Assembly (NCBI RefSeq): GCF_019422935.1
Contig: NZ_JAHZCJ010000001.1
Span: 62,001-126,000, forward strand
From: Desulfovibrio sp.
Lineage (GTDB): Bacteria > Desulfobacterota > Desulfovibrionia > Desulfovibrionales > Desulfovibrionaceae
Length of the DNA: 64,000 nucleotides
Direction: 5' to 3'
Positions 1 to 64,000 of this stretch are shown in pieces. Under the pieces are notes generated by a model, which saw only the letters and a program-made list of their open reading frames with translations, had not been told where the DNA came from and made no database searches. The position numbers were made by a program, and so were the translations under genes. Each line of letters begins with the position of its first letter. Within the stretch, counting starts at the first letter, position 1.

Positions 1-1
1 C

Positions 2-493
2 GGCGTGAGCCGTTACAAGAAGTTTGAGTGGTTTTATGAAGATGTGCTGGGCAAGACCATAACCCCTGAGGAATCAGAGGCGCTTGGCAACCGCTTTGCC
101 GAATATGTGCTGGACGAACTGCGCCGTTGCGAGCTGATACCCGGCATTCAGGAAACGCTTGATTCCTGGCGCGGCAAGCTGCCCATGTTTGTCTGCTCCG
201 GCGCGCCGCACGAAGAAGTGCTGGCCGTGCTGCGCGAGCGCAAGCTGGATGGCTACTTTGACGCCATCCACGGCTCCCCGCCAGCCAAGGCAGTGCTGCT
301 GGCGCAGATTGTGAACAGGCAGAAGCTTGACCCCGCCGATGTGCTCATGGTGGGCGACGCCCCCACAGACAGGGACGCAGCCGAAACCGTGGGTACGCTG
401 TTTTACGGCGTGGGGCCAGAACTCAAGGGCGGCTCGTTCCCCTGGGGCGACGACCTCACGGGCCTGAACACCTGGATAGCTGCCCGCGCCTAG
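2..493 (+). CDS. HAD-superfamily phosphatase, 5' end outside window
   Basis: The reading frame is open to the window edge. A GTG at position 5 could start translation, but the N-terminal HAD motif with the nucleophilic Asp (DxDGT) is absent, so the true start is almost certainly upstream. Visible parts are the cap-domain helix, the motif II region (PMFVCSGAPHEEV, with Ser) and the motif IV region (VLMVGDAPTDRDAA), which binds Mg2+. The region between them holds a Lys (PPAKAVLL), consistent with motif III. This is the layout of phosphoglycolate-phosphatase-like enzymes of HAD subfamily I. The substrate cannot be told from the sequence. The next gene is on the same strand about 90 bases downstream, after a palindrome and a hairpin. 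Confidence 0.8.
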   Translation, partial: GVSRYKKFEWFYEDVLGKTITPEESEALGNRFAEYVLDELRRCELIPGIQETLDSWRGKLPMFVCSGAPHEEVLAVLRERKLDGYFDAIHGSPPAKAVLLAQIVNRQKLDPADVLMVGDAPTDRDAAETVGTLFYGVGPELKGGSFPWGDDLTGLNTWIAARA

Positions 494-514
494 GTATCCT
501 GCCTACTGGCAGAT

Positions 515-568
515 TTACAACTCCTTGTAACCACTACTGAACGTCCTGCCTTACAATGCGGGACGTTC
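515..568. repeat. Palindrome and hairpin upstream of lipoprotein gene
   Basis: Two inverted repeats lie between the HAD gene and the lipoprotein gene. Bases 515-530 read TTACAA-CTCC-TTGTAA, a short perfect palindrome that could be an operator. Bases 539-568 form a stem of about 11 bp (GAACGTCC paired with GGACGTTC, extended inward by TGC/GCG) with an 8-base loop. No U-tract follows, so it is not a clear terminator. It ends 14 bases before the preferred start codon, so it may occlude or expose the start. Function is inference. Confidence 0.4.
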
Positions 569-582
569 GCTCATATACGCCG

Positions 583-1578
583 ATGAAAAAATTCGTTCTT
601 GCTCTGCTGCTGGCCCTGAGTGTGGCCCTGCTTGTGACCGCCTGCGATTCCGGCAAAAAGGAAGAAGGCGCAAACGGCAAACCTGTTGCCGAATCCTCCT
701 CCAGCGCGCCAAAGGCGGAAACTGCGGTTCAGGCACAAGCTGTGGAAGAAGCAACCCCGCCTCCCAGCCCGGAAGAACTGGACAGGGCAGACCGGCTGGT
801 GGCTTTTTCCAACGCTGCCTCAATGGCGCTGGCAACTGGGCGCTTTGCCCAGGCCGATGTGCTGGCGGCCTACACCAAGTATTATCTGGCTGAGTGGCAA
901 CTGGCCAAACGCCCGGAGCTGAATGCGGATCAGGATGCCGCCCTTGCCCGCCGCCTGACGCCCCCGGTCAGCCTTTTTACCCCTGAGCAGGCCAAAAAAA
1001 TGACCGCCTGCGTGCAGGACATGAATAAGGCCATCGTAGACATGCGGGCAGATTATCGCCTGCTCGAAAAATACGTGGCCGACGAGAGCATTCAGGATAA
1101 CGGCGTCAAGGGGAAGGCACTCGCTGCGGAAATACTCAAGGAGCATGCGGCCTTTATTGTTGCCCGCGATGCCTATATGGCGATTGTGGAGGGCGAGGCG
1201 GCCCCGGCAGAAGATATCTTGCTGCGCAACCATCCGCTCAAACGGCAAATTCAGGCTGCGGAACGCATTTTCGCCGTGTTTGGCAAAACCGCAACCCTGC
1301 TTACTCCCAGCAAGCCCGACAGAGATGCGCTGAAGGCCCAGCGTGACGAGCTTGCCGCAGCCATTGCAGACGGCGGGCGGCCTCCCTTTATGGCCGCACC
1401 GGAACTGGAGCGCCAGTACCGTGCTTTTCTCAAACAGGCAGGCAACTACGCACAGCTTTTTGACCAGGGGCTTGAAGAAGAATTTTACGTTCCAGTGCGG
1501 TTTGAAATGAACAAGGCCGCTCTGGCAAGCCGGGCCGCCTACAATGATTTTGTCAAGGTTGCCAACCAGATGCGCTGA
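583..1578 (+). CDS. Lipoprotein, resembles DUF3829 family
   Basis: 331 aa if started at the ATG at 583. An ATG at 556 adds nine residues without a better ribosome site, while 583 gives a textbook signal (MKKFVLALLLALSVALLV) ending in the lipobox LVTAC, so the protein should be lipidated on Cys21. A low-complexity, Ala/Glu/Pro-rich linker (about residues 25-70) follows, then a helical domain. Phrases such as DMNKAIVDMRADYRLLEKYV and GVKGKALAAE resemble DUF3829 (YiiG-type) lipoproteins of unknown function. The family call is by recollection of pattern. No strong Shine-Dalgarno is visible before either start, and the upstream hairpin may matter for expression. Confidence 0.65.
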   Translation: MKKFVLALLLALSVALLVTACDSGKKEEGANGKPVAESSSSAPKAETAVQAQAVEEATPPPSPEELDRADRLVAFSNAASMALATGRFAQADVLAAYTKYYLAEWQLAKRPELNADQDAALARRLTPPVSLFTPEQAKKMTACVQDMNKAIVDMRADYRLLEKYVADESIQDNGVKGKALAAEILKEHAAFIVARDAYMAIVEGEAAPAEDILLRNHPLKRQIQAAERIFAVFGKTATLLTPSKPDRDALKAQRDELAAAIADGGRPPFMAAPELERQYRAFLKQAGNYAQLFDQGLEEEFYVPVRFEMNKAALASRAAYNDFVKVANQMR

Positions 1579-1720
1579 CGAGTCAATGTTCTGACTGTCT
1601 ACGTTGATTGTTTTGTAACATGCTGTAGTTTAATGATAAAGGTTGTTTGGCAAGGCCTTTGCAGATTGAATGCAAACGGGTGTCAATTACCCGAACATCC
1701 ATCTGATCTGGAGGTTCAGC

Positions 1721-2140
1721 ATGTTTTTTTTGCTGGGAGGCCACGATAAAAAAAGCCGCAAGGCCGAAAGAACTGTGGGCATTTCTGACGCAAGCGCCAG
1801 GGTGCGTGAGGTTTTTCTGGCCGGGCGCTTTCCCGTGGTGACAACACATCAGGTGGAGGGGCGACGCATTGCCAAGGTGCTTGGCCTTGTCTGTTGCCGG
1901 GGTTTTGACTCGGAAGAAGCCTTTTTTGGCATGGCGGCAAGGGCCATGAACAAGGGCGCACAGGCTATTGTGGGTTATAATGAAAACGTGGCCTTTCATC
2001 CCGATGGAAGCAAGTATTTTTCCTGCTTCGGAACTGCCGTAATGTTTGAGTATGACCCTGCCGACCCGGAATCATTGCCGCTCATGCTGCAACAAAAATT
2101 CAAGGCGCAGGAACAATCCGGCCTCAGCGAAATCATCTAA
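1721..2140 (+). CDS. YbjQ/UPF0145-like heavy-metal-binding-fold protein
   Basis: 139 aa from the ATG at 1721, preceded by GGAGG at about 1711. An in-frame ATG at 1670 lacks a ribosome site and adds unconserved residues. The core follows the YbjQ pattern: a TTxxVEGRRIAKVLGLV strand near the start, a central helix with RAMNKGAQAIVGYN (family 'A..LGANAVIG') and a C-terminal strand GTAVMFEY (family 'GTAVVV'). The N-terminal ~30 residues are basic and differ from the usual family. The family is cytosolic, small and of unclear function. The gene stands alone and ends just before a strong terminator. Confidence 0.6.
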   Translation: MFFLLGGHDKKSRKAERTVGISDASARVREVFLAGRFPVVTTHQVEGRRIAKVLGLVCCRGFDSEEAFFGMAARAMNKGAQAIVGYNENVAFHPDGSKYFSCFGTAVMFEYDPADPESLPLMLQQKFKAQEQSGLSEII

Positions 2141-2160
2141 TCAGGCTGATAATTATATAT

Positions 2161-2197
2161 GCCAAGGCCCCCGTTCATATTGAACGGGGGCCTTGGC
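2161..2197 (+). terminator. Rho-independent terminator after YbjQ-like gene
   Basis: A perfect 17-bp inverted repeat (GCCAAGGCCCCCGTTCA and its complement) with a three-base loop, followed by ATTTG. It starts 20 bases after the stop codon. The very GC-rich stem makes termination likely even though the T-tract is short. Confidence 0.8.
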
Positions 2198-2487
2198 ATT
2201 TGTAACAGATGAAATATTGACTGTTACTCAAATTCACTAATTAATATGTGTGTTTCTATTTGTGGTAAAATGCAATGCATTTTGTAGTATATTTCGTGTA
2301 TATTGTCGTTATATACTTATTCTATCATACTGTAAAATAAAGATAAAAAATATAGTTTAAAAATATATAAAGTATTGGTATAGGTAGACGATATGTAACT
2401 GATGTATTTAAAACACATATAAAAATATTCTCTTATCATTTAAGAGGATAAATAACGTAAATTTGCAGCTACCTATAGGAGTATATT
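2198..2487. other. AT-rich intergenic region upstream of chemoreceptor
   Basis: About 290 bases with strikingly low GC compared with the flanking genes, rich in TATA-like and A-tract stretches. I see no coding frame worth calling. It presumably holds the chemoreceptor promoter, but no single -35/-10 pair stands out and no sigma-28 type box was recognised. The ribosome site TAGGAG precedes the ATG at 2488. Confidence 0.5.
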
Positions 2488-4239
2488 ATGAGGATTTCGA
2501 TAAAACTCGTATTCTTTGCAGTGTTATTGACGGCATTTTCAATAATTATTGGATTTGTTTCTGTTGTTGGGATGTCTTCTATAAATAAAGACGTCAAGGA
2601 TATTTCTGAAAACTGGCTTCCAACAATCAAGGTTGCTGGTGAAATTAACAGTATGGTGAATGAATACAGGCGCAATGAGCTGGTTCACATTCTTGCAACA
2701 GATGAATCATTGATGCGGCAGTATGAAAACAAGATACAGAATTTGGCCGGCAGTATTAATGAAAAAGTTAAAGAATATGAAAAACTAATCTCTGAGCCTG
2801 AGGAAAAAGTTGCATTCCCCAAGTTTCTTGCGGCATGGAAGGCCTATACGGAAAATCACGCGAAGGTTGAGGCCCTATCCAAAAGCAACAATACCGAAGA
2901 AGCTGTCAAGTTGGTGCTTGGCCCGGCCAGAGCGCAGTATGGTGAGGCCCTTGATCAGCTAAAAGTTATCATTGATATTAATAACAAGGGAAGCAAGGCT
3001 TCAGCTGCTGACGCGGAAACTTCATACGAACAAGGGAAGCTGCTTACGATCTCGTTGATAATTGCGGTAATGCTCGCTGCCACAGCTATTTCCATTTTGA
3101 TTATCAGGGGTGTGACGAAGCAGCTTGGCGAGGATCCCGGTTATTTGCATCACGTGGCATCGGAAATAGCCGCTGGGCAGCTTGATCTGGCATTCAAACC
3201 GTATGCCGGCGATGGCGGCGTTTACGGTGTGCTCATAAAGATGGTGGGCAATCTTAAAGCCAAGATCGCGGAGGCTGACAGCAAGTCGCAGCAGGCCGAG
3301 CAGCAGGCTAAAGCCGCGCAGGAAGCAACCGCTCTCGCCGAAGAGGCAACCCGCCGGGCAGAACGGGCCAAGGCGGAAGGCATGCTCCAGGCGGCGCAGC
3401 AGCTTGAAGGGATTGTGCAGATCGTGTCGTCCGCGTCAGAAGCGCTTTCTGAACAGATTGCGCAGTCCAGCCGTGGGGCTGACGAGCAGTCGGGCCGGGT
3501 GCGTGAAACCGCGACGGCCATGGAAGAAATGAACGCCACCGTGCTGGAAGTTGCCAAAAACGCCCAGCAGGCTGCGGATGTTTCACATCAGACCAGGGAA
3601 CAGGCCGTGGAAGGCTCGCAGATACTCGACGATGCCGTTAAGGGCATTGAATCCGTCCACACGCAGTCTATTGCCATCAAGGAAGATATGGATGCTCTGG
3701 GCAAACAGGCGGAGAGCATCGGCCAGATTATGGGGGTTATTGCCGACATTGCCGACCAGACCAACCTGCTGGCGCTGAACGCCGCCATTGAGGCCGCTCG
3801 CGCGGGCGATGCTGGCAGAGGTTTTGCCGTCGTTGCGGATGAAGTGCGCAAACTGGCGGAAAAAACCATGTCCGCCACGCAAGAAGTGGGGCAGGCCATT
3901 ACGGGCATCCAGGCTGGCACCCGCAAGAATATCCAGAATGTCGAGCAGGTTGCTGTTACTATTGAAAATGCAACCAACATGTCGGTACGTTCCGGTGAGT
4001 CGCTCAAAAAAATTCTTGAGTTCGTCCATCTGGTCAATGATCAGGTTCAGTCCATTGCCACCGCCAGCGAGCAGCAGTCCGCTGCCAGTGAGGAGATCAA
4101 TCAGTCTGTTGAGCAGGTGGCGACAATTTCTGCCCAAACCGCTCAAGCTATGGAGCAGGCTTCCGGTGCGGTTGCAGACCTGACGCAACAGGCTCAGTCG
4201 CTCCAGCGGGTTATAGAAAAAATGAAAAATCAGTCTTAG
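2488..4239 (+). CDS. Methyl-accepting chemotaxis protein
   Basis: 583 aa. It begins with a membrane segment (residues ~7-29), then a periplasmic four-helix-bundle sensor of about 155 residues (4HB_MCP type, '[22 protein letters not shown]'-like start), a second membrane segment (~191-211), a HAMP-like linker containing [20 protein letters not shown], and a long coiled-coil signalling domain. The hairpin tip is classical ([20 protein letters not shown], then [14 protein letters not shown]), which contacts CheA and CheW. No C-terminal NWETF-type pentapeptide is present, so CheR/CheB tethering is not expected. The first ~200 codons are clearly AT-richer than the signalling half. The gene stands alone between two terminators. 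The ligand is unknown. Confidence 0.95.
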
Positions 4240-4261
4240 CCAACGCTGTTTGGTAAAAAGA

Positions 4262-4288
4262 AAAGGCCGTTCAGAGATGGACGGCCTT
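4262..4288. terminator. Terminator between chemoreceptor gene and truA
   Basis: AAAGGCCGT and ACGGCCTTT form a 9-bp stem with a 9-base loop between two convergent genes. The A-rich left side and T-rich right side allow it to work in both directions. Confidence 0.65.
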
Positions 4289-4344
4289 TCGTATTTGTGG
4301 GTTTTTTGTTTGCGGCAGCGGGGGCACAACAATGTGTGCGGCTA

Positions 4345-5124
4345 TCAGGTCTCGGGGTACACCACGTTCACCAGCGCCAGCCCTTGCGGCGGCGCGGTAA
4401 CGGAGGGCACATCCTTGCGGTCGCGTGTGGCAAGCAGGGCGGGGATATCCTTTGGCTGCACCTTGCCCTGGCCGCAGGCAGCCAGCAGACCAGCCATATT
4501 GCGCACCATCTGCTTGAGAAAGCCATCGGCAGTCACAATAAAGCGCAACATGGGAGCATGCGACGGATAAAATTCGCAGGGGGGCATTGCGTGCAACTCG
4601 GCTTCCAGCACCGTGCGTTCTGTGCTTTCCACATCCGTGCCCACATTGCGCAGCGAGGCAAAGTCGTGCAGGCCCATCAGGTGGGGCAGGGCGGCACGCA
4701 TGAACTCCACGTTCAGGGGGCCACATTTCCACACAAAGGGCGTCAGCTGCGGCGGCATAAAGGTCTGTTCCAGCCAGAACTGATAGGCGTAGGTTTTGCG
4801 CAGGGCATCCTTGCGGGCGTGAAAGTCCGGGGCTGCCTGCCTGGCCTCCAGTACACGAATATCGCGGGGCAGCACGGCATTGAGGCTACGCCGCCAATCC
4901 ATGCTGGCGCGCGCATCGGGCACATCGCAGTGCACAACCTGCCCGTGGGCATGCACGCCGGAATCAGTGCGGCCCGAGCCGTGGGCGCGTATGTTCTGCC
5001 CTGTGATGGTGCGCAGGGCTTTTTCCATCTCGCCCTGGATTGTGGGCGGCGGGTTCGGCTTTTCCTGTATCTGCCAGCCGCTGTATCCGGTGCCCACATA
5101 GGCGATCAAAAGTTTGAGGCGCAT
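4345..5124 (-). CDS. truA: tRNA pseudouridine(38-40) synthase TruA
   Basis: 259 aa, normal length for TruA, which converts U38-U40 in the anticodon arm of many tRNAs to pseudouridine. The catalytic Asp is in the motif GSGRTDSGVHA (around residue 53). The N-terminal strand KLLIAYVGTGYSGWQIQ and the C-terminal FLKQMVRNMAGLL are also family hallmarks. The start codon overlaps the stop of the upstream MotE-like gene by one base (TAATG), so translation is probably coupled. It is the last gene of the thiD-fliJ-motE-truA run on this strand. Confidence 0.96.
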   Translation of the reverse strand: MRLKLLIAYVGTGYSGWQIQEKPNPPPTIQGEMEKALRTITGQNIRAHGSGRTDSGVHAHGQVVHCDVPDARASMDWRRSLNAVLPRDIRVLEARQAAPDFHARKDALRKTYAYQFWLEQTFMPPQLTPFVWKCGPLNVEFMRAALPHLMGLHDFASLRNVGTDVESTERTVLEAELHAMPPCEFYPSHAPMLRFIVTADGFLKQMVRNMAGLLAACGQGKVQPKDIPALLATRDRKDVPSVTAPPQGLALVNVVYPET

Positions 5125-6428
5125 TAATCAGGAATCCTCATGCGGGTGATAAGCTCCGTAAGCTTGGCTGTCTTGGCTGGGGAAACGTAGGTGAGGATTT
5201 CTCCTGACTGCTTGGGCGACATGCCGGAAAGAATGCGGATGGCCACGCGCTCGTCCATGCTTTCCAGAGCCTTGGCCGCAGCCTTGGGCTTCATCATGGA
5301 ATAGGTGAGCACCAGCCGGTGAACTTTTTCGTTTTCAATGCCCCTGGCCTCGCGGATCATGTCCTGCATCTTCTTTTCAGTTTCCTGAATGTCTTTGAGG
5401 CGCTGATCCATCTGCTGCCGCAGCACAAGAATATCCTGCTGCTGGCGCGCCAGTTCCTGGGCCTTGGTATTGGGGTCGTTGGAATACGCGCCCTGCGGCT
5501 GCTGCACCGTGGGGACGGGCAATGTGCCTGAGCCTTGCCCCTGCGGCAGGGCTGGCAAAAAGCCATCGGTGCTGCCTGCCGCGCCGCGTGGCGGCAACGG
5601 TGCGCCGTCCGTGCCCTGACCGCGCGGAATGTTTGCCGGGATGGGCGGTGCGCCGGGTATGGTCAGCGGGGCGGTTTGCTCGGCGGGAGCAAAGGGCGAT
5701 TGCCCGCCCGTGGGCGTCTGGGGAACAGGCATGTCCAGCGCTGCCGCGTGCGCTGCCTGCACGCTGCCAAGGCCGGGGATGGGCAGATTGCTCAGGCCCA
5801 GAGCGTCCAGCCATTCAGATTCGCTTGCGCGGTTGGGCCTGGCAGAAACAATCAGGCTGCCGGAAGGGGCGGATGTGCCCGGTTCCGCCTGTGGGGCGGG
5901 CAGGGCCTGCGGTTCGGGAAAATTGGGGGAAAATGTCTGGCCGGGGGCCTTGGAAGCCGCTGCTGTTTCAGGTGCGCCGCCTGAGGCCGTTGCACGGATA
6001 AGCGGTGCGGGCAGGGCGACATCGGTCACGCCGGTGGTTTGATCTGCGTGGGGTTTGACCGCTGCGGCCATGCGGGCTGCGGCAGAACCTTGCGGGGCGC
6101 TCTGGCTTTTTTCAGTTTTGTCCTTGATGTTGTCCACTACAGAATCAAGGGCTGAACCCATGGACGAAAGTGTAGAACTGACGCTTTGCGCCAGGCCAGA
6201 GGGGGCCGCATCAGCAACGGGGGGTATGGTTTCAGTCCGCTCCTGCCCATTGCGCGGCTCGTTCACGGCTATCGTGGCATCCTTGGGCGATCCGCCAAGC
6301 CAGGAGGGCACGGGCACATCCAGCAGCAAAAGGCCGAGGATGGTAAGCTTCATAAAGCAGAGCACCGCCAGCCAGCGGAAAAGCTTAGAGAGCCGGAGCT
6401 TTGTAGCGGAGTGTGGCTGTTTCGTCAT
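5124..6428 (-). CDS. MotE-like flagellar protein with MgtE-N domain
   Basis: 434 aa. A membrane segment near the N terminus (residues ~17-36) is followed by a very long Pro/Ala/Gly-rich periplasmic linker (~40-320), a short coiled coil (ARQQQDILVLRQQMDQRLKD region) and a C-terminal helical module of the MgtE intracellular-N type (KAAAKALESMDERVAIRILSG). MotE-type proteins with this layout act as motility chaperones for the stator protein MotB or sit next to fliJ in flagellar operons. The direct overlap (44 bases) with fliJ supports a flagellar role. The linker is unusually long. The exact function is inferred from context and domain. Confidence 0.7.
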   Translation of the reverse strand: MTKQPHSATKLRLSKLFRWLAVLCFMKLTILGLLLLDVPVPSWLGGSPKDATIAVNEPRNGQERTETIPPVADAAPSGLAQSVSSTLSSMGSALDSVVDNIKDKTEKSQSAPQGSAAARMAAAVKPHADQTTGVTDVALPAPLIRATASGGAPETAAASKAPGQTFSPNFPEPQALPAPQAEPGTSAPSGSLIVSARPNRASESEWLDALGLSNLPIPGLGSVQAAHAAALDMPVPQTPTGGQSPFAPAEQTAPLTIPGAPPIPANIPRGQGTDGAPLPPRGAAGSTDGFLPALPQGQGSGTLPVPTVQQPQGAYSNDPNTKAQELARQQQDILVLRQQMDQRLKDIQETEKKMQDMIREARGIENEKVHRLVLTYSMMKPKAAAKALESMDERVAIRILSGMSPKQSGEILTYVSPAKTAKLTELITRMRIPD

Positions 6429-6822
6429 TGACGCGTTGCTCCTTCAGTTGTTCCTCACGAAGATACTGCTGGTTTTGGCGCTCCTTGAGCTTTTCCAGCA
6501 GTTTTCTTTCAATGGCGCGCGCGGCCAGCAGTTTGCGGGCTTCGTCAACAAGCTGCTCGTGCATGCGGGCCTGTAAGGCCGCATTGGCAACATCGCCGCG
6601 CAATCCTTTTACATATTGTTCCAGCAGCCAGCGTTCCGCCTGCGGCACAAGGGCTGATTCAAACAAGCGGTCTTCGGTTTGGCGCAGCTCAGCCTTCAGG
6701 CGTTCAAAAAGTGCGCGCGCTTCTTCCAGAATCCTTTGCTTGTTGGCCAGATCAACCTTGGCTTCTTCTTCAAGCTGTTCCCGGTAGTCGAGTATTTTCT
6801 GCAATTTGAAACGAAAAGGCAC
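6385..6822 (-). CDS. fliJ: Flagellar export protein FliJ
   Basis: 145 aa, almost entirely coiled coil, opening with PFRFKLQKILDYREQLEEEAK, the typical FliJ N terminus (F-x-L-x-x-L-L-x-x-R-x-x-x-E-x-x-A). FliJ is the cytoplasmic stalk of the flagellar type III export ATPase FliI and recycles export chaperones. The start is GTG with AAGGCGG upstream. Its 3' end overlaps the MotE-like gene by 44 bases in another frame. Other flagellar genes are not in the window. Confidence 0.85.
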   Translation of the reverse strand: MPFRFKLQKILDYREQLEEEAKVDLANKQRILEEARALFERLKAELRQTEDRLFESALVPQAERWLLEQYVKGLRGDVANAALQARMHEQLVDEARKLLAARAIERKLLEKLKERQNQQYLREEQLKEQRVNDETATLRYKAPAL

Positions 6823-6942
6823 GCCGCACCGCCTTGATTTTGACGCCCTGAATGTCCACAGGGGGAAACTGCAAACAGCGGGCCAATCCGCCTGCCATGC
6901 GGCGGCGGAAAAAGGCCGTGCTGCTGACAGGCGGGCAAATGC

Positions 6943-7746
6943 CTATTTGATGTTTAAATCTGCGGCGTGATTTACAGGGCCGCAGCCCTTGCCGGGGGCG
7001 TAGCTTTTGCGCAGGGCAAGATTCAGAAATTCCTGCGCCCGGGTTACAGCAACCTGGAGGGGCAAACCGCGCCCAAGCCCTGTGGCGATGGCGGCAGAAA
7101 GAGTGCAGCCCGTGCCGTGGTTGTTTTCCGTCTCCACCTTGGCCTGGGGCATGTGCTTGGGCTGTTCGCCGGGCACGCACAGGCAGTCTGTAACAACGAT
7201 GGAGCTCTCCATGTGCCCGCCCTTGATGAGCACTGCGCGCGCACCCATGGCAAGCAGCTTCTGGCCTGCGGTCTCCGCGTCTTCAAGGCTGTTGATGCTC
7301 ATGCCAGTGAGCATTTCCGCCTCGGGGCGGTTGGGGGTCAGCAGGTCGCAGCCGGGGAGCATTTCTTCCACCAGAGCTGTTACGGCGTCCTCCTGCAACA
7401 GGCGGCTGCCGCTCTGGCTCACAGAGACAGGGTCAACCACAAGGGGAAAGTCTCGGTTGCGCAATTCGTCCGCAACGGCGCGGATGATGGGGGCAGAAAA
7501 AAGCATGCCCGTTTTGGCAGCCTTGACGGAAAAGCCCTCAAGCACCGTGCGCAGCTGCAAGCGCACAAAATCGGCATCTGGCGCATGAATGCCCGTAACG
7601 CCCAATCCGTTCTGCGCGGTCAGGGCGGTGATAACGCTCATGCCGTAACCGCCGAGCGCCATGATTGTTTTCAGGTCGGCCTGAATGCCCGCGCCGCCGC
7701 CGGAATCGGAACCGGCAATGGTGAGGATGTTGGCAGGGGTATGCAT
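6943..7746 (-). CDS. thiD: Hydroxymethylpyrimidine/phosphomethylpyrimidine kinase ThiD
   Basis: 267 aa, full length. ThiD phosphorylates HMP and then HMP-P to HMP-PP for thiamine synthesis. The ribokinase-fold signature is clear: ILTIAGSDSGGGAGIQADLK at the N terminus, VDPVSVSQSG in the middle and the GTGCTLSAAIATGLGRG anion-hole/catalytic Asp-Cys region near the C terminus (the usual catalytic residue in this family is a Cys in GTGCT). No other thiamine genes are nearby. About 120 bases separate it from fliJ. Confidence 0.94.
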   Translation of the reverse strand: MHTPANILTIAGSDSGGGAGIQADLKTIMALGGYGMSVITALTAQNGLGVTGIHAPDADFVRLQLRTVLEGFSVKAAKTGMLFSAPIIRAVADELRNRDFPLVVDPVSVSQSGSRLLQEDAVTALVEEMLPGCDLLTPNRPEAEMLTGMSINSLEDAETAGQKLLAMGARAVLIKGGHMESSIVVTDCLCVPGEQPKHMPQAKVETENNHGTGCTLSAAIATGLGRGLPLQVAVTRAQEFLNLALRKSYAPGKGCGPVNHAADLNIK

Positions 7747-7993
7747 AAAAAGCCTCTCATAAAATACTGCGTACGAATTTGGCTACTATACCCCGCCGTC
7801 CGCCGGGGTGCAATGCGGGCAAGGCTTGCCCCGTATCCAGAAACTCTCTGGAAAATGTCTTCACAGCGCAGGGAAGCAATGCTAGCATTTACGCGCAATA
7901 AACAGGAATAATGGCTTGCTGTGCCGTTTTTTGCGCGGTCAGTGCAGTGCGCCTTGCGCCACAGCCCCACGCCTGCCGCAGTAGGAGAATTTT

Positions 7994-9379
7994 ATGAAAT
8001 TGGAAAAAAAGCCTCTGGACGTGCCGGACATAGTGAACATGCCCAAGCCCAGCCCCGCTCGCGCGGGTGCGCGCAAGGCCGTGGTGCTTGCGCTGCTGGC
8101 GGTTTTGGCCCTTGGCGGCGCGACCTACTGGCTTACACGCGATAAATCAACCCGCGACCAGTGGAAGGACAAAGCCGCCGACATCATAAACAACGCCACC
8201 AGCGGCACACCGCTGGCCGGTGTGGGTGATGTGCTGCGCGATGCGCCCCCGCCCCCGCCCATTTCTGTTGTCAGCCCGCCCACCTCCCCCGGCACTCTGG
8301 CCGGGCAAACAGTGCAGGGCAGCGTGGGCGCGCCTGTAGATGGCTCAACGTCCGCCGGGTTGTACCCGCAGCAGAACGGGTCGCAGATACCCCAGAAGGT
8401 GACGGAAGACAGCCACATCCGCATGGAATTTGTGGAAGATCTGGCGGCCTTTGTTGTGGCCCGGTTCAAGCCCGGCCCGCAGAGCGGCACACTGAACGTT
8501 AGTGTGCAGGCGCTCAATCAGCGCTATGGCGCAAAGTTTGCCAATGTTGCCGATGGCAAGGGCGGTCGTGAAGCCCTGCTGCGCTACGCCTTTCATCCCA
8601 CCATGCTGCGCGGCCTGTACACCCTCTATGCGGACCGCTTTCTGGATGCCATTAACCGCGATGCGGCCTCCAAGGGCTTTACGCCTGAGCAAATACGCCA
8701 GTTGCACATGGCGCTGGCAGGGCGTCTTGTAATTCTGGCTGGCGCGCTTGAGGGCGTGGCCTCTGTACCCAACCTTGACGCCCGCCTGCGCGAGCAGGAC
8801 AAATCCGCGCAAGGGGTAGTGGAAATTAACGCCCAGATGGCCGAAGCCGTGTTTGCGGTAGACCAGCTGCGGGAGAATAATGCTCCCGAAGCGCAGATAT
8901 CCACAGCGCAACTGCGGGTGGACGGCCTGAGCGCCCGGTACCGCCGTGCGCTTGAGGAACGCGCCGCCTTGCAGCGCACCCTTGTTGCAGCCATACGCCA
9001 GAACGGCGGGCAGACGCTGGACGATGATTCCCTGCTGTTTGTGGCCCAGTGGGTTGACCGCCGCCTGCGCGCGGACGCTCAGGCCCTTGCCTCGGTGCAG
9101 GCCTCGGCTGGCGTGTTGCGCGATCTGGCGCGGCGCAGCGCACAGGCGGGAACAGGTACGCCGTTCCAGCCGCAAAGCCCCGCACCGGGCGCGATTCCTA
9201 ATGGTGCAGGCAATGCCGTGCCAAATGTGGCCCCTAATGCCGCACAAAACGCCGGGCATGTGCAGACCTCCCCGCAGCTGACCCCGCCGCAGGGGCATGC
9301 GGCCCCCGCGCTGCCTGCAGAAAACTCGCTTGGCGGCACAGAACGTGCGCCTGCCCCCCGCGTGGGCGGTCAGCAGTAA
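7994..9379 (+). CDS. Membrane-anchored protein of unknown function
   Basis: 461 aa, ribosome site AGGAGA seven bases before the ATG. A short cytoplasmic basic segment is followed by one membrane helix (residues ~29-47, VVLALLAVLALGGATYWLT) and a Pro/Ser-rich linker. A helical periplasmic domain (~140-395) follows, and the tail is Pro/Ala/Asn-rich with low complexity. Part of the domain (LLRYAFHPTMLRGLYTLYAD, DAINRDAASKGFTPEQ) looks well folded, but I do not recognise the family. It is the first gene of a probable three-gene operon with cobU (one-base overlap) and another exported protein. That context does not prove a role in cobamide metabolism. Confidence 0.6.
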   Translation: MKLEKKPLDVPDIVNMPKPSPARAGARKAVVLALLAVLALGGATYWLTRDKSTRDQWKDKAADIINNATSGTPLAGVGDVLRDAPPPPPISVVSPPTSPGTLAGQTVQGSVGAPVDGSTSAGLYPQQNGSQIPQKVTEDSHIRMEFVEDLAAFVVARFKPGPQSGTLNVSVQALNQRYGAKFANVADGKGGREALLRYAFHPTMLRGLYTLYADRFLDAINRDAASKGFTPEQIRQLHMALAGRLVILAGALEGVASVPNLDARLREQDKSAQGVVEINAQMAEAVFAVDQLRENNAPEAQISTAQLRVDGLSARYRRALEERAALQRTLVAAIRQNGGQTLDDDSLLFVAQWVDRRLRADAQALASVQASAGVLRDLARRSAQAGTGTPFQPQSPAPGAIPNGAGNAVPNVAPNAAQNAGHVQTSPQLTPPQGHAAPALPAENSLGGTERAPAPRVGGQQ

Positions 9380-9942
9380 TGGGCGCAGCAGTTCTTTTTG
9401 TTGGCGGCACACGCAGCGGCAAAAGCGGTCTGGCACAGCGCTGGGCCGAGGCGCAAGCCCCGCAGCGGCTATATCTGGCCACGGGCCGCGCGGACGATGA
9501 AGAAATGGCGGCGCGTATTGCCCGGCACAAGCAGGAACGCGGTCAGGGCTGGCATTGCCTTGAAGAGCCGCTTGACCCGGCTGGCGCTCTGGCATCGCTG
9601 ATGTCTGCGGCGCAGCCCGACGGCAAGGGGCCGGGGGTTGTGCTGTTTGACTGCGTGAGCCTGTGGGTAGCCAATCTTATGGCTGCGGACATGACGGAAA
9701 GGGATATTCTTGACCGCGTGGAGGCTCTGGCCGCCAGCATTGAGGACTATCCCCTGCCGCTGGCGCTGGTGAGCGTGGAGGCTGGCCTTGGCATGGTTGC
9801 CATGTCGAGCCTCGGACGTCGTTTTCAGGATACGCTGGGCCTTGCCAATCAGGCGCTGGCCCGCGTGTGCGGCACGGTACTTTTTGTAAGCTGCGGTCTG
9901 CCCCTTGTGCTCAAGGGCCAGTTGCCGGAGGAAATATGCTGA
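9379..9942 (+). CDS. cobU: Adenosylcobinamide kinase/guanylyltransferase CobU
   Basis: 187 aa, close to the usual ~180. CobU phosphorylates adenosylcobinamide and transfers GMP to make AdoCbi-GDP in the nucleotide-loop assembly of cobamides. The P-loop GGTRSGKSGLAQRWAE and the RADDEEMAARIARHK region (with the guanylylated His) match, as does the FDCVSLWVANL segment. It overlaps the preceding gene by one base and the next by seven. No other cobamide genes are in the window. Confidence 0.93.
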   Translation: MGAAVLFVGGTRSGKSGLAQRWAEAQAPQRLYLATGRADDEEMAARIARHKQERGQGWHCLEEPLDPAGALASLMSAAQPDGKGPGVVLFDCVSLWVANLMAADMTERDILDRVEALAASIEDYPLPLALVSVEAGLGMVAMSSLGRRFQDTLGLANQALARVCGTVLFVSCGLPLVLKGQLPEEIC

Positions 9943-10637
9943 ATTTTGTTGGGCGGACCGCCAGTGTGGAAGCGGGTGTAAAAGACGCGGGCTGCAGGGG
10001 CTTGGCTCGTGTGCCTTATTATTTCGTAGCTGCCCTGCTGTGGGCGGCGGTTGTGGTACAGTCCGGTTTTTCCTTTGCGGCAAATGATCCGCGCCAGTGC
10101 ATTCTGGAAGCTGGCGGCGCTGTGGACAAATCTGACGTGGCCGCTTTTGAGCGGCAGGTGGATGTGGACGCCATTCTTGAGCAGGCGCTGAATCTTTTTG
10201 TGCGCCGCGCGCAGGATCCGGAGGCGGCAAAGGATCTGCCGCCCATGGTTGCCTTGCTCTTTACGCAGGCAGCGTCCAAGGAGGGCAACGTGCGCTCCCT
10301 GCTGCTGAACGAAACCCGGGCCTTTGTGCTCAATGGCATTTCTTCCGGCGCATTTGCTGGCCGCAAACCCTCGGGCAATACCGCGCAGGGGCTGCTTGCC
10401 CCGCTGTTTGCCGATGCCTCCACCGGGCGCAAGGAAATCAAAAACGTTGGGCAGGCCCGGCGCGATGGGGATGGCTGGCTTGTGCCCTTTGTGGTGCATG
10501 ACGGCGGCAACGGCGAATCCTATGACGTGACGGGCCGGGTGACATCCGCTAACGGCGAGATGCGCCTGACCTCCGTAGCCAATATGGAATCCCTGCTTCG
10601 CAAGGTGGCGGCGGAAAGCCGCGCTGTGGAGCCGTAG
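9936..10637 (+). CDS. Exported protein of unknown function
   Basis: 233 aa from the ATG at 9936, which has GGAGGA directly upstream and overlaps the end of cobU by seven bases. An in-frame ATG at 9867 lies deep in cobU and has no ribosome site. A hydrophobic stretch (about residues 30-47, FVAALLWAAVVVQSGFSFA) with a likely cleavage before ANDPR predicts export. The mature part resembles in outline DUF2939-like proteins (a helical half with EQALNLFVRRAQDPEA, then a beta half with VPFVVHDGG and VTGRVTSANGEM), but the match is weak. Operon with cobU; function unknown. Confidence 0.6.
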   Translation: MLNFVGRTASVEAGVKDAGCRGLARVPYYFVAALLWAAVVVQSGFSFAANDPRQCILEAGGAVDKSDVAAFERQVDVDAILEQALNLFVRRAQDPEAAKDLPPMVALLFTQAASKEGNVRSLLLNETRAFVLNGISSGAFAGRKPSGNTAQGLLAPLFADASTGRKEIKNVGQARRDGDGWLVPFVVHDGGNGESYDVTGRVTSANGEMRLTSVANMESLLRKVAAESRAVEP

Positions 10638-10677
10638 CAGATTCTGCTGACTGGCGCACCAAGCACCAGCAAGGAAT

Positions 10678-10707
10678 AAAAAAGGGAGCCATTTGGCTCC
10701 CTTTTTT
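10678..10707. terminator. Bidirectional terminator between cobU operon and lon
   Basis: AAAAAAGGGAGCCA and TGGCTCCCTTTTTT form a perfect stem of 14 bp around a two-base centre. It sits between two convergent transcription units and carries A- and T-tracts suited to termination on both strands. Confidence 0.85.
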
Positions 10708-10739
10708 ATCGCTGATTTTTTATCACTGTCGCCGTGCGG

Positions 10740-13178
10740 CTACTGCGCAGGCTGACTCTTGTCGTCATCGTGCTTTTCGGGCCGCAGAATGCGGCTGATG
10801 GGCAGGGCCGTGGCCCGGCCGGAGAAGATTTCTTCCGCCGTGGCGGCAAGGGCCTGGGGCAGAACTTCATCCACATGGTCAACAAAAACGATCTCCAGGT
10901 CGCGCAGCACTTCGTCCGGCACTTCCTTGAGGTCTTTTTCATTATCGCGGGGCATGATCACTTTTTTGATGCCGCTGCGGCGCGCTGCCAGCAGCTTTTC
11001 GCGCAGGCCGCCGATGGGCAGCACCCTGCCGCGCAAGGAGATTTCGCCGGTCATGGCTACATCGTTGCGCACGGGAATGCCGAGCAGGGCGGAGGTGATG
11101 GACGTCGCCAGGGTGATGCCCGCCGAGGGGCCGTCCTTGGGCGTTGCGCCAGCAGGCACATGCACGTGGATATCTATCTTGCGGTGGAAGCGGGGATCAA
11201 GGCCCAGCACTTCGGCCCGTGAACGCACATACGAAAGGGCCGCCTTGGCAGATTCCGTCATGACCTCGCCCAGCTGGCCCGTGGTCACCACATGACCGGA
11301 GCCAGCCATGAGGCTGGTTTCCACCAGCAGAATTTCGCCGCCGCGCTGATTGTAGGCAAGGCCAGCGCACACGCCCACCTGAGGTTCGCTTTCGCGTTCA
11401 TCATGGCGATATTTTTTTACGCCCAGCATGGAGGGCAGGCTCTGGCGCGAGATGTTGACGCACTTTTCGGTGTCGTCGTCTTCCACAAGCTTGATGGCGG
11501 TCTTGCGGCACAGGGCGGCAATTTCGCGCTCAAGGTTGCGCACCCCGGCCTCGCGCGTGTAGGAGCGGATGACCTCGAGAATGGCGTTGTCCGACACGCG
11601 GATGTTGCCTTCCTTGAGGCCGTGCTCCTCCAGCTGGCGGGGCAGCAGGAAGCGGCGGGCGATGTGGCGTTTTTCCGTCTCGAGGTAGCTGTTGAGCTCG
11701 ATGATCTCCATGCGGTCAAGCAGCGGCACTGGGATGGAGTGCAGCGAGTTGGCCGTGGTGATAAAGAAGACCTTGGAAAGATCATACTCCAGATCAAGGT
11801 AGTGATCCATGAAGGTATTGTTCTGTTCCGGGTCAAGCACTTCCAGCAGGGCCGAGGCGGGGTCGCCACGGTAGTCGGAGGTCATCTTGTCCACTTCGTC
11901 CAGGCAGAAGAGGGGATTGTTGAACTTCACCCGCTTGAGGGACTGGATGATCTTGCCCGGCAGCGCGCCCACATAGGTGCGGCGGTGCCCCCGGATTTCG
12001 GCCTCGTCGCGCACGCCGCCAAGGGAGAGGCGCACAAAATCGCGCCCTGTGGCGCGGGCCACGGACTTGGCAAGCGAGGTTTTACCCACGCCGGGGGGGC
12101 CGACAAAGCAGAGGATGGGGCCTTTGAGCCCCTGGGAAAGCTTCTGCACGGCGAGGTATTCCAGAATGCGTTCCTTGGGTTTTTCAAGGCCAAAGTGGTC
12201 GCCGTCCAGAATTGCGCGCGCCTTTTCAAGGTTGATGTCTATCTGCTTGAGGTCGTTCCAGGGCAGATCCAGAATCCAGTCCACATAGTTGCGCACAACC
12301 GTGTATTCCGCCGCAGAGGGCGGCATGCTGCGCAGCTTTCTGGCTTCGGAGAGCGCCTTTTCGCGCGCTTCTTCCGGCATGTCGCGGGTCTTGAGCTTTT
12401 GCTCTATTTCGTCAACTTCGGCCTGGGGGTCGTCATCGCGCCCCATTTCCTTGTTGATGGCCTTGATCTGCTCATTGAGGTAATATTCGCGCTGGTTGCG
12501 CTCCATCTGCACCTTGACGCGGTTCTTGATGCGCTTTTCAACCGTGGCAAGGGCCACCTCGCCCTGCAAAAGCTCATAGGCAAGCTCCAGGCGCAGGGTG
12601 GCGTCGTCGATCTCAAGGGCTTCCTGCTTTTTGCGGTAATCAACCTTGAGGTGCGGAATGATGGCATCGGCCAGAGGGCCGATTTCCTGCAAGGCAAGAA
12701 TGGAGAGCACAGCCTCCTGCGAAATCTTTTTGTTGTTCTTGCCGTATTCTTCAAGCGCCTCGTGCACGGCGCGCACCAGAGCCTCGCGCTCTTCGGGGCG
12801 GCTCTGCTTTTCGGCGCGGCGGCGCACGCCCACCATGGCGCACTGCTCGTCTTCGTGCAGGTTTTCCCAAGTGGCGCGATATACGCCTTCAAACAGCACC
12901 TTGATGGTGCCGTCGGGCAGGCGCAGCATCTGAAGCACCTTGCTGACCACGCCTACAGGCGAAAGATCCTGAGCATCGGGCTTTTCCAGCTCCGGCTCGC
13001 GCTGGGCCACAAGAAATATCTGCTTGCTGTAGGTGGCCTGTGCGGCTTCGATGGCCTTGATGGAGGCCTCGCGCCCCACAAAGAGCGGCATGATGGAGCG
13101 GGGGAACATGACCACCTCGCGCAAAGGCATGATGGGCAGTTCAATATAAGCGTCAGAGCCGCGCATTTCGTCTGTCAT
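10740..13178 (-). CDS. lon: ATP-dependent protease Lon
   Basis: 812 aa, full-length LonA. An N-terminal substrate-binding LON domain (residues ~13-205, [20 protein letters not shown]) is followed by the AAA+ module with Walker [16 protein letters not shown] and Walker [11 protein letters not shown], then the protease domain with the catalytic Ser in [10 protein letters not shown] and a Lys about 43 residues later. Lon degrades misfolded and regulatory proteins in the cytoplasm. The ribosome site is GGGGAG. A terminator-like hairpin ends about 12 bases before the start codon. It follows clpX on the same strand after a 300-base gap. Confidence 0.98.
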
Positions 13179-13190
13179 AATTCTCCCCTG

Positions 13191-13224
13191 AAAAAAAGCC
13201 GGACGACGGCCTGCGCCGCCCGGC
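13191..13224 (-). terminator. Terminator-like hairpin immediately before lon
   Basis: Read on the minus strand, GCCGG...CCGGC with an inner CGGC/GCCG stem is followed by seven Ts and then, within a few bases, by the lon ribosome site. It could end clpX transcription or act as an attenuator in the lon leader. The rest of the 300-base clpX-lon gap has no coding frame I would call and no convincing promoter by eye. Confidence 0.6.
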
Positions 13225-13478
13225 GGAACTTAGAGCTTTTTTGCCGTGAAATGCCTGCGTCAGGCGGGGTGTTTGCTGTTGCCCTGCGGCTGGCTGGCCG
13301 AAGAGCGTAAGGGTCGCCTTGCAATCTATTCCACAGCGCGGATTTGAGGAAAACCCGCACGGTGCGCCGCAACACTAATGTTGCCAACGCGCCAGCTTTA
13401 ACCTGCGGGGTCAAACCATTGGCGGTACCCCTTTACGTGCCTGCTGCATGGCAGAACGCGCGCAATTCAGGCGGCTGG

Positions 13479-14771
13479 CTAAGAGGCCTTGTCGCCCCCG
13501 GCCTGGGCCTTGGACGTATCGGCGTTTTCTGCCTTGTCGCCAAACAGCAGCACCGGTTCCTTGCCCTTGTCGATAACAGCCTGATTGATCAGGCATTCGC
13601 GCACATTGGGCAGGGAGGGCAGCTTGAACATGATGTCGAGCATGGTGCGTTCCATCACGTTGCGGAGGCCGCGCGCCCCCGTTTTGCGCTCAATGGCCTT
13701 GGCGGCAATGGCCTTGAGCGCATTGGGCGTAAAGCGCAGGTCAACATTCTCAAGTTCAAAGAGCTTCTGGTACTGGCGCACCAGGGCGTTCTTGGGTTCG
13801 GTGAGAATGCGCACCAGATCGGGTTCGTCCAGCTCGTCCACATGGGTGATGATGGGGATACGGCCCACAAATTCGGGGATAAGGCCGAACTTCACCAGAT
13901 CCTGCGGATGCACCCTGTCGAGCAGTTCGCCAAGGGGCATTTCCTTGCTGGCGCGCACCTTGGCGCCAAAACCCATGGAGCCGCCGCTCATGCGGCCGCC
14001 CACGATCTTGTCCAGGCCCACAAAAGCGCCGCCCACGATGAACAGGATGTTGCTCGTGTTCATGCGGATAAATTCCTGCTGGGGGTGCTTGCGCCCGCCC
14101 TTGGGAGGAATATTGGCCTCGGTGCCTTCGATGATCTTGAGCAGGGCCTGCTGCACGCCTTCGCCGGAGACGTCGCGCGTGATGGAGGGGCCGTCGCCCT
14201 TGCGGGAAATCTTGTCGATTTCGTCAATATAGATGATGCCCTTGCTGGCGGCTTCCAGATCGTAGTCCGCATTCTGGAGCAGCTGCACCAGGATGTTTTC
14301 CACATCTTCGCCCACATAGCCAGCTTCCGTGAGGGTCGTGGCGTCAGCAATGGCAAAGGGCACGCGCAGTACGCGGGCCAAAGTTTTGGCAAGCAGGGTT
14401 TTACCGCTGCCCGAGGGGCCTACCAGGAGGATATTGCTTTTTTCAAGCTCCACCTCGTCGCCGAGAGCGCTGGCGTAAAACACGCGCTTGTAGTGGTTGT
14501 GCACCGCTACAGAAAGGATTTTCTTGGCCTCGTTCTGTCCGATGACATACTGGTCAAGGCGATCCTTGATTTCCTGGGGCGAAAGAAGGCGTTCTTCGCT
14601 CTGGGGGCTTTCCATCTGGTCGCGGGCGATAATTTCGTTGCAGGCCTTGATGCATTTGTCGCAAATGCTCGCGCCGTCCTGCACGATGAGATTGCGAACC
14701 TCAAGCTCGGTGCGCCCGCAAAAGGAGCAGCGCAGGGGTTCGCTCACCGTAGGTTTATCGTTCTTGGCCAT
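13479..14771 (-). CDS. clpX: ATP-dependent Clp protease ATP-binding subunit ClpX
   Basis: 430 aa from the ATG at 14771, one base after the clpP stop. An upstream in-frame ATG lies inside clpP and is not needed. The N-terminal zinc finger (CSFCGRTE...ICDKCIKAC) recognises adaptors and substrates. The AAA+ core shows Walker [13 protein letters not shown] and Walker [11 protein letters not shown]. ClpX unfolds SsrA-tagged and other substrates and feeds them to ClpP. The IGF-type ClpP-docking loop corresponds to the [12 protein letters not shown] region. Translationally coupled to clpP. Confidence 0.98.
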
Positions 14772-14772
14772 A

Positions 14773-15381
14773 TTACTCGCTCTTTTCCTGAGCCATTTCA
14801 TTGCGCGATACAAGCACGCGGTCAATGATGCCGAGTTCCTTGGCTTCCTCAGGAGTCAAAAAGTTATCGCGTTCGGTAGCTTTGACAATATCCTTGTAGG
14901 GACGGCCCGTGTTGTCGGCCAGCATGCGGTTGAGGCGTTCCTTGAGGCGCAGCACCTCGCGCGCGTGGATTTCAATATCCGTGGCCTGACCCTGAAAACC
15001 GCCCGAGGGCTGGTGAATCATGATCTGACTGTTGGGCAAAGCAAAACGCATGCCAGGCTTGCCAGCGGCCAGCAAGAATGCGCCCATGCTGGCGGCGCGG
15101 CCCATGCACACAGTCGCCACTGGCGAAGAGATAAAGCGCATGGTGTCATAAATGGCAAGCCCGGCGGTAACAGAGCCGCCGGGGGAATTTATGTAGAGAT
15201 AGATTTCTTTTTCGGGGTCTTGCGATTCAAGGAAGAGCAGCTGGGCGCAGATGAGGGAAGCAACGGTATCGTTGACCTCGGAGCCAAGCAAAACGATGCG
15301 GTCCTTGAGCAGACGCGAATAGATGTCATAGGCCCGCTCGGAGCGGCCTGTGGTTTCAATAACCATGGGGACAAGCGACAT
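14773..15381 (-). CDS. clpP: ATP-dependent Clp protease proteolytic subunit ClpP
   Basis: 202 aa, normal length. The catalytic triad is visible: Ser in [11 protein letters not shown], His in MIHQPSGG and Asp in [11 protein letters not shown]. The ClpP tetradecamer forms the proteolytic chamber used with ClpX. It lies between tig and clpX, the arrangement common in bacteria. A terminator hairpin separates it from tig, so it may have its own promoter in the gap of about 97 bases. Confidence 0.98.
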
Positions 15382-15441
15382 ATGAGCCTCTTGGCACGGC
15401 GTGTGGGCCGGTTAGGTGCGGTGTTGCCGCAAAATAAAACC

Positions 15442-15464
15442 AAAAGGCGGCCTTAAGGCCGCCT
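15442..15464 (-). terminator. Terminator between tig and clpP
   Basis: On the minus strand AGGCGGCC-TTAA-GGCCGCCT is a perfect palindromic 8-bp stem followed by TTTTGGTTTT. It starts 15 bases after the tig stop codon and would end or reduce transcription before clpP. Confidence 0.8.
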
Positions 15465-15478
15465 CCCTTATACTTCAG

Positions 15479-16822
15479 TTAGTCCTGAGCGCTGGCGGGT
15501 GCGCCCGGCGCGGCGTCGCCCTCGGCTGGCGCCTTGGGCTCCACTTCGGTCACCTTGGACTTGGCGTAGATCAGATCCATGGCCTTGTCGGCCAGCATGC
15601 GGTCACGCAGCACAAAGATCATGCCCGAGCGTTCATAGCTTTCGCGCAGGGTCTTGAAATCTTCGCCAGTGCGCATGCTCATCTGGTAAATCTGAGTGTT
15701 GACCTCATTGTCGGTAACGTCAAGTGCTTCTTTCTTGGCGATGGAAAGCAGCAGAACCTGCGAGCGGGCCAGCTCGTCAGCCTGGGGCTGCACTTCGGCG
15801 CGCAGTTCGTCCATGCTCTTGCCAAGAGAATCAAGGCTGCGGCCCTGACGTTCAAAGCGGGCGGCCATGTCGCCCAGCAGGGTGCGCACCTGGGTGTCCA
15901 CAAGGCTGGGGGGCAGTTCAAATTCAACCATCTTCAGCAGGCGGTCAAGCAGGGTCTTCTGCGCGGCGCTCTTGTTGAGGTTGGCGCGGCTCTGGGTGTA
16001 GCTGCCGGTGATGGCTTCGCGCAGCTTCTCCACGCTTTCAAGGCCAACGGTCTTGGCGAGGTCGTCGTTCAGCTCAGGAAGCTTGCGCTCCTTGATGGCG
16101 TGCACGCGCACCTTCATGGTGACGGTTTTGCCTGCCAGATCCTTGGCAAGAAAATCTTCGGGGAAGGTGATCTGGCCTTCGCCTTCTTCGCCGTAGCGGA
16201 TGGTCTTCACCAGGGCTTCAAAATCTTCAAGAGCCTGACGCTCGCCAAGGGCGAGGTCAAAGCTTTCGGCCTTCACGCCTTCCAGGGGTTCGCCGTTTTC
16301 AAAGGCGGCAAAGTCGATGGTGGCAACCTGACCGTCCACAGCGGGGCCAGCGCCTTCAACGGGCACAAGCTCGCCACGGTCACGGCGGATGCGGTCAATA
16401 ACTTCCTGCACTTCCTTTTCGTCCACGACCACTTTTTCCTGCTCCACTTCCATACCTTCATAGGGAGGAAGGGTGAAGGAGGGCAGCACTTCAAATTCGA
16501 CGCTGTATTCGTAGCCCTGACCGCGTTCAAAGGTGCCCTTGGCGTCCACGTCAACGCCAGCAAGGGGCGAAACGTCGAGCTTCTGCATCACGTCGTTGAT
16601 GTGGACGTTGATCAGATCCTGGCGGGCTTCTTCATAAATCTTGTCGCGGAAGCGCTGTTCGATGACCGACGCCGGAACCTTGCCCTTGCGGAAACCGTCC
16701 AGCTGCACCGATGTTTTGTACAGCGCCACGGCGCCCATGATGGCTGCTTCCACTTCCTGGGCTTCGGTGGTGATGACGACCTTTTTTCTGACCGGCGAAA
16801 TGTCTTCTGCGCTATATTCCAC
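15479..16822 (-). CDS. tig: Trigger factor, ribosome-bound chaperone
   Basis: 447 aa from a GTG at 16822 with AAGGAG six bases upstream. The open frame extends to an ATG at 16885, but that would run through the tRNA-Leu gene, so it is rejected. The N-terminal ribosome-binding domain holds the signature near GFRKGKVP (family GFRxGxxP). A peptidyl-prolyl isomerase domain (~150-240, [19 protein letters not shown]) and the helical C-terminal arms follow. Trigger factor binds nascent chains at the ribosome exit. The C-terminal tail is Ala/Pro/Glu-rich. Confidence 0.95.
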
Positions 16823-16850
16823 GAGGGACTCCTTTTCTTGGTGAGGTAGA

Positions 16851-16934
16851 TGGTGCGAGAGGGGGGACTTGAACCCCCATACCAATGGTGCTGGATTCTA
16901 AGTCCAGTGCGTCTACCAATTCCGCCACTCTCGC
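16851..16934 (-). tRNA. tRNA-Leu (anticodon UAG)
   Basis: Read on the minus strand, the acceptor GCGAGAG pairs with CTCTCGC. The D-arm region is GGCGGAATTGGTAGACGC, typical of tRNA-Leu. The anticodon stem is CTGGA/TCCAG with loop CTTAGAA (anticodon TAG). A variable region CACCATTGGTAT follows, and the T-arm is GGGGG-TTCAAGT-CCCCC. The 3' ACCA is encoded. The gene ends 28 bases before the tig start codon, so both may be cotranscribed. Confidence 0.97.
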
Positions 16935-16944
16935 AAAGCGTGTT

Positions 16945-16973
16945 TCCATAGCACACTTGCCGGTGGGCTGCAA
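16945..16973 (-). promoter_or_regulatory. Probable sigma-70 promoter for tRNA-Leu
   Basis: On the minus strand TTGCAG and TATGGA are separated by 17 bases, and the -10 box ends ten bases before the mature tRNA 5' end. The spacing fits a vegetative promoter. It might also serve tig. Confidence 0.5.
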
Positions 16974-17137
16974 GCCATGAGCGGCGCGCCTGTTGCCGTG
17001 GGCTGTGCCGGGCGGGAGGGCGTTAACCGAAAATCTCCGTCATAAATAAGTCGCAATGGCGGTACGGCAAGCAATTTTTTTAAAAAAACTGGCCGAAATC
17101 ACCATTCCGGTGCGGTGCGGGCGGTGCCTGTTCTTTG

Positions 17138-18196
17138 CTAGCGCAGCACCAGGGCTGCTCCGTCAGGCCTTGGTGCAACAACTTCGCCCACTTCGCAGGC
17201 CAGATCGCCCCCTGCCAGCAGCATTTCGCGGGCCTGCGGCACCAGTGCAGGCGGCACGGCCAGCAGCAATCCGCCGGAGGTCTGCGCGTCAAAGGCGAGG
17301 CTTGTGAGCGCTTCGTCCACGCCGTCTTCCACTCGGGTGGAGCAGGTCCAGTATTTTCTGTTCAGGTGGCTGCCTGCGGGGATAAGCCCGTCGCGCGCGT
17401 ATTCAAGGGCGCGCGGCATGAGGGGCAGGGCCTCGGCATGCAGTACCACGGTAACGCCCGAGGCAAGGGCCATTTCAAGCGCGTGCCCGCCAAGTCCAAA
17501 GCCTGTTATGTCTGTGGCGGCGGCTATTTTGAGGTCGCGCACAACGCCCCCGGCAACGCTGTTGAGGCGGGAGCACCAGCGTGTGACCTCTGCCTCGCTT
17601 TCTTCGGCTCCATCCCAGCGGGCCTTGACCGCCGTGGCGAGCACCCCCGTGCCCAGCGGTTTGGTCAGCAGCAGGGTCTGGCCCGGTTTCAGGCCATCGT
17701 TGCGGGCCATGTGGGAGGGATCGATGATGCCCGTGACCGCAAGGCCGTACTTGAGTTCCTCGTCCTGCACCGTGTGACCGCCAGCCAGCACGGCCCCGGC
17801 TTCGTTCATGGCATCAAGGCCGCCGCGCAGGATGTTTTCCAGTATGTGCTGCGGGTCGTCCTCTGCCAGGGCCTGCGGGAAAAAGGCCACGTTCATGGCA
17901 CTCCACGGCTGGCCGCCCATGGCGTAGACATCCGAAAGCGCGTTGGCGGCGGCGATGCGGCCAAAGGCAAAGGCATCGTTGACAATGGGCGCAAGAATAT
18001 CCACGGTCTGCACCAGGGCGCAGCCAGGGGGAACGGTCAGCACAACGGCATCCTCGTTCCGGGCGCGACCAGCCAGAACCCTGGCCTCAAGGTCAGGGCG
18101 CGTATCAGACGGCAGACCGCGTAAAAGTCGCTCCAGGGCCCCTGGAGCCAGCTTGGCGGCTCAACCGGCCGCGCGGGCTTTTTCCAGCAATTTCAT
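17138..18196 (-). CDS. selD: Selenide, water dikinase SelD (selenoprotein, Sec12)
   Basis: 352 aa when the in-frame TGA at 18161-18163 is read as selenocysteine. SelD makes selenophosphate from selenide and ATP for Sec-tRNA and selenouridine. The start is ATG at 18196 with AGGGAG upstream. It encodes MKLLEKARAAG-Sec-AAKL, matching the family's catalytic G-[C/U]-x-x-K with Lys at residue 15. After the TGA the frame continues into canonical SelD sequence (VVLTVPPG, ALSDVYAMGG, AGGHTV, ITGFGLGGHALEMA). A frame starting at 18043 lacks the catalytic segment and would not make an active enzyme. A hairpin suited to a bacterial SECIS follows the TGA. Sec in SelD implies that selA, selB and selC exist elsewhere in the genome. 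Confidence 0.93.
18130..18163 (-). promoter_or_regulatory. UGA-Sec codon with SECIS-like hairpin in selD
   Basis: On the minus strand the TGA (18163-18161) is followed after 12 bases by GCTCCAGG-GGC-CCTGGAGC (18148-18130), a perfect 8-bp stem with a G-containing apical loop. Bacterial SECIS elements lie in the coding region just 3' of the UGA and bind SelB through apical-loop bases. Position and shape fit; the pairing is seen, the function is inferred. Confidence 0.75.
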
Positions 18197-18363
18197 GCTG
18201 CGCTCCCTGGTATTTTTGTGTTCATCCACCAACTATGCCTTCTTGATGGTAAAAGGTCAAAATGTGGTATATTGACGGCCGAACCATTATAATGTGCAAT
18301 GCCGAACTGGTGTACTGGGTTTTGCCGTCAGCGCAGGGTGTTGAAAAAATTAAGGAGACGACC

Positions 18364-19065
18364 ATGATTGCGCGCCGTAAATGCGATCCGCTTCTTTTTT
18401 TGCAGATGTTGGTGCTGGCCTTGGGGATGCTGTTCCCCTTGCAAGCGCAGGCGGTCATGCACGATGGTTTTGTGCATGTAAGCGACCAATGCCAGAATAT
18501 TATTCAGGAAATACGCTATTTTTCTTCCTACAACTTTGTGGGAGAGCGCATTAATGGATATCTTGCACCCCAGGCAATTTTAACCGAGCCAGCGGCGAAT
18601 GCTCTGTGCAAGGCCGCAGCGGCGGCTGAAGAGAAGGGTTATACCCTGAAAATTTATGACGCCTACCGCCCGCAATCGGCAGTGGATCATTTTGTGCGCT
18701 GGGGCATGAACGCCGCCGACACGCGCATGAAGGCGATTTTTTATCCGCAGGTGGACAAGGCGCGGGTCTTTGAGCTGGGCTATGTTGCCACGCGCTCCGG
18801 GCATTCGCGCGGCAGCACGGTGGACCTCACCCTCGTTGACAGGCTAAGCGGCAAAGAGGCGGACATGGGCACCCCCTTTGACTTTTTTGGTGCCGCCTCA
18901 CACCACGGGGCCAAGGGGCTGAGCCCGCAGCAGGAGGCCAACCGGGCGGTGCTTCTGGGCTTTATGGAGAATGCCGGGTTCAAGCGTTATGAAGAAGAGT
19001 GGTGGCACTACACGCTTAAAAACGAGCCTTACACGGATACCTATTTCAATTTCCCTGTGGAATAA
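18364..19065 (+). CDS. VanX/DdpX-like D-Ala-D-Ala dipeptidase (M15D), exported
   Basis: 233 aa from the ATG at 18364 with AAGGAG upstream. An in-frame ATG at 18262 lacks a ribosome site. An N-terminal signal peptide (LLFLQMLVLALGMLFPLQAQA) predicts a periplasmic enzyme. Peptidase M15 zinc motifs are present: SGHSRGSTVDLTLVD (family SxHxxGxAxD; first His and Asp ligands) and EEWWHY (catalytic Glu and third His ligand). YDAYRPQSAVDHF holds the conserved Arg. Such enzymes cleave D-Ala-D-Ala in peptidoglycan recycling or in vancomycin resistance. No vanHA partners are nearby, so a recycling role is more likely. A TATAAT at 18288-18293 could be part of its promoter. Confidence 0.85.
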   Translation: MIARRKCDPLLFLQMLVLALGMLFPLQAQAVMHDGFVHVSDQCQNIIQEIRYFSSYNFVGERINGYLAPQAILTEPAANALCKAAAAAEEKGYTLKIYDAYRPQSAVDHFVRWGMNAADTRMKAIFYPQVDKARVFELGYVATRSGHSRGSTVDLTLVDRLSGKEADMGTPFDFFGAASHHGAKGLSPQQEANRAVLLGFMENAGFKRYEEEWWHYTLKNEPYTDTYFNFPVE

Positions 19066-19160
19066 AATGAGGTGCCGCGCATAACTACGGTAGATTTCTT
19101 CTTTTCATGCAGAACCTTGCGGCGTAGCATGCTGGGCAATGTTCCACGAAAGGATGTGCC

Positions 19161-20030
19161 GTGAAAGTTGTCGTTTGCGCCAAGAAGGATCTTGCAGGAT
19201 GTGTCGCCCTTAACAGACTGCTGGCAGCCATTGCCCCCAGGCACGATGTTTTTGTGGTTCTTTCAGATTACGTGCTGGACGCGGAGTGCAGCAATGCCTA
19301 TGCGGCAAGCCTTGTGGCCCATGAGCGGAATATGGTGCTTGAGCACATTCTGCCCTGGCTGGAGGCCCGCTTTCCTGAGGGTAATGCGGCGCAGTGTCAG
19401 ACCTATGCGGGCCTGAAAAAGCGTTATGGCATTGATATGGAGATGTGGGGCCCCATGCGGTCGCCCGCCTCCCGGCAAGCCATGCGCGACCTTGCGCCGG
19501 ACGTCGTCATCTCCTGCCGTTACGACTACGTTATTCCCACTGAAGTTATCGATATGCCCCGGCTTGGCACCTATGGCATGCATCCCGGCGCGCTGCCTGA
19601 CCTGCAAGGCCTGTGCAGCCCTTTTCGGGCCATGGAGCATGGCAATGAGCACTCTGGCTGTACGCTTTTCCACCTTGACGCAGGGCTGGATACCGGCCCC
19701 ATAGTGGAGATCGGCTGGTGGCCCATCAACTATGACCGCTCCCTGCTGTGGAACTTTGTGCATACCTATTTTGCGGGTATCGACGCCCTGTTGCGGCACC
19801 TGCCGGACCTGGAGGCGGGGCGCGAGCTGACAACCCATGTGCAGAGCAGCGAAGGGCGAAAATACTTCAGCTATCCTACCGAAGACGAATTCCGCAGCTT
19901 TATCCAGAAGGGCGGGCATATCGTCCTGCCCGAAGATTATCATGAAGTTCTGTCGTGGTTTCTGCCCGGTGGCCTGACAGATCCCGCCATGCCCGAGCTG
20001 TGGGCGCTGGTTAGTTCTTTGGAGTCCTGA
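19161..20030 (+). CDS. Formyltransferase-fold protein
   Basis: 289 aa, GTG start with AAAGGA upstream. The central part matches the formyl_trans_N fold: DVVISCRYDYVIP, then GMHPGALPDLQGLCSPFRAM (the SLLP-like loop with His) and TLFHLDAGLDTGPIV (catalytic Asp). In methionyl-tRNA and GAR formyltransferases an Asn two residues before the His belongs to the catalytic triad; here that position is Gly. It is too short and divergent to be Fmt. A sugar, amine or peptide formylation role is possible, and the nearby NRPS locus makes tailoring imaginable, but nothing proves it. The 3' end overlaps the convergent MFS gene by 20 bases. Confidence 0.6.
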   Translation: MKVVVCAKKDLAGCVALNRLLAAIAPRHDVFVVLSDYVLDAECSNAYAASLVAHERNMVLEHILPWLEARFPEGNAAQCQTYAGLKKRYGIDMEMWGPMRSPASRQAMRDLAPDVVISCRYDYVIPTEVIDMPRLGTYGMHPGALPDLQGLCSPFRAMEHGNEHSGCTLFHLDAGLDTGPIVEIGWWPINYDRSLLWNFVHTYFAGIDALLRHLPDLEAGRELTTHVQSSEGRKYFSYPTEDEFRSFIQKGGHIVLPEDYHEVLSWFLPGGLTDPAMPELWALVSSLES

Positions 20031-22413
20031 GCCGCCACATCAGGTGGAACAGCAAGGAAAGGGCGCAGACGATGCCGCCCATGAGCAGCAGCGCACTGGC
20101 TGGAGTCACGACGGTTACGGCAATGCCAAACACCACAGGCCCCGCCACCTGCCCCATGCGCTCCAGGCCCCGATAAATTGAGGCTGTCTTTTCGCGCCCC
20201 AGGGTTTGCGCCGAAGCAAGCGTGAGAACGCAGATCATGGACGCCGGGGCAGCCAGACACTGGGCCAGACCAAGGGAGATGACCGCAGCGGCGGCCCCGG
20301 CCATAGTTGTGGCCGTTGCCGCAATGAGCAGCGTAATGCCGGAGAGCAGGCCCGTGAGCGTCAGGAACAGGGATTTGTCTTTTCTGCGATCTATCCATTT
20401 GCCAAGCAATGGCCCCGCCGTGATAAAACACAGGCCGTAAAGCATGAATATACGGCCGATATCCGACTGATCCACATGAGCGTTTGCCAGCCTCAGGGGC
20501 AGCAGATAGTGCAAAAATCCGGTCAGACACATGGCGGCGGGTATGCCCACCAGCCAGAGTATCATGTGCATGCGCGGGTCTTGCAGCAATTGCATGCAAC
20601 CTGAAAACATGTGCCCCTGCACGGCGGTCTGCGCGCCAGCCCCCTGCCCGCTCACGTTGCCGGAACTGCTTGCTGCGGCCTCTGCGGGTTCCTTGCCAAG
20701 CATCACGGTGAACAGGGCCAGCAATATGGTGCAGGAGCCGGTCGCCAGCACCGCCTGAAACGAGACATGATCCGCCAGCATGGCTCCCGCTGCGGAGCCG
20801 CAGATGCTGCCGGAAAAAATGCCAGCGAACACGCTGGTGAGCCCCGCCCCGGCATTGGCCTTGCCCAGGGTGCCGATCTGTCCGGCCATGAGCACAAGGC
20901 CAAAGCCGAAGCCTGTGGCAACGCGCCCCAGAATAAGCAGGTGCAGGCTGTTGGCCATGCCGCCCATCATCAGTCCCACCGCCGCAGCCAGAGTGCCTGC
21001 GGCAAAGACCTTTCGCCAGCCGTAGCGCAATGAAAATCCGCCGGAAAACAGCAGGGCAAAGCCCGCGCTGACCATCTCTGCCGAAATGGGCAGGCCAATG
21101 GCCACATCGCGGCTCAGGCCCATGAACGGTTCGTACAACTGGCGGGCCAGCAGGGGAATGAACGATATACCCATGTCGTAGCCCAAAAAGAACACAAAGC
21201 CCGCTGCCCGCAAGGCCTGCACGGCTAGGGAGTGGTGGCTGCCTCCAAGGGCGTTCGCCGCAGCATCCGGCGGCAGGTTGCGTTGCGCAATAAGGCCCAG
21301 CAGTTTTGAGAGTTCCAGCAACAGCAAAAAGCTGATGAGCAGCGAGGCTCCTAGGTCAAGAGCCAGCGCCGATATACGGGCTGTGATGGCCTGAGGCTGC
21401 ACTGCCAGTTGCAGACGCAGCACCTCCTGCTTTTGGCGGAAGCGGCTGGGCCAGTAGGTGCTCAGTGATTTTTCAACCGTGAGCGCGGGGTCGGGCACGT
21501 GCCCGGCATAGGCTACCACCTTGCCTTCCGGGGTCAGCAGTTGTGCGCCCGCAAGCTCGCTGTTGGCTGCAAGCAACTGCTCAAGCGCCTGATCCTTGCC
21601 GCGCAGACTCGCGATATCTACGCCTTTGTGAATGAGGTATTCAAAATCGCGCCCGGTACCTTCGGCGAGGATGTCGGCCTTGGTGCGAACGGCCTGTTTG
21701 ACGAAGGTATCGAACAGCACCAGTGTGCCACAGGCGTAGAGCAACTGCGATGTGCCAATGATGATGAGCAGCATTCTGGTCATGCCTGAAAGGCTTGTGC
21801 CCACCGCGCGTTGCCCGGTCAGCAGACCAAGACGCCCGGCCAGAATCAGCCCCGCCACAAGGCAGGCCGCTGCCAGCAGCAGGGATGACAGACGCAGGAA
21901 ATCTTCTGTAGCCGCATTGATGGGCTTGCCGTCAATGTCCACCAGCAGGTGTCCTACAGGCGTTTTGTTGCTCAGGGGTATGCTCAGGCGGTAGCCATCG
22001 GCGGTTTTGATTGCGCCTTGCGGGCCGTCTTTGCCCTCGCTGGTCTGCGGGGCTGGACCGACAGGCAATGTACCTTCCGTTGCTGGGCCTTGGGCTGGCT
22101 GCACGTAGAGCGTGGAACCCCTGGCATCAATAATGGCCACACGTTTGATGCCCGCCGCGCTCTGTCCCAATTCCGCCAGCATTTCGTCCATCCCGGCGAA
22201 CGAAGCCAGCGGTTTGCCAAAGCGCATGCCGCGTTCAATATCGCGGGCCAGACGTTCAGCACCGCTGCGATAGCCGGAAAGCACCATGTCGGTTGCCAGC
22301 GTATTCAGCGTGGAAACAGAGAGCAGCACGTTGAAGCCCAGAGTAACCAGCAGAACTCCAAGCCCGAGCAGCAGGGCATTGATGCGCAGTTTGCGCGTGG
22401 CGCGGATAAGCAC
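20011..22413 (-). CDS. MFS transporter fused to N-terminal periplasmic sensor domains
   Basis: 800 aa, GTG start with AAGGA seven bases upstream. Layout from hydrophobicity: membrane helix (~11-32), periplasmic domain (~35-165), two membrane helices (~175-200 and ~217-240), a second periplasmic domain (~240-355), a helix (~360-380), then about 12 helices of a major facilitator (~395-795). The loop LRYGWRKVFA is the MFS cytoplasmic 'G-R-x-x-R'-like signature region, and a second copy is near GKWIDRRKD. The first part resembles chemoreceptor-type sensor input, so transport may be gated by a ligand. It lies nine bases after a PF04392-like binding protein gene. The substrate is unknown; peptide export or drug efflux is possible. 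Confidence 0.75.
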   Translation of the reverse strand: MLIRATRKLRINALLLGLGVLLVTLGFNVLLSVSTLNTLATDMVLSGYRSGAERLARDIERGMRFGKPLASFAGMDEMLAELGQSAAGIKRVAIIDARGSTLYVQPAQGPATEGTLPVGPAPQTSEGKDGPQGAIKTADGYRLSIPLSNKTPVGHLLVDIDGKPINAATEDFLRLSSLLLAAACLVAGLILAGRLGLLTGQRAVGTSLSGMTRMLLIIIGTSQLLYACGTLVLFDTFVKQAVRTKADILAEGTGRDFEYLIHKGVDIASLRGKDQALEQLLAANSELAGAQLLTPEGKVVAYAGHVPDPALTVEKSLSTYWPSRFRQKQEVLRLQLAVQPQAITARISALALDLGASLLISFLLLLELSKLLGLIAQRNLPPDAAANALGGSHHSLAVQALRAAGFVFFLGYDMGISFIPLLARQLYEPFMGLSRDVAIGLPISAEMVSAGFALLFSGGFSLRYGWRKVFAAGTLAAAVGLMMGGMANSLHLLILGRVATGFGFGLVLMAGQIGTLGKANAGAGLTSVFAGIFSGSICGSAAGAMLADHVSFQAVLATGSCTILLALFTVMLGKEPAEAAASSSGNVSGQGAGAQTAVQGHMFSGCMQLLQDPRMHMILWLVGIPAAMCLTGFLHYLLPLRLANAHVDQSDIGRIFMLYGLCFITAGPLLGKWIDRRKDKSLFLTLTGLLSGITLLIAATATTMAGAAAAVISLGLAQCLAAPASMICVLTLASAQTLGREKTASIYRGLERMGQVAGPVVFGIAVTVVTPASALLLMGGIVCALSLLFHLMWRLRTPKN

Positions 22414-22422
22414 GGGAAATCC

Positions 22423-23568
22423 TTAGGGGGTACCGGGGTGCGGCTGGCTGATGGTTTCGTGCAGTTCGTCCGCCGTTACCAGCACGTCAAAGGGAAAATC
22501 AAAGCCGATGGCCTTGGCGGTGGCAAGGTTCAGGGCAATGGAAGGCTCGGACTGGTCAAGCATGGGCAGGGTGCGCGGCTGCGTGCCGCTGAGTATGGCG
22601 TGAGCCTGCCCGGCAAGAGCTATGCCGCTGGGGCCGAAATTCCAGGTGGAAAAGCCCATGAGCGCTCCGGCTTTGACATATTCCGACCCGTCACGCGCAA
22701 AGGTGGGAATCTTCCACTGATTCAGCTTTTGCAGCAGCGGGGCCATGCCTTCGCCGCCGATATCAAAGCAGTTCAGCGGGCCGATAAAGAAGGCGTCCAT
22801 GCCCTGCTTGCGCAGGTCGTCCAGACCCTTGCGGCATTCTTCCGTACTTTCGGCGGAGGAGAGGCCATCGTAGAGCACAAGGGTAAATCCCAGCTCCGAG
22901 GCAATGGCCTGAGCATCGCCAAGTGCCGCGTAGACGCGGCCTTCCTGACTGTTCTGGAACATGATGCCCATTTTGTGAAAGCGCACCACATCGTAAAAAA
23001 CGCGGAACATGGAGGACCAGCGGTCAACTTCCACCCGGCAGGTAAAGTTGTCCACGCCTGAATCCTGCGCGCTTTTGACAACCCCGGCAGCCACAGGGTC
23101 AGCCATGCCCATGCCCAGGATGGGCAAACGGCCATCGTTGACAGCCAGCAAGGCCTTGACCGCCGCCGTGCCCATGCCCACCACAAGGTCAAGATCCTTG
23201 CGTTGCAAAAGCTGTTTTGCCATTTCAGGCAGGCGGCGCATCTGCGCTGGTTCCCAGCCGGGGCTGAAGCGTGCGTCAGCAGGGTATTCGCAACGGATGT
23301 CGTCATACTTGCCCATACCGTCGCGAAAGGCGCTCCATGTATTGTCAAACAGCCAGAACGGCCCGGCCTCAAGATAGCCGATGCGTTTTACAGGCGGATT
23401 GGCCCAGGCGGGAGGGCAGGAGGCTAGAATCAGCCCGCCCAGAAAGAGTATGGCAAGAATCAGCGAGGTCAGGCGCTGCAAAAATGCGGCTGCATGGGGG
23501 CGGTGCCCCTGATTTTGCTGCGGGCGCAGCAAAAGGCATGGGCCGTTGGCTGTAATTGGAAAAAGCAT
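22423..23568 (-). CDS. PF04392-type ABC substrate-binding-like protein (copy 1)
   Basis: 381 aa with a hydrophobic signal region (~residues 31-55, ending CPPAWA) that predicts export. The mature part has the two-lobed periplasmic-binding fold of the ABC_sub_bind family (TrpX-like): KRIGYLEAGPFW at the start, DLDLVVGMGTAAVKALL, PILGMGMADPVAAGVV, then a second lobe with ALMGFSTWNFGPSGIALAGQAHAIL. No ABC permease or ATPase of that type is nearby. A paralogue lies at 28225-29358. It sits in a tight operon with the sensor-MFS gene downstream. The ligand is unknown. The start is uncertain because no strong ribosome site is seen. Confidence 0.75.
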   Translation of the reverse strand: MLFPITANGPCLLLRPQQNQGHRPHAAAFLQRLTSLILAILFLGGLILASCPPAWANPPVKRIGYLEAGPFWLFDNTWSAFRDGMGKYDDIRCEYPADARFSPGWEPAQMRRLPEMAKQLLQRKDLDLVVGMGTAAVKALLAVNDGRLPILGMGMADPVAAGVVKSAQDSGVDNFTCRVEVDRWSSMFRVFYDVVRFHKMGIMFQNSQEGRVYAALGDAQAIASELGFTLVLYDGLSSAESTEECRKGLDDLRKQGMDAFFIGPLNCFDIGGEGMAPLLQKLNQWKIPTFARDGSEYVKAGALMGFSTWNFGPSGIALAGQAHAILSGTQPRTLPMLDQSEPSIALNLATAKAIGFDFPFDVLVTADELHETISQPHPGTP

Positions 23569-23622
23569 GTCTACTGCGCCGCGTGAAAGAGTGTGTTCAT
23601 CAGAACTGTATCCGTATGCAGC

Positions 23623-23790
23623 CTAGCATCCCGTGGGTTTTTTGGGGCTTGAGGCGATGACAAGCAGCAGCCCCACCAGGGGAGTCAGCAGAACACTGGC
23701 AAAAAAGTTGCCCCAGAATCCCAGCCGGGAATTGATGCCCAAAAGCCCGATCAGCAGGCTCATGCCCAGTATGAGAGCGAACAATAGCAC
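23623..23790 (-). CDS. 55-aa two-helix membrane peptide
   Basis: GTG start at 23790 with GGGAGG six bases upstream, stop TAG at 23623. The protein has two hydrophobic helices (residues ~1-18, LLFALILGMSLLIGLLGI, and ~28-46, NFFASVLLTPLVGLLLVIA) and a short basic tail SSPKKPTGC. It starts 12 bases after the stop of the SPFH gene, in the same operon. Good ribosome site, spacing and composition support a real gene. It may be a small partner of the SPFH membrane protein, which is inference from position. Confidence 0.6.
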   Translation of the reverse strand: MLLFALILGMSLLIGLLGINSRLGFWGNFFASVLLTPLVGLLLVIASSPKKPTGC

Positions 23791-23802
23791 AGCGGGCCTC
23801 CC

Positions 23803-25113
23803 TTATTGCCTTACAGCGCCGCCACGGTGCGGTTGCAGCAGTGTTTTATTCAACCTCTGGATGTAATCCGATACATTTTCTCCGGGGGCGATCCAGCCAG
23901 CCCCGGCGGGCGCTTGGGCTTCGGCAGCCGCGGCAGAATCCTGCCTTGCGGCGTCGTTACGTGCCCCGTACTTCGGCGCATACTGCGCCCCGGATTGGGA
24001 TTCGTGCTGGATTTGAGGGCGCAGGCCGGAATGTGAATTGGGGCGGAACGGGGGCGTTTTGCCGGGTTCGGGCCGCATCTGCCCTGGCTGAACTTGGCCA
24101 GGCCGTACGCCATCGGGCCGCTTCTGGTCCGGGCTTTCCGCATCTGTTCCCGACATATCCGGTTTGGCAGGCGTCTGCTGGCTTCCCTGAGCGGGAGCCT
24201 TGGGGGCCGCCCCCTGATTGGCTGTTTTGCCGGAGTTTGCCGCATCGGGCGCGGCAGCGCCAGTGGGTGAATCTGCATTGAGAATAACAGGCAGACCATC
24301 CTTGCCGCCGATCACAACCACCTTGGCGTTGGACGAACCCGCAAGCTCCTTGGTGGCCTGAATGCCTTCGTAGCGCAGGAAGTTCTGCGTCATGTTCTCG
24401 TTGACAAGCGTCTGGTAGGCCTTGATGCCTTCGCCTTCAATGGTCTTGCGGCGGGCTTCCTGCTGGGCTTCAAGCAGAATGTACTTGTAGCGCAGGTAGT
24501 CCTGCTCCGCTATGAGCTTGCGTTCAATGGCCTCGCGCAGCACTTCGGGCAGGGTGATGCTTTTGACCACAAAACCCTGAATAAGTACGGGGATGCGCCC
24601 CATTTCTTCCACCGCGTCCACCAGCATCTGGTCTTGCAGTTCCTGCCGCGCTGTGGAGTAAAGGTCGTCTGGCCGGTAGCTGCCGATGGTTTGCCGCACG
24701 GCGGAATTCATGATGGGAATGACGACCTTGTCGCGGTAGTTAGGCCCGATTTCCTGATGCAGGTTGGGCAGGCGGTCGCGGATGATCTGAAAGCGCAGTG
24801 AAATCTGCACGTTGATGGTCAGGCCGTCCACGGTCAGCACATCAATGTTCTGGGTTTCTTCCTGCACGCGCACATCATAGATGTACATGATGTTCCACGG
24901 CTGGATGAAATGTATGCCTTCCTCGTAGGTGTGCTGCAACTGTGTGCCGCCGCGAAAACGCGCATACAGAACGCCGAGCTCACCGGGCTTGATGGAAATG
25001 ACGATGCTCGGCCAGAGAAAGATGAGCAGCAGTGTTGCGACAGCACCCGTGATTATCAACCGCAGGCGATTGCGGCGCAACATTTCCCGTATATTTGCAC
25101 AGACGCTTTTCAT
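23803..25113 (-). CDS. SPFH/band-7 (prohibitin-like) membrane protein
   Basis: 436 aa. One N-terminal membrane helix (~18-38), then a clear SPFH domain (~40-235): KPGELGVLYARFRGGTQL, GIHFIQPWNIMYIYDVRVQE, LTVDGLTINVQISLRFQI, SAVRQTIGSYRPDDLY. A helical region (RKTIEGEGIKAYQTLVNEN) follows. The last ~150 residues are a low-complexity Pro/Gln/Ala tail, unusual for the family. SPFH proteins form large rings that organise membrane domains or protect membrane proteins. Its start overlaps the preceding stop (ATGA), so translation is coupled to the Cys-rich protein and, through it, to the exporter. Confidence 0.85.
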   Translation of the reverse strand: MKSVCANIREMLRRNRLRLIITGAVATLLLIFLWPSIVISIKPGELGVLYARFRGGTQLQHTYEEGIHFIQPWNIMYIYDVRVQEETQNIDVLTVDGLTINVQISLRFQIIRDRLPNLHQEIGPNYRDKVVIPIMNSAVRQTIGSYRPDDLYSTARQELQDQMLVDAVEEMGRIPVLIQGFVVKSITLPEVLREAIERKLIAEQDYLRYKYILLEAQQEARRKTIEGEGIKAYQTLVNENMTQNFLRYEGIQATKELAGSSNAKVVVIGGKDGLPVILNADSPTGAAAPDAANSGKTANQGAAPKAPAQGSQQTPAKPDMSGTDAESPDQKRPDGVRPGQVQPGQMRPEPGKTPPFRPNSHSGLRPQIQHESQSGAQYAPKYGARNDAARQDSAAAAEAQAPAGAGWIAPGENVSDYIQRLNKTLLQPHRGGAVRQ

Positions 25114-25601
25114 TGGTCCAACCGGTAGGTTTGCTGTGTATATTGCGCGGAGCCGCGCCAGAACATATCAAGCGTATAGTCTATGCACTGCCTTTCAAAC
25201 AGAATGCAGCGTTCTTTGTCGTCTTCCGTCTGGCCCATGCAGATATTGTAAAGAATGGGGCACATATCAACATTGAGCACAAATTCGCCAAGATTGGGGC
25301 GTGAATGGATTCCCTTGCGAGCGTGGCGCACAAGGCTCTTGACGTATTTGTTGTTGCAAATCTGAATGCGCTGCCCATAATCGTGGTTTTCTTCGTAACA
25401 TTTCAGCCTGTTCTGAATGGTTTGCGTGTTTTCCACAGCATTCACTTCAGAGGGCATGGTGTCGCGCACATTGTTGTACAGTTCGCGTACAAACTGGATG
25501 TTGGAATTGCCCGTAAGGTCTTTTGCCTCGGTCTCCTGCTCTGTATACAGGCACAGCAGGGCCGTCAGAAGGAGGGCAAGCCGCAGAAAATGGCTGCTCA
25601 T
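25110..25601 (-). CDS. Secreted cysteine-rich protein of unknown function
   Basis: 163 aa. A signal peptide (LRLALLLTALLCLYTEQETEA) is followed by a mature part of about 137 residues with six cysteines (KCY, ICN, MCPILYNICM, RCILFERQCI), enough for three disulfides or a metal or heme site. I do not recognise the family. Both ends show ATGA overlaps, with the exporter gene upstream and the SPFH gene downstream, which means tight translational coupling of the three. It is probably a periplasmic partner of the exporter or SPFH protein. Confidence 0.65.
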   Translation of the reverse strand: MSSHFLRLALLLTALLCLYTEQETEAKDLTGNSNIQFVRELYNNVRDTMPSEVNAVENTQTIQNRLKCYEENHDYGQRIQICNNKYVKSLVRHARKGIHSRPNLGEFVLNVDMCPILYNICMGQTEDDKERCILFERQCIDYTLDMFWRGSAQYTQQTYRLDQ

Positions 25602-27280
25602 ACCTGCGCCCCTTCGCCAAAAGGTTCTTCCACAAAGCCGCCTTCGCGCATGGTCAGCACCCTGTCGGCCACGTGGAAGTAGCGGTCGTCATGCGATATG
25701 GCCAGGATTGTGCCGCCCTGGCGGATGATGTCGGGCAGCAGTTCCTCATAAAAGTAGCGGCGGAAAACAGGGTCGAAATCCGCGGCCACCTCGTCAAATA
25801 GGTAGATGTGGCGCTTTTCAAGCAGCGCACAGGCCAGGGCAAGACGTTTGCGCTGCCCGGCGGAGAGATCAAGCGTGGAGAATGTGCCGTCTTCGAGCAG
25901 GCTCACCTTGGTTTCCATGTGCAGGGTGCGCAGCACGTCCGTGAGCTGGGCCGGGGTGATGTTCAGGCCGAGGGGGCGGGAAAAAAGGTGATAGTCTGTA
26001 GGCACAATGGTGAAGAGGTTGCGGTAGGATTCCATGTTGACGTCTGAAAGCATGACGTTGTTCAGGAACATTTCTCCGCTCTCGGGCGCGTACAGCCCGG
26101 CCAGCACCTTCATGAAGGTGGACTTGCCCGACCCGTTGCCGCCGCGAATAAACACCAGTTCGCCCTTGCGCAGTTCAAAGCTGTCTACTTCAATGCCAAA
26201 AAGCCGCATGCCGCTGCGGTCATGGTAGTCAAAACGCACATCGCGCAGGGCTATGGAATCAAAAGACGGCACAATGGGGTCGCCCTGCTGCCAGCGCGCC
26301 TTGACGCCCGCGCATTCAAAGGGTTCCGTCACTGCGTCTATCTGCGATTCCACAGCTGCAAGTTCCTGCAGGCTCATTTCTACCTTTGCCATCATGGGAA
26401 CCGAGGTGATCAGGCTGATGAGCGGGCTCAGGCTGAACATGCAGAGCACCAGCAGCGAGGAAGTTTCCGATGTTTCGAGGTTCAGAATTTTGGGCATGAT
26501 AAAAAGTATCAGCCCCAGAATCAGCAGATTGAACATGGCAAAAAATGATATGCCAAGGGCGTGTCTGTGTTCGGTGGCATCGCGGGCTTCTGATGCCACA
26601 GAAAGATCGGGGATGATCTGCTCGCCAAACAGCGCCGTAGTTTTGGGCTTGTGCATCTTGAGCTGCTGCAGACCGGCATAAAGGTCGCGCAGGCCTGCGC
26701 AAAAGCGCTGGTCGGCCTGCATGGCTGGCCCCATGTGCGCATGCACCTTGTTGATAAGGTGCAGAAAAATCCAGAACCCCATGGCAAGAAAAAGAAAAAC
26801 GCCCAGTGTACCGGGAATGGACACAGTTGCCATCTTGGCAAAAGAGAGGGCCACCATCACCGTGTTGGCAGAGGCCGCCACCAGCATACGGGCCGCTTCA
26901 ACCACCATTTCGCGTCCGTCAAGCAGGGCGGACTGGATACGGTTTTTGTCCAGTTTTTCATACTCCAGCAGGGAAACGCCGCGCAGCTTGGCGGCAATGC
27001 GCATGCGCCATTCCATGATGCCGCGCAGGGCAATCTGCGCCGAGCGCCCCGTTATGTAGCGGAAGAGAAAATAAAAGGAGGCGAGGCTCACCAGAAAAGC
27101 AAGAAAGGTGCTGAATTCCAGCCCGTCTTCAGAAAGCTGCTGCAAGCCCTGAAGCACCGAAAAAACGGCAAGCCCCTGCATGATGCCTGAACCGAGGCAC
27201 GCGGCGGCAATTTTTTTGCCTTCCTCGCCGGCCTGTTCCCACAGAAGTTTCAGAAAAAGCGATTCTTTCAGTTGCAGCAT
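25598..27280 (-). CDS. Cyclic-peptide-type ABC exporter (SyrD/PvdE-like)
   Basis: 560 aa, a fused half-transporter with about six membrane helices (residues ~20-290) and a C-terminal ATPase. The nucleotide-binding part shows Walker A GGNGSGKSTFMKVLAG, signature LSAGQRKRLALA and Walker B IYLFDEVAADFD with the catalytic Glu. The short linker, the FDYHDR A-loop area and the LLPDIIRQGGTILAISHDD end match the cyclic peptide transporter family that exports syringomycin, pyoverdine precursors and microcin-type peptides. With an NRPS locus close by, export of its product is the obvious suggestion, though two other genes and the biosynthetic operon lie in between. Confidence 0.85.
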   Translation of the reverse strand: MLQLKESLFLKLLWEQAGEEGKKIAAACLGSGIMQGLAVFSVLQGLQQLSEDGLEFSTFLAFLVSLASFYFLFRYITGRSAQIALRGIMEWRMRIAAKLRGVSLLEYEKLDKNRIQSALLDGREMVVEAARMLVAASANTVMVALSFAKMATVSIPGTLGVFLFLAMGFWIFLHLINKVHAHMGPAMQADQRFCAGLRDLYAGLQQLKMHKPKTTALFGEQIIPDLSVASEARDATEHRHALGISFFAMFNLLILGLILFIMPKILNLETSETSSLLVLCMFSLSPLISLITSVPMMAKVEMSLQELAAVESQIDAVTEPFECAGVKARWQQGDPIVPSFDSIALRDVRFDYHDRSGMRLFGIEVDSFELRKGELVFIRGGNGSGKSTFMKVLAGLYAPESGEMFLNNVMLSDVNMESYRNLFTIVPTDYHLFSRPLGLNITPAQLTDVLRTLHMETKVSLLEDGTFSTLDLSAGQRKRLALACALLEKRHIYLFDEVAADFDPVFRRYFYEELLPDIIRQGGTILAISHDDRYFHVADRVLTMREGGFVEEPFGEGAQV

Positions 27281-27489
27281 GTGGTTTTGTGGCCCCGGTG
27301 TTCAGGTGCGCCGCGCACTACAGCATGCCCGGCGGTCTTGTATGCGCCCCATTGCAGTGCAGGGGCTCTGGTAAATCAACAGTCAACGCTGCCGCAGCGG
27401 CAGCCACGGCCCTAGCAAGGGCGGCAGTTATGCTCTGGGGGCAACCTCGGCAAGTGTGCGGCTGGATACGGCGGGCGTCACAGCCAACA

Positions 27490-27525
27490 CTTCCGTAAGG
27501 GCCAGTTGCCCGGCCCATACGGAAG
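27490..27525. repeat. Hairpin in exporter upstream gap
   Basis: CTTCCGTA and TACGGAAG, extended by GGGCC/GGCCC, form a stem-loop about 36 bases after the end of the DUF697-like gene on the minus strand. No T-tract follows. It may be a weak terminator or a leader structure of the exporter. The rest of 27281-27560 has no gene I can support. Confidence 0.4.
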
Positions 27526-27560
27526 GTTCCGATTCCCGAAACCGTCAGAGATCGCCGATA

Positions 27561-28184
27561 CTAGGCCGCGTCTGTGCCCGCTTCTTTGGCGGGGGCTTCA
27601 GCGGCGGCTTCGTCCTTGGTTTCTTTTTTCATCTTGTTCTTGATCTTGCCGACGAAGGTTTTGCCTTCTTCAACCTTTTCCTTGAAGTAGGTCTTGGCTT
27701 CTTCGGCATTGAAATCAATCAGGTTGCCGCCCTTTCTGAAGTGGCGGTCAAAAACCCAGCCCAGGGCATAGGTGCTGGCGCCGCCCATGATGCTGATGGT
27801 TGCCGCGCCCGCAGTGAAGCCAATGACCGGAATGCTTTTCAGCAGCGAGGCAGCCAGGGGCACGCTTGCCGTGGTCAAAAAACCGCCGCAGAGCGAAGAA
27901 ATAATGGATTTGACGCGTTCTTTCTTGAATTCAACGCCGTGGGCCTGGGCCAGCGCGTGGATAAGCTCAATCTGGAGGGCAGAGAGGCCCAGAAAATCTA
28001 CAAGGGGCACCGGCACAAAACCAATGCCGATAGCGCCGTACACGCGCTTGCGGATGATGGTGTCCACCACTTCTTCCGAGGGGCAGGCGCGTTCGCACGT
28101 TTCCGTTTCAGCAGCGGTTTCGGCCTGGCAGGCTATCTGATCTTCCACGCCGTCGACCTTGTTTTCCAACGTATCTTTTGTCAT
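27561..28184 (-). CDS. DUF697-like (YcjF-type) membrane protein
   Basis: 207 aa from the ATG at 28184. An upstream in-frame ATG at 28271 adds basic residues without family similarity. The middle (residues ~45-150) has two hydrophobic segments around YGAIGIGFVPVPLVDFLGLS and VIGFTAGAATISIMGGASTYALGWVF, the pattern of DUF697/YcjF proteins, which are inner-membrane proteins of unknown role often near GTPases. The C-terminal 50 residues are Lys/Glu/Ala-rich. The gene follows a PF04392 binding protein gene by about 40 bases. A role in the peptide locus is not evident. Confidence 0.6.
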   Translation of the reverse strand: MTKDTLENKVDGVEDQIACQAETAAETETCERACPSEEVVDTIIRKRVYGAIGIGFVPVPLVDFLGLSALQIELIHALAQAHGVEFKKERVKSIISSLCGGFLTTASVPLAASLLKSIPVIGFTAGAATISIMGGASTYALGWVFDRHFRKGGNLIDFNAEEAKTYFKEKVEEGKTFVGKIKNKMKKETKDEAAAEAPAKEAGTDAA

Positions 28185-28224
28185 GTGCAACCTCGTTGTG
28201 ACCGGTTTCAGGGTTACGGGAAAT

Positions 28225-29358
28225 CTATTGGGCAACGGCCGTTTTATCAACGCCCGCCAGTGTGACGTCAAAGAGCTCGTCTGCCGAAATGAGCAGAATC
28301 AGCGGCAGATCCATGCCCATCTTTTGGGCAGTCACCAGATTCAGCGCGATCTTGGGCGTGTAGGCCGCGGTTTCAAGTTGGGTATTGGGCGGCAGCAGGC
28401 CAAGTTGGGCGGCAATATGGTCAGCATAAAATTTGCCAAGAGGAACATAATCAAGGGTCGAAAGCCCCATCAGCGCGCCCCTGCGCACATGTACGCTGCC
28501 ATCGCGCGCAAAGGTCTTGATATGGTGGGCATTGAGCGTGTTAAAGATGGCCTGCGGGTTGGCCTGCGTCCAGTCAAAGCAGTTGAGGGCAGAAATGTAA
28601 AAGGCATCCACGCCAGCTGCCAACAGTCTGTCCACGCCCTTGGTGCACGATTCTATGCTCTCCGCCTTGTCCAAAAAGGGGTACTCCACAAGGGTAAAGC
28701 CGCGCTCGCGCGCAACTTCGCGCGCTTCCCTCACGTTGGAGTATGAAAGGCCCTCGGGGCTGTCGTGATACATGATGCCAAGGCGAAGGAAGGGCAGCGC
28801 CTCATGAAACAGGGCAAAGACCTTGAACCATTTGTCCTTGGTGTAGCGGATGGTCAGGTTGGCGGCGCCTTTGCCGGTGGCGCGATCCACAATGCCAGCG
28901 CCTGCGGGATCGGCAACGTCAACGCTCATGATGGGCGTTTTGCCGTTGTTTTCAGCCAGCAGGGCCTTGGTGGCCTCTGTTCCCATGCTGATGATGACGT
29001 CGATATCCGGATTTTGCATCAGCTTGCGGGCCTCAGCGCGGTAAACGCTCTCAGACGCATCCCAGCCAGGGCTGATGTACAGTTCGTCCGGCAGGGTGAT
29101 GCGGTCGGCAACCCCGCGTTGCCGCAGGGCCTTGATGATTTCTTTTTGCAGCAGGGTAAATTCCCAGTACGGCCCGGCTTCAAAATAGGCCGCGACCTTG
29201 GGGCGCGAGGGTTTGGGCTGGGAGGACGCCGGGGCAGGCGCTGCCATCTGTTCCATCGGCGCACGCGGGGGGGCTGCCTGCACGTTTGCGCACAGGGATA
29301 CCGCGCAGCAAAGCGCTGCGGCAAGTGTGGCGAAGAACGATCCGAGGCGGCTGCTCAT
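28225..29358 (-). CDS. PF04392-type ABC substrate-binding-like protein (copy 2)
   Basis: 377 aa from the ATG at 29358, which opens a signal peptide (LGSFFATLAAALCCAVSLCANVQA). An upstream in-frame start at 29469 has no benefit. The mature domain parallels copy 1 segment by segment: AAYFEAGPYWEF, DIDVIISMGTEATKALL, PIMSVDVADPAGAGIV, FYISALNCFDW, ARDGSVHVRRGALMGLST. No permease or ATPase partner lies beside it. The two paralogues flank the exporter operon, so a shared sensing role, for example with the sensor-MFS protein, is a reasonable guess. About 280 bases without a gene separate it from the phosphopantetheinyl transferase gene. Confidence 0.75.
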   Translation of the reverse strand: MSSRLGSFFATLAAALCCAVSLCANVQAAPPRAPMEQMAAPAPASSQPKPSRPKVAAYFEAGPYWEFTLLQKEIIKALRQRGVADRITLPDELYISPGWDASESVYRAEARKLMQNPDIDVIISMGTEATKALLAENNGKTPIMSVDVADPAGAGIVDRATGKGAANLTIRYTKDKWFKVFALFHEALPFLRLGIMYHDSPEGLSYSNVREAREVARERGFTLVEYPFLDKAESIESCTKGVDRLLAAGVDAFYISALNCFDWTQANPQAIFNTLNAHHIKTFARDGSVHVRRGALMGLSTLDYVPLGKFYADHIAAQLGLLPPNTQLETAAYTPKIALNLVTAQKMGMDLPLILLISADELFDVTLAGVDKTAVAQ

Positions 29359-29638
29359 GGAACAAAATACCCTATGATGCGTTCTTGGTGACGCAGTGTG
29401 TCCGCCGCTCGGCGGTTCTGACCAAAAACTGGAGTGGATTTTTTTCCAAAATCCGTGCGGAGCAGACAAGCATTTTTATGGCAATCTGCGCTATTGGCGG
29501 TGTTGGGCCACACGGATTTTTACACGGGCGCAAAGCCATGCGCGCATGTTTCAATATACCAGAGGAAAAGCGGTATCGTCCACATGAATTTGGGGCGCGC
29601 ATCGGCGTTTCTGCATGATTTTTGGCGGGTTGCAGGAA

Positions 29639-30397
29639 TCAACAGGCAAGGTGGACAATGACGTCCAGACAGGAGCTATGCGCCGCTACGCTGCACTGGT
29701 AACCGTCTGATGTTTTGATGTCTCGGCTTGTCCACTGCCCGCCAACCTCAAGCATTGCAGTCGCGCCGTGAACAGCGTTTGCAGTGAAGGATGCTATCCA
29801 GCCGCTCTCTTGCGGCCCGGTGTGTACGCTAAAGCTTTGCAAGGGCATGCTCAGGCCCATGCCCACAGCCTTGATTATGGCCTCCTTGCGCGTCCAGCAG
29901 CGGTAAAAGGCGGTTTGCAGTTCCGACGGGGGCAGAGACAGCAGGTCTTTCTGCTCCTGCGGGTGCAACTGGCTGGTCAGCTCCGCCGCATCGGGCAGGG
30001 GGCGCATTCTTTCCACATCAATGCCCACGCTCGCGCATCGGCAAAAGGCCACCCATACCATGCTGCCAGAATGGCTGATGGAAAAATCAGCGGATACTCC
30101 CGGGCAAAAGGGCTTGCCGTAAGGGGAGCGGGCAAACACGGCAGCGCTGTCCTGCGTGGCACAGTCCTGCCCAAAGGCGGCGTACAGCAGACGCCGCGCC
30201 AGCGCCCGGCCTGCCAGATGCCGCGCTGCATCTTCTATATGCACATAGCGTCCGGCCTCCTGCTGCTCTTGCGGGGAGGTGTGTGTGGTGCATTGTCTGG
30301 GCCAGTCCGCAATATTCTCAAGCTCCAGGCCAACGCACAGGATGGATTTTTCCGGGGTGGACGGCGCGCGCCAATTGTAAAAATGTTGCGCCAGCAC
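29639..30397 (-). CDS. 4'-phosphopantetheinyl transferase (Sfp type)
   Basis: 252 aa, GTG start four bases after the thioesterase stop. It shows the three PPTase motifs: FSISHSGSMVWVAF (P2 region, with the His), VGIDVERMRPL (Mg2+-binding Asp and Glu) and FYRCWTRKEAIIKAVGMGL (W-x-x-K-E-A). Length and the Glu/Asp/Glu pattern fit the Sfp subfamily that activates NRPS and PKS carrier proteins. It should load phosphopantetheine onto the Ser of the six carrier domains of the adjacent synthases. Last gene of the KamA-thioesterase-PPTase operon, divergent from the synthases. Confidence 0.94.
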   Translation of the reverse strand: MLAQHFYNWRAPSTPEKSILCVGLELENIADWPRQCTTHTSPQEQQEAGRYVHIEDAARHLAGRALARRLLYAAFGQDCATQDSAAVFARSPYGKPFCPGVSADFSISHSGSMVWVAFCRCASVGIDVERMRPLPDAAELTSQLHPQEQKDLLSLPPSELQTAFYRCWTRKEAIIKAVGMGLSMPLQSFSVHTGPQESGWIASFTANAVHGATAMLEVGGQWTSRDIKTSDGYQCSVAAHSSCLDVIVHLAC

Positions 30398-30400
30398 CGC

Positions 30401-31117
30401 CTAACCCGCTGGTTGGAGTGTGTGCGTCATGTGATCTGCCAGTTCCTGCCAGTGATCCTGAACGTAAAAATGGCCGCCGCTGAAGGTGCGTACCGTGCAT
30501 TGCGCATCTGTCAGGGTTTGCCAGTGCAGGGCGTCAGCCTCGGTAACGAGATCGTGGCTGCCAATGGTGGTATGGATGGGCAAGGGCAAGTGGCTGTAGG
30601 GGGCGGGCTGCCAGCCTTCTATGGCCATAAAATCAGCGCGGAGCACTGGTTCAAGGTAGTTTCTGAAATCCTGCGACTGCGCAATCTCGGGCGGAATACC
30701 GCCCATGCGGGCCACGTAGTCCCACAGCGCGCCTTGGGGGAGCTGATCAACAGGGCATGAAATCCCGGTGCGCATCCGGCCTGGCGTGGTGGCGGACGAA
30801 ATGAACAGGGCCGTGGGCAAGGGCAGTGCCGCATCGCAGGCGAAGCGTGCGCAAAGAAAAGCCAGCAGGCCGCCCATGCTGTGGCCAAACAGGGCATAGG
30901 GGCCAGTGTGGGCGGTGGAGCGGATCTGCTCCAGCAAGTCGCGCCCCATGCTTTCCATGCTGGTGAGCAGCCGCTCCCGGCAGCGGCGGCCTTTGCCTGG
31001 CAGTTCCAGAGGTCTTATGGTGATCCATGACGGAAAAAAATCGTTGAACTTCGCATAAAAGGCGGCATTGCCCCCGGCGTGGGGAATGCAGAAAAGTGTC
31101 GTAGCTGTGTGTTGCAT
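30401..31117 (-). CDS. Type II (editing) thioesterase
   Basis: 238 aa alpha/beta hydrolase of the stand-alone NRPS thioesterase family. Motifs in order: LFCIPHAGGNAAFY (oxyanion region), LELPGKGRR, nucleophile GHSMGGLLA, the catalytic Asp near IGSHDLV and His in FSGGHFYV. Such enzymes remove wrong or stalled acyl groups from carrier domains. The gene lies eight bases after kamA and just before the PPTase gene. Confidence 0.93.
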   Translation of the reverse strand: MQHTATTLFCIPHAGGNAAFYAKFNDFFPSWITIRPLELPGKGRRCRERLLTSMESMGRDLLEQIRSTAHTGPYALFGHSMGGLLAFLCARFACDAALPLPTALFISSATTPGRMRTGISCPVDQLPQGALWDYVARMGGIPPEIAQSQDFRNYLEPVLRADFMAIEGWQPAPYSHLPLPIHTTIGSHDLVTEADALHWQTLTDAQCTVRTFSGGHFYVQDHWQELADHMTHTLQPAG

Positions 31118-31125
31118 GTGGTGCC

Positions 31126-32262
31126 CTACAGCTCAACCCATCCGGCATCGTCATCAAGTTTTTGAATGATGATGCGCGAGGCCTGTTCTTCGTGCCCGAT
31201 GCGGGCATGCATCTGCTTGAGAACAATATTGCCCTCGCTGATGCCGCAGATTTCCAGTTTGCCGATGTCGTGACCGATTATGTACTTGAAGCGCTTGCCA
31301 TAGCCGCTGAGTTGGGCCTTGGCCTTGTCCACAATGGCAATGCCCTGCTTGAGCGGCAGTTGAAAATGGTGCCGCACCCGCGAAACCGGCATGCACTGGT
31401 ACAGATAATACGGGTTCACCCCAATGGAAAGCAGGCGGTTCATCAGCTCGACAATATCTTCCGCACTGTCGTTGACGCCGCGCAGCAGCACCGCCTGATT
31501 GTTGATGATGGCCCCGCACAGGCGCAGCCTCTTGATGGCCTCGGCCGAGGTGGGCGTGATCTCGCGCGCATGGTTGTAGTGCGTGGCAATGTACAGGGCC
31601 TTGCGTTCGGCAAAAGCGCGAAGGGCATCTATGAGGCCGTCGTCAAAGATGCGCAGCGGGTAGGTGACCGGAATGCGCGTGCCTATGCGCACAAAATCCA
31701 CATGGTCGATCCCGGCCAGCCCCTCCAGCATTTTTTGCAGCACCGGGGTTGCCAGGGTCAGGGGGTCGCCGCCGGAAAGGATGACGTTGTTGATCTTGGG
31801 ATGGTCGGCAATGTATTGCAACGCCCCGGCAAAATTGCGCAGGGTCTGCTGGCTGGAGTGCCCCACAATGCGGCGGCGAAAGCAGTGGCGGCAGTGCATG
31901 GCGCAGCATTCTGTTGTAACCAGAAGTGCAGTGCAGTCGTATTTATGCAGTACGCCATTGCCCTTGTCGTGCTTGTCGTCGCCATAGGGGTCGGCAGTTG
32001 TCGCGCCCATGGATCCGGCAACCACCAGTTCTTCCGCATCAGGAAAGCACATGCGACGTATGGGATCATTGGGATCGTTTCTATCTATAAGGCTCAGATA
32101 ATAGCGGGGAATATTGACCGGGTGCACCGTGGCGACTTCACGAAGCGTTGCTTCCTCTTGTGGACTGAAAGTGGCGTATTGCTTCAACTGGTCGATGGTG
32201 ACGACATTTTTTGCAAGTTCCTTTTTCCAGTCAAGGCATTTCCAGCAAGGTTCAGCGTCCAT
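31126..32262 (-). CDS. KamA-family radical SAM aminomutase
   Basis: 378 aa from the ATG at 32262 (the frame extends to 32358 without a ribosome site). The [4Fe-4S]/SAM motif is CCAMHCRHC (C-x3-C-x2-C), followed by FRRR as in lysine 2,3-aminomutase. Then come ILSGGDPL, RIGTRIPVT and PYYLYQC. The putative PLP Lys aligns in GHDIGK. Residues that bind the lysine side chain in clostridial lysine 2,3-aminomutase appear replaced (the CDLS Asp by Met in QCMPVS; the second Asp not conserved), so the substrate is probably not lysine. It first catches the eye as a supplier of a beta-amino acid for the neighbouring NRPS. Alignments were by eye. Confidence 0.82.
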   Translation of the reverse strand: MDAEPCWKCLDWKKELAKNVVTIDQLKQYATFSPQEEATLREVATVHPVNIPRYYLSLIDRNDPNDPIRRMCFPDAEELVVAGSMGATTADPYGDDKHDKGNGVLHKYDCTALLVTTECCAMHCRHCFRRRIVGHSSQQTLRNFAGALQYIADHPKINNVILSGGDPLTLATPVLQKMLEGLAGIDHVDFVRIGTRIPVTYPLRIFDDGLIDALRAFAERKALYIATHYNHAREITPTSAEAIKRLRLCGAIINNQAVLLRGVNDSAEDIVELMNRLLSIGVNPYYLYQCMPVSRVRHHFQLPLKQGIAIVDKAKAQLSGYGKRFKYIIGHDIGKLEICGISEGNIVLKQMHARIGHEEQASRIIIQKLDDDAGWVEL

Positions 32263-32388
32263 TATTCCGGCCTCGGTTTGCGGATGGATTTTCTGGTGTT
32301 CAGGCGTTTTGGACGTGCCTGAACACCCGGATACAGAGTTATTGTTGAGGAAATACATTCAATACCCAGGTTTCGTTCTGTTCGTGAA

Positions 32389-32417
32389 TTTACGGCAAAA
32401 ACTGTCCAAAGTATATG
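32389..32417 (+). promoter_or_regulatory. Candidate promoter for the NRPS operon
   Basis: TTTACG and TATATG are separated by 17 bases in the divergent gap between the aminomutase and synthase genes. It ends about 80 bases before the synthase ATG. The match is moderate. No recognised operator is seen beside it. Confidence 0.35.
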
Positions 32418-32499
32418 TAAAACTTGCTAATATGCAGGCCGTGAGCTATTTTGCCCACCATGTTGCACTAAGCGCATTAAAGCCGCAGTGGGGGACGGA

Positions 32500-35400
32500 A
32501 TGGCAAAGATTGTGCCTTTAACCGGGTGTCAAAAAGAACTGTGGCTCTCTGCAAAAGCGGCGCTGTCCGACTATGCCGAAACCTCCATTCGGGGCTGTTA
32601 TCACATTGACGCCCTGCTTGATCCCGATTTGTTGCGCCAAGCCATCAAGCGCACGCTGCATTTCACGCCTCTGCCCGCCGCCTCTCTGTGCCAGGATGAA
32701 GCCGAACCGTACTTTCTTGTGGGTGAAGAGCAGGAACCTGATTTCAGGGTTCTGGACGCCGCTGCGCAGCCGAATCCCTCCGCCGCTGCCGACCGCATGA
32801 TCGACGAGTTTTTTGAAGAACCGGTAGAAAATCCCCTTATGCGCTACGCCCTTGTGATCACTGGCGAGGCGAGCTGCATAGTTGCCATGAAGTGCTCGCA
32901 CGTGGTGCTGGACGGGCTGGCATTCTTTTTTCACATAGCTGTTATTGCAGACGTTTACACAGCACTCGCGTGCGGAGAAACGCCAGACCTTGGCGAGCCG
33001 TGCTCCTGCGAAGAAGCCTACCTTGAAGATCAGGCGCACTGCGCCTCGCCGCGTTTTCAGAAAGACATGGCTTTTTGGCACGAACACCTCTCCCGTCTGC
33101 CAGAAAAGCGCCTGTTGCGCGCCCTGCCGGGGCGGCCAGATGTGCTTGGCGAGAGCCGCCACCAGAAGTTTGTGCTGTCAGAAAAAACCTCGAGTGAAAC
33201 GTCCGCGCTCATTGCCGCTCACAAGGTCAGCCCTGCGGTGTTTTTCACGGGCATCTACACGCTCATCGTGTCGTTCATGAGCGGAGAAAAGGACATTGTG
33301 GCTCTTGCCCCAGTAGCTTATGGGGAGCGCAAGGTGCTGTACCGGCGGCAGGGGGCCATGATGTCGCTGCCGCCCCTGCTGGTGAACGTGGCCGCGCACG
33401 ATACCTTTGCCGGGCTGCTGGAGGCAGTCAGCGCGCAGAACGGTTCATTTTACCGCCATGTGCGCACGCCTTACCAACTGGCTGCCCGCCAGCTTGAAGG
33501 CAAAAACTTTGCTTTTCTGGCAGATACCTTTGTCAATTTTCTGCCCAATACGCCTCCCGGCACGCCGAAATTCCCCATTGTCGAGGCGGAGCAGAGGCAC
33601 AGCGCCAAGGAGCCGATCCTTTTTGGTACTCTGGTTATGCAGGAGCTGCGCTCGGGCTGTTTTTCGCTCACGGTGCGCAACAGTCGCAACCATCTGAGCG
33701 ACAGGGATGTGGAGAGGTTTGTCGCCCGCGTTGAGAGCGTAGTGGCCCAGCTTGCCGCTGGCATTGAGCCGCCGCAGCTTGATTATCTGCTGGATGAAGA
33801 AAAGCTTGAACTCGCGCAATGGCGCAGCGGCCCTGCAAGAACGTATGATATCCGCTCTCTGCCAGAACTTTTTGACGCGGTGGCGGATGCCTTTGCCGGG
33901 CGCGTTGCCGTCAAGGACGAATGGGGCAACGCCCTTTCGTACGCGCAAGTGCGCGAAAATTCCTTGCGTTGCGCCTCGTGGCTGGCCGGTCAGGGCGTTG
34001 TGCGGGGCGGCATTGTGGCGGTGGCGGCACAGCGCACGGCCAATCTGCCCGAAGTTGTGCTGGGCATCCAGCGGCTTGGAGCGATTTACCTCCCCATAGA
34101 CCCCAAGGCCGCACCCGACCGTATGGCCTATATTGTGGAGGACGCCGGGGCGGACATCACGCTTGATCTGGCCGACCTTACCTACCGACAATCTCCAATA
34201 ACGCCCTTGCCGCATGCGCCCCGGGCAGAGGATGGAGCCTACCTGATCTACACCTCCGGCTCCACGGGCAAGCCCAAGGGCGTGCTGGCCCCGCACGGCG
34301 GCTTTGCCAACATGATCCAGGGGCAGATCGAGCTTTTTGGCGTGCAGGCCGATGACCATGTGTTGCAGTTTGCGCCGCCCATTTTTGACGCCTCGTTGTC
34401 GGAAATGTTCATGGCTCTGCTGGCAGGGGCCGCCCTGTACCCGGTGAGCGACCAGTGCCGCAACGCGCCCTGGACGCTGCGGCAGTACATGATTGATAAC
34501 GACATCACCGTTGTCACCCTGCCACCCTCGTACCTTAATCTTTTTGAGGGAGAGCCCTTCCCCGGTTTGCGCGTGCTCATAACGGCGGGCGAGCCGCCTG
34601 TGGCGGGCGATGCCCTGCACTATGCCAAGGGCCTGCGCTATTTCAACGCCTACGGCCCTACGGAAACGTGCGTCTGCGCGGCCATGAAGGAAGTTTCGCC
34701 CTTTGAGCCGCAACCCATCGGCGTGGGCAGCCCCATCCCCAATGTGACGCTTTCCATCCGCAATGCCGAGGGGCGTGAGCTGCCCGCAGGCATGGCGGGC
34801 GAACTGTGGATAGGCGGGGCCAGTCTTGCCATCGGCTACCACAACAAGCCTGAAATGACGGAGCAGCGTTTTATCCACGTGCCGCAGGAAGGAAATGCCC
34901 GCTTTTACGCGTCCGGCGATATGGCCTTGTGGTCGGACAAGGGCGAAATTTTGTTGCTGGGCCGCGCAGACGATCAGGTGAAAATACGCGGCAACCGGGT
35001 GGAACTTGCCGAGGTGGCCTGCCTGCTTGAAAGCTGCGAAAGCGTCAGTCAGGCGGCTGTGCTGGCCGTCAAGGATGCGGGCGGTCAGGCCAGCCTTGCG
35101 GCATTTTTTGTGCTGCGGCCCGGCGCATCCATAGAAACGGTGGTTTCGTGGAGCAGAACAAGCCTGCCGCCCTACATGGTGCCCTCGGCCTGGCACGTGC
35201 TGGAAGCCATGCCCCTCGCCCCCACGGGCAAAATCGACCGCAAGGCCTTGCAAAACCTTGCACGGCGGGGCGAAGCGCATGGCGGCAGTGGCCGTAAGGC
35301 CCATGCTGGGCTTCTGGAGATTTTTGAGCGCGTGCTTGGCCGGGCCTACGATCCCGAAAAGAGTTTTTTTGCCCAGGGCGGCAACAGCCTTAACGCCATG

Positions 35401-38400
35401 TCGTTGCTGCATGCCATCCGCAAGACATTTAATGTTGATATCTCCTTCCGCAGTTTTGTCAGCTGCGAAACGCTGTTTGATGTGGAAGCCCAGCTTGGCG
35501 GCGTCCGTGCGGAGTCGGCCCTTGCGGGCATTGAAAGCGCGCCGCTCAGTACCGGGCAATTCCGCATCTGGGCCTACCAGCAGGTGAATGAAGGCTCCAT
35601 CGACTACAATATGCCCCTGCTGCTTGAACTGCGCGGCGACAGAACAGCGGATTTTCTGGAAGGTCTGCGCAGGGCTGCCAACGCGCAGGAGCTGTTCCAC
35701 TGTACGGTGGCGGGCGATATAGACAATCCCCATTTTGCGCAGGGCAAGGGCGAGGTCTACCTGTGCAGCGTGACCATTGCCGATGCGCGCGAAGCGGCGG
35801 TATTTTTTGACCAGCAGATCCACACGCCCTTTGATCTGCGTGTGGAGCCGCCCGTGCGCCTTGTGGCCGCTGTTTTGCCGCAGTGTGTTCAGGTGCTTGT
35901 GCTGGTGCACCATGTGGCGGGGGATGGCGAAACCCTTGAAATCCTGCTGCAAAATGCCTTGCGTTATTTGCGCGGCGAACCTCCCGTGCGTGGCCTGCTG
36001 GCTGTACAGGAGGCTTTTTGCCGCAGGCAGGCCGCCTATGCTGCATCGCCAGCCTGCGCCGATGATGCGGCCTACTGGCAGGAGGTACTTACGCCGCCAG
36101 TGCCCACCGTGAATCAGGCCGCCGGGGCCGCCAGCCGCAAGGGGGCCATGATCGGCGTTAATCTCGATACGGAAACCGCACTGGGATTTGAAATTCTGGC
36201 AAAAAATTCTGGAGCGAGCGTGCTGGCCTGCTTTGTGGCCTTGGCGGGGCGCGCGCTCTGCCGCCGTTTTGACAGAAAAGAACTGTTGCTGGGTGTGCCC
36301 ATGGGCCTGCGCGAAACGCAGGAAGAATTTTGCGCTGCCGGATTTTACGTCAACACCGTCCCCCTGCGCGTGAGCCTTGACGTCCTTGAAGACAGCGCCG
36401 CCGTGGTCGATGCCGCCCGCCAGATGCGGCAGGCCATTGAACACAGCCGTTACTGCGCTGCGGATATTGTGCCAGAATTTTTGGCAACGCATGCGTATTT
36501 TGAACCAGTGGGAGTTCCAGGGCTTGAACTGAACAGGCTGGAGCTGGAATTGCGGGCCAGCAAGCTCACAGCCAGCTTTACCCTCGTAACGGGCACGGCT
36601 TCTCGCATTGTGCTGGAATATGACGCGGGTTGCATCGCCGATGCCCCGGCTTTGCTGAATGATCTGGCGCGGAGCATGCGTCGTGCCTGCGAAGGTCTTG
36701 TCCGCCGTGATCCCCGGCAGGTATTAGGTAATGCCTGGCGCGAGATTCTGCACCCCGGCAGCTCCAGCGCTGTGCAGGAAGAAAGCGACTTTTTCCGGGA
36801 TGGCGGCGATTCCATCAAGGCTATCCAGATAACGGGCATTCTGCGCCGCAGCGGCATAACCGCCCTGAGCGCGCCGGATTTTTTGCGCATGCCCCGTTTT
36901 GGCGATCTCTGCACCCTGCTGGAAAGCGCCGAGAGCGACTCTTCTGCAACGCAGACTATGGACTACAGTCCTGTTGCCCCAGGCGAGCAGGTTCCCCTGC
37001 TGCTATTTGCCCGCTATTTTCTGGGTGCGCATCCCAGTCACTGGCGGCAGTTCTTCATGCTGCTGCCGCTGGAAATTCGCGCGGATGTGCCAACGGCAAG
37101 CATTGAAGCATGGCTGCAAACCCTGCCGGAAAATCACGAATCCCTGCGCATGGCCTTTGCGCCGGATCATGCCGTGCTGCTGGCCGAGCCGCAAAAAATA
37201 GGCCTGCACTGCCGCGATTTCGCCGACACTGTGGAGCAGACAAGCCTGCTGCGCGAGGCGGTGGGGGAGATCACGGCGGGCCTTGATGCGACATGCGGCA
37301 AAACGCTGGGGGCCATGCTGGCCCGGCAGGGCGAGAAACGCTTCTTGCTGTTGGTGGGGCATCACCTTGCGCTGGACGCGCTTTCGCTTGAAACCCTGCG
37401 GCAGGGCTTGCTCCATTATTGCCGCACAGGCAAAGCCCAGTGCGAAGCGCACGGCCTTGCCCTGCGCGCCCGCGAGGTTGAGCGGCTGCGCGCCGCCGGG
37501 GTATTCCCGTCTGAGGAACAGCGCGCCTTGTGGCGGGCTGCCTGCGCCGTACCATGCGAACCCTTGCGGGCCCTTTTGTCCCAGAGCCGGGACAGGGCCG
37601 CCAGCCGCGCCCGTTTGTCCGCGCAGCTTGATGGCTTTCGGCAGGAATACAGCACCGATGCCAAGGCCGATCTGCTGGCCGCGCTTGCCTGCGCCCTGCA
37701 CGCCCAGGGGCAGAAGTCGGCGGTGCGCGTGACGCTTGAGAGCCACGGGCGCGATGAACTTTTACCTGGTTTTGACGCCAGCCGCAGCCTTGGCTGGTTT
37801 ACGGCGGTCTGTCCCATGCCGCTTGAGCCTGCCCTGAACTACGCGCAGGCCCGCGAAGTCCTCGGCCCGTGGCTGGCGCAGCATTTCAGCCCGGAAAACT
37901 GCAATGCCTATGGATATTTGCGGCAGGAAAACCCGGCTGAATTTGGCTATGCGGCCCAGATTGCCTTTAACTATCTGGGGCGTGTGACGGGTCAGCCTGA
38001 CGAAGAGGCCTCCCTGATGCTCTCGGCTCTGGCTCCGGGGCTTATCCCCGAGCTTGTCCACGCCGATATGGAGGCGGATGCTCCGCTGGAGCTTTCGGTT
38101 TTTTTTGACCAACAGGGCATCCTGCACCTCGGGGCGTGGTTCAGCCCGCACTGCCTGGCGCATGATTGGGTTTCCGGCTTGCTCCAGAGCTGGCTTGCGG
38201 CTCTGAAGACCCTGCCCGCCTATCTGCCGCAGCAGACCCTGGACGCCATTTTTGCCGCCTGCGGCTGCCGTGCGGAGGATGTGGAGCGCATTGCGCAGCC
38301 GGATGCCGGACATGCGCCCTTGCTGTATCAGTCGCTGCTTGCGGAATCAGGGGTTTACACCCAGCAGGTGGAATTTCATTTTCGCGGCCCGGTGGATATT

Positions 38401-41400
38401 TTTGCGCTCATGCGCGCGTGGGAAGCGCTCACCGCGCGGCACGAAAGCCTGCGTTCCCTCTTTCCCATGCCGGTGGAGGGCGAATTTTACCGCGTGGTAT
38501 TGCTCAAGGGCCGCACCAGTCTTGAATTTCACGACTTTTCCCACTTGCCGGAGGCCGAGGCCGAGGCTGAAGCACAGGCCCTGCTGCGCGCGGAACGGCA
38601 GCGCGGCTTTGACGTGCAGCGCGGCCCCCTGCTGCGGGCGCGGTTTTTCCGTCGGGGTGCCGACCGCGTGGTCATGAGCTGGTGCTTCCACCATCTGCTT
38701 ATGGACGGCTGGTGCATGGGCGTGCTGCTGCGGGAGCTTTTTGCCCTGGCCGGGGCCAAGGGCGGGCCGGAAAACAGCCGTTTGCCGGAGCCTTTTCCGC
38801 TGGAGACCTATTCCCGCTGGCGCGCGCAATTTGATGAGCGTGCGGCGCGGGCTTACTGGGCCGGATTGTTGCAGGATTTCAACGGGCCAACCGGGGTTGA
38901 GCTGGCCCAACCGGCTCCCCGCGCTGCCACCCCCGGGGAATTTGACGAACCGCAGACAGTGGAACTGGAACTGGACGCCGCCCTGAGCGCCAGCCTGCAA
39001 GAGCTGGCAAAAACAGAGGCGGTGACGCTCTCCGCCCTTGTTCAAACGCTGTGGGCCATTGTGCTCAGCAATGCCAACAATGGCTGCCGCGACGTGGTCT
39101 TTGGCGTGGTCACTTCGGGCCGTCCGGCAGAGCTGGCGGGCATTGAGTCCGCCGTGGGGCTGTTCATTCAGACATCGCCGCTACGGGCGCGCTGGACAGC
39201 CAGCGAATCCCTCGGCGCGCTGCTGGCCCAGGTGAAAGAACAAAATCTGCAACAGATGCGCTATGGCTATGTGCCCCTGGCGACACTGGGCAGGAATTTG
39301 CTCGACCACCTGATGGTCTTTGAAAATTATCCTGTCGATACGTGTTTTGACCACAACCGTGTTGAACTGCGCGACATGCGCGGTTTTGAAAAACTGCCTT
39401 ACGCTTTGGGCATTTCGGTTATTCCCGGCGTGAATCTGCGTTTTCGTTTTTTGTATGATCCCGAGCGGCTGCCAGAGGAGAGGGCGCTTGCCCTGCGCAA
39501 CGGGCTGCATGCCGTGCTTGTGGCAGCGGCCTCGGAGGGAGGGCGTACCTGCCTTGCGCTGGAAGAAGCGGCGAATACCGCGCTGGCGGACGCAGAAAAG
39601 TCTGGAGCAGAGCAGGGCGAGGCTGAAAATGCGTCCGATAACGCTGCTGTCATAGCAGGGCAAGCCCAGGCTCCGCAGAGGCTGGATGTGGCGAATCTGG
39701 CAGAAACCGTGCGCGCGGCCTATGTCGCCGTGCTTGGTTGTCCTGTGGATTCTGTGGATGCGGATTTTTTCCAGCTTGGCGGCCACAGCCTCATAGCCAT
39801 GAGTCTGCTCTCGCAGTTGAGCAAGAGCCTCTCTGTGACTGTGGGCATAGAGGACGTGATGGGCTATCCCAGCCCGCGCGCCCTTGCCGTTCACATTGGC
39901 AGTCTGGCAAAGGCGGATGTGATCATTCCCCGCGTGGAAGGGCTTGCAGTCTACCCCCTGTCGCCAGCCCAGCAGCGCATCTGGTTTCTGCAAAAGCTGC
40001 ATGAGGGCGGTCAGGTTTATGTGATCCCCTTTGCGGCGCGGCTGCGCGGCCCGGTGGACCCCGTAGCCCTGCAAGAGGCCCTTACCCTGCTTGAAGAAAG
40101 GCACGATGCCCTGCGCCTGCGCGTGGCCCTGGATGCGCCGGAGCAACGTCTTGCTCCTGCTGGCGGCCTGCGGCTCGAATGTTACGATGCTCCCCTGACC
40201 GATGCCGCCTATTTGGGCATGAGCCTGCCTCTGGGACCGGAAAGGCCCTTGGTGCGCGTGGCCCTGTTCCGGCAGGAGGACGGCAGCCATGCGTTGTTGT
40301 TCTGCTTCCATCACATCATATTTGACGGCTGGTCGGCGGAAGTTATCACCCGCGAACTCAACGAAGCCTACGGCGCCGCGCTGCAAGACAGCCTGCCGCA
40401 GTGGCCGCCCCTGGAACTGGATTTTGCAAGCTACGCCCTGTGGGAATCGCAGCGGGAGGCGGAAGGACTTGAGCAGATATGCAGCGACCTCGCGCCCCTG
40501 CCGGAACGGCTGCGCCTGCCGCTGGATTATCCCCGCCCGGCAGTGCAGCGTTTTGAAGGGGCCGTGCAGAGCTTTGATCTTGGGCTTGAGCGCAGCCACG
40601 GCCTCAAGGACTGGGCCTTGCGGGCCGGGGTAACGGTATTCCCCGTGCTGCTCGCGTTGGTGGATGCCTTTTTGCTCCGCCATACCGGGCAGGACGATAT
40701 TATTGTGGGTTGCCCTGCGGCAAACAGGGAGCATGAGCAGGTTCAGGGGGTTGTGGGCCTTTTTGTCAACACGCTCGCAGTGCGGGCGCGCATGAACGCG
40801 CAGGGCGGCTTTGCCGAGCTGGCGGGCACGGTGGATGCCGCGTTCAGAAAATCATTGTCCGCGCAAAACTGCCCCTTTGAAAAAGTTATCGAAGCCGTGG
40901 GGGTGGAGAGAAATGCCGCGCGCAATCCCGTGTTTGACGTATTTGCCGCGCTGGAAGACGCAAGCTGGAACAATTTTGGCCGCCCCCCCCTGTGCATGGA
41001 GCCTCTGCCTCTGCCGCACCTGTGCAGCAAGTTTGACCTGAGTTTTTACTTCAAGGAGCGGTCGGACGGCGGCTATACGGTGGATGTGGAATACTGCACC
41101 GAGCTTTTCAGCCCGCAGACAGTCCGCCGCATGACCGAGCGCCTGCTGACCCTTGCGGACGCCGTGCTGGCTGATGATGCAAAACCCTTGGCCGAACTGG
41201 ATATTCTGCCAGCGCGGGAGCGCGCAGAACTTGCCAGCTTTAATGATACGGCGGAACCGCTGGATGTCGCCGCCGACATGGACAGCCGTTTTCGCGCTCA
41301 GGCTGCCCGCACTCCCCATGCCATGGCAGTGATGGACGCCGCAGGCACGGCTGTTTCCTATCGGCAGTTCAACGTACAGGTGGATGCCGTGTGCGCATGG

Positions 41401-44400
41401 CTGCAAGGGCAGGGCGTGGCGCGCGGTCAGTATGTGTGCGTGTGCTTTGAGCGCTCGCCCGCAATGCTGGCCTGCATTTTTGCCGTTTTGCGGCTTGGGG
41501 CAGTCTATGTGCCGCTTGCCGCCACATTGCCTGATGAACGCATGCGGTCCGTGTTTGAAGACCTCGGACAGTGCGTGGTGCTGTGCGAAGCGCGCTTTGC
41601 GGAGGCCTTCCGCAAAAATTTGCAGGACGGGCAGAATGGGCAGTGCGGCCAGCGCGTGCTCTCGCCTGATTTTGAGGCGCTGGTCGCTGGGGCGCAGGTG
41701 CCGGGCGCTGTTCCTCATTATGAAGCGGAACCCTTGCCGCCGGATTCCCCGGCCTACGTGATCTTTACTTCCGGTTCCACCGGGCGGCCCAAGGGCGTGC
41801 CTATCGAACACGCCAGCGTTGCCAACCGTCTGTTGTGGATGCAGTCGCGCTTTCCCATCGGGCAGGGCGACGAGGTGCTGCAAAAAACCACCATCACCTT
41901 TGACGTGTCGGTGTGGGAGTTGTTCTGGTGGTCGTGGCAGGGCGCGGGCATTGCCCTGCTGGAACCGAATGCGGAGAAAAATCCCGCCCTCATCGTGCAG
42001 GCCATAGAGGCCCGCCGGGTCACGGTGCTGCATTTTGTGCCGTCCATGCTGCGGGCCTTTCTGGATCATCTGGAGGGGCACCCCGGCGATGTGCGCAGGC
42101 TGCGGTCATTACGCTACGTGTTCACCAGCGGCGAGGCCTTGCCCCGCGAGCTTGTGGCGCGGTGGAGCGCCCTGACGCATGCGGATCAGTTGCAGGTGGA
42201 ACTGCACAATCTCTACGGCCCCACCGAGGCGACCGTGGACGTGTCGTGGCAGCCCTGCCTGAACACGCCGCCCCATGCGGTACCCATTGGCCGTCCGGTC
42301 AGCAATACCCGGCTGTACGTGCTGGATGCCTGCAAGAACCCTGTGCCGCTGGGTGTAACGGGCGAGATTTATATCTCGGGCATACAGGTTGCCAGAGGTT
42401 ATCTGAACAGGCCCGAACTCACTGCCCAGCGTTTTATGGACGATCCCTTTGCCCCCGGCAGCCGCATGTACCGTACGGGTGATCTGGGGCGCTGGCTGGC
42501 CGATGGCAGCATTGAATACCTCGGGCGCAACGATGATCAGGTGAAAATTCGCGGCTATCGCATTGAGCTTGGCGAGGTCGAGGCGGCGCTTGGGCGCTGC
42601 CGGGGCGTATCACAGGCAGTGGTGCGGATGGGACGCATTGGCGAATACGCGGCGCTTGAGGCCTTTTTGTTGCCGCAGGGTGGCGCGCGGCTTGATCTGG
42701 CGGGCATCCGCGCGGAGCTTGCGGCCCTGCTGCCAAACTACATGTGCCCGTCCCGCTTTTTTGTGGTGCAAGATATCCCGCTGAGTCCTTCGGGCAAGGC
42801 CGACCGCAAGCGCTTGCAGGGCTACCCCCTGCTGGCAGGTGGGGAGAAGGATGCCGCCTCTGCTGCGCTTGGGCCGGATGCATTCCAGCCAACTTCACAA
42901 ACTGGCGGGCAAACTGGCTCGGACTCCGGCCTCTCCCCCGCATTGATCGAAGCCGTGCGCGAAGTGTGGCGGCAGGTCATGCCAGAAGTGGAAGCGGGTT
43001 CTGATCTGGGATTTTTTGACGCGGGCGGCAATTCGCTCCTGCTGGTGCGGCTGCACACCCTGCTGGACAAGCAATGGTCGGGAGTATTCACGCTGGCGGG
43101 GCTTTTTTCAGAAAGCACCATCCGCGCGCAGGCCGCCTTTATTGCGCGGACGCAGCAGGTTGGCAGCACCGTTGCCGTCTGCCGTGCAACCACAGCGCCC
43201 ATAGCCATTATCGGGATGGCCGTGCGCCTTGGCGACTATGCCGATGTGCAGAGCTTCTGGCGCGATCTTGCCAGAGGCGCGGACAAAAATATTCCCATGT
43301 CCGAAAAACGGCGCGGCGAAACGCGGCAGATATTTGATGCCGTGGGCCTTGCCTTTGACGATGCCCGCCTGCGCGAGGCCGCCTATCTTTCGGATATTTC
43401 CTCCTTTGATTATCGGCGGTTCGGCCTTTCGCCCAACGATGCCAGCCTGCTTGACCCGGCCCAGCGCGTATTTCTTGAAACGGCCCTGCGTGCTCTGGAC
43501 GATGCGGGCTACGGCGGCAGCGCCCTTGAAAACGCCGATGTGGGCGTTTTTGTGGGGGCAAGCCCGGTGCGTCTGTTCCAGACTGCCGTAACGCGGGCCT
43601 TCCCCGATCTGGCGGAGCAGACCTATCTGCTCAATGTGCCTTCCAACGTGCTGGCCCGCCTGAGCTACATGAAAAACTGGCACGGCCCTGCGGCCAGCGT
43701 TGATACGGCCTGTTCGTCTGTGCTGGCGGCCCTGCATCAGGCCTGCCGCAGCCTGCACGAGGGCGAGTGCGCCGTGGCCCTTGTGGGCGGCGCGCATGTT
43801 ATTGATCTGCCTGTAAAGGCCGATGCAGCCTTTGCCATCGAGTCTGTCTCTGGCCGTACAAGAACCTTTGACGCCGAGGCCAAAGGCGTTGGCGCGGGCG
43901 AAGGGGCGGCGGTATTTCTGCTCAAGCCGCTCGATGCCGCACTGCGCGATCATGATGCCATACATGCGGTAATCCCCGGCAGCGCCGTTAACCAGGACGG
44001 CAAGTCCTCCAGCATGGCCGCGCCCAATCCCGAGGCGCAGGCCGAGGTCATTGACCGCGCTGCGCGGAATGCGGGCGTCTCCCTGGCAGATATCCAGTTT
44101 TTTGAGGCCCACGGTACGGCTACGGTTTTGGGCGACCCTGTGGAAATTGAGGGTCTGCGCAGGGCCTTTGCCCGGCAGGGCGCGCAGCGGGAGCAAAAAG
44201 CGCTTATCGGTTCGGTCAAGGGTAATCTGGGGCATCTGGATGCCGCCGCTGGCGCTGCTGGCCTCGCAAAGGCCGTGCTCTGTCTTGAAAACGGCCTTGT
44301 ACCGCCGCAACCGCATTTTGAGCGGCCAAATCCGCACATTGATTTTGAGGCCGCGCCCGTGCGTGTGGCGCAAAAGCTTGAGCCGCTCCCTCCGCAGGAG

Positions 44401-47400
44401 CGGCCCTGGCGCTGCGGTGTCAGTTCTTTTGGCCTCAGCGGTGTAAATACCCATGTGATTGTGGCGGAGCATCAGGCGGAGCCTTTGCCGCAGGACGACG
44501 GACACTGGCAGTGCGTGGTATTTTCCGCCCCGGACGAGGCCTCGTTGCAGGACTACGCCAGGGCGGTCGCGGCGGCTGTGGCGCGCAACGAGGGCTGGCC
44601 CCTGCATGCCGTTGCCGCCACCCTCATGACAGGGCGGGATGCTCTGCCTGTGCGTGCGGCTCTTGTGGCGCGTTTCCGGCAGGGACTGCTTGAACAGCTG
44701 GAGGCTGGCCTCACGGGCGTTGCCGTGGCCAGCGCGGGTCGTCATGACAGCCGGGACAGCATGGAAAATCCCCTTCCCGGCGCATTCTTTGCCTCGCAGG
44801 AAGCGGCGCAGGCAGCCGCCAGCGCCTATCTTGCCGGGGCAAGCCTTGCATGGCCCGCAGAAAGGCCCGTCTACAGGGTGCATCTGCCCGCAGCTCCTCT
44901 CGCCGCCGCTACATTGTGGCCGCGTTTTGCAGCGCATTTTCTTTCCGACCCAGTCATGACACCTGCCGGAAAGGCTTTTGCCCTTGCCGTGGACAGGCCG
45001 GATTTCTGGCCTGCTGGGGAGCACAGGCTTGAAGGCACCCCCTTGCTGGTGGGCATGGGCCTGCTGGATTGTCTGGGATGGATTGGCGGAGCCGCCCCCC
45101 TGAGTCTGCACGATCTGCGCTGGCGCAAGCCCGTAGCCTGCGGCCCCGGATGCCGCGCAGTGCTGCTGGCGCGGGAGCAGGGCGATGCCCTTGCCGTGGA
45201 GCTGCACCACTTTGAGCCTGCCGACCATAAAGCTGGCGAGACGTTTACCAAAGGGCAGGCCACAGGCACATGGAGCGTGGCCGCCAGCGGTTTATTGCGC
45301 GGCGGGATTGCCCGCCCTGCGGCGTTGAATCTGGCTACAGTGCGCGAAGGTCTGCGCGAAATTGCGCAGCAAGATACGCCGGAAGATTCGCCGCTCATGG
45401 TCAGCGGGCGTTGGCAGTGCCGCAAGGCGCTCTGGGTGGCGGAGGACGGCAATACCCTGCTGGCAGAGCTGTGCCTGCCCGAGGCCTATCGGGCGGATTT
45501 CAATACCTTCCGCTGGCATCCGGCCATGATGGACATTGCCGCAAGCCTTGCCCTGCGCGGGGCTTACGGTTTTGTGCCCGCTGGTTGCCGCATGGCGCGG
45601 CTCTACAACCCTCTGACCGCGCAGGCCTTTGCGCTGGTGCGTATTACCGACCGTCAGCAGGGTATGATCGTGGCCGACTGCACGGTGACGGACGCCTCGG
45701 GCCAGATTGTTGCGGAGCTTGAAGGAATGACCTTTATGGCCCTGCGCAAGGGGCAAACCGCTGGCAAATCCGGCCCGGATATTTTGCAGCCGCAGCCGGA
45801 ACTGTACGCCATCGGGTGGAAGCAGGCCGATCTGAAAGGCTCTATTGCCGGGCCGCAAAACATCATCTTGCTTGGCGGGCAGGGTGGCCTTTTGGGTGAG
45901 GCTCTTAAGCCGCTTGCCCACGCGCGCCGTCCCTTGCCCGCGCATGCGGATGAAGCCCGCGCGCTGGCGCATGAAATTCTGGCTGGCCCCACAGATCATC
46001 TGCTCTGGCTGCCCAGCTTGCAGTCGGGCGGGCAAAACGACACATGGCCGCTTTGCGCCCTGCTGCAAGAGGTTTGCAGCGGCGGGCTGCGCCGCCCCCT
46101 GCGCGTCACAGTTGTGGGCAGCGGGGCCTTTGTGCCGGATACCTCCGCCCATGAACCGCATCAGGCATGTTTGCCGCAGGGCGCGTTGTACATGGGGCCG
46201 CTGCTCTGCCTGCCATGGGAAGAACCCAGGATTTCCTGCGCCTATGTGGAGCTTGAGGAGCAGAATGCAGCTTCCGTAGCGGCCTTTGTGGCCAGCCTCG
46301 GGCTGGTTGACGGGCCGTATGTGGCGGCACACGATGGCACGGTGCGTGTGCGCGAGCTGGTCAAACTGCCGTCTGCGCCTGCCTCGACCGCCATACCTGT
46401 TATAACAAGGAACGGCTGCGTGGTGATCACCGGCGGCCTTGGCGGCATGGGCCAGACGCTGGCGCGCCAGATTCATGAGCGCCACGGGGCGCGGGTGGTT
46501 TTGCTGCACAGAAGCAGCCAGTTGCCGCCCCATGCGCTGGAGGGCGTGCCCTTTGCCGCCTTCCGTTGCGACGTTACGGATGCCGCGCAGGTTGAAGAGG
46601 TTTTTGCAAAAATCCGGCGCGAGGTCGGCCCTGTGCAAGGCGTCATTCATACGGCTGGCGTGGCTGGCAGGGGTTACCTGCTGACCAGCGACAGGCAGGG
46701 ATACGAATCCGTGCTGGCCCCCAAGGTGACTGGCGCCTGGAACCTGCACAAGGCAACCCTTGGTGATGATCTGGCCTTTTTTGTGCTGGCTTCATCGCGC
46801 ACGGCCCTTGTGGGCGCGCCGGGGCAGAGTGATTACACCGCCGCCAATGCCTATTTGAACGCGTTTGCCCGGTATCGGCGCAGCCTTGGGCTGCCCGGGC
46901 TTTCCATCAACTGGAACACATGGTCGGGCGTGGGCATGGCCGTTCGCGAGGGGCTTGGCAACGGGCCGGAAGCCGCAACCATGCTTGCGCCGCAGCAGGC
47001 CCTTGCCGTGCTTGAGGCCGCGCTTGCCAGCGGCGAGGATCTTGTGGCTGTGGGCATGACGGGCGAAAGCGCAGCGAATTTTGCCCTTAACGGCCTGCCC
47101 GGGAGCGAGTTGCCCGGCAGCATGTTGGGCAGCGCGTCAATCAGCAGCAGTGCGGCGAAGGGCAATGCCACGCAGGCGCAACCCGGCGTTAATGCCGACA
47201 GTCTTGATGGGGCGGCCCTGCTTGAGATTATCCGCGATTGCCTTGGATATGACAGACCGCTGACCAGAGAGGACGACTTTTTTGATCTGGGTGGCGATTC
47301 CATTGCCGCAACGCGTATTGTGAATCGGCTGGACAAGGAGGCGGGGCTTGCCCTCGCTGTGGCGGATCTGCTGGAAAGCGACACCCTCGGCGATATTGTC

Positions 47401-49275
47401 GACTGCGCCCTTGCCTCGCGCAAGCCAGCGCAGCCGCTGCAAAAGAACGAGGAAACAACGCCAGTTCTGGATAAGTACCCCGTGGGCAACGAGCAGCTTG
47501 CCATCCTGTATGCCGACATGGTCAGCGAGGGCGATCTAGGTTTCAACCTGCCAGCATTCCTTGTGATGCCGCCAGATGCAGATGCGGCGCGGCTTGAAAA
47601 GGCCCTTGCCCAGATTGTGGAGCGGCATGAGGCGCTGCGCACCAGCTTCTGCGACTTTGAGGCCGAGCGTCCGGCCATGATTATTCATCCGTTTACGGGA
47701 TTTACCCTTGAAGAAAGGCGCATCCCCGATCTTGCGCACAAGGATGCTGTTATCCGACCCTTTAACCTGCGCAACGAAACGGGCTTTCGCGCCTGCCTGC
47801 TTGTGACCGATGCGGGTGAAAAGATCTTGTTCATTGACCTGCACCACGCCCTTGGGGACGGCAGAACCATGTCGCTGCTCAATGTGGAGTTGTACCGTCT
47901 GTATCACGGGCTGGAGCTTGCGCCTGTGACCGCGCAGATGAAGGATATCGCCTGGCGGCAGGTCATGCATCCCGATCCCGAAGCGGCAGCCTACTGGCAG
48001 AATATTTACAAGGGCGAATTGCCCCGGTTGGATCTGCCCGCATCGCATCCTCGGCCCCGGGTGCACACGGGCAGGGGCGGCACGTATGAATTTGACCTCG
48101 CGCCGGAGCTTGTGCAGGCCATCAAGGGTTTGGCCCGCAGGGAAGGGCTGACCAACTATCAGGTTTCGCTCTGCGCCTGGAGCCTGCTGGCGCAAGCCTA
48201 CACCGGCTCGCAGGATATTGTGGTCGCTGTTTCAATGGACGCGCGGGGCGAACATCTCAACACCGCAGGCATGCTGGCCTCCGTGCTGCCGCTGCGTTTC
48301 AGCGTAGACCCCGACCAGCCGCTTTCCGCCCTGCTGCGCGCCACGCGGCAGGTAAGCAACGAAGGCATGCGGCACCGCTCTTACATCCTTAACAGCCTGC
48401 TGGCCGACCTCAGGCAGACCGCATGGCCGGACAGATCGCCCCTGTCGGAGATCATCCTCTCGTACATGAACTTTGAATTTGCCGCCGAAGGGCAGGGCCT
48501 GTTTGAATCCCTGCGGTTCAGCAAATTCTCCAGCAAGACGGATCTTTCCATCTTTGTGAGCGATATTGGTGAGAGCATAAGCATTGCCCTTGAATACTAC
48601 GCAGACCTGTTCAGCGAGGCCGATGTGCTGCGCATGGCCCGCGATTATGTGCGCATGCTTGAACTCATGACCTCCGCGCCTGCGGATGCGCCGCTGCGCT
48701 TTACGCCCACTGATTTGCCGTGCGCCGCTGGCGGTGCGGTCATCCTTGAAACGTGCGAGGCCCTGGCCCCGGCAGCCTTGCAGCAAGGTGTTGAGGCAGT
48801 GGCTGCGGGCAAGGGAGCATCTGCCGAGGCTGTGTTGCTGGCGGTGTTTGCCGTGCTGATGGGCAAGGTGACCCAGCAGGAGCAATTTGTGGTGGCGGTG
48901 CCGCCAGAGCGCGCCATCAGGTTCAGTATTGACGACAATATGGAGTTTGAAGAACTGCTGGCCTTCACGCAAAAGGGGCTGACGGATAAGGCTGGTACGG
49001 GCGATGCTGACCACGGGGTCTCTGCCCTTGCTGATGATAACATGCCCCTCATGCAAAGTGCCCTGCGTTTGGGTTTTGCATTTGCGCGGGGGGGCGTCTC
49101 TATCCCTGATGCGCAAGGGAGGGGGTATGGTCTTTTCTGCTCGGTCCAAGAACAGAAGGAAGGTCTGGCCCTGCATTTTGCGTATGATCCGCAACAGCTT
49201 GGCGCGGAAACCGCTCAGGACTGGCTGACTTATTACGGGAATTTTCTTGAAGGCATAATTGAAGGGGCGGCATGA
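32500..49275 (+). CDS. Hybrid NRPS/trans-AT PKS megasynthase, 5591 aa
   Basis: Start ATG at 32500 (GGGGGA upstream; a GTG at 32488 is possible). Domains by motif, residues from this ATG: C1 (SHVVLDG, 133-139); A1 (YTSGSTG at 584; Lys911); PCP1 Ser963; C2 (HHVAGDG, 1137); PCP2 Ser1438; E (HH-x3-D at 1621; FNYLG at 1823); C3 (HHLLMDG, 2064); PCP3 Ser2430; C4 (HHIIFDG, 2604); A4 (3086; Lys3433); PCP4 Ser3512; KS (Cys3738, His3871, His3912); linker without AT; DH (His4175, Asp4345); KR (TGGLGG at ~4644, Tyr4779); ACP Ser4934; C5 (HHALGDG, 5115); partial C (~5410-5585). C2 and C3 modules have no A domain. The pocket of A1 reads DASTIAAVC and of A4 DVWHFSLVD, suggesting aromatic residue and Ser. 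Catalytic residues are intact throughout. Overlaps the next gene by ATGA. Confidence 0.93.
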   Translation: MAKIVPLTGCQKELWLSAKAALSDYAETSIRGCYHIDALLDPDLLRQAIKRTLHFTPLPAASLCQDEAEPYFLVGEEQEPDFRVLDAAAQPNPSAAADRMIDEFFEEPVENPLMRYALVITGEASCIVAMKCSHVVLDGLAFFFHIAVIADVYTALACGETPDLGEPCSCEEAYLEDQAHCASPRFQKDMAFWHEHLSRLPEKRLLRALPGRPDVLGESRHQKFVLSEKTSSETSALIAAHKVSPAVFFTGIYTLIVSFMSGEKDIVALAPVAYGERKVLYRRQGAMMSLPPLLVNVAAHDTFAGLLEAVSAQNGSFYRHVRTPYQLAARQLEGKNFAFLADTFVNFLPNTPPGTPKFPIVEAEQRHSAKEPILFGTLVMQELRSGCFSLTVRNSRNHLSDRDVERFVARVESVVAQLAAGIEPPQLDYLLDEEKLELAQWRSGPARTYDIRSLPELFDAVADAFAGRVAVKDEWGNALSYAQVRENSLRCASWLAGQGVVRGGIVAVAAQRTANLPEVVLGIQRLGAIYLPIDPKAAPDRMAYIVEDAGADITLDLADLTYRQSPITPLPHAPRAEDGAYLIYTSGSTGKPKGVLAPHGGFANMIQGQIELFGVQADDHVLQFAPPIFDASLSEMFMALLAGAALYPVSDQCRNAPWTLRQYMIDNDITVVTLPPSYLNLFEGEPFPGLRVLITAGEPPVAGDALHYAKGLRYFNAYGPTETCVCAAMKEVSPFEPQPIGVGSPIPNVTLSIRNAEGRELPAGMAGELWIGGASLAIGYHNKPEMTEQRFIHVPQEGNARFYASGDMALWSDKGEILLLGRADDQVKIRGNRVELAEVACLLESCESVSQAAVLAVKDAGGQASLAAFFVLRPGASIETVVSWSRTSLPPYMVPSAWHVLEAMPLAPTGKIDRKALQNLARRGEAHGGSGRKAHAGLLEIFERVLGRAYDPEKSFFAQGGNSLNAMSLLHAIRKTFNVDISFRSFVSCETLFDVEAQLGGVRAESALAGIESAPLSTGQFRIWAYQQVNEGSIDYNMPLLLELRGDRTADFLEGLRRAANAQELFHCTVAGDIDNPHFAQGKGEVYLCSVTIADAREAAVFFDQQIHTPFDLRVEPPVRLVAAVLPQCVQVLVLVHHVAGDGETLEILLQNALRYLRGEPPVRGLLAVQEAFCRRQAAYAASPACADDAAYWQEVLTPPVPTVNQAAGAASRKGAMIGVNLDTETALGFEILAKNSGASVLACFVALAGRALCRRFDRKELLLGVPMGLRETQEEFCAAGFYVNTVPLRVSLDVLEDSAAVVDAARQMRQAIEHSRYCAADIVPEFLATHAYFEPVGVPGLELNRLELELRASKLTASFTLVTGTASRIVLEYDAGCIADAPALLNDLARSMRRACEGLVRRDPRQVLGNAWREILHPGSSSAVQEESDFFRDGGDSIKAIQITGILRRSGITALSAPDFLRMPRFGDLCTLLESAESDSSATQTMDYSPVAPGEQVPLLLFARYFLGAHPSHWRQFFMLLPLEIRADVPTASIEAWLQTLPENHESLRMAFAPDHAVLLAEPQKIGLHCRDFADTVEQTSLLREAVGEITAGLDATCGKTLGAMLARQGEKRFLLLVGHHLALDALSLETLRQGLLHYCRTGKAQCEAHGLALRAREVERLRAAGVFPSEEQRALWRAACAVPCEPLRALLSQSRDRAASRARLSAQLDGFRQEYSTDAKADLLAALACALHAQGQKSAVRVTLESHGRDELLPGFDASRSLGWFTAVCPMPLEPALNYAQAREVLGPWLAQHFSPENCNAYGYLRQENPAEFGYAAQIAFNYLGRVTGQPDEEASLMLSALAPGLIPELVHADMEADAPLELSVFFDQQGILHLGAWFSPHCLAHDWVSGLLQSWLAALKTLPAYLPQQTLDAIFAACGCRAEDVERIAQPDAGHAPLLYQSLLAESGVYTQQVEFHFRGPVDIFALMRAWEALTARHESLRSLFPMPVEGEFYRVVLLKGRTSLEFHDFSHLPEAEAEAEAQALLRAERQRGFDVQRGPLLRARFFRRGADRVVMSWCFHHLLMDGWCMGVLLRELFALAGAKGGPENSRLPEPFPLETYSRWRAQFDERAARAYWAGLLQDFNGPTGVELAQPAPRAATPGEFDEPQTVELELDAALSASLQELAKTEAVTLSALVQTLWAIVLSNANNGCRDVVFGVVTSGRPAELAGIESAVGLFIQTSPLRARWTASESLGALLAQVKEQNLQQMRYGYVPLATLGRNLLDHLMVFENYPVDTCFDHNRVELRDMRGFEKLPYALGISVIPGVNLRFRFLYDPERLPEERALALRNGLHAVLVAAASEGGRTCLALEEAANTALADAEKSGAEQGEAENASDNAAVIAGQAQAPQRLDVANLAETVRAAYVAVLGCPVDSVDADFFQLGGHSLIAMSLLSQLSKSLSVTVGIEDVMGYPSPRALAVHIGSLAKADVIIPRVEGLAVYPLSPAQQRIWFLQKLHEGGQVYVIPFAARLRGPVDPVALQEALTLLEERHDALRLRVALDAPEQRLAPAGGLRLECYDAPLTDAAYLGMSLPLGPERPLVRVALFRQEDGSHALLFCFHHIIFDGWSAEVITRELNEAYGAALQDSLPQWPPLELDFASYALWESQREAEGLEQICSDLAPLPERLRLPLDYPRPAVQRFEGAVQSFDLGLERSHGLKDWALRAGVTVFPVLLALVDAFLLRHTGQDDIIVGCPAANREHEQVQGVVGLFVNTLAVRARMNAQGGFAELAGTVDAAFRKSLSAQNCPFEKVIEAVGVERNAARNPVFDVFAALEDASWNNFGRPPLCMEPLPLPHLCSKFDLSFYFKERSDGGYTVDVEYCTELFSPQTVRRMTERLLTLADAVLADDAKPLAELDILPARERAELASFNDTAEPLDVAADMDSRFRAQAARTPHAMAVMDAAGTAVSYRQFNVQVDAVCAWLQGQGVARGQYVCVCFERSPAMLACIFAVLRLGAVYVPLAATLPDERMRSVFEDLGQCVVLCEARFAEAFRKNLQDGQNGQCGQRVLSPDFEALVAGAQVPGAVPHYEAEPLPPDSPAYVIFTSGSTGRPKGVPIEHASVANRLLWMQSRFPIGQGDEVLQKTTITFDVSVWELFWWSWQGAGIALLEPNAEKNPALIVQAIEARRVTVLHFVPSMLRAFLDHLEGHPGDVRRLRSLRYVFTSGEALPRELVARWSALTHADQLQVELHNLYGPTEATVDVSWQPCLNTPPHAVPIGRPVSNTRLYVLDACKNPVPLGVTGEIYISGIQVARGYLNRPELTAQRFMDDPFAPGSRMYRTGDLGRWLADGSIEYLGRNDDQVKIRGYRIELGEVEAALGRCRGVSQAVVRMGRIGEYAALEAFLLPQGGARLDLAGIRAELAALLPNYMCPSRFFVVQDIPLSPSGKADRKRLQGYPLLAGGEKDAASAALGPDAFQPTSQTGGQTGSDSGLSPALIEAVREVWRQVMPEVEAGSDLGFFDAGGNSLLLVRLHTLLDKQWSGVFTLAGLFSESTIRAQAAFIARTQQVGSTVAVCRATTAPIAIIGMAVRLGDYADVQSFWRDLARGADKNIPMSEKRRGETRQIFDAVGLAFDDARLREAAYLSDISSFDYRRFGLSPNDASLLDPAQRVFLETALRALDDAGYGGSALENADVGVFVGASPVRLFQTAVTRAFPDLAEQTYLLNVPSNVLARLSYMKNWHGPAASVDTACSSVLAALHQACRSLHEGECAVALVGGAHVIDLPVKADAAFAIESVSGRTRTFDAEAKGVGAGEGAAVFLLKPLDAALRDHDAIHAVIPGSAVNQDGKSSSMAAPNPEAQAEVIDRAARNAGVSLADIQFFEAHGTATVLGDPVEIEGLRRAFARQGAQREQKALIGSVKGNLGHLDAAAGAAGLAKAVLCLENGLVPPQPHFERPNPHIDFEAAPVRVAQKLEPLPPQERPWRCGVSSFGLSGVNTHVIVAEHQAEPLPQDDGHWQCVVFSAPDEASLQDYARAVAAAVARNEGWPLHAVAATLMTGRDALPVRAALVARFRQGLLEQLEAGLTGVAVASAGRHDSRDSMENPLPGAFFASQEAAQAAASAYLAGASLAWPAERPVYRVHLPAAPLAAATLWPRFAAHFLSDPVMTPAGKAFALAVDRPDFWPAGEHRLEGTPLLVGMGLLDCLGWIGGAAPLSLHDLRWRKPVACGPGCRAVLLAREQGDALAVELHHFEPADHKAGETFTKGQATGTWSVAASGLLRGGIARPAALNLATVREGLREIAQQDTPEDSPLMVSGRWQCRKALWVAEDGNTLLAELCLPEAYRADFNTFRWHPAMMDIAASLALRGAYGFVPAGCRMARLYNPLTAQAFALVRITDRQQGMIVADCTVTDASGQIVAELEGMTFMALRKGQTAGKSGPDILQPQPELYAIGWKQADLKGSIAGPQNIILLGGQGGLLGEALKPLAHARRPLPAHADEARALAHEILAGPTDHLLWLPSLQSGGQNDTWPLCALLQEVCSGGLRRPLRVTVVGSGAFVPDTSAHEPHQACLPQGALYMGPLLCLPWEEPRISCAYVELEEQNAASVAAFVASLGLVDGPYVAAHDGTVRVRELVKLPSAPASTAIPVITRNGCVVITGGLGGMGQTLARQIHERHGARVVLLHRSSQLPPHALEGVPFAAFRCDVTDAAQVEEVFAKIRREVGPVQGVIHTAGVAGRGYLLTSDRQGYESVLAPKVTGAWNLHKATLGDDLAFFVLASSRTALVGAPGQSDYTAANAYLNAFARYRRSLGLPGLSINWNTWSGVGMAVREGLGNGPEAATMLAPQQALAVLEAALASGEDLVAVGMTGESAANFALNGLPGSELPGSMLGSASISSSAAKGNATQAQPGVNADSLDGAALLEIIRDCLGYDRPLTREDDFFDLGGDSIAATRIVNRLDKEAGLALAVADLLESDTLGDIVDCALASRKPAQPLQKNEETTPVLDKYPVGNEQLAILYADMVSEGDLGFNLPAFLVMPPDADAARLEKALAQIVERHEALRTSFCDFEAERPAMIIHPFTGFTLEERRIPDLAHKDAVIRPFNLRNETGFRACLLVTDAGEKILFIDLHHALGDGRTMSLLNVELYRLYHGLELAPVTAQMKDIAWRQVMHPDPEAAAYWQNIYKGELPRLDLPASHPRPRVHTGRGGTYEFDLAPELVQAIKGLARREGLTNYQVSLCAWSLLAQAYTGSQDIVVAVSMDARGEHLNTAGMLASVLPLRFSVDPDQPLSALLRATRQVSNEGMRHRSYILNSLLADLRQTAWPDRSPLSEIILSYMNFEFAAEGQGLFESLRFSKFSSKTDLSIFVSDIGESISIALEYYADLFSEADVLRMARDYVRMLELMTSAPADAPLRFTPTDLPCAAGGAVILETCEALAPAALQQGVEAVAAGKGASAEAVLLAVFAVLMGKVTQQEQFVVAVPPERAIRFSIDDNMEFEELLAFTQKGLTDKAGTGDADHGVSALADDNMPLMQSALRLGFAFARGGVSIPDAQGRGYGLFCSVQEQKEGLALHFAYDPQQLGAETAQDWLTYYGNFLEGIIEGAA

Positions 49276-52200
49276 TGAAGTTATCGGATTTTTCCTTTGC
49301 CACTCCAGAAAAAAAATCTGCAAGGCCAGAGTCTGCCAGTATTTCCTGCTCTGGCCCGCATACTGCGAGCGCCACGCAGGCAGGGGGGGAGTTTGCCAGC
49401 CTTGAGCATCTGTTCCGCAGCATTGCTGACGCAAGGCCAGAAGCCGAAGCTCTGACCGGGGGCGGCCATGGGCTGACCTTCAGTGAGCTGGACGTTCTCT
49501 CGGAACGCATTGCCCGTTTCATTCTTGCGCAGGGGTATGGGCACGAGGCCGTGGTGGGCGTGCTGTGCGCGCGCGGCGCGGTGTATCTGGCTGCGGGACT
49601 TGGCATTATGCGGGCCGGGGCAGTGTATCTGCCCGTGGAGCGCGAGCAGCCGCAAAGCCGCAAAGAGGCCATGCTGCGGCCCGCAAGCCTGATTATTGCC
49701 GACAGCGCCTGCCTGCGCGAAGCCGAGTATTTTCACTACAGGAATCCCGGCATTCGGCATGTGCTCTGCCTTGATGCGCAGGACTATGACGATGCCCTTG
49801 AAAAAGGCACAGGCCTTGTCAGCACCGAATACTGGGAGCAGGTGGCGCAGGGGGGCAGCGACATGGGCTGGAAGAGCGATTTTGACGCCGCCCCCTGCCC
49901 GCGAAGCGATCTCGCGGCCATGGCCGCTGCCGTGCTTGAGAAATGCGGGCTGGCTCACAAGGCGGATTATCTCCGCGCAGGCCGCAAAGTGCTGGATGTG
50001 GGCAGCGGGTCTGGTTGCGTGGCGCAAGCGCTTGCCAAGGCCGTGCAGGAATATGCGGCTGTGGATCTGGCCCGCAATGAACTCAGCCGCCTTGCCAGTT
50101 TTGACGCTGCCGCCAGGGTGACGCCGTATCGTATGGAAGCGGCGGACATTCATTTTCTTGAAGGTCAGGCCTTTGACGTGGTGGTCATAAACGGCGTGGT
50201 GGAAAATTTCCCCGGCTACAACTATCTGCGCAGGGTGCTGCATCACGCCGTGGAGATGCTCACGCCTGACGGCCTCGTTTTTGTGGGGGCGGTGCGCGAT
50301 CTGGATTGCCGGGACGACCTGCGGGCTGCCTTGCAGACACATGCCCTTGCCACCGGCGATCAAACCGGCCTGCTGCGGCTTGATGCCTCTGAGGAATTGT
50401 TTGTTCCCCGCCAGTTTTTTACGGAGTGGGCGGCGCGCTGCCCTGTGTCGGTGGAAGTGACATTCTCCCCTTGCATTTTTGGGCAGAACCATGAGCAGAA
50501 CCGTGTGGATGGCGGCAAGCAGCAAGGGGAGCAACCTTACCGTTATGATGTGGTCATCCGCCCCGGCGGCAGTCGCTCTCTGGTTCCGATTTCGCGGTTT
50601 GGGGCCCAGCATTTGCCGCCTGCGGGCGGGCAAGCCCTGCCCCCATGCGATCCCGCCCAGGCTGCCTATATCGTCTATACCAGCGGTTCAACGGGCACTC
50701 CCAAGGGGGTGGTGGTTGAGCACTGCAACCTCATGCACATTTTGCGCGCCCTGCGGCCCTATGCGGCGGGCTGCGAGAGGGTGGGGCTGGTTGCGCCCCT
50801 GTCGTTTGACGCTTCTGTGCAGCAGTTGGCCGTGTCTGTCTTCAGCGGCAAGAGCCTGCACGTGCTGTCGGACGAAGAACGCAAGAATCCCTCGCTTTTT
50901 TGCGCCTGCGCGCGTGAGCGCGGGCTTGACCTGTGCGACATGACGCCCGCGTTTTTCAACGTGCTCACAGACTGGCTTGCCGAGCAGCGTCAGCCTTTGC
51001 CGCTCAAGGCTCTGCTGCTGGCGGGCGAAGTGCTGCGGCCCGATGTGATCCGCAAATTTTACGCCATCCCCGGCAACGAGGATGTGGTGCTGTTCAATGT
51101 GTACGGCCCCACGGAATGCACGGTGGACAGCAGCGCCTTTCGCATAGATGTGGGCAACCATCAGGATTTTACCGCCTACCCCATTGGCAGTCCTCTTGAA
51201 GGCGTGCGCATCTGCGCCATGGATAAAAATTGTCAGGAGCTGCCCGATTCAGTCACTGGCGAACTGTGGATTTTGGGCAATGGTGTGTCGCGCGGCTACC
51301 TGAATAACGCCAGCCCCGGTGCGTTTGTGGAAAAAGACGGCCAGCCCTGCTATCGCACGGGTGACAACGGTTATGTGCAGAACGGCCTTGTTTTTTTCCG
51401 TGGACGCGAAGACCAGCAGGTGAAGATACGCGGCAACCGGGTGGAACCTGGCGAGGTGGAAAAGGCCGTTGCGGGCTTTCCCGGCGTGCGTCAGGTGGCG
51501 GTGGTGGCGGATACCTTTCGCGCCGGGGAGGAAAAGACCCTCGCCGCCTATGTGGTGGGCGATGTGGATATGGCCCTGCTGCGCGGATACCTAGAGCAAC
51601 ACCTGCCGCCGTACTGCGTGCCCGCCTATTTTGTCCCCATGATGGAATTGCCGCTTTCGCTCAACCGCAAGATAGACAAAAAGGCTCTGCCGTCACCCCT
51701 GGGCGGGGTGGAAATTCAGCGCGGGCGCATGCCTGTCGGGCCTGTGGAAGAAAAACTGGCCGAAATATGGAAGCGACTGTTGGGCTTTGAAATCACCGAT
51801 GCCAATGCTGGCTTTTTCAGTCTGGGCGGTCACAGCATTCTTTCCATCAGGCTTATTGCCATGATCGAAAAGGAAATGGGCGTGCATGTGGCTGTGAACG
51901 AGCTGGTCTCGCATTCAAGCATCGCGCAGCTTGCGTCCCTGCTGGCCGGAAAGACCGAAAAGCGTGAAAGCCCCGTTATCCAGCTGCAACACTGCGAAGG
52001 CGGCAAGAACCTTGTGCTGTTTCACCCTGTTGGCGGCAGCGTGTTCTGCTACAGCGACCTTGCGCGCCTGCTTGGCGGCAAATATTCGGTCTATGCCGTC
52101 GAGGCGGCGGGCTTCAGCCAGCGCCGCACGTCGCTTACAACAGAGCTGCATACGGTTGAGAGCCTGGCGGAGTATTATCTGGACGAAGTACTCAAGGTCG

Positions 52201-52790
52201 AGAGCCGCGATATCATCTGGGGCGGCTGGAGTTTCGGCGGTCTGCTGGCCTATGAATGTTCCCGGCGGTATGCGACACTGGGCAACCGCAGCGAGCCTGT
52301 CATCATTCTTGATACCGTGGCCGACAATACCCGCGCAAAACAGATGGCGGCCAAGGATGACATCGAACTGTTGCAGCTCATTTTGCAGCAAGGTATGGCC
52401 TTTGACCCCGTAAAGCTCCGCGCCATGCCGCGTGAACAGCAACTGGGCTACCTTGTGGAATGCGGTGAGAAAAGCGGATTGCTGCCTGCCGGGTTCAGCG
52501 CCGTGCAGATGGACAATCTGTTGCTGACCTATCGCGGCAACACCCTGGCGGCTGCGCGTTACGAGCGGCCAGGCCCTTCAGACTGCAAACTGTTGCTGGT
52601 GCGCGCGCTGGATTTTGCAACTAACCCGCAGATAATAATGAATGACGACTATCAGGGTTGGGCCCGTTTTTTGAAGAAGGAAAATATCTCGCTGCGCTGG
52701 GCGCAGGGCACCCACGAAACCATGCTTTCTGCCGGCCTTGCCGCAAATGTGGCCCAGCTTATACTGGAATATCTTGAAGCTGAAAAATAG
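49272..52790 (+). CDS. NRPS with methyltransferase-interrupted A domain, PCP and TE
   Basis: 1172 aa, ATGA overlap with the upstream synthase. The A domain is split: its first part (motifs A1-A2, LTFSELDVL and MRAGAVYLPVE, to ~residue 150) is followed by an inserted methyltransferase (~165-435; SAM loop VLDVGSGSG with Asp242, and VVVINGVVENFPGYNYLRR, as in NRPS N-methyltransferases). The rest of the A domain then resumes at YTSGSTG (469). The pocket reads DAQDLAVVD, close to the textbook Gln code DAQDLGVVD. PCP Ser855 (GGHS). The C-terminal type I thioesterase has Ser987 in GGWSFGG and His1148 in GTHETM. No C domain is present; it must use the C domain at the end of the first protein. It should add an N-methylated Gln-like residue and release or cyclise the product. 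Confidence 0.92.
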   Translation: MMKLSDFSFATPEKKSARPESASISCSGPHTASATQAGGEFASLEHLFRSIADARPEAEALTGGGHGLTFSELDVLSERIARFILAQGYGHEAVVGVLCARGAVYLAAGLGIMRAGAVYLPVEREQPQSRKEAMLRPASLIIADSACLREAEYFHYRNPGIRHVLCLDAQDYDDALEKGTGLVSTEYWEQVAQGGSDMGWKSDFDAAPCPRSDLAAMAAAVLEKCGLAHKADYLRAGRKVLDVGSGSGCVAQALAKAVQEYAAVDLARNELSRLASFDAAARVTPYRMEAADIHFLEGQAFDVVVINGVVENFPGYNYLRRVLHHAVEMLTPDGLVFVGAVRDLDCRDDLRAALQTHALATGDQTGLLRLDASEELFVPRQFFTEWAARCPVSVEVTFSPCIFGQNHEQNRVDGGKQQGEQPYRYDVVIRPGGSRSLVPISRFGAQHLPPAGGQALPPCDPAQAAYIVYTSGSTGTPKGVVVEHCNLMHILRALRPYAAGCERVGLVAPLSFDASVQQLAVSVFSGKSLHVLSDEERKNPSLFCACARERGLDLCDMTPAFFNVLTDWLAEQRQPLPLKALLLAGEVLRPDVIRKFYAIPGNEDVVLFNVYGPTECTVDSSAFRIDVGNHQDFTAYPIGSPLEGVRICAMDKNCQELPDSVTGELWILGNGVSRGYLNNASPGAFVEKDGQPCYRTGDNGYVQNGLVFFRGREDQQVKIRGNRVEPGEVEKAVAGFPGVRQVAVVADTFRAGEEKTLAAYVVGDVDMALLRGYLEQHLPPYCVPAYFVPMMELPLSLNRKIDKKALPSPLGGVEIQRGRMPVGPVEEKLAEIWKRLLGFEITDANAGFFSLGGHSILSIRLIAMIEKEMGVHVAVNELVSHSSIAQLASLLAGKTEKRESPVIQLQHCEGGKNLVLFHPVGGSVFCYSDLARLLGGKYSVYAVEAAGFSQRRTSLTTELHTVESLAEYYLDEVLKVESRDIIWGGWSFGGLLAYECSRRYATLGNRSEPVIILDTVADNTRAKQMAAKDDIELLQLILQQGMAFDPVKLRAMPREQQLGYLVECGEKSGLLPAGFSAVQMDNLLLTYRGNTLAAARYERPGPSDCKLLLVRALDFATNPQIIMNDDYQGWARFLKKENISLRWAQGTHETMLSAGLAANVAQLILEYLEAEK

Positions 52791-53648
52791 TCGGAGATAT
52801 TTATCTATAAAAAGTCTAGATATCGTCCTGGAGAATTTCTTAACAATGTTGTAAAATTGTTGTCGGTTAAAAATGAGAGTTGTTTCTATTTAGAGTAAGT
52901 GTGACGCTCATTTTACAAACTGCTTTTGCACGTCATTTGTGCCAAGAAATGCTTTTTTTGATTCAGTGAAAGTTTTTTTTCATTTTCCCCTAAAGTTTTT
53001 GCTTGAATTTTATGTTCCGGAATGAAACAGTCGTCCTTACGCTTGCAAGGCTGTTTTTTTCCGGTATTTTTTTTTATTTTGCGCCCTCCAGGCATGGATG
53101 GCGTGCGGCCACGCGCAGAAGTTGCCCCTTGAACTCTAAATGTCTGTTAAGGCAACAGCCTGTCAGGCAAGCAGAATTGTGCTGATGTGTTTTGTCGCCC
53201 CCGTTTTGCTAAGTGCGCATTGGGGACTTGCTTTGCTGGTACATGTGCAGCGTTGAAGTTGTGCCTGTATATATTGGTGCGTAATTGTAATTGTTTATTC
53301 TTGCACAACAGTATTCATGTAATCGTTTTATGTGTGTTATGGGGTTTGCCTTTTATTTTGCATCAAGGCTCTTATTTTTATTCAGTTCTTTTGTCTGATT
53401 ATTGCAGGATATGGCATTAAGGAGTGTGGTCTCGTATTGATACCTTCTTGTTGCCAATAAATAAATATCTACTTTTATATTAAGCTGCGCCGATTTTAAG
53501 GTTCATTTGGTATTAGTTATTAAAGATTACAGGCTATTGTCTTTGTTCCGGGTTTTCGTATATGAGAGGCTTTGAGTTCAGGCACCTGCCTGGGCAAGTT
53601 GTGTTACCGTGCGCAGGGGCAGTGCAAACCCTAGCTCAGGATTTTGCC
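52791..53648. other. AT-rich gap downstream of the NRPS operon
   Basis: About 860 bases of much lower GC than the synthase genes, with many T-runs. Open frames here (for example 53187-53420) have no ribosome site and unlikely composition, so no gene is called. The region contains one terminator-like hairpin. It marks the right edge of the biosynthetic locus and could contain old insertion remnants, though none was recognised. Confidence 0.5.
53035..53060 (+). terminator. Candidate terminator downstream of NRPS operon
   Basis: AAACAG and CTGTTT flank an inner CCTT/AAGG stem, with a four-base bulge, and are followed by a run of Ts (53053-53060). It lies about 245 bases after the synthase stop codon, so it may serve a long 3' end. 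The stem is imperfect. Confidence 0.4.
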
Positions 53649-54554
53649 ATGCAATCTCAAAAAGAGTCCAGGCTGTTTTTGCAAAAGCTTTTGCAAAATC
53701 CGCCGACGCTTCCGTTTGAACCCAAGCTGCTTCCCCTGCTGTTTGCGGTTACCCAGGAAGGCTCCAATGCCTCGGTGCGCTCGGTCGTTGCACTGATTGA
53801 AAAAAGTCCACGGCTCGCAACACGTGTGCTCACAGTGGCCAATTCGGCTGCATATGGGCTTGAATTCAAGGTTTCTACCCTGCAAAGAGCCATCAGCATC
53901 ATGGGCCTGCGCGAAGTGCGCCTGCTTGTGCTCATGGTGGGCATGTCGTCGTTTATACGCGAGGCCCAGCTTCCCAAGACGTTTGATACTGCGGCATTCT
54001 GGAAACACCTGCTTTCTGTTGCAACCATTGCCCGAACCCTGGCGGATGTGCTTGGCGGAGATAACGGCGCATGCGGGCCTTGCGCCTGCGCTGGCGAGCG
54101 CCTGGTTATGGTGCCGGACGAGGCATATATAGCTGGCTTGCTGCACGATGTGGGCAAGATTTTTTTTGCTGCCGCACGCCCAGAACTCTGGGAAAAGACG
54201 GCAGAAATGGAACAGGCCGAAAATTGCGGCAGTTCCGAGGCTGAAACCGCGCAGCTTGGCATGGACCACGGGCTTATTGGGGCGGCAGTGATGCACCAGT
54301 GGAAGCTGCCTCTGGTGCTTACCGAACCCATAAACCTGCACCACTCGCCCGAGCTTGCCACAACGTATAAAATGGAGGCGCGCCTGCTTGCTGCGGCCAA
54401 CGCCTTGGCGCATTGCAGCCACGATGCGCCCATGCTGAAGAGCAAGGCGGGCGAACACCTGCCCGAGGGGTGTGATCTTGATGCCGTGAGCGCGGCTGTG
54501 CTTGAAAGTATGGTCAGAATACAGGAAGCCGGTTTTGCTGAGCTTGATGCATAG
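53649..54554 (+). CDS. HDOD-domain signalling protein
   Basis: 301 aa from the ATG at 53649. An ATG at 53562 would add 29 residues without family similarity or ribosome site; neither start has a strong Shine-Dalgarno. The HDOD domain (PF08668, an HD-related fold without catalytic activity) spans most of the protein: PRLATRVLTVANSAAYGL, AISIMGLREVRLLVLMVG and GLLHDVGKIFF. The latter keeps an HD pair, uncommon for HDOD proteins. These proteins act in signalling, motility or cyclic-di-GMP pathways. Two cyclic-di-GMP genes follow. Confidence 0.8.
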   Translation: MQSQKESRLFLQKLLQNPPTLPFEPKLLPLLFAVTQEGSNASVRSVVALIEKSPRLATRVLTVANSAAYGLEFKVSTLQRAISIMGLREVRLLVLMVGMSSFIREAQLPKTFDTAAFWKHLLSVATIARTLADVLGGDNGACGPCACAGERLVMVPDEAYIAGLLHDVGKIFFAAARPELWEKTAEMEQAENCGSSEAETAQLGMDHGLIGAAVMHQWKLPLVLTEPINLHHSPELATTYKMEARLLAAANALAHCSHDAPMLKSKAGEHLPEGCDLDAVSAAVLESMVRIQEAGFAELDA

Positions 54555-54624
54555 CCCGTGCGTGGGCCTGATGCCGCATCTGTTTTTTTCAACTTTTCTT
54601 GAGGCTCACACTTGAGGCGCGCAC

Positions 54625-56283
54625 ATGGATATTGAAACCGGCCTTGATAACCTGCTGCGCGGGCAATTCGACGCTGCGCTGGCTGAATTTGAAGGCTGCG
54701 GGCAGCAGCCCACAGCAGAGAAACTGTGCGAGCTCACGCGGGCCTGCGCTGATCTTTCTGCCTATGCGGCGGCACTGGCAGAGGGGGATCTGTCTGTCCG
54801 CCCGCCCAAATCCTGCCGTCACTTTTCCACACACCTTGAAAGCCTGCACGCCAAGCTCAAGCGTCTGGCGCGGCAGCTGCTCATATTCAGCGCGGGCTAC
54901 CCCATGCCTGCGGTTGACGATATGGGTGACCTCTCTGACGGACTGACCTTTCTTATCAATCAGGCGCAGACCTGCAAAAAGCAGGTCGAGCACGACCAGA
55001 ATCACGATGTGGAAACCGGCCTTATGAACCGCCGGGCCTTTGTTCGCGGCGTGCGCGAAGCCTTGCAGATGCAGCCCGGCAAATTTGGCGTACTGCTTTC
55101 GTGCGGTCTGGATAATCTCAAGTACGTGAATGAGTCGCACGGGTATGATGGGGGTGATCTGTACATAAGCAAGGTTGTTGAAGCCTTGCAGATGTGCGAA
55201 AATGACGCAGTGCTGCTGGCCCGCACGGCAGGCAGCGAATTTGCCGTCTTTGCCCACGGCTTTGATAATGAAGAAAGCGCCTTGCGCTTTGCTCAGGATA
55301 ACCGCAAAACCCTGCTGAACACCACCATTGAACTGCCCAATGAGGTCGTGCGCATACGCGCATCACTCGGGGTGGCCGTGTATCCTAGCGATGCCATGAC
55401 CGGCGATGTGCTCATGAATTATGCCAGCCACGCCATGTTTGAAGTGCAGAATTTCAATCGCGGCACGCTCATGCGGTTCAATCCCGAAGTTTACCGGGCC
55501 AAGGCCAATATTTTGAGCCGTCAGGAACGGCTGGACGAATTGCTTGAAGGCCAGTTGATCCGCTTTGCCTTTCAGCCCATCGTGAGCCTGAAAGATGGCT
55601 CAATCTACGGCTATGAGGCGCTCATGCGCTCCACAACCCCGCATTTTGCCTCGCCGCTTGATGTGCTGCAACTGGCAGAGGCGCAGTCAAAACTGCCCCA
55701 GCTTGAGCATATGACCTTCAGGATGATTTTTGACTGGATGGACAAAAACCTCCCTTCGCTCGGGGCCAGAAAGATATTTTTCAACGCCATTTCCGCGCAG
55801 TATCTGGATGCCCGGGAGCTGCGCAACATGCACCCGCGGTACGAAGACATAAGCCGCAACATGGTGTTTGAAATCATAGAAACCGCCAGCAGCGAGGAGG
55901 GCCTTGCCCAAAAGGTGCGCGAGCTGCGCACGGAGCTGGCGGCCTTTATCGCCATTGATGACTTTGGCTGCGCCCACTCAAATGCGCTGCGGCTTTTGAA
56001 TATTTCGCCCGAGATTCTCAAGATTGACAGCTTTTTTATCCGCGCCATCCACAAGGCGCCCGCATCCAAGAGGGAATTTCTTTCAAATATTCTTGTGTAT
56101 TGCCGTTCAAAGGGCATTCTCACAGTGGCGGAGGGTGTGGAAACTTGTGAGGAACTTGCCAGCGTGGTAGCTCTGGGGTTTGATCTTGCTCAGGGCTTTT
56201 ATCTGGCAAGGCCGGAATTTGTCCTGCAAGAGCTTGCGCCAAGCCAGATTGAAGAAATCACCGCGCTCAAGCGCACAGTCTGA
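54625..56283 (+). CDS. Degenerate GGDEF plus EAL protein, probable c-di-GMP phosphodiesterase
   Basis: 552 aa, no membrane helix. An N-terminal helical part (residues ~1-130, with a HAMP-like AAALAEGDLSV) precedes a GGDEF domain whose signature is AGSEF rather than GG[DE]EF, so cyclase activity is unlikely. The EAL domain (~310-545) keeps the key motifs: YGYEALMR, FEIIET, IDDFGCAHSN, LKIDSFFI, AEGVET and QGFYLARP. It should therefore hydrolyse c-di-GMP to pGpG. The degenerate GGDEF may sense GTP. Same strand as the HDOD gene, 70 bases downstream. Confidence 0.9.
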   Translation: MDIETGLDNLLRGQFDAALAEFEGCGQQPTAEKLCELTRACADLSAYAAALAEGDLSVRPPKSCRHFSTHLESLHAKLKRLARQLLIFSAGYPMPAVDDMGDLSDGLTFLINQAQTCKKQVEHDQNHDVETGLMNRRAFVRGVREALQMQPGKFGVLLSCGLDNLKYVNESHGYDGGDLYISKVVEALQMCENDAVLLARTAGSEFAVFAHGFDNEESALRFAQDNRKTLLNTTIELPNEVVRIRASLGVAVYPSDAMTGDVLMNYASHAMFEVQNFNRGTLMRFNPEVYRAKANILSRQERLDELLEGQLIRFAFQPIVSLKDGSIYGYEALMRSTTPHFASPLDVLQLAEAQSKLPQLEHMTFRMIFDWMDKNLPSLGARKIFFNAISAQYLDARELRNMHPRYEDISRNMVFEIIETASSEEGLAQKVRELRTELAAFIAIDDFGCAHSNALRLLNISPEILKIDSFFIRAIHKAPASKREFLSNILVYCRSKGILTVAEGVETCEELASVVALGFDLAQGFYLARPEFVLQELAPSQIEEITALKRTV

Positions 56284-56384
56284 TTCTGTTTTTTTCTTTC
56301 TGCTTCTTCCTTTTCTCTTCTCCATTTTTCCGTTCCCTGCATGTGCAGTCTGCAAATCGACTGCCTCATCCGCCCTCATTCCTT

Positions 56385-57536
56385 TCATTCCGTTATGCCC
56401 AAAAGGCGCGGGATATCCCAGTCTTCCGTCTCATTGAATGAAAGCGCCCGGCTCACGCAAATCCTGCTTTCCGCCGACAGGTCAAGCCTCTCTTCCATCT
56501 GGGCTACCCCTCTGGATTTTCTGATAATGATCACCGTTGGCCGGGTTGGAAAATCGGGGTTGCAGTTGCTTATGAGGCCCATGCGCCCGTCTGAAAGCTT
56601 AACCCCTGTTCCTAACGGGAAGACCCCCACCATTCTTATGAATGAATCCGCAAAACCGCGCGGCCATGCCGTTCCGTCCATTTTGTATATGATTGCCAGC
56701 GCATGGCTGGGGCAAATGGCGGATTTGTATACGCGCCTGGATGAAAGCGCGTCATACACATCGCAGATAGAGATGATACGCCCAAAAAGGCCGATGGCCG
56801 AGCCTTTGAGTCCGTATGGATACCCCAGGCCATCGTGCATCTCGTGATGCTGGGCTGTGCCCTCCAGAATTTCTGGTGCGATGCGTGGTATCTTGCGCAA
56901 GGCGTCATAGCCGAGCAGCACGTGCGATCGCATGACGGCAAATTCAGCCGGGGAAAGCGTGCGCGGCGCGTTGAGGATTTCTCTCGGTACGAGGGCCTTG
57001 CCGTAATCATGAAACAGCCCGGCCATACCGGCAAGTTGTTGCTGCTGATCAGTGAGGCCCAGATGCCGGGCAAAAGCTACGGCGAAAATGGCCACGTTGA
57101 CGCTGTGCCTGTATGTGTATTCGTCTCGCCCTTTCAGGTTGGCAAGGGTCAGCATGGCGTTGGCGTTGCGCTTGAGGGCAAGAATGATGGACTTAACGCA
57201 GGGTTCTGCCCCTGCAATGTCGGCGCTGTCGCACACGCCGGAAGTCATGGCGGCTTTTACATGGGCGTAGGCGGCAGCGTGCGCTCTTTGCGCCTGGGCA
57301 ATGTGGCGTGAAAAAACGCGCGGCAGCGCGCAGCCCGGCTCATACGTGGGAACGGCGCGCTCCGGATCGTGAATTACTTCGGTAAAGCCCTGCTGGATGA
57401 TCCCGTCAATTTCTGCCTGATCGGCCACAAGACCCTCGCGCATGTAGAGCAGCGGGGCATTGATCCAGGAAATGCCCGGATTGAGCACGTACATTCCCGG
57501 CTTCAGGTTTGCTATAGGTATCCGTTCCGCAGGCAT
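56385..57536 (-). CDS. HD-GYP-domain c-di-GMP phosphodiesterase
   Basis: 383 aa from the ATG at 57536, which has GGATCC-type pairing (AAAGGA) nine bases upstream; an ATG at 57560 lacks one. The N-terminal part (ERIPIANLKPGMYVLNPG) resembles DUF3391. The HD-GYP domain (~150-300) shows GLFHDYGKALVP, the RSHVLLGYDALRK helix, HHEMHDGLGYPYGL (GYP motif) and ISICDVYDALSSRRVY. Metal ligands look complete. The C-terminal ~80 residues are an extra beta-rich tail. Convergent with the EAL gene; together with the HDOD gene they form a second-messenger cluster. Confidence 0.9.
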   Translation of the reverse strand: MPAERIPIANLKPGMYVLNPGISWINAPLLYMREGLVADQAEIDGIIQQGFTEVIHDPERAVPTYEPGCALPRVFSRHIAQAQRAHAAAYAHVKAAMTSGVCDSADIAGAEPCVKSIILALKRNANAMLTLANLKGRDEYTYRHSVNVAIFAVAFARHLGLTDQQQQLAGMAGLFHDYGKALVPREILNAPRTLSPAEFAVMRSHVLLGYDALRKIPRIAPEILEGTAQHHEMHDGLGYPYGLKGSAIGLFGRIISICDVYDALSSRRVYKSAICPSHALAIIYKMDGTAWPRGFADSFIRMVGVFPLGTGVKLSDGRMGLISNCNPDFPTRPTVIIIRKSRGVAQMEERLDLSAESRICVSRALSFNETEDWDIPRLLGITE

Positions 57537-57780
57537 GCTGGTGGATCCTTTGGCAGGCATTTGCGTTTATTTTCACTACAATAATATAACACTTCAAAAT
57601 TTTAGGAGTAAAGGGATAAAACGCGCCGTTTTTGCAACTGACTGATTGGATTGTTCAAAATTTCTTTTTGCGTCAGCTCTCAATTTGATTGGTAGCACCG
57701 CACCAATGTGAAATTAATATTTTATCACTCTTGTATGAAAAAAGTGATTTCCAATATGCTGAAATTATAAATAAAAAAAA

Positions 57781-57796
57781 TTGAGTGTGCACTCAA
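57781..57796. promoter_or_regulatory. Palindrome, candidate operator
   Basis: TTGAGTG-TG-CACTCAA is a perfect inverted repeat. It is followed four bases later by TATAAA, so a bound regulator could overlap a promoter for the molybdoenzyme operon or act on the divergent HD-GYP gene. I do not recognise the regulator family. Confidence 0.4.
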
Positions 57797-57959
57797 GTTA
57801 TAAAAACTACAATTAAATTAGGGTTTAAAGAAAGTGTGTGAAAACAGGAACCTGGCTGGAAATTAAAAAAAAACTGTGCTAGCGACAATGCTTCCTAATT
57901 AAATTACCAGACAAGATTAGTACAGTTGCGGTGGCTTGGAAATGTTTGCAACGGCACAT

Positions 57960-57980
57960 CTGAAGTGGTTTCCACTTCAG
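57960..57980 (+). repeat. Leader hairpin before molybdoenzyme operon
   Basis: CTGAAGTGG-TTT-CCACTTCAG, a perfect 9-bp stem with three-base loop, lies about 70 bases upstream of the start codon. No T-tract follows, so it is more likely an operator or mRNA-leader structure than a terminator. Confidence 0.45.
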
Positions 57981-58051
57981 GCTGATTTTAGGATTGGCGC
58001 GATGTGCCGCAGACAGGTGACAATATCCCTTACTCGCACGAGAGAAGCACT

Positions 58052-60169
58052 ATGGGCAGTATGCAGTTGGTTCAGAGTGTATGCGGAATGTGCACCGCAA
58101 GGTGTCCAATTTCCGTAGAAGTAAAAGATGGTTCAGTGGGTATGATTTACGGCAACCCGCACAGTCCCCTCAAGGGGGCCTTGTGCGCGCGCGGCGTGGC
58201 CGGCAAAGCCCTTGAGCGCGAGTCTGAGTGCCCGCAGAGTCCGCTTATTCGTGTGGGCGAGCGGGGCGAGGGCAAGTGGAAAAAGGTTTCGTGGGAAGAA
58301 GCCTTTGACTATGTTGCGCAAAAAATTGCCTCAGTGCAGCAGCAACACGGCAGGGAATCCGTGCTGTGGTCTGACCGAGACGGCCCCTTTACCGACCTGT
58401 ACCGCGCCTTTATGCGCGGCATCGGTTCGCCCAACGTCTGTACGCACAGCACCTCGTGCGACCTCAACACCCACCACGCCTGCAAGGCCGTCATGGGCCT
58501 CGGGCGCGGCATGGCCGTCAACGACTTTGCCAACTGCAAGCACATTGTGCTGCAAACGCGCAATATCTTTGAAGCCATCAACCTTGGCGAGGCCAGAACC
58601 GTCATGCAGGCCTTGCGCAAAGGCTGCAAGCTGACGGTCATTGATATCCGCCACAATGTTTCGGCCTCCAAGGCCAATGATTTTCTGCTTGTCCGCCCCG
58701 GTACGGACTATGCCTTCAATCTGGGCGTCATCAACACGCTTATTACCCGCAAGCTGTACAACAAGGATTATGTGGACGCCCACACCACGGGTTTTGCCGA
58801 ACTGGCCGAATTTGTGGCCCCCTACACGGCGGAATGGGCGGCAGAGCAGTGTCAGGTCGATGCGCAGGCCATAGTGCGCCTTGCACAATCGCTTGCCGCT
58901 GCGGCCCCCCATGTGATCTGGCATCCCGGCTGGATGACCTCGCGGTATGGGGATTCCTTTCAGGTTGCGCGTACGGCTCTGGTCATTACGGCCCTGCTGG
59001 GCGGCGTGGGCGTCAAGGGCGGCATAGTGCCGGGCCGCACCCCCAAGGAATGCGGCAAGGCCGGGCTCAAAAAGTTTACGGATCTTTTCCCCGCGCCCAA
59101 GGGTTTGCGCGCCGATGGCCTTGGCGTTGACAACAAGGCTTTCGACCCGGGCAAGGGCCTGCTGCACAAGGCATTTGAAGCCATCAGCAGTCCTCCGCAG
59201 GGGGCCGCTCCGGTCAAGGCATACATGTGCTGGCGGCACGATCCCTTGCAGGGTTTTCCCGATCCCGATGCGCTGCGCAAACGCTTTGACGGCCTTGACC
59301 TGCTTGTGAGCGTCACGTTCTCCTGGTCAGACACTGCCTGGTACTCGGATGTGGTGCTGCCGCTCTCCACCTATCTTTCGCGCGAGAGCATCATTGCCAC
59401 CAAGAATGGCCTCAAACCGCAGTTCTTTGTGCGCAACCGCGTCATCCCGCCGCGCTACGACACCAAGGCCGACTGGGAAATCATCGGCGGTCTGGCAAAG
59501 CGCCTCGGGCTTGATCCGCTGGTTTTTGAAAGCGCGGAGGATGTGTGGCGTTTTCAGCTGGAAGGAACAGGCCTCACCAGCGCGGACTTTACCGAAAAGG
59601 GCTTTGTGTCGCTTACCAGCGACCCTCTGTATGTGGATCTGGCAAATTATTCCTTCCCCACTGCCTCTGGCAAGGTGGAACTGACCAGCGAGGGCTACGG
59701 CAAGGGCTGCGGCGAAAACATGCTGCCCCCCTACACGTCGCCCGTTGCTCCGCCCGAAGGGGCCTACCGCATTACCTTTGGGCGCGTGGCCGTGCATACC
59801 CAGGGCCATACCATCAATAATCCGCTTCTGCTTGAGCAGGTTCCTGAAAATACCGTGTGGATTAACAATAAAAAGGCCAAGGCCGCTGGCATCAACCCCG
59901 GCGACAGGGTGCGCGTGCGTGATGCCGCAGGCAATGCCATGGGCGAGGCCGGGGTCAAGATCACCTCTGCCATCCATCCCGAGGCCATCTTTGTGGTGCA
60001 CGGCTTCGGCCACGACCTGCCTTGCGAAAGTCGCGCCTTCCACAAGGGCATTTCTGACAGCAAGTGCCTGAACGGTGGGCTGGATATGCAGGATATGGGC
60101 GGCGGCGGCCTTGCCATGCAGGAGCATTTTGTCACGCTGGAGAAGGTGACCGGTTCCGGCGCTGCCTAG
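58052..60169 (+). CDS. Molybdopterin oxidoreductase, catalytic subunit (PsrA/PhsA-like, cytoplasmic)
   Basis: 705 aa from the ATG at 58052 (AGAGA upstream). The N terminus has a [4Fe-4S] ligand set CGMCTARC plus a later Cys in GALCARG, then the bis-MGD fold of the DMSO reductase family (GSPNVCTHSTSCDLNTHHACKA holds the likely Mo-ligand Cys; the fold ends with the NNPLLLEQVPENTVWI cofactor-binding region). GSPN-type motifs point to the polysulfide/thiosulfate reductase or formate dehydrogenase-like branch. No twin-arginine signal is visible, so it is likely cytoplasmic. No membrane anchor follows; the partner is the ferredoxin subunit and the nuo operon is directly downstream. Substrate unknown. 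No Sec codon in this frame. Confidence 0.85.
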   Translation: MGSMQLVQSVCGMCTARCPISVEVKDGSVGMIYGNPHSPLKGALCARGVAGKALERESECPQSPLIRVGERGEGKWKKVSWEEAFDYVAQKIASVQQQHGRESVLWSDRDGPFTDLYRAFMRGIGSPNVCTHSTSCDLNTHHACKAVMGLGRGMAVNDFANCKHIVLQTRNIFEAINLGEARTVMQALRKGCKLTVIDIRHNVSASKANDFLLVRPGTDYAFNLGVINTLITRKLYNKDYVDAHTTGFAELAEFVAPYTAEWAAEQCQVDAQAIVRLAQSLAAAAPHVIWHPGWMTSRYGDSFQVARTALVITALLGGVGVKGGIVPGRTPKECGKAGLKKFTDLFPAPKGLRADGLGVDNKAFDPGKGLLHKAFEAISSPPQGAAPVKAYMCWRHDPLQGFPDPDALRKRFDGLDLLVSVTFSWSDTAWYSDVVLPLSTYLSRESIIATKNGLKPQFFVRNRVIPPRYDTKADWEIIGGLAKRLGLDPLVFESAEDVWRFQLEGTGLTSADFTEKGFVSLTSDPLYVDLANYSFPTASGKVELTSEGYGKGCGENMLPPYTSPVAPPEGAYRITFGRVAVHTQGHTINNPLLLEQVPENTVWINNKKAKAAGINPGDRVRVRDAAGNAMGEAGVKITSAIHPEAIFVVHGFGHDLPCESRAFHKGISDSKCLNGGLDMQDMGGGGLAMQEHFVTLEKVTGSGAA

Positions 60170-60261
60170 GCGGACGCTGCCTCGGATATAGTCAAAGGCA
60201 TGGCCTGATACTGCAAGGAAATTTACGGGAACAACCCACCGAGCCGCGTGGGAGGATGGTT

Positions 60262-60768
60262 ATGAGCAAATATATTGTCATGCACAATTCGGCGGATTGC
60301 ATAGGCTGCAAGGCCTGCGAGGTTCAGTGCCGCAGCCTGCACAACGGCGGGCCGGGGGCTTTTTTCTGCCGCGTTCTTTCCGTGGAGCAGACCGAACCCA
60401 AGCCCGCGCTGGGTTTTGTGTACACTTCGTGCTTTCACTGTGAAAATCCCTGGTGCGTCAAGGCCTGCCCTACAGGGGCCATGCGCCGCAGGGACGATGG
60501 TATTGTCTATGTGGAAACCTCGGCCTGCGTGGGCTGCAAGGCCTGCATCACAGCCTGCCCCTGGGCTGCGCCCCAGTGGAACGCACAGACCGGCAAGGTG
60601 GATAAGTGCGACCTGTGCCGCGACCGCATTGATCAGGGCCTCAAGCCCGCCTGCGTAACCACCTGCGCCATGAGCTGCCTGCAATTCTCCACGCCGGATG
60701 CGGCCAGTCAGGAGAAGCGGCAGGAATTTGCCGAGCAGATGCAGCGCAACAGGCCTGTTGTGCGCTAG
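60262..60768 (+). CDS. Four-cluster ferredoxin electron-transfer subunit
   Basis: 168 aa from the ATG at 60262 with GGGAGG six bases upstream. Four groups of Cys bind four [4Fe-4S] clusters: CIGCKACEVQC, CFHCENPWCVKACPTG, CVGCKACITACP and CDLCRDRIDQGLKPACVTTC. This is the HycB/PsrB-type subunit that carries electrons from a molybdoenzyme. It is 92 bases after the catalytic subunit gene. The nuoA gene follows after 158 bases. Confidence 0.92.
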   Translation: MSKYIVMHNSADCIGCKACEVQCRSLHNGGPGAFFCRVLSVEQTEPKPALGFVYTSCFHCENPWCVKACPTGAMRRRDDGIVYVETSACVGCKACITACPWAAPQWNAQTGKVDKCDLCRDRIDQGLKPACVTTCAMSCLQFSTPDAASQEKRQEFAEQMQRNRPVVR

Positions 60769-60855
60769 AAAGTGTTTTTTCTGCCGGGGCCATACAGGGC
60801 TTGCGGCAGAATGTTCAGGTTGATTGGCGGCTCTGGCAGGAGACGCCAACGGCGG

Positions 60856-60885
60856 GGCAGGGCCGCGCGATTGTTCGGCCCTGCC
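60856..60885. repeat. Hairpin between ferredoxin subunit and nuoA
   Basis: GGCAGGGCCG and CGGCCCTGCC form a perfect 10-bp GC-rich stem with a ten-base loop. No T-tract follows. It could be a weak terminator or an mRNA-processing site that sets different levels of the two gene groups. Confidence 0.5.
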
Positions 60886-60926
60886 TGCCCGGAATATGAC
60901 GAAGACATTCAACAAGGTGGCTTTTT

Positions 60927-61301
60927 ATGGTGCCTACGGTTGCCGGAGAAGAGTATCTTGCCATACTGCTGCTGCTCGTTATTGCGCTGCTTTTTGGCGT
61001 TCTTACGTTGTTTTTCGGGCGGTTTTTCCGCATGCGTCGGCCCTACCGAGAAAAGCTCATGCCCTATGAATCCGGCAACGAGCCAACCGCCGAGCCGCGC
61101 ACGCGTTTTTCCATCAAATTTTATTACGTTGCCATTCTTTTTGTCATCATCGATGTGGAAGCCATCTTCCTCTACACCTGGGCAGTGGAGTTTGTGCGTC
61201 TGGGCAGCCTTGGGCTGGCGGAAATGCTGACCTTCATGATCCTTCTGGTGCTGGCCTACGCCTATGCCTGGAAAAAGGGGGCCTTCGAATGGGTGAAGTA
61301 G
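60927..61301 (+). CDS. nuoA: NADH-quinone oxidoreductase-like subunit NuoA
   Basis: 124 aa with three membrane helices (residues ~10-30, ~63-85, ~95-115). The conserved loop [24 protein letters not shown] (a 'Y-E-C/S-G' segment) and the [13 protein letters not shown] helix are NuoA hallmarks. Membrane arm subunit of complex I, near the quinone tunnel. First gene of the nuo operon; overlaps nuoB by 13 bases. Confidence 0.96.
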
Positions 61302-61831
61302 AAACTCGCACCGCCGCGCACGATGACCAGCCCCTTGCGGTGCACAAGGACGGCCTGCGGTTTTTCCCCGGCGCCAACGCCGTGCTCGGGCCGCTCAACG
61401 CTCTGGTCAACTGGGGCCGTTGCGGCTCCATCTGGCCAGTGACCTTTGGCCTTGCCTGCTGCGCCATCGAAATGATGGCCACAGGCGCGTCAACGCACGA
61501 CCTTGACCGCTTTGGCATCATCTTTCGCGCCAGCCCCCGGCAGGCAGACTGCATGGTGGTGGCCGGAACCCTGAGCAAAAAAATGGCCCCGGTGCTGCGC
61601 AGGGTTTATGACCAGATGCCCGAGCCGCGCTACGTGCTCGCCATGGGCAGTTGCGCATGCAGCGGCGGGCTTTTTCAGTCGTATGCCGTAACGCAGGGCG
61701 TGGATCAGATTATCCCGGTAGACGTCTATGTGCCGGGTTGCCCCCCGCGCCCGGAAGCGCTTTTTGACGGCTTTATCAAGTTGCAGGAGAAAATTAACAA
61801 GGAGCAATTTCGATGGAGTCCCTGGAGATAG
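61289..61831 (+). CDS. nuoB: NADH-quinone oxidoreductase-like subunit NuoB
   Basis: 180 aa. It holds the N2 [4Fe-4S] cluster ligands: the tandem Cys pair in [12 protein letters not shown], Cys in GSCACSGG and Cys in [10 protein letters not shown]2 passes electrons to quinone at the interface with NuoD. Overlaps nuoA by 13 and nuoC by 19 bases. Confidence 0.98.
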
Positions 61832-62373
61832 CGCGTCTGCTGCGTGAGGCTTTTCCGCAGGAAGTGCTCGACATACAGGAGTTTCGTGGCCAGACGGCAG
61901 TGCTGTTGCGCCACGGGCGCATCCTTGATGTGCTGGTCTACGCCAGGGAGCATTTTGACATGATGCACCTACGCTCGCTCTGCGGGGTGGATAACAGCCG
62001 CCGCAAGCAGGAGGGCCTTGGCGCGTTTGAGGTTGTCTACAACCTGTATTCCGTGAATCAGCGCATTGCCCTGCGTGTGCGCGCCCAGCTGGACGATCCC
62101 GATGCGGGCATTGATTCCGCCGTGCCTTTGTGGCCTGTGGCCAACTGGCTTGAGCGCGAGGTTTTTGACCTCATGGGCATACACTTCAGGGGGCACCCTG
62201 ACCTGCGCCGCATCCTGTTGCCGGAGGACTGGCAGGGGCACCCCCTGCGCAAGGCCTATCCTGTGCGCATCCCCTCGCGCGGCGTGCCTGAGTGGTCTGG
62301 CCTGACCGAACTGCGCGAACACGCCAAGGCGGCGGACGCCCTGAGCTGGCAGGGGGGAGAAAAGCATGAGTGA
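61813..62373 (+). CDS. nuoC: NADH-quinone oxidoreductase-like subunit NuoC
   Basis: 186 aa, a stand-alone NuoC (30-kDa subunit), not fused to NuoD. Visible signatures are [55 protein letters not shown], the classical 30-kDa block (shown here only in outline). Peripheral arm subunit that contacts NuoB and NuoD. Overlaps nuoD by eight bases. Confidence 0.96.
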
Positions 62374-63676
62374 AATCCGCAAGCAGAGCATTGAATGCCC
62401 CGTGCGTCACGGTCAGCCTGTGGGGCGTCAGAACGTGCAGGAACTGCTGGGCAGGGAACTGCCCGAAGACGCTGACGACTTTGACTGCTTTGACGAAAGC
62501 GACGAGGATCGCACCAGCCTGCGCCTCGGGCCGCAGCACCCCGCCACGCACGGAGTGTTGCGCCTCGACCTTGAGCTTGAGGGCGAAACCATACTGAGCT
62601 GCGACCCGCAGGTGGGTTATCTGCACCGTGGCTTTGAAAAAATGGCCGAAACCTTCACCTACGCGCAGGCCCTCACCCTCACCGACCGGCTGGACTACAT
62701 CGCCGCCATGTCCAACAACACGGGCTACTGCCTTGCGGTGGAAAAGCTGCTGGGCGTGCAGGCTCCGCTGCGGGCGCGTTACATCCGCACCATTGCCTGC
62801 GAGATGTCGCGCCTGTGTTCGCATCTGCTCTGGCTTGCCACTCACGCGCTGGATATCGGGGCCATGACCGTCTTTCTGTACTGCTTCCGCGAGCGCGAAA
62901 TGCTGCTGGATCTGTTTGAGGGCCTCTGCGGCGCGCGCCTCACCCTGACGTATCCGCGCATTGGCGGCGTGCGGCAGGACGTGACAGGGCGCTTCATGGA
63001 CGGCTTGCAGGATTTTCTCAATATCTTCCCCAAGCGCATACTTGAGTACGAAACCCTGCTCGATACCAACCGCATCTGGTTGCAGCGCACGGTGGGCGTG
63101 GGCGTGCTGAGCGGCAAGGAAGCCCTGGCCCTTGGCCTCACCGGGGCCTGCCTGCGCGGCTCGGGCGTGGATTACGATGTGCGCAAGCACGAACCCTACG
63201 ATGCCTATGATCTGGTGGATTTTGAAGTGCCGCTGGGCAGCGATGGTGATATTTACGCCCGCTACCGCTGCCGCATGGAAGAAATGCGCCAGTCTGTGCG
63301 GATTCTGCAGCAATGCGTGGACCAGCTACCCCCAGGCGCGACCCTTGCGGCAGACGCCCCTGATCTGCTCATGCCCTACAGGGCATGGCGCAGCGAGGCT
63401 GAAACCGCGCTTTTTGGCGGCAGCTTGCGGCAGGTCATGCACGACAACAATATCTACATGCCCGGCGATGTGTACGTAGCCACGGAGGCCCCCAAGGGTG
63501 AGCTTGGCTTCTACTTTGTGAGCGACGGCAGCAGCAGACCTTACCGCATGCACGTGCGCGGCCCGTCGTTTATCCATATCGGCGCGCTGGCAAGCATTGC
63601 CCCGGGCGGGCTCATTGCCGACCTTATCGCCAATATCGGCAGCATGGACGTGGTGCTGGGAGAATCTGACCGGTAA
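62366..63676 (+). CDS. nuoD: NADH-quinone oxidoreductase-like subunit NuoD
   Basis: 436 aa, a normal 49-kDa-type subunit. Family motifs include [15 protein letters not shown] (quinone-site His and Thr), [13 protein letters not shown] and [14 protein letters not shown]. Related to [NiFe]-hydrogenase large subunits but without their Cys pairs. With NuoB it forms the quinone site. nuoH starts 78 bases later, so nuoE, nuoF and nuoG are not between them. Confidence 0.98.
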
Positions 63677-63753
63677 ATAGGGGGCAGACTGCAAAGCCTA
63701 TGGCTGCGCAGGGCAACCGGGTTTACGGCTACAACCAATCTGGCAGGGAAACC

Positions 63754-64000
63754 ATGAATGTTCTGGTAATTGTGCTGCAACTTGTCGTGCTTCTGGTGGT
63801 CGTGCTGCTGCATGTGGCCTATGCCACATACTTTGAGCGCAAGGTCATCGGCCATATGCAGATGCGCATGGGCCCCACCCGCGTGGGCTGGCTTGGGCTG
63901 CTGCAACCCATTGCAGACGGCATCAAGAGCTTTTTCAAGGAAGACATCATCCCATCCGCGGCAGACAAGCCCATCTTCATGTTGGCCCCGATCATCTGTC
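63754..64000 (+). CDS. nuoH: NADH-quinone oxidoreductase-like subunit NuoH, 3' end outside window
   Basis: Starts with ATG at 63754 after GGCAGGGAAACC and runs to the window end (82 codons seen). The encoded peptide opens with a membrane helix ([20 protein letters not shown]) and then the NuoH signature region [20 protein letters not shown] followed by [18 protein letters not shown]. NuoH is the membrane subunit that shapes the quinone chamber entrance. Confidence 0.93.

Follow-up and report, generated by a model that had tools for sequence, protein, structure and literature searches.

Barnesin A, made by the brn line of Sulfurospirillum barnesii, and the thalassospiramides, made by the ttc lines, both inhibit proteases (PMC13096860, PMC5577590) and are the described systems closest to the assembly line treated here. 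A BLAST search by the barnesin authors returned no homologous cluster besides one in Geovibrio (PMC13096860). Natural products of the Desulfovibrionia are little known (PMC11934131); an NRPS-PKS described from the same bacterial class is the bilothiazole line of Bilophila, whose heterocyclization domains and predicted Cys give it a logic different from the one below (PMC11934131).

We analysed a 64-kb stretch of DNA from a Desulfovibrio sp. (the window), in which a preliminary description had noted an undescribed-looking NRPS/trans-AT PKS locus. A limited literature search found no title or abstract naming the line. The accompanying statement that it matches no known pathway holds for the module order, which is new, but not for the logic, which is known from barnesin A (PMC13096860) and in large part from the thalassospiramides (PMC5577590). 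Kinship with these lines is set by published logic only, as they were compared by description. Judging from the sequence, the reading we prefer, with a probability of about 0.58, is that of an AT-less NRPS-PKS making acyl-Tyr/Phe, a D-residue, a further residue, vinylogous serine and a Gln-like residue in that order; the product would be exported, likely finished in the periplasm, and would probably be an electrophilic protease inhibitor.

Results

The genes of the cluster, with their positions in the window, are as follows.

19161..20030, + strand: formyltransferase-fold protein, usual catalytic Asn absent
20011..22413, - strand: MFS transporter whose membrane-anchored N-terminal extension (~400 aa) has no Pfam match
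22423..23568, - strand: SBP1, periplasmic substrate-binding protein (PF04392)
23803..25113, - strand: Band 7/SPFH membrane protein
25110..25601, - strand: secreted-type Cys-rich protein, six Cys invariant in six sequences
25598..27280, - strand: ABC exporter, TIGR01194-like (cyclic-peptide exporter type), slightly below the family cut-off
27561..28271, - strand: DUF697 protein, conserved in the cluster
28225..29469, - strand: SBP2, periplasmic substrate-binding protein (PF04392)
29639..30397, - strand: phosphopantetheinyl transferase (PPTase), from domain scan
30401..31117, - strand: type II thioesterase, from domain scan
31126..32358, - strand: KamA-family radical SAM aminomutase, from a TIGRFAM-type family match
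32488..49275, + strand: NRPS1, 5595 aa from GTG; C1-A1-PCP1-C2-PCP2-E-C3-PCP3-C4-A2-PCP4-KS-DH-KR-ACP5-C5-half C
49272..52790, + strand: NRPS2, 1172 aa; A3 split by a methyltransferase, PCP, TE

Both NRPS reading frames are uninterrupted at the coordinates first reported, in agreement with the description of intact synthases in a Desulfovibrio-type genome; the closest named relative is D. desulfuricans (NRPS2 at 97%). The combined length of 6763 aa given earlier is recovered when NRPS1 is counted from the ATG at residue 5 (5591 aa) and added to the 1172 aa of NRPS2. The aminomutase, type II thioesterase and PPTase lie on the strand opposite to the two synthases, as had been described. The core genes of the locus first drawn at 20011..52790 stand, but that boundary is too short: the cluster, with the DUF697 gene included, reaches at least as far as the formyltransferase-fold gene. 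Formyltransferases in general carry an N-x-H motif. The Cys-rich protein belongs to no known family, its best fold-search match having an E of 1.4.

An exporter of the cyclic-peptide type does lie nearby as claimed, but it stays under the cut-off of TIGR01194 (274.5 against 286.2 bits). We take that family to include the pyoverdine exporter PvdE, and as the cluster also holds SBP1, SBP2 and the MFS transporter, the resemblance could mean a metal-chelator (siderophore) system, with a metal complex as the cargo of exporter and binding proteins. This is very unlikely: the genes scanned hold no catechol, hydroxamate or thiazoline domain, and, antisense frames aside, the window holds no unassigned ORF of the size of an outer-membrane receptor, which could lie elsewhere in the genome.

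Comparison with other genomes, which the preliminary description had proposed, found the complete module order in 11 of 15 other mapped loci. The cluster is therefore not a product of chance, and these 11 complete orthologous loci rule out artefact or decay. Cluster genes occur in relatives named D. desulfuricans, D. legallii, Nitratidesulfovibrio, Humidesulfovibrio and Desulfomicrobium. Elsewhere NRPS1 is divided into two ORFs (G154) or shortened (G160), and three solo NRPS2 genes (G078:C3, G038:C20, G041) have no adjacent NRPS1. The view that such lines are rare in sulfate reducers is borne out within the family, where 14 of 288 genomes carry both aminomutase and NRPS2. Among these 288 genomes, 17 with NRPS2 and 271 others (Fisher tests on these counts ignore phylogeny), the exporter is found in 16/17 and 1/271 (that one 32% identical), the aminomutase in 14/17 and 0/271 (E <= 1e-100), the S12 D-peptidase-like gene in 15/17 and 1/271, and the formyltransferase-fold gene in 11/17 and 0/271; the formyltransferase-fold gene and the MFS transporter are each absent from 6 of the 17.

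The S12 gene, which encodes a secreted-type protein, is not in the 64-kb window, and among the 15 NRPS2 genomes carrying it, 6 do not have it beside NRPS2. This scatter, together with aminomutase relatives at 61-65% outside the family (for example in Desulfobacula and Syntrophobacteria), would fit aminomutase and peptidase serving other pathways and sharing only ancestry with the cluster. We find that quite unlikely, as the aminomutase is divergent from NRPS1 in all 11 complete loci and both genes keep to the NRPS2 genomes as counted above. The co-occurrence of the peptidase with NRPS2 suggests a periplasmic maturation step. One genome (G078), whose NRPS2 is 94% identical to that of the window, has no S12 peptidase orthologue (best E 2e-15), and the peptidase step is therefore not universal.

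Pfam and motif scans returned the domain order C-A-PCP / C-PCP-E / C-PCP / C-A-PCP / KS-DH-KR-ACP / C-half C // A(MT)-PCP-TE, as first described. The parts of NRPS1, all on the + strand, are these.

32488..33807, +: C1, starter-type condensation domain, motif SHVVLDG
33850..35262, +: A1, code DASTIAAVC(K), Tyr/Phe-like
35530..38247, +: module 2, C2-PCP2-E, no A domain
38290..39912, +: module 3, C3-PCP3, no A domain (one is present here in 3/46 relatives)
39925..43167, +: module 4, C4-A2-PCP4, A2 specific for Ser by its code
43180..47412, +: PKS module KS-DH-KR-ACP, AT-less
47455..48747, +: C5 condensation domain
48748..49272, +: half C domain, likely the remnant of a lost module

The best PDB matches of C1, by similarity only, are 7c1k and CDA synthetase I (4jn3), both of which we take to be starter C domains. 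Pfam does not distinguish E from C, and the E call is based on the motifs HHxxxD and FNYLGR, presumably marks of an E domain. The trans-AT label stands in that KS, DH, KR and ACP occur without an AT domain, none being matched in NRPS1 or NRPS2 by the Pfam and motif scans; the separate AT is drawn from barnesin, by analogy with which malonate may be loaded in trans by FabD.

The claim that the catalytic motifs look intact agrees with the residues conserved in a set of NRPS1-type proteins (n = 46, that of the window included). The KS Cys and both His are kept in 46/46, and in NRPS2 the TE residues are kept as well (Ser 96/96, Asp 96/96, His 95/96). Three variant motifs, in C1 (first His of HHxxxDG absent), E (HHxxxDA) and DH (HxxxGxxxxV), recur throughout the relatives. 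The last of these bears on the product. As the DH has V in place of the usual P in 46/46, dehydration is uncertain, and the Pfam PS-DH match spans only profile positions 36-163 of 166; an inactive DH would lead to a statine-like beta-hydroxy gamma-amino acid and a product that is not a Michael acceptor. However, both catalytic residues of the DH, the His and the Asp of HPxxxD, are kept in 46/46 despite the variable remainder of the motif, and we regard the statine-like product as unlikely.

For the adenylation domains, code positions follow what we take to be GrsA numbering, with Lys assumed at position 10. The A1 code is one letter off presumed Tyr and Phe codes, the basis of its Tyr/Phe reading, and the module 3 A domains of the relatives that have them show codes we take to be Val-type. 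The A2 code is DVWHFSLVD(K), and DVWHFSLVDK denotes Ser (PMC3795760). For A3 in NRPS2 the code is DAQDLAVVD, Gln/Glu-like, a near neighbour of DAQDLGVVDK, which denotes Glu/Gln (PMC12283262). The NRPS2 methyltransferase sits inside the A3 domain, ahead of the A3 core motif. Methyltransferases placed between the A2 and A3 core motifs tend to methylate side chains.

In the NRPS1-type proteins an A domain is absent from module 2 in 45/45 and from module 3 in 43/46. One of the proteins that have it (P0293) nests in the tree within the clade without it, a pattern that calls for more than one loss, or for a regain, rather than a single simple loss. The module 3 A domain of P0293 shares 45-46% identity with those of P0350 and P0363, its closest matches, against 29-30% with A2 and A1 of the window. 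In one of the 11 complete loci (G247) NRPS1 and NRPS2 are fused in one protein and the half C is absent. Together these loci form a natural erosion series, in which the module 3 A domain is absent, the downstream module is reduced to a half C, and direct fusion follows. Modules 2 and 3 might then be dead stations skipped by the chain, a reading that would draw on the missing module 3 A domain and on the apparent erosion of the additional module downstream of C5. It seems improbable, for these modules keep their active residues: Ser of PCP2 (45/45) and PCP3 (46/46), HHxxxD of C2 (45/45) and E (45/45), and HHxxMDG of C3 (46/46). With carriers that remain intact in the absence of an A domain, the family allows a direct test of whether a line's own A domains charge them. 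In 7 of 11 cluster-bearing genomes there is no further NRPS-type A domain above 200 bits, and service of modules 2 and 3 by an outside A domain appears unlikely there; the other four (G078, G038, G145, G247) have additional NRPS A domains.

The description as an aminomutase holds at the level of the family, KamA (TIGR00238, 257.4 bits against a cut-off of 199.2), but the protein passes no specific equivalog. The lysine 2,3-aminomutase (AblA) equivalog is not reached (259.8 against 525.4 bits), and identities as lysine, glutamate or arginine 2,3-aminomutase were rejected with scores far below each cut-off; a search with the glutamate 2,3-aminomutase model gave no reference sequence above cut-off. 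It has in common with lysine 2,3-aminomutase (2a5h) the family and the CxxxCxxC cluster motif, whereas it lacks a presumed lysine-contact Asp: the Asp of YQCD in 2a5h is Met in 120/120 relatives among the matches listed. We assume lysine-contact roles for D293 and D330 of that enzyme; of the two, the alignment to 2a5h covers the D293 position only.

Discussion

A starter C domain, and an AT-less KS-DH-KR that follows Ser, indicate a lipopeptide with vinylogous serine. In the biosynthesis we propose, C1 would attach a fatty acid and A1 would charge Tyr or Phe. PCP2 and PCP3 may receive their residues from A domains within the line, with E converting residue 2 to a D-residue. A2 would load Ser, which KS-DH-KR would extend to 4-amino-5-hydroxypent-2-enoate. 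A3 probably loads the Gln-like residue, itself the likely target of the embedded methyltransferase, before the chain is set free by the TE. Transport of the product to the periplasm may then fall to the ABC exporter together with the Band 7 and Cys-rich proteins; there the secreted S12 D-peptidase could trim it beside the D-residue. A beta-amino acid other than beta-lysine would come from the aminomutase.

A more specific version is put forward tentatively and is unlikely as a whole. Here the product would be an acyl-peptide prodrug with a vinylogous-serine warhead; the aminomutase would be a radical SAM 2,3-aminomutase acting on a hydrophobic or aromatic residue (giving beta-Tyr or beta-Phe for A1), the first of its kind; two fully active A-less modules would be charged by A domains of the line; and a periplasmic D-peptidase, co-inherited and not always neighbouring, would unmask the inhibitor outside the cytoplasm (calpain, for orientation, is a cysteine protease).

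In a ClbP-type prodrug line, module 1 with its E domain makes acyl-D-Asn; here A1 is Tyr/Phe-like and E is in module 2. The S12 orthologue of G154 (P0245, 383 aa) has the motifs SxxK (S91VSK) and YxN (Y182SN), and by eye its N-terminal hydrophobic stretch is an export signal. In the colibactin pathway, ClbP is likewise a serine peptidase of the S12/beta-lactamase fold with SxxK and YxN, and the colibactin line has the N-terminal acyl cap and D-residue also predicted here; ClbP, however, has C-terminal membrane helices (PMC9889268), and across its 383 aa P0245 shows no hydrophobic segment above threshold that could form such a three-helix domain. ClbP (3o3v) is among the PDB matches of the S12 peptidase, but the top three are a PBP-related beta-lactamase, a D-amino acid amidase and an alkaline D-peptidase.

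The barnesin A line shares with the present one a starter C, an aromatic first A domain (Tyr), a KS-DH-KR without AT, which there forms a vinylogous amino acid and here is predicted to do so, genes for a cyclic-peptide transporter, its own PPTase, which the barnesin work required, and an anaerobic host (PMC13096860). Only brn has two A-bearing NRPS modules, a PKS-TE end and Arg before the PKS (PMC13096860), whereas the two A-less modules, E, Ser before the PKS, the Gln-like A(MT)-PCP-TE and the aminomutase are found here, as is, in most relatives of this cluster, the S12 peptidase. In the thalassospiramide lines module 1 loads Phe or Tyr, and the product is a lipopeptide with homologated serine, as predicted here; their carriers are proposed to be charged by the line's other A domains, and the AT comes from primary metabolism (PMC5577590, PMC13096860). 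Those lines have seven modules with iteration, whereas the A-less C-PCP-E and C-PCP and the aminomutase belong to the present line, which on its sequence is a testable candidate source of an electrophilic protease inhibitor from sulfate reducers.

Organization of the cluster

The domain content attributed to both megasynthases in the preliminary description was found again in domain scans, and both frames are open, sharing four bases. The genes discussed here are as follows (window coordinates).

32488-49275, plus strand: NRPS1, open frame, domains from scans
49272-52790, plus strand: NRPS2, open frame, domains from scans
20011-22413, minus strand: MFS transporter with an N-terminal fusion of ~400 aa holding four hydrophobic segments
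19161-20030, plus strand: formyltransferase-fold protein; Gly replaces the Asn of the formyltransferase motif N-x-H in 5/5 sequences compared
18262-19065, plus strand: VanX-like M15 D-Ala-D-Ala dipeptidase, adjoining the cluster

No AT domain was matched in the domain scans. The A domain of NRPS2 is interrupted: its initial stretch (residues ~45-149) and a methyltransferase (~190-420) precede the A3 core motif (~469), and the insertion therefore sits between the a2 and a3 motifs. The operon described earlier on the opposite strand is also present: a KamA-type radical SAM protein (the aminomutase), a type II thioesterase and a PPTase, in that order, followed by two binding proteins with a DUF697 protein, the ABC exporter, a secreted-type Cys-rich protein and a Band 7 protein between them, in this sequence, and finally by the MFS transporter, whose N-terminal part is sensor-like and has no Pfam match. 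As trigger factor, ClpX and Lon are encoded upstream, the site looks chromosomal.

Close relatives of the window (genomes G078, G038, G039 and G059) likewise have the VanX-like dipeptidase gene next to the cluster; it was not seen at the mapped loci of G024 and G151. By eye, a motif AGTACAG...CCTTGCCAA occurs 5' of NRPS1 in G024, G154, G145 and G160, in intergenic regions homologous to 32359-32499 of the window, where AGTATATG...ACTTGCTAA is the counterpart; this AGTACAG-type motif is possibly a shared promoter or operator.

Conservation and co-occurrence

NRPS2 is encoded in 17 of 288 same-family genomes (E <= 1e-150). The complete module order was found at 11 of the 15 other loci mapped, the remaining four being three solo NRPS2 paralogues and one locus, L001, ending at a contig edge; G247 has the complete order in a single fused protein that lacks the half C. 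Aminomutase and thioesterase genes flank all 11 complete loci, and the PPTase gene is at ten (missing in G145). Protein searches returned a D. desulfuricans NRPS2 97% identical to that of the window, and named relatives including D. legallii, Nitratidesulfovibrio, Humidesulfovibrio and Desulfomicrobium. Less closely related forms occur in Magnetospirillum fulvum, Imhoffiella purpurea and Rhodocyclaceae. Solo A(MT)-PCP-TE genes of NRPS2 type (~62% identical, with no NRPS1 alongside) lie on contig 3 of G078, on contig 20 of G038 and in G041, and further NRPS-type A domains on contig 13 of G078, contig 2 of G038 and contigs 22 and 41 of G247 point to other NRPS genes in some of these genomes.

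Occurrence of genes in the 17 genomes with NRPS2 versus the 271 others, at the E cut-off given
Exporter (<= 1e-80): 16 versus 1 (G006, 32% identical); absent from G041
Aminomutase (<= 1e-100): 14 versus 0; absent from G002, G041, G146
S12 peptidase (<= 1e-30): 15 versus 1 (G175, 29% identical); absent from G041, G078
Formyltransferase-fold protein (<= 1e-60): 11 versus 0; absent from G041, G052, G154, G160, G243, G247
MFS transporter (<= 1e-80): 11 versus 5; absent from G002, G041, G154, G160, G243, G247

Fisher p values for co-occurrence range from 2e-12 to 4e-24, in a test that takes no account of shared ancestry. G041 has only the solo NRPS2, and no S12 peptidase orthologue was found in G078 despite its full cluster. 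In G145 the exporter, MFS and formyltransferase-fold genes are grouped on a contig other than that of NRPS1. The S12 gene adjoins NRPS2 or lies within ~2 kb in 9 of 15 genomes and is separated from it by tens of kb or more in G039, G059 and G038; in G001, G002 and G145 it is on a separate contig of a broken assembly, so the true distance may differ. Co-inheritance of the gene is thus not only a matter of neighbourhood.

Among the open-licence PMC matches listed, no title or abstract names the cluster. Another NRPS-PKS of the same bacterial class is treated in the accessible part of PMC11934131, D. magneticus has no NRPS or PKS ORFs according to excerpts of PMC4306944, and those of PMC7738495 mention no such cluster.

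Modules without A domains

Among the matches listed, 46 of 121 proteins (the window's and 120 others) matched both KS and DH and were kept. Module 2 lacks an A domain in 45/45 and module 3 in 43/46, the exceptions being the relatives P0293, P0350 and P0363, whose module 3 codes are DGLWYGGTF or DALWLGGTF with intact TSGS(S/T)G motifs. Conserved in all or nearly all proteins (n = 44-46, as some are cut) are the Ser of the carriers, the motifs of the C and E domains and the KS/DH/KR residues, and in 7 of 11 cluster genomes A1, A2 and A3 are the only TIGR01733 matches above 200 bits. Judged from these sequences, A domains within the line itself most likely charge the carriers of modules 2 and 3.

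C5 is followed by a degenerate A domain, a PCP and a full C in P0350, by a PCP and a full C in P0363, by the half C only in the Desulfovibrio type, and directly by A(MT)-PCP-TE in P0301 (from G247). The half C aligns to the C-terminal part of the full C of P0350 and P0363 (25-26% identity; one-to-one E values of 9e-6 and 8e-13), suggesting that it is likely a vestige. In a tree built by a quick method, P0350 and P0363 are separate from all others and P0293 falls within the rest; the history of module 3 is thus not one simple loss.

Proposed product and its processing

The best structure matches of C1 are 7c1k and CDA synthetase I (4jn3), both starter C domains. Codes read from aligned positions are DASTIAAVC (A1), DVWHFSLVD (A2) and DAQDLAVVD (A3), that of A1 being one letter off Tyr and Phe codes. 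The A3 code reads DAQDLAVVD in 75 and DAQDLAIVD in 6 of the 96 proteins counted (96 of 102, 1050-1300 aa, among P0002 and P0004-P0104, with 19 further matches left out). The A2 code is identical to the one published for Ser in enterobactin synthetase (PMC3795760), and that of A3 is one letter off DAQDLGVVDK, a code reported for Glu and Gln (PMC12283262). In the proposed route, the starter C would acylate Tyr or Phe, module 2 would add a D-residue and module 3 another residue, extension of Ser by malonate, followed by reduction and dehydration, would give a vinylogous serine, and a Gln-like residue would be added before release by the TE.

The aminomutase passes the TIGR00238 cut-off and, in the profile search, no specific equivalog model. 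It reads YQCM where lysine 2,3-aminomutase reads YQCD, as do 120/120 relatives among the matches listed, and beta-lysine is an unlikely product. Relatives at 61-65% occur in other named groups; the subfamily thus extends beyond the cluster.

P0245, the S12 protein of G154, carries the motifs SVSK and YSN and an export-type N-terminus, with no hydrophobic segment above the membrane-helix threshold. Its PDB matches are headed by a PBP-related beta-lactamase, a D-amino acid amidase and an alkaline D-peptidase; ClbP ranks lower down. Together with the E domain in every line, this D-peptidase-like protein suggests cleavage next to the D-residue, as in prodrug systems.

Comparison with known systems

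Prodrug activation of the ClbP type belongs to the colibactin system (PMC9889268). Two ClbP-type features are not matched, namely the C-terminal three-helix membrane domain and an E domain in module 1. Charging by a line's own A domains has been proposed for thalassospiramides (PMC5577590). According to excerpts of PMC13096860, the barnesin line has a starter C, an aromatic A1 and KS-DH-KR with FabD as trans-AT, along with a cyclic-peptide transporter, its product inhibits proteases via Michael addition, and a BLAST search by its authors gave no further homologous cluster. Compared by that published description rather than by brn sequences, the barnesin line and that of the window appear alike in logic.
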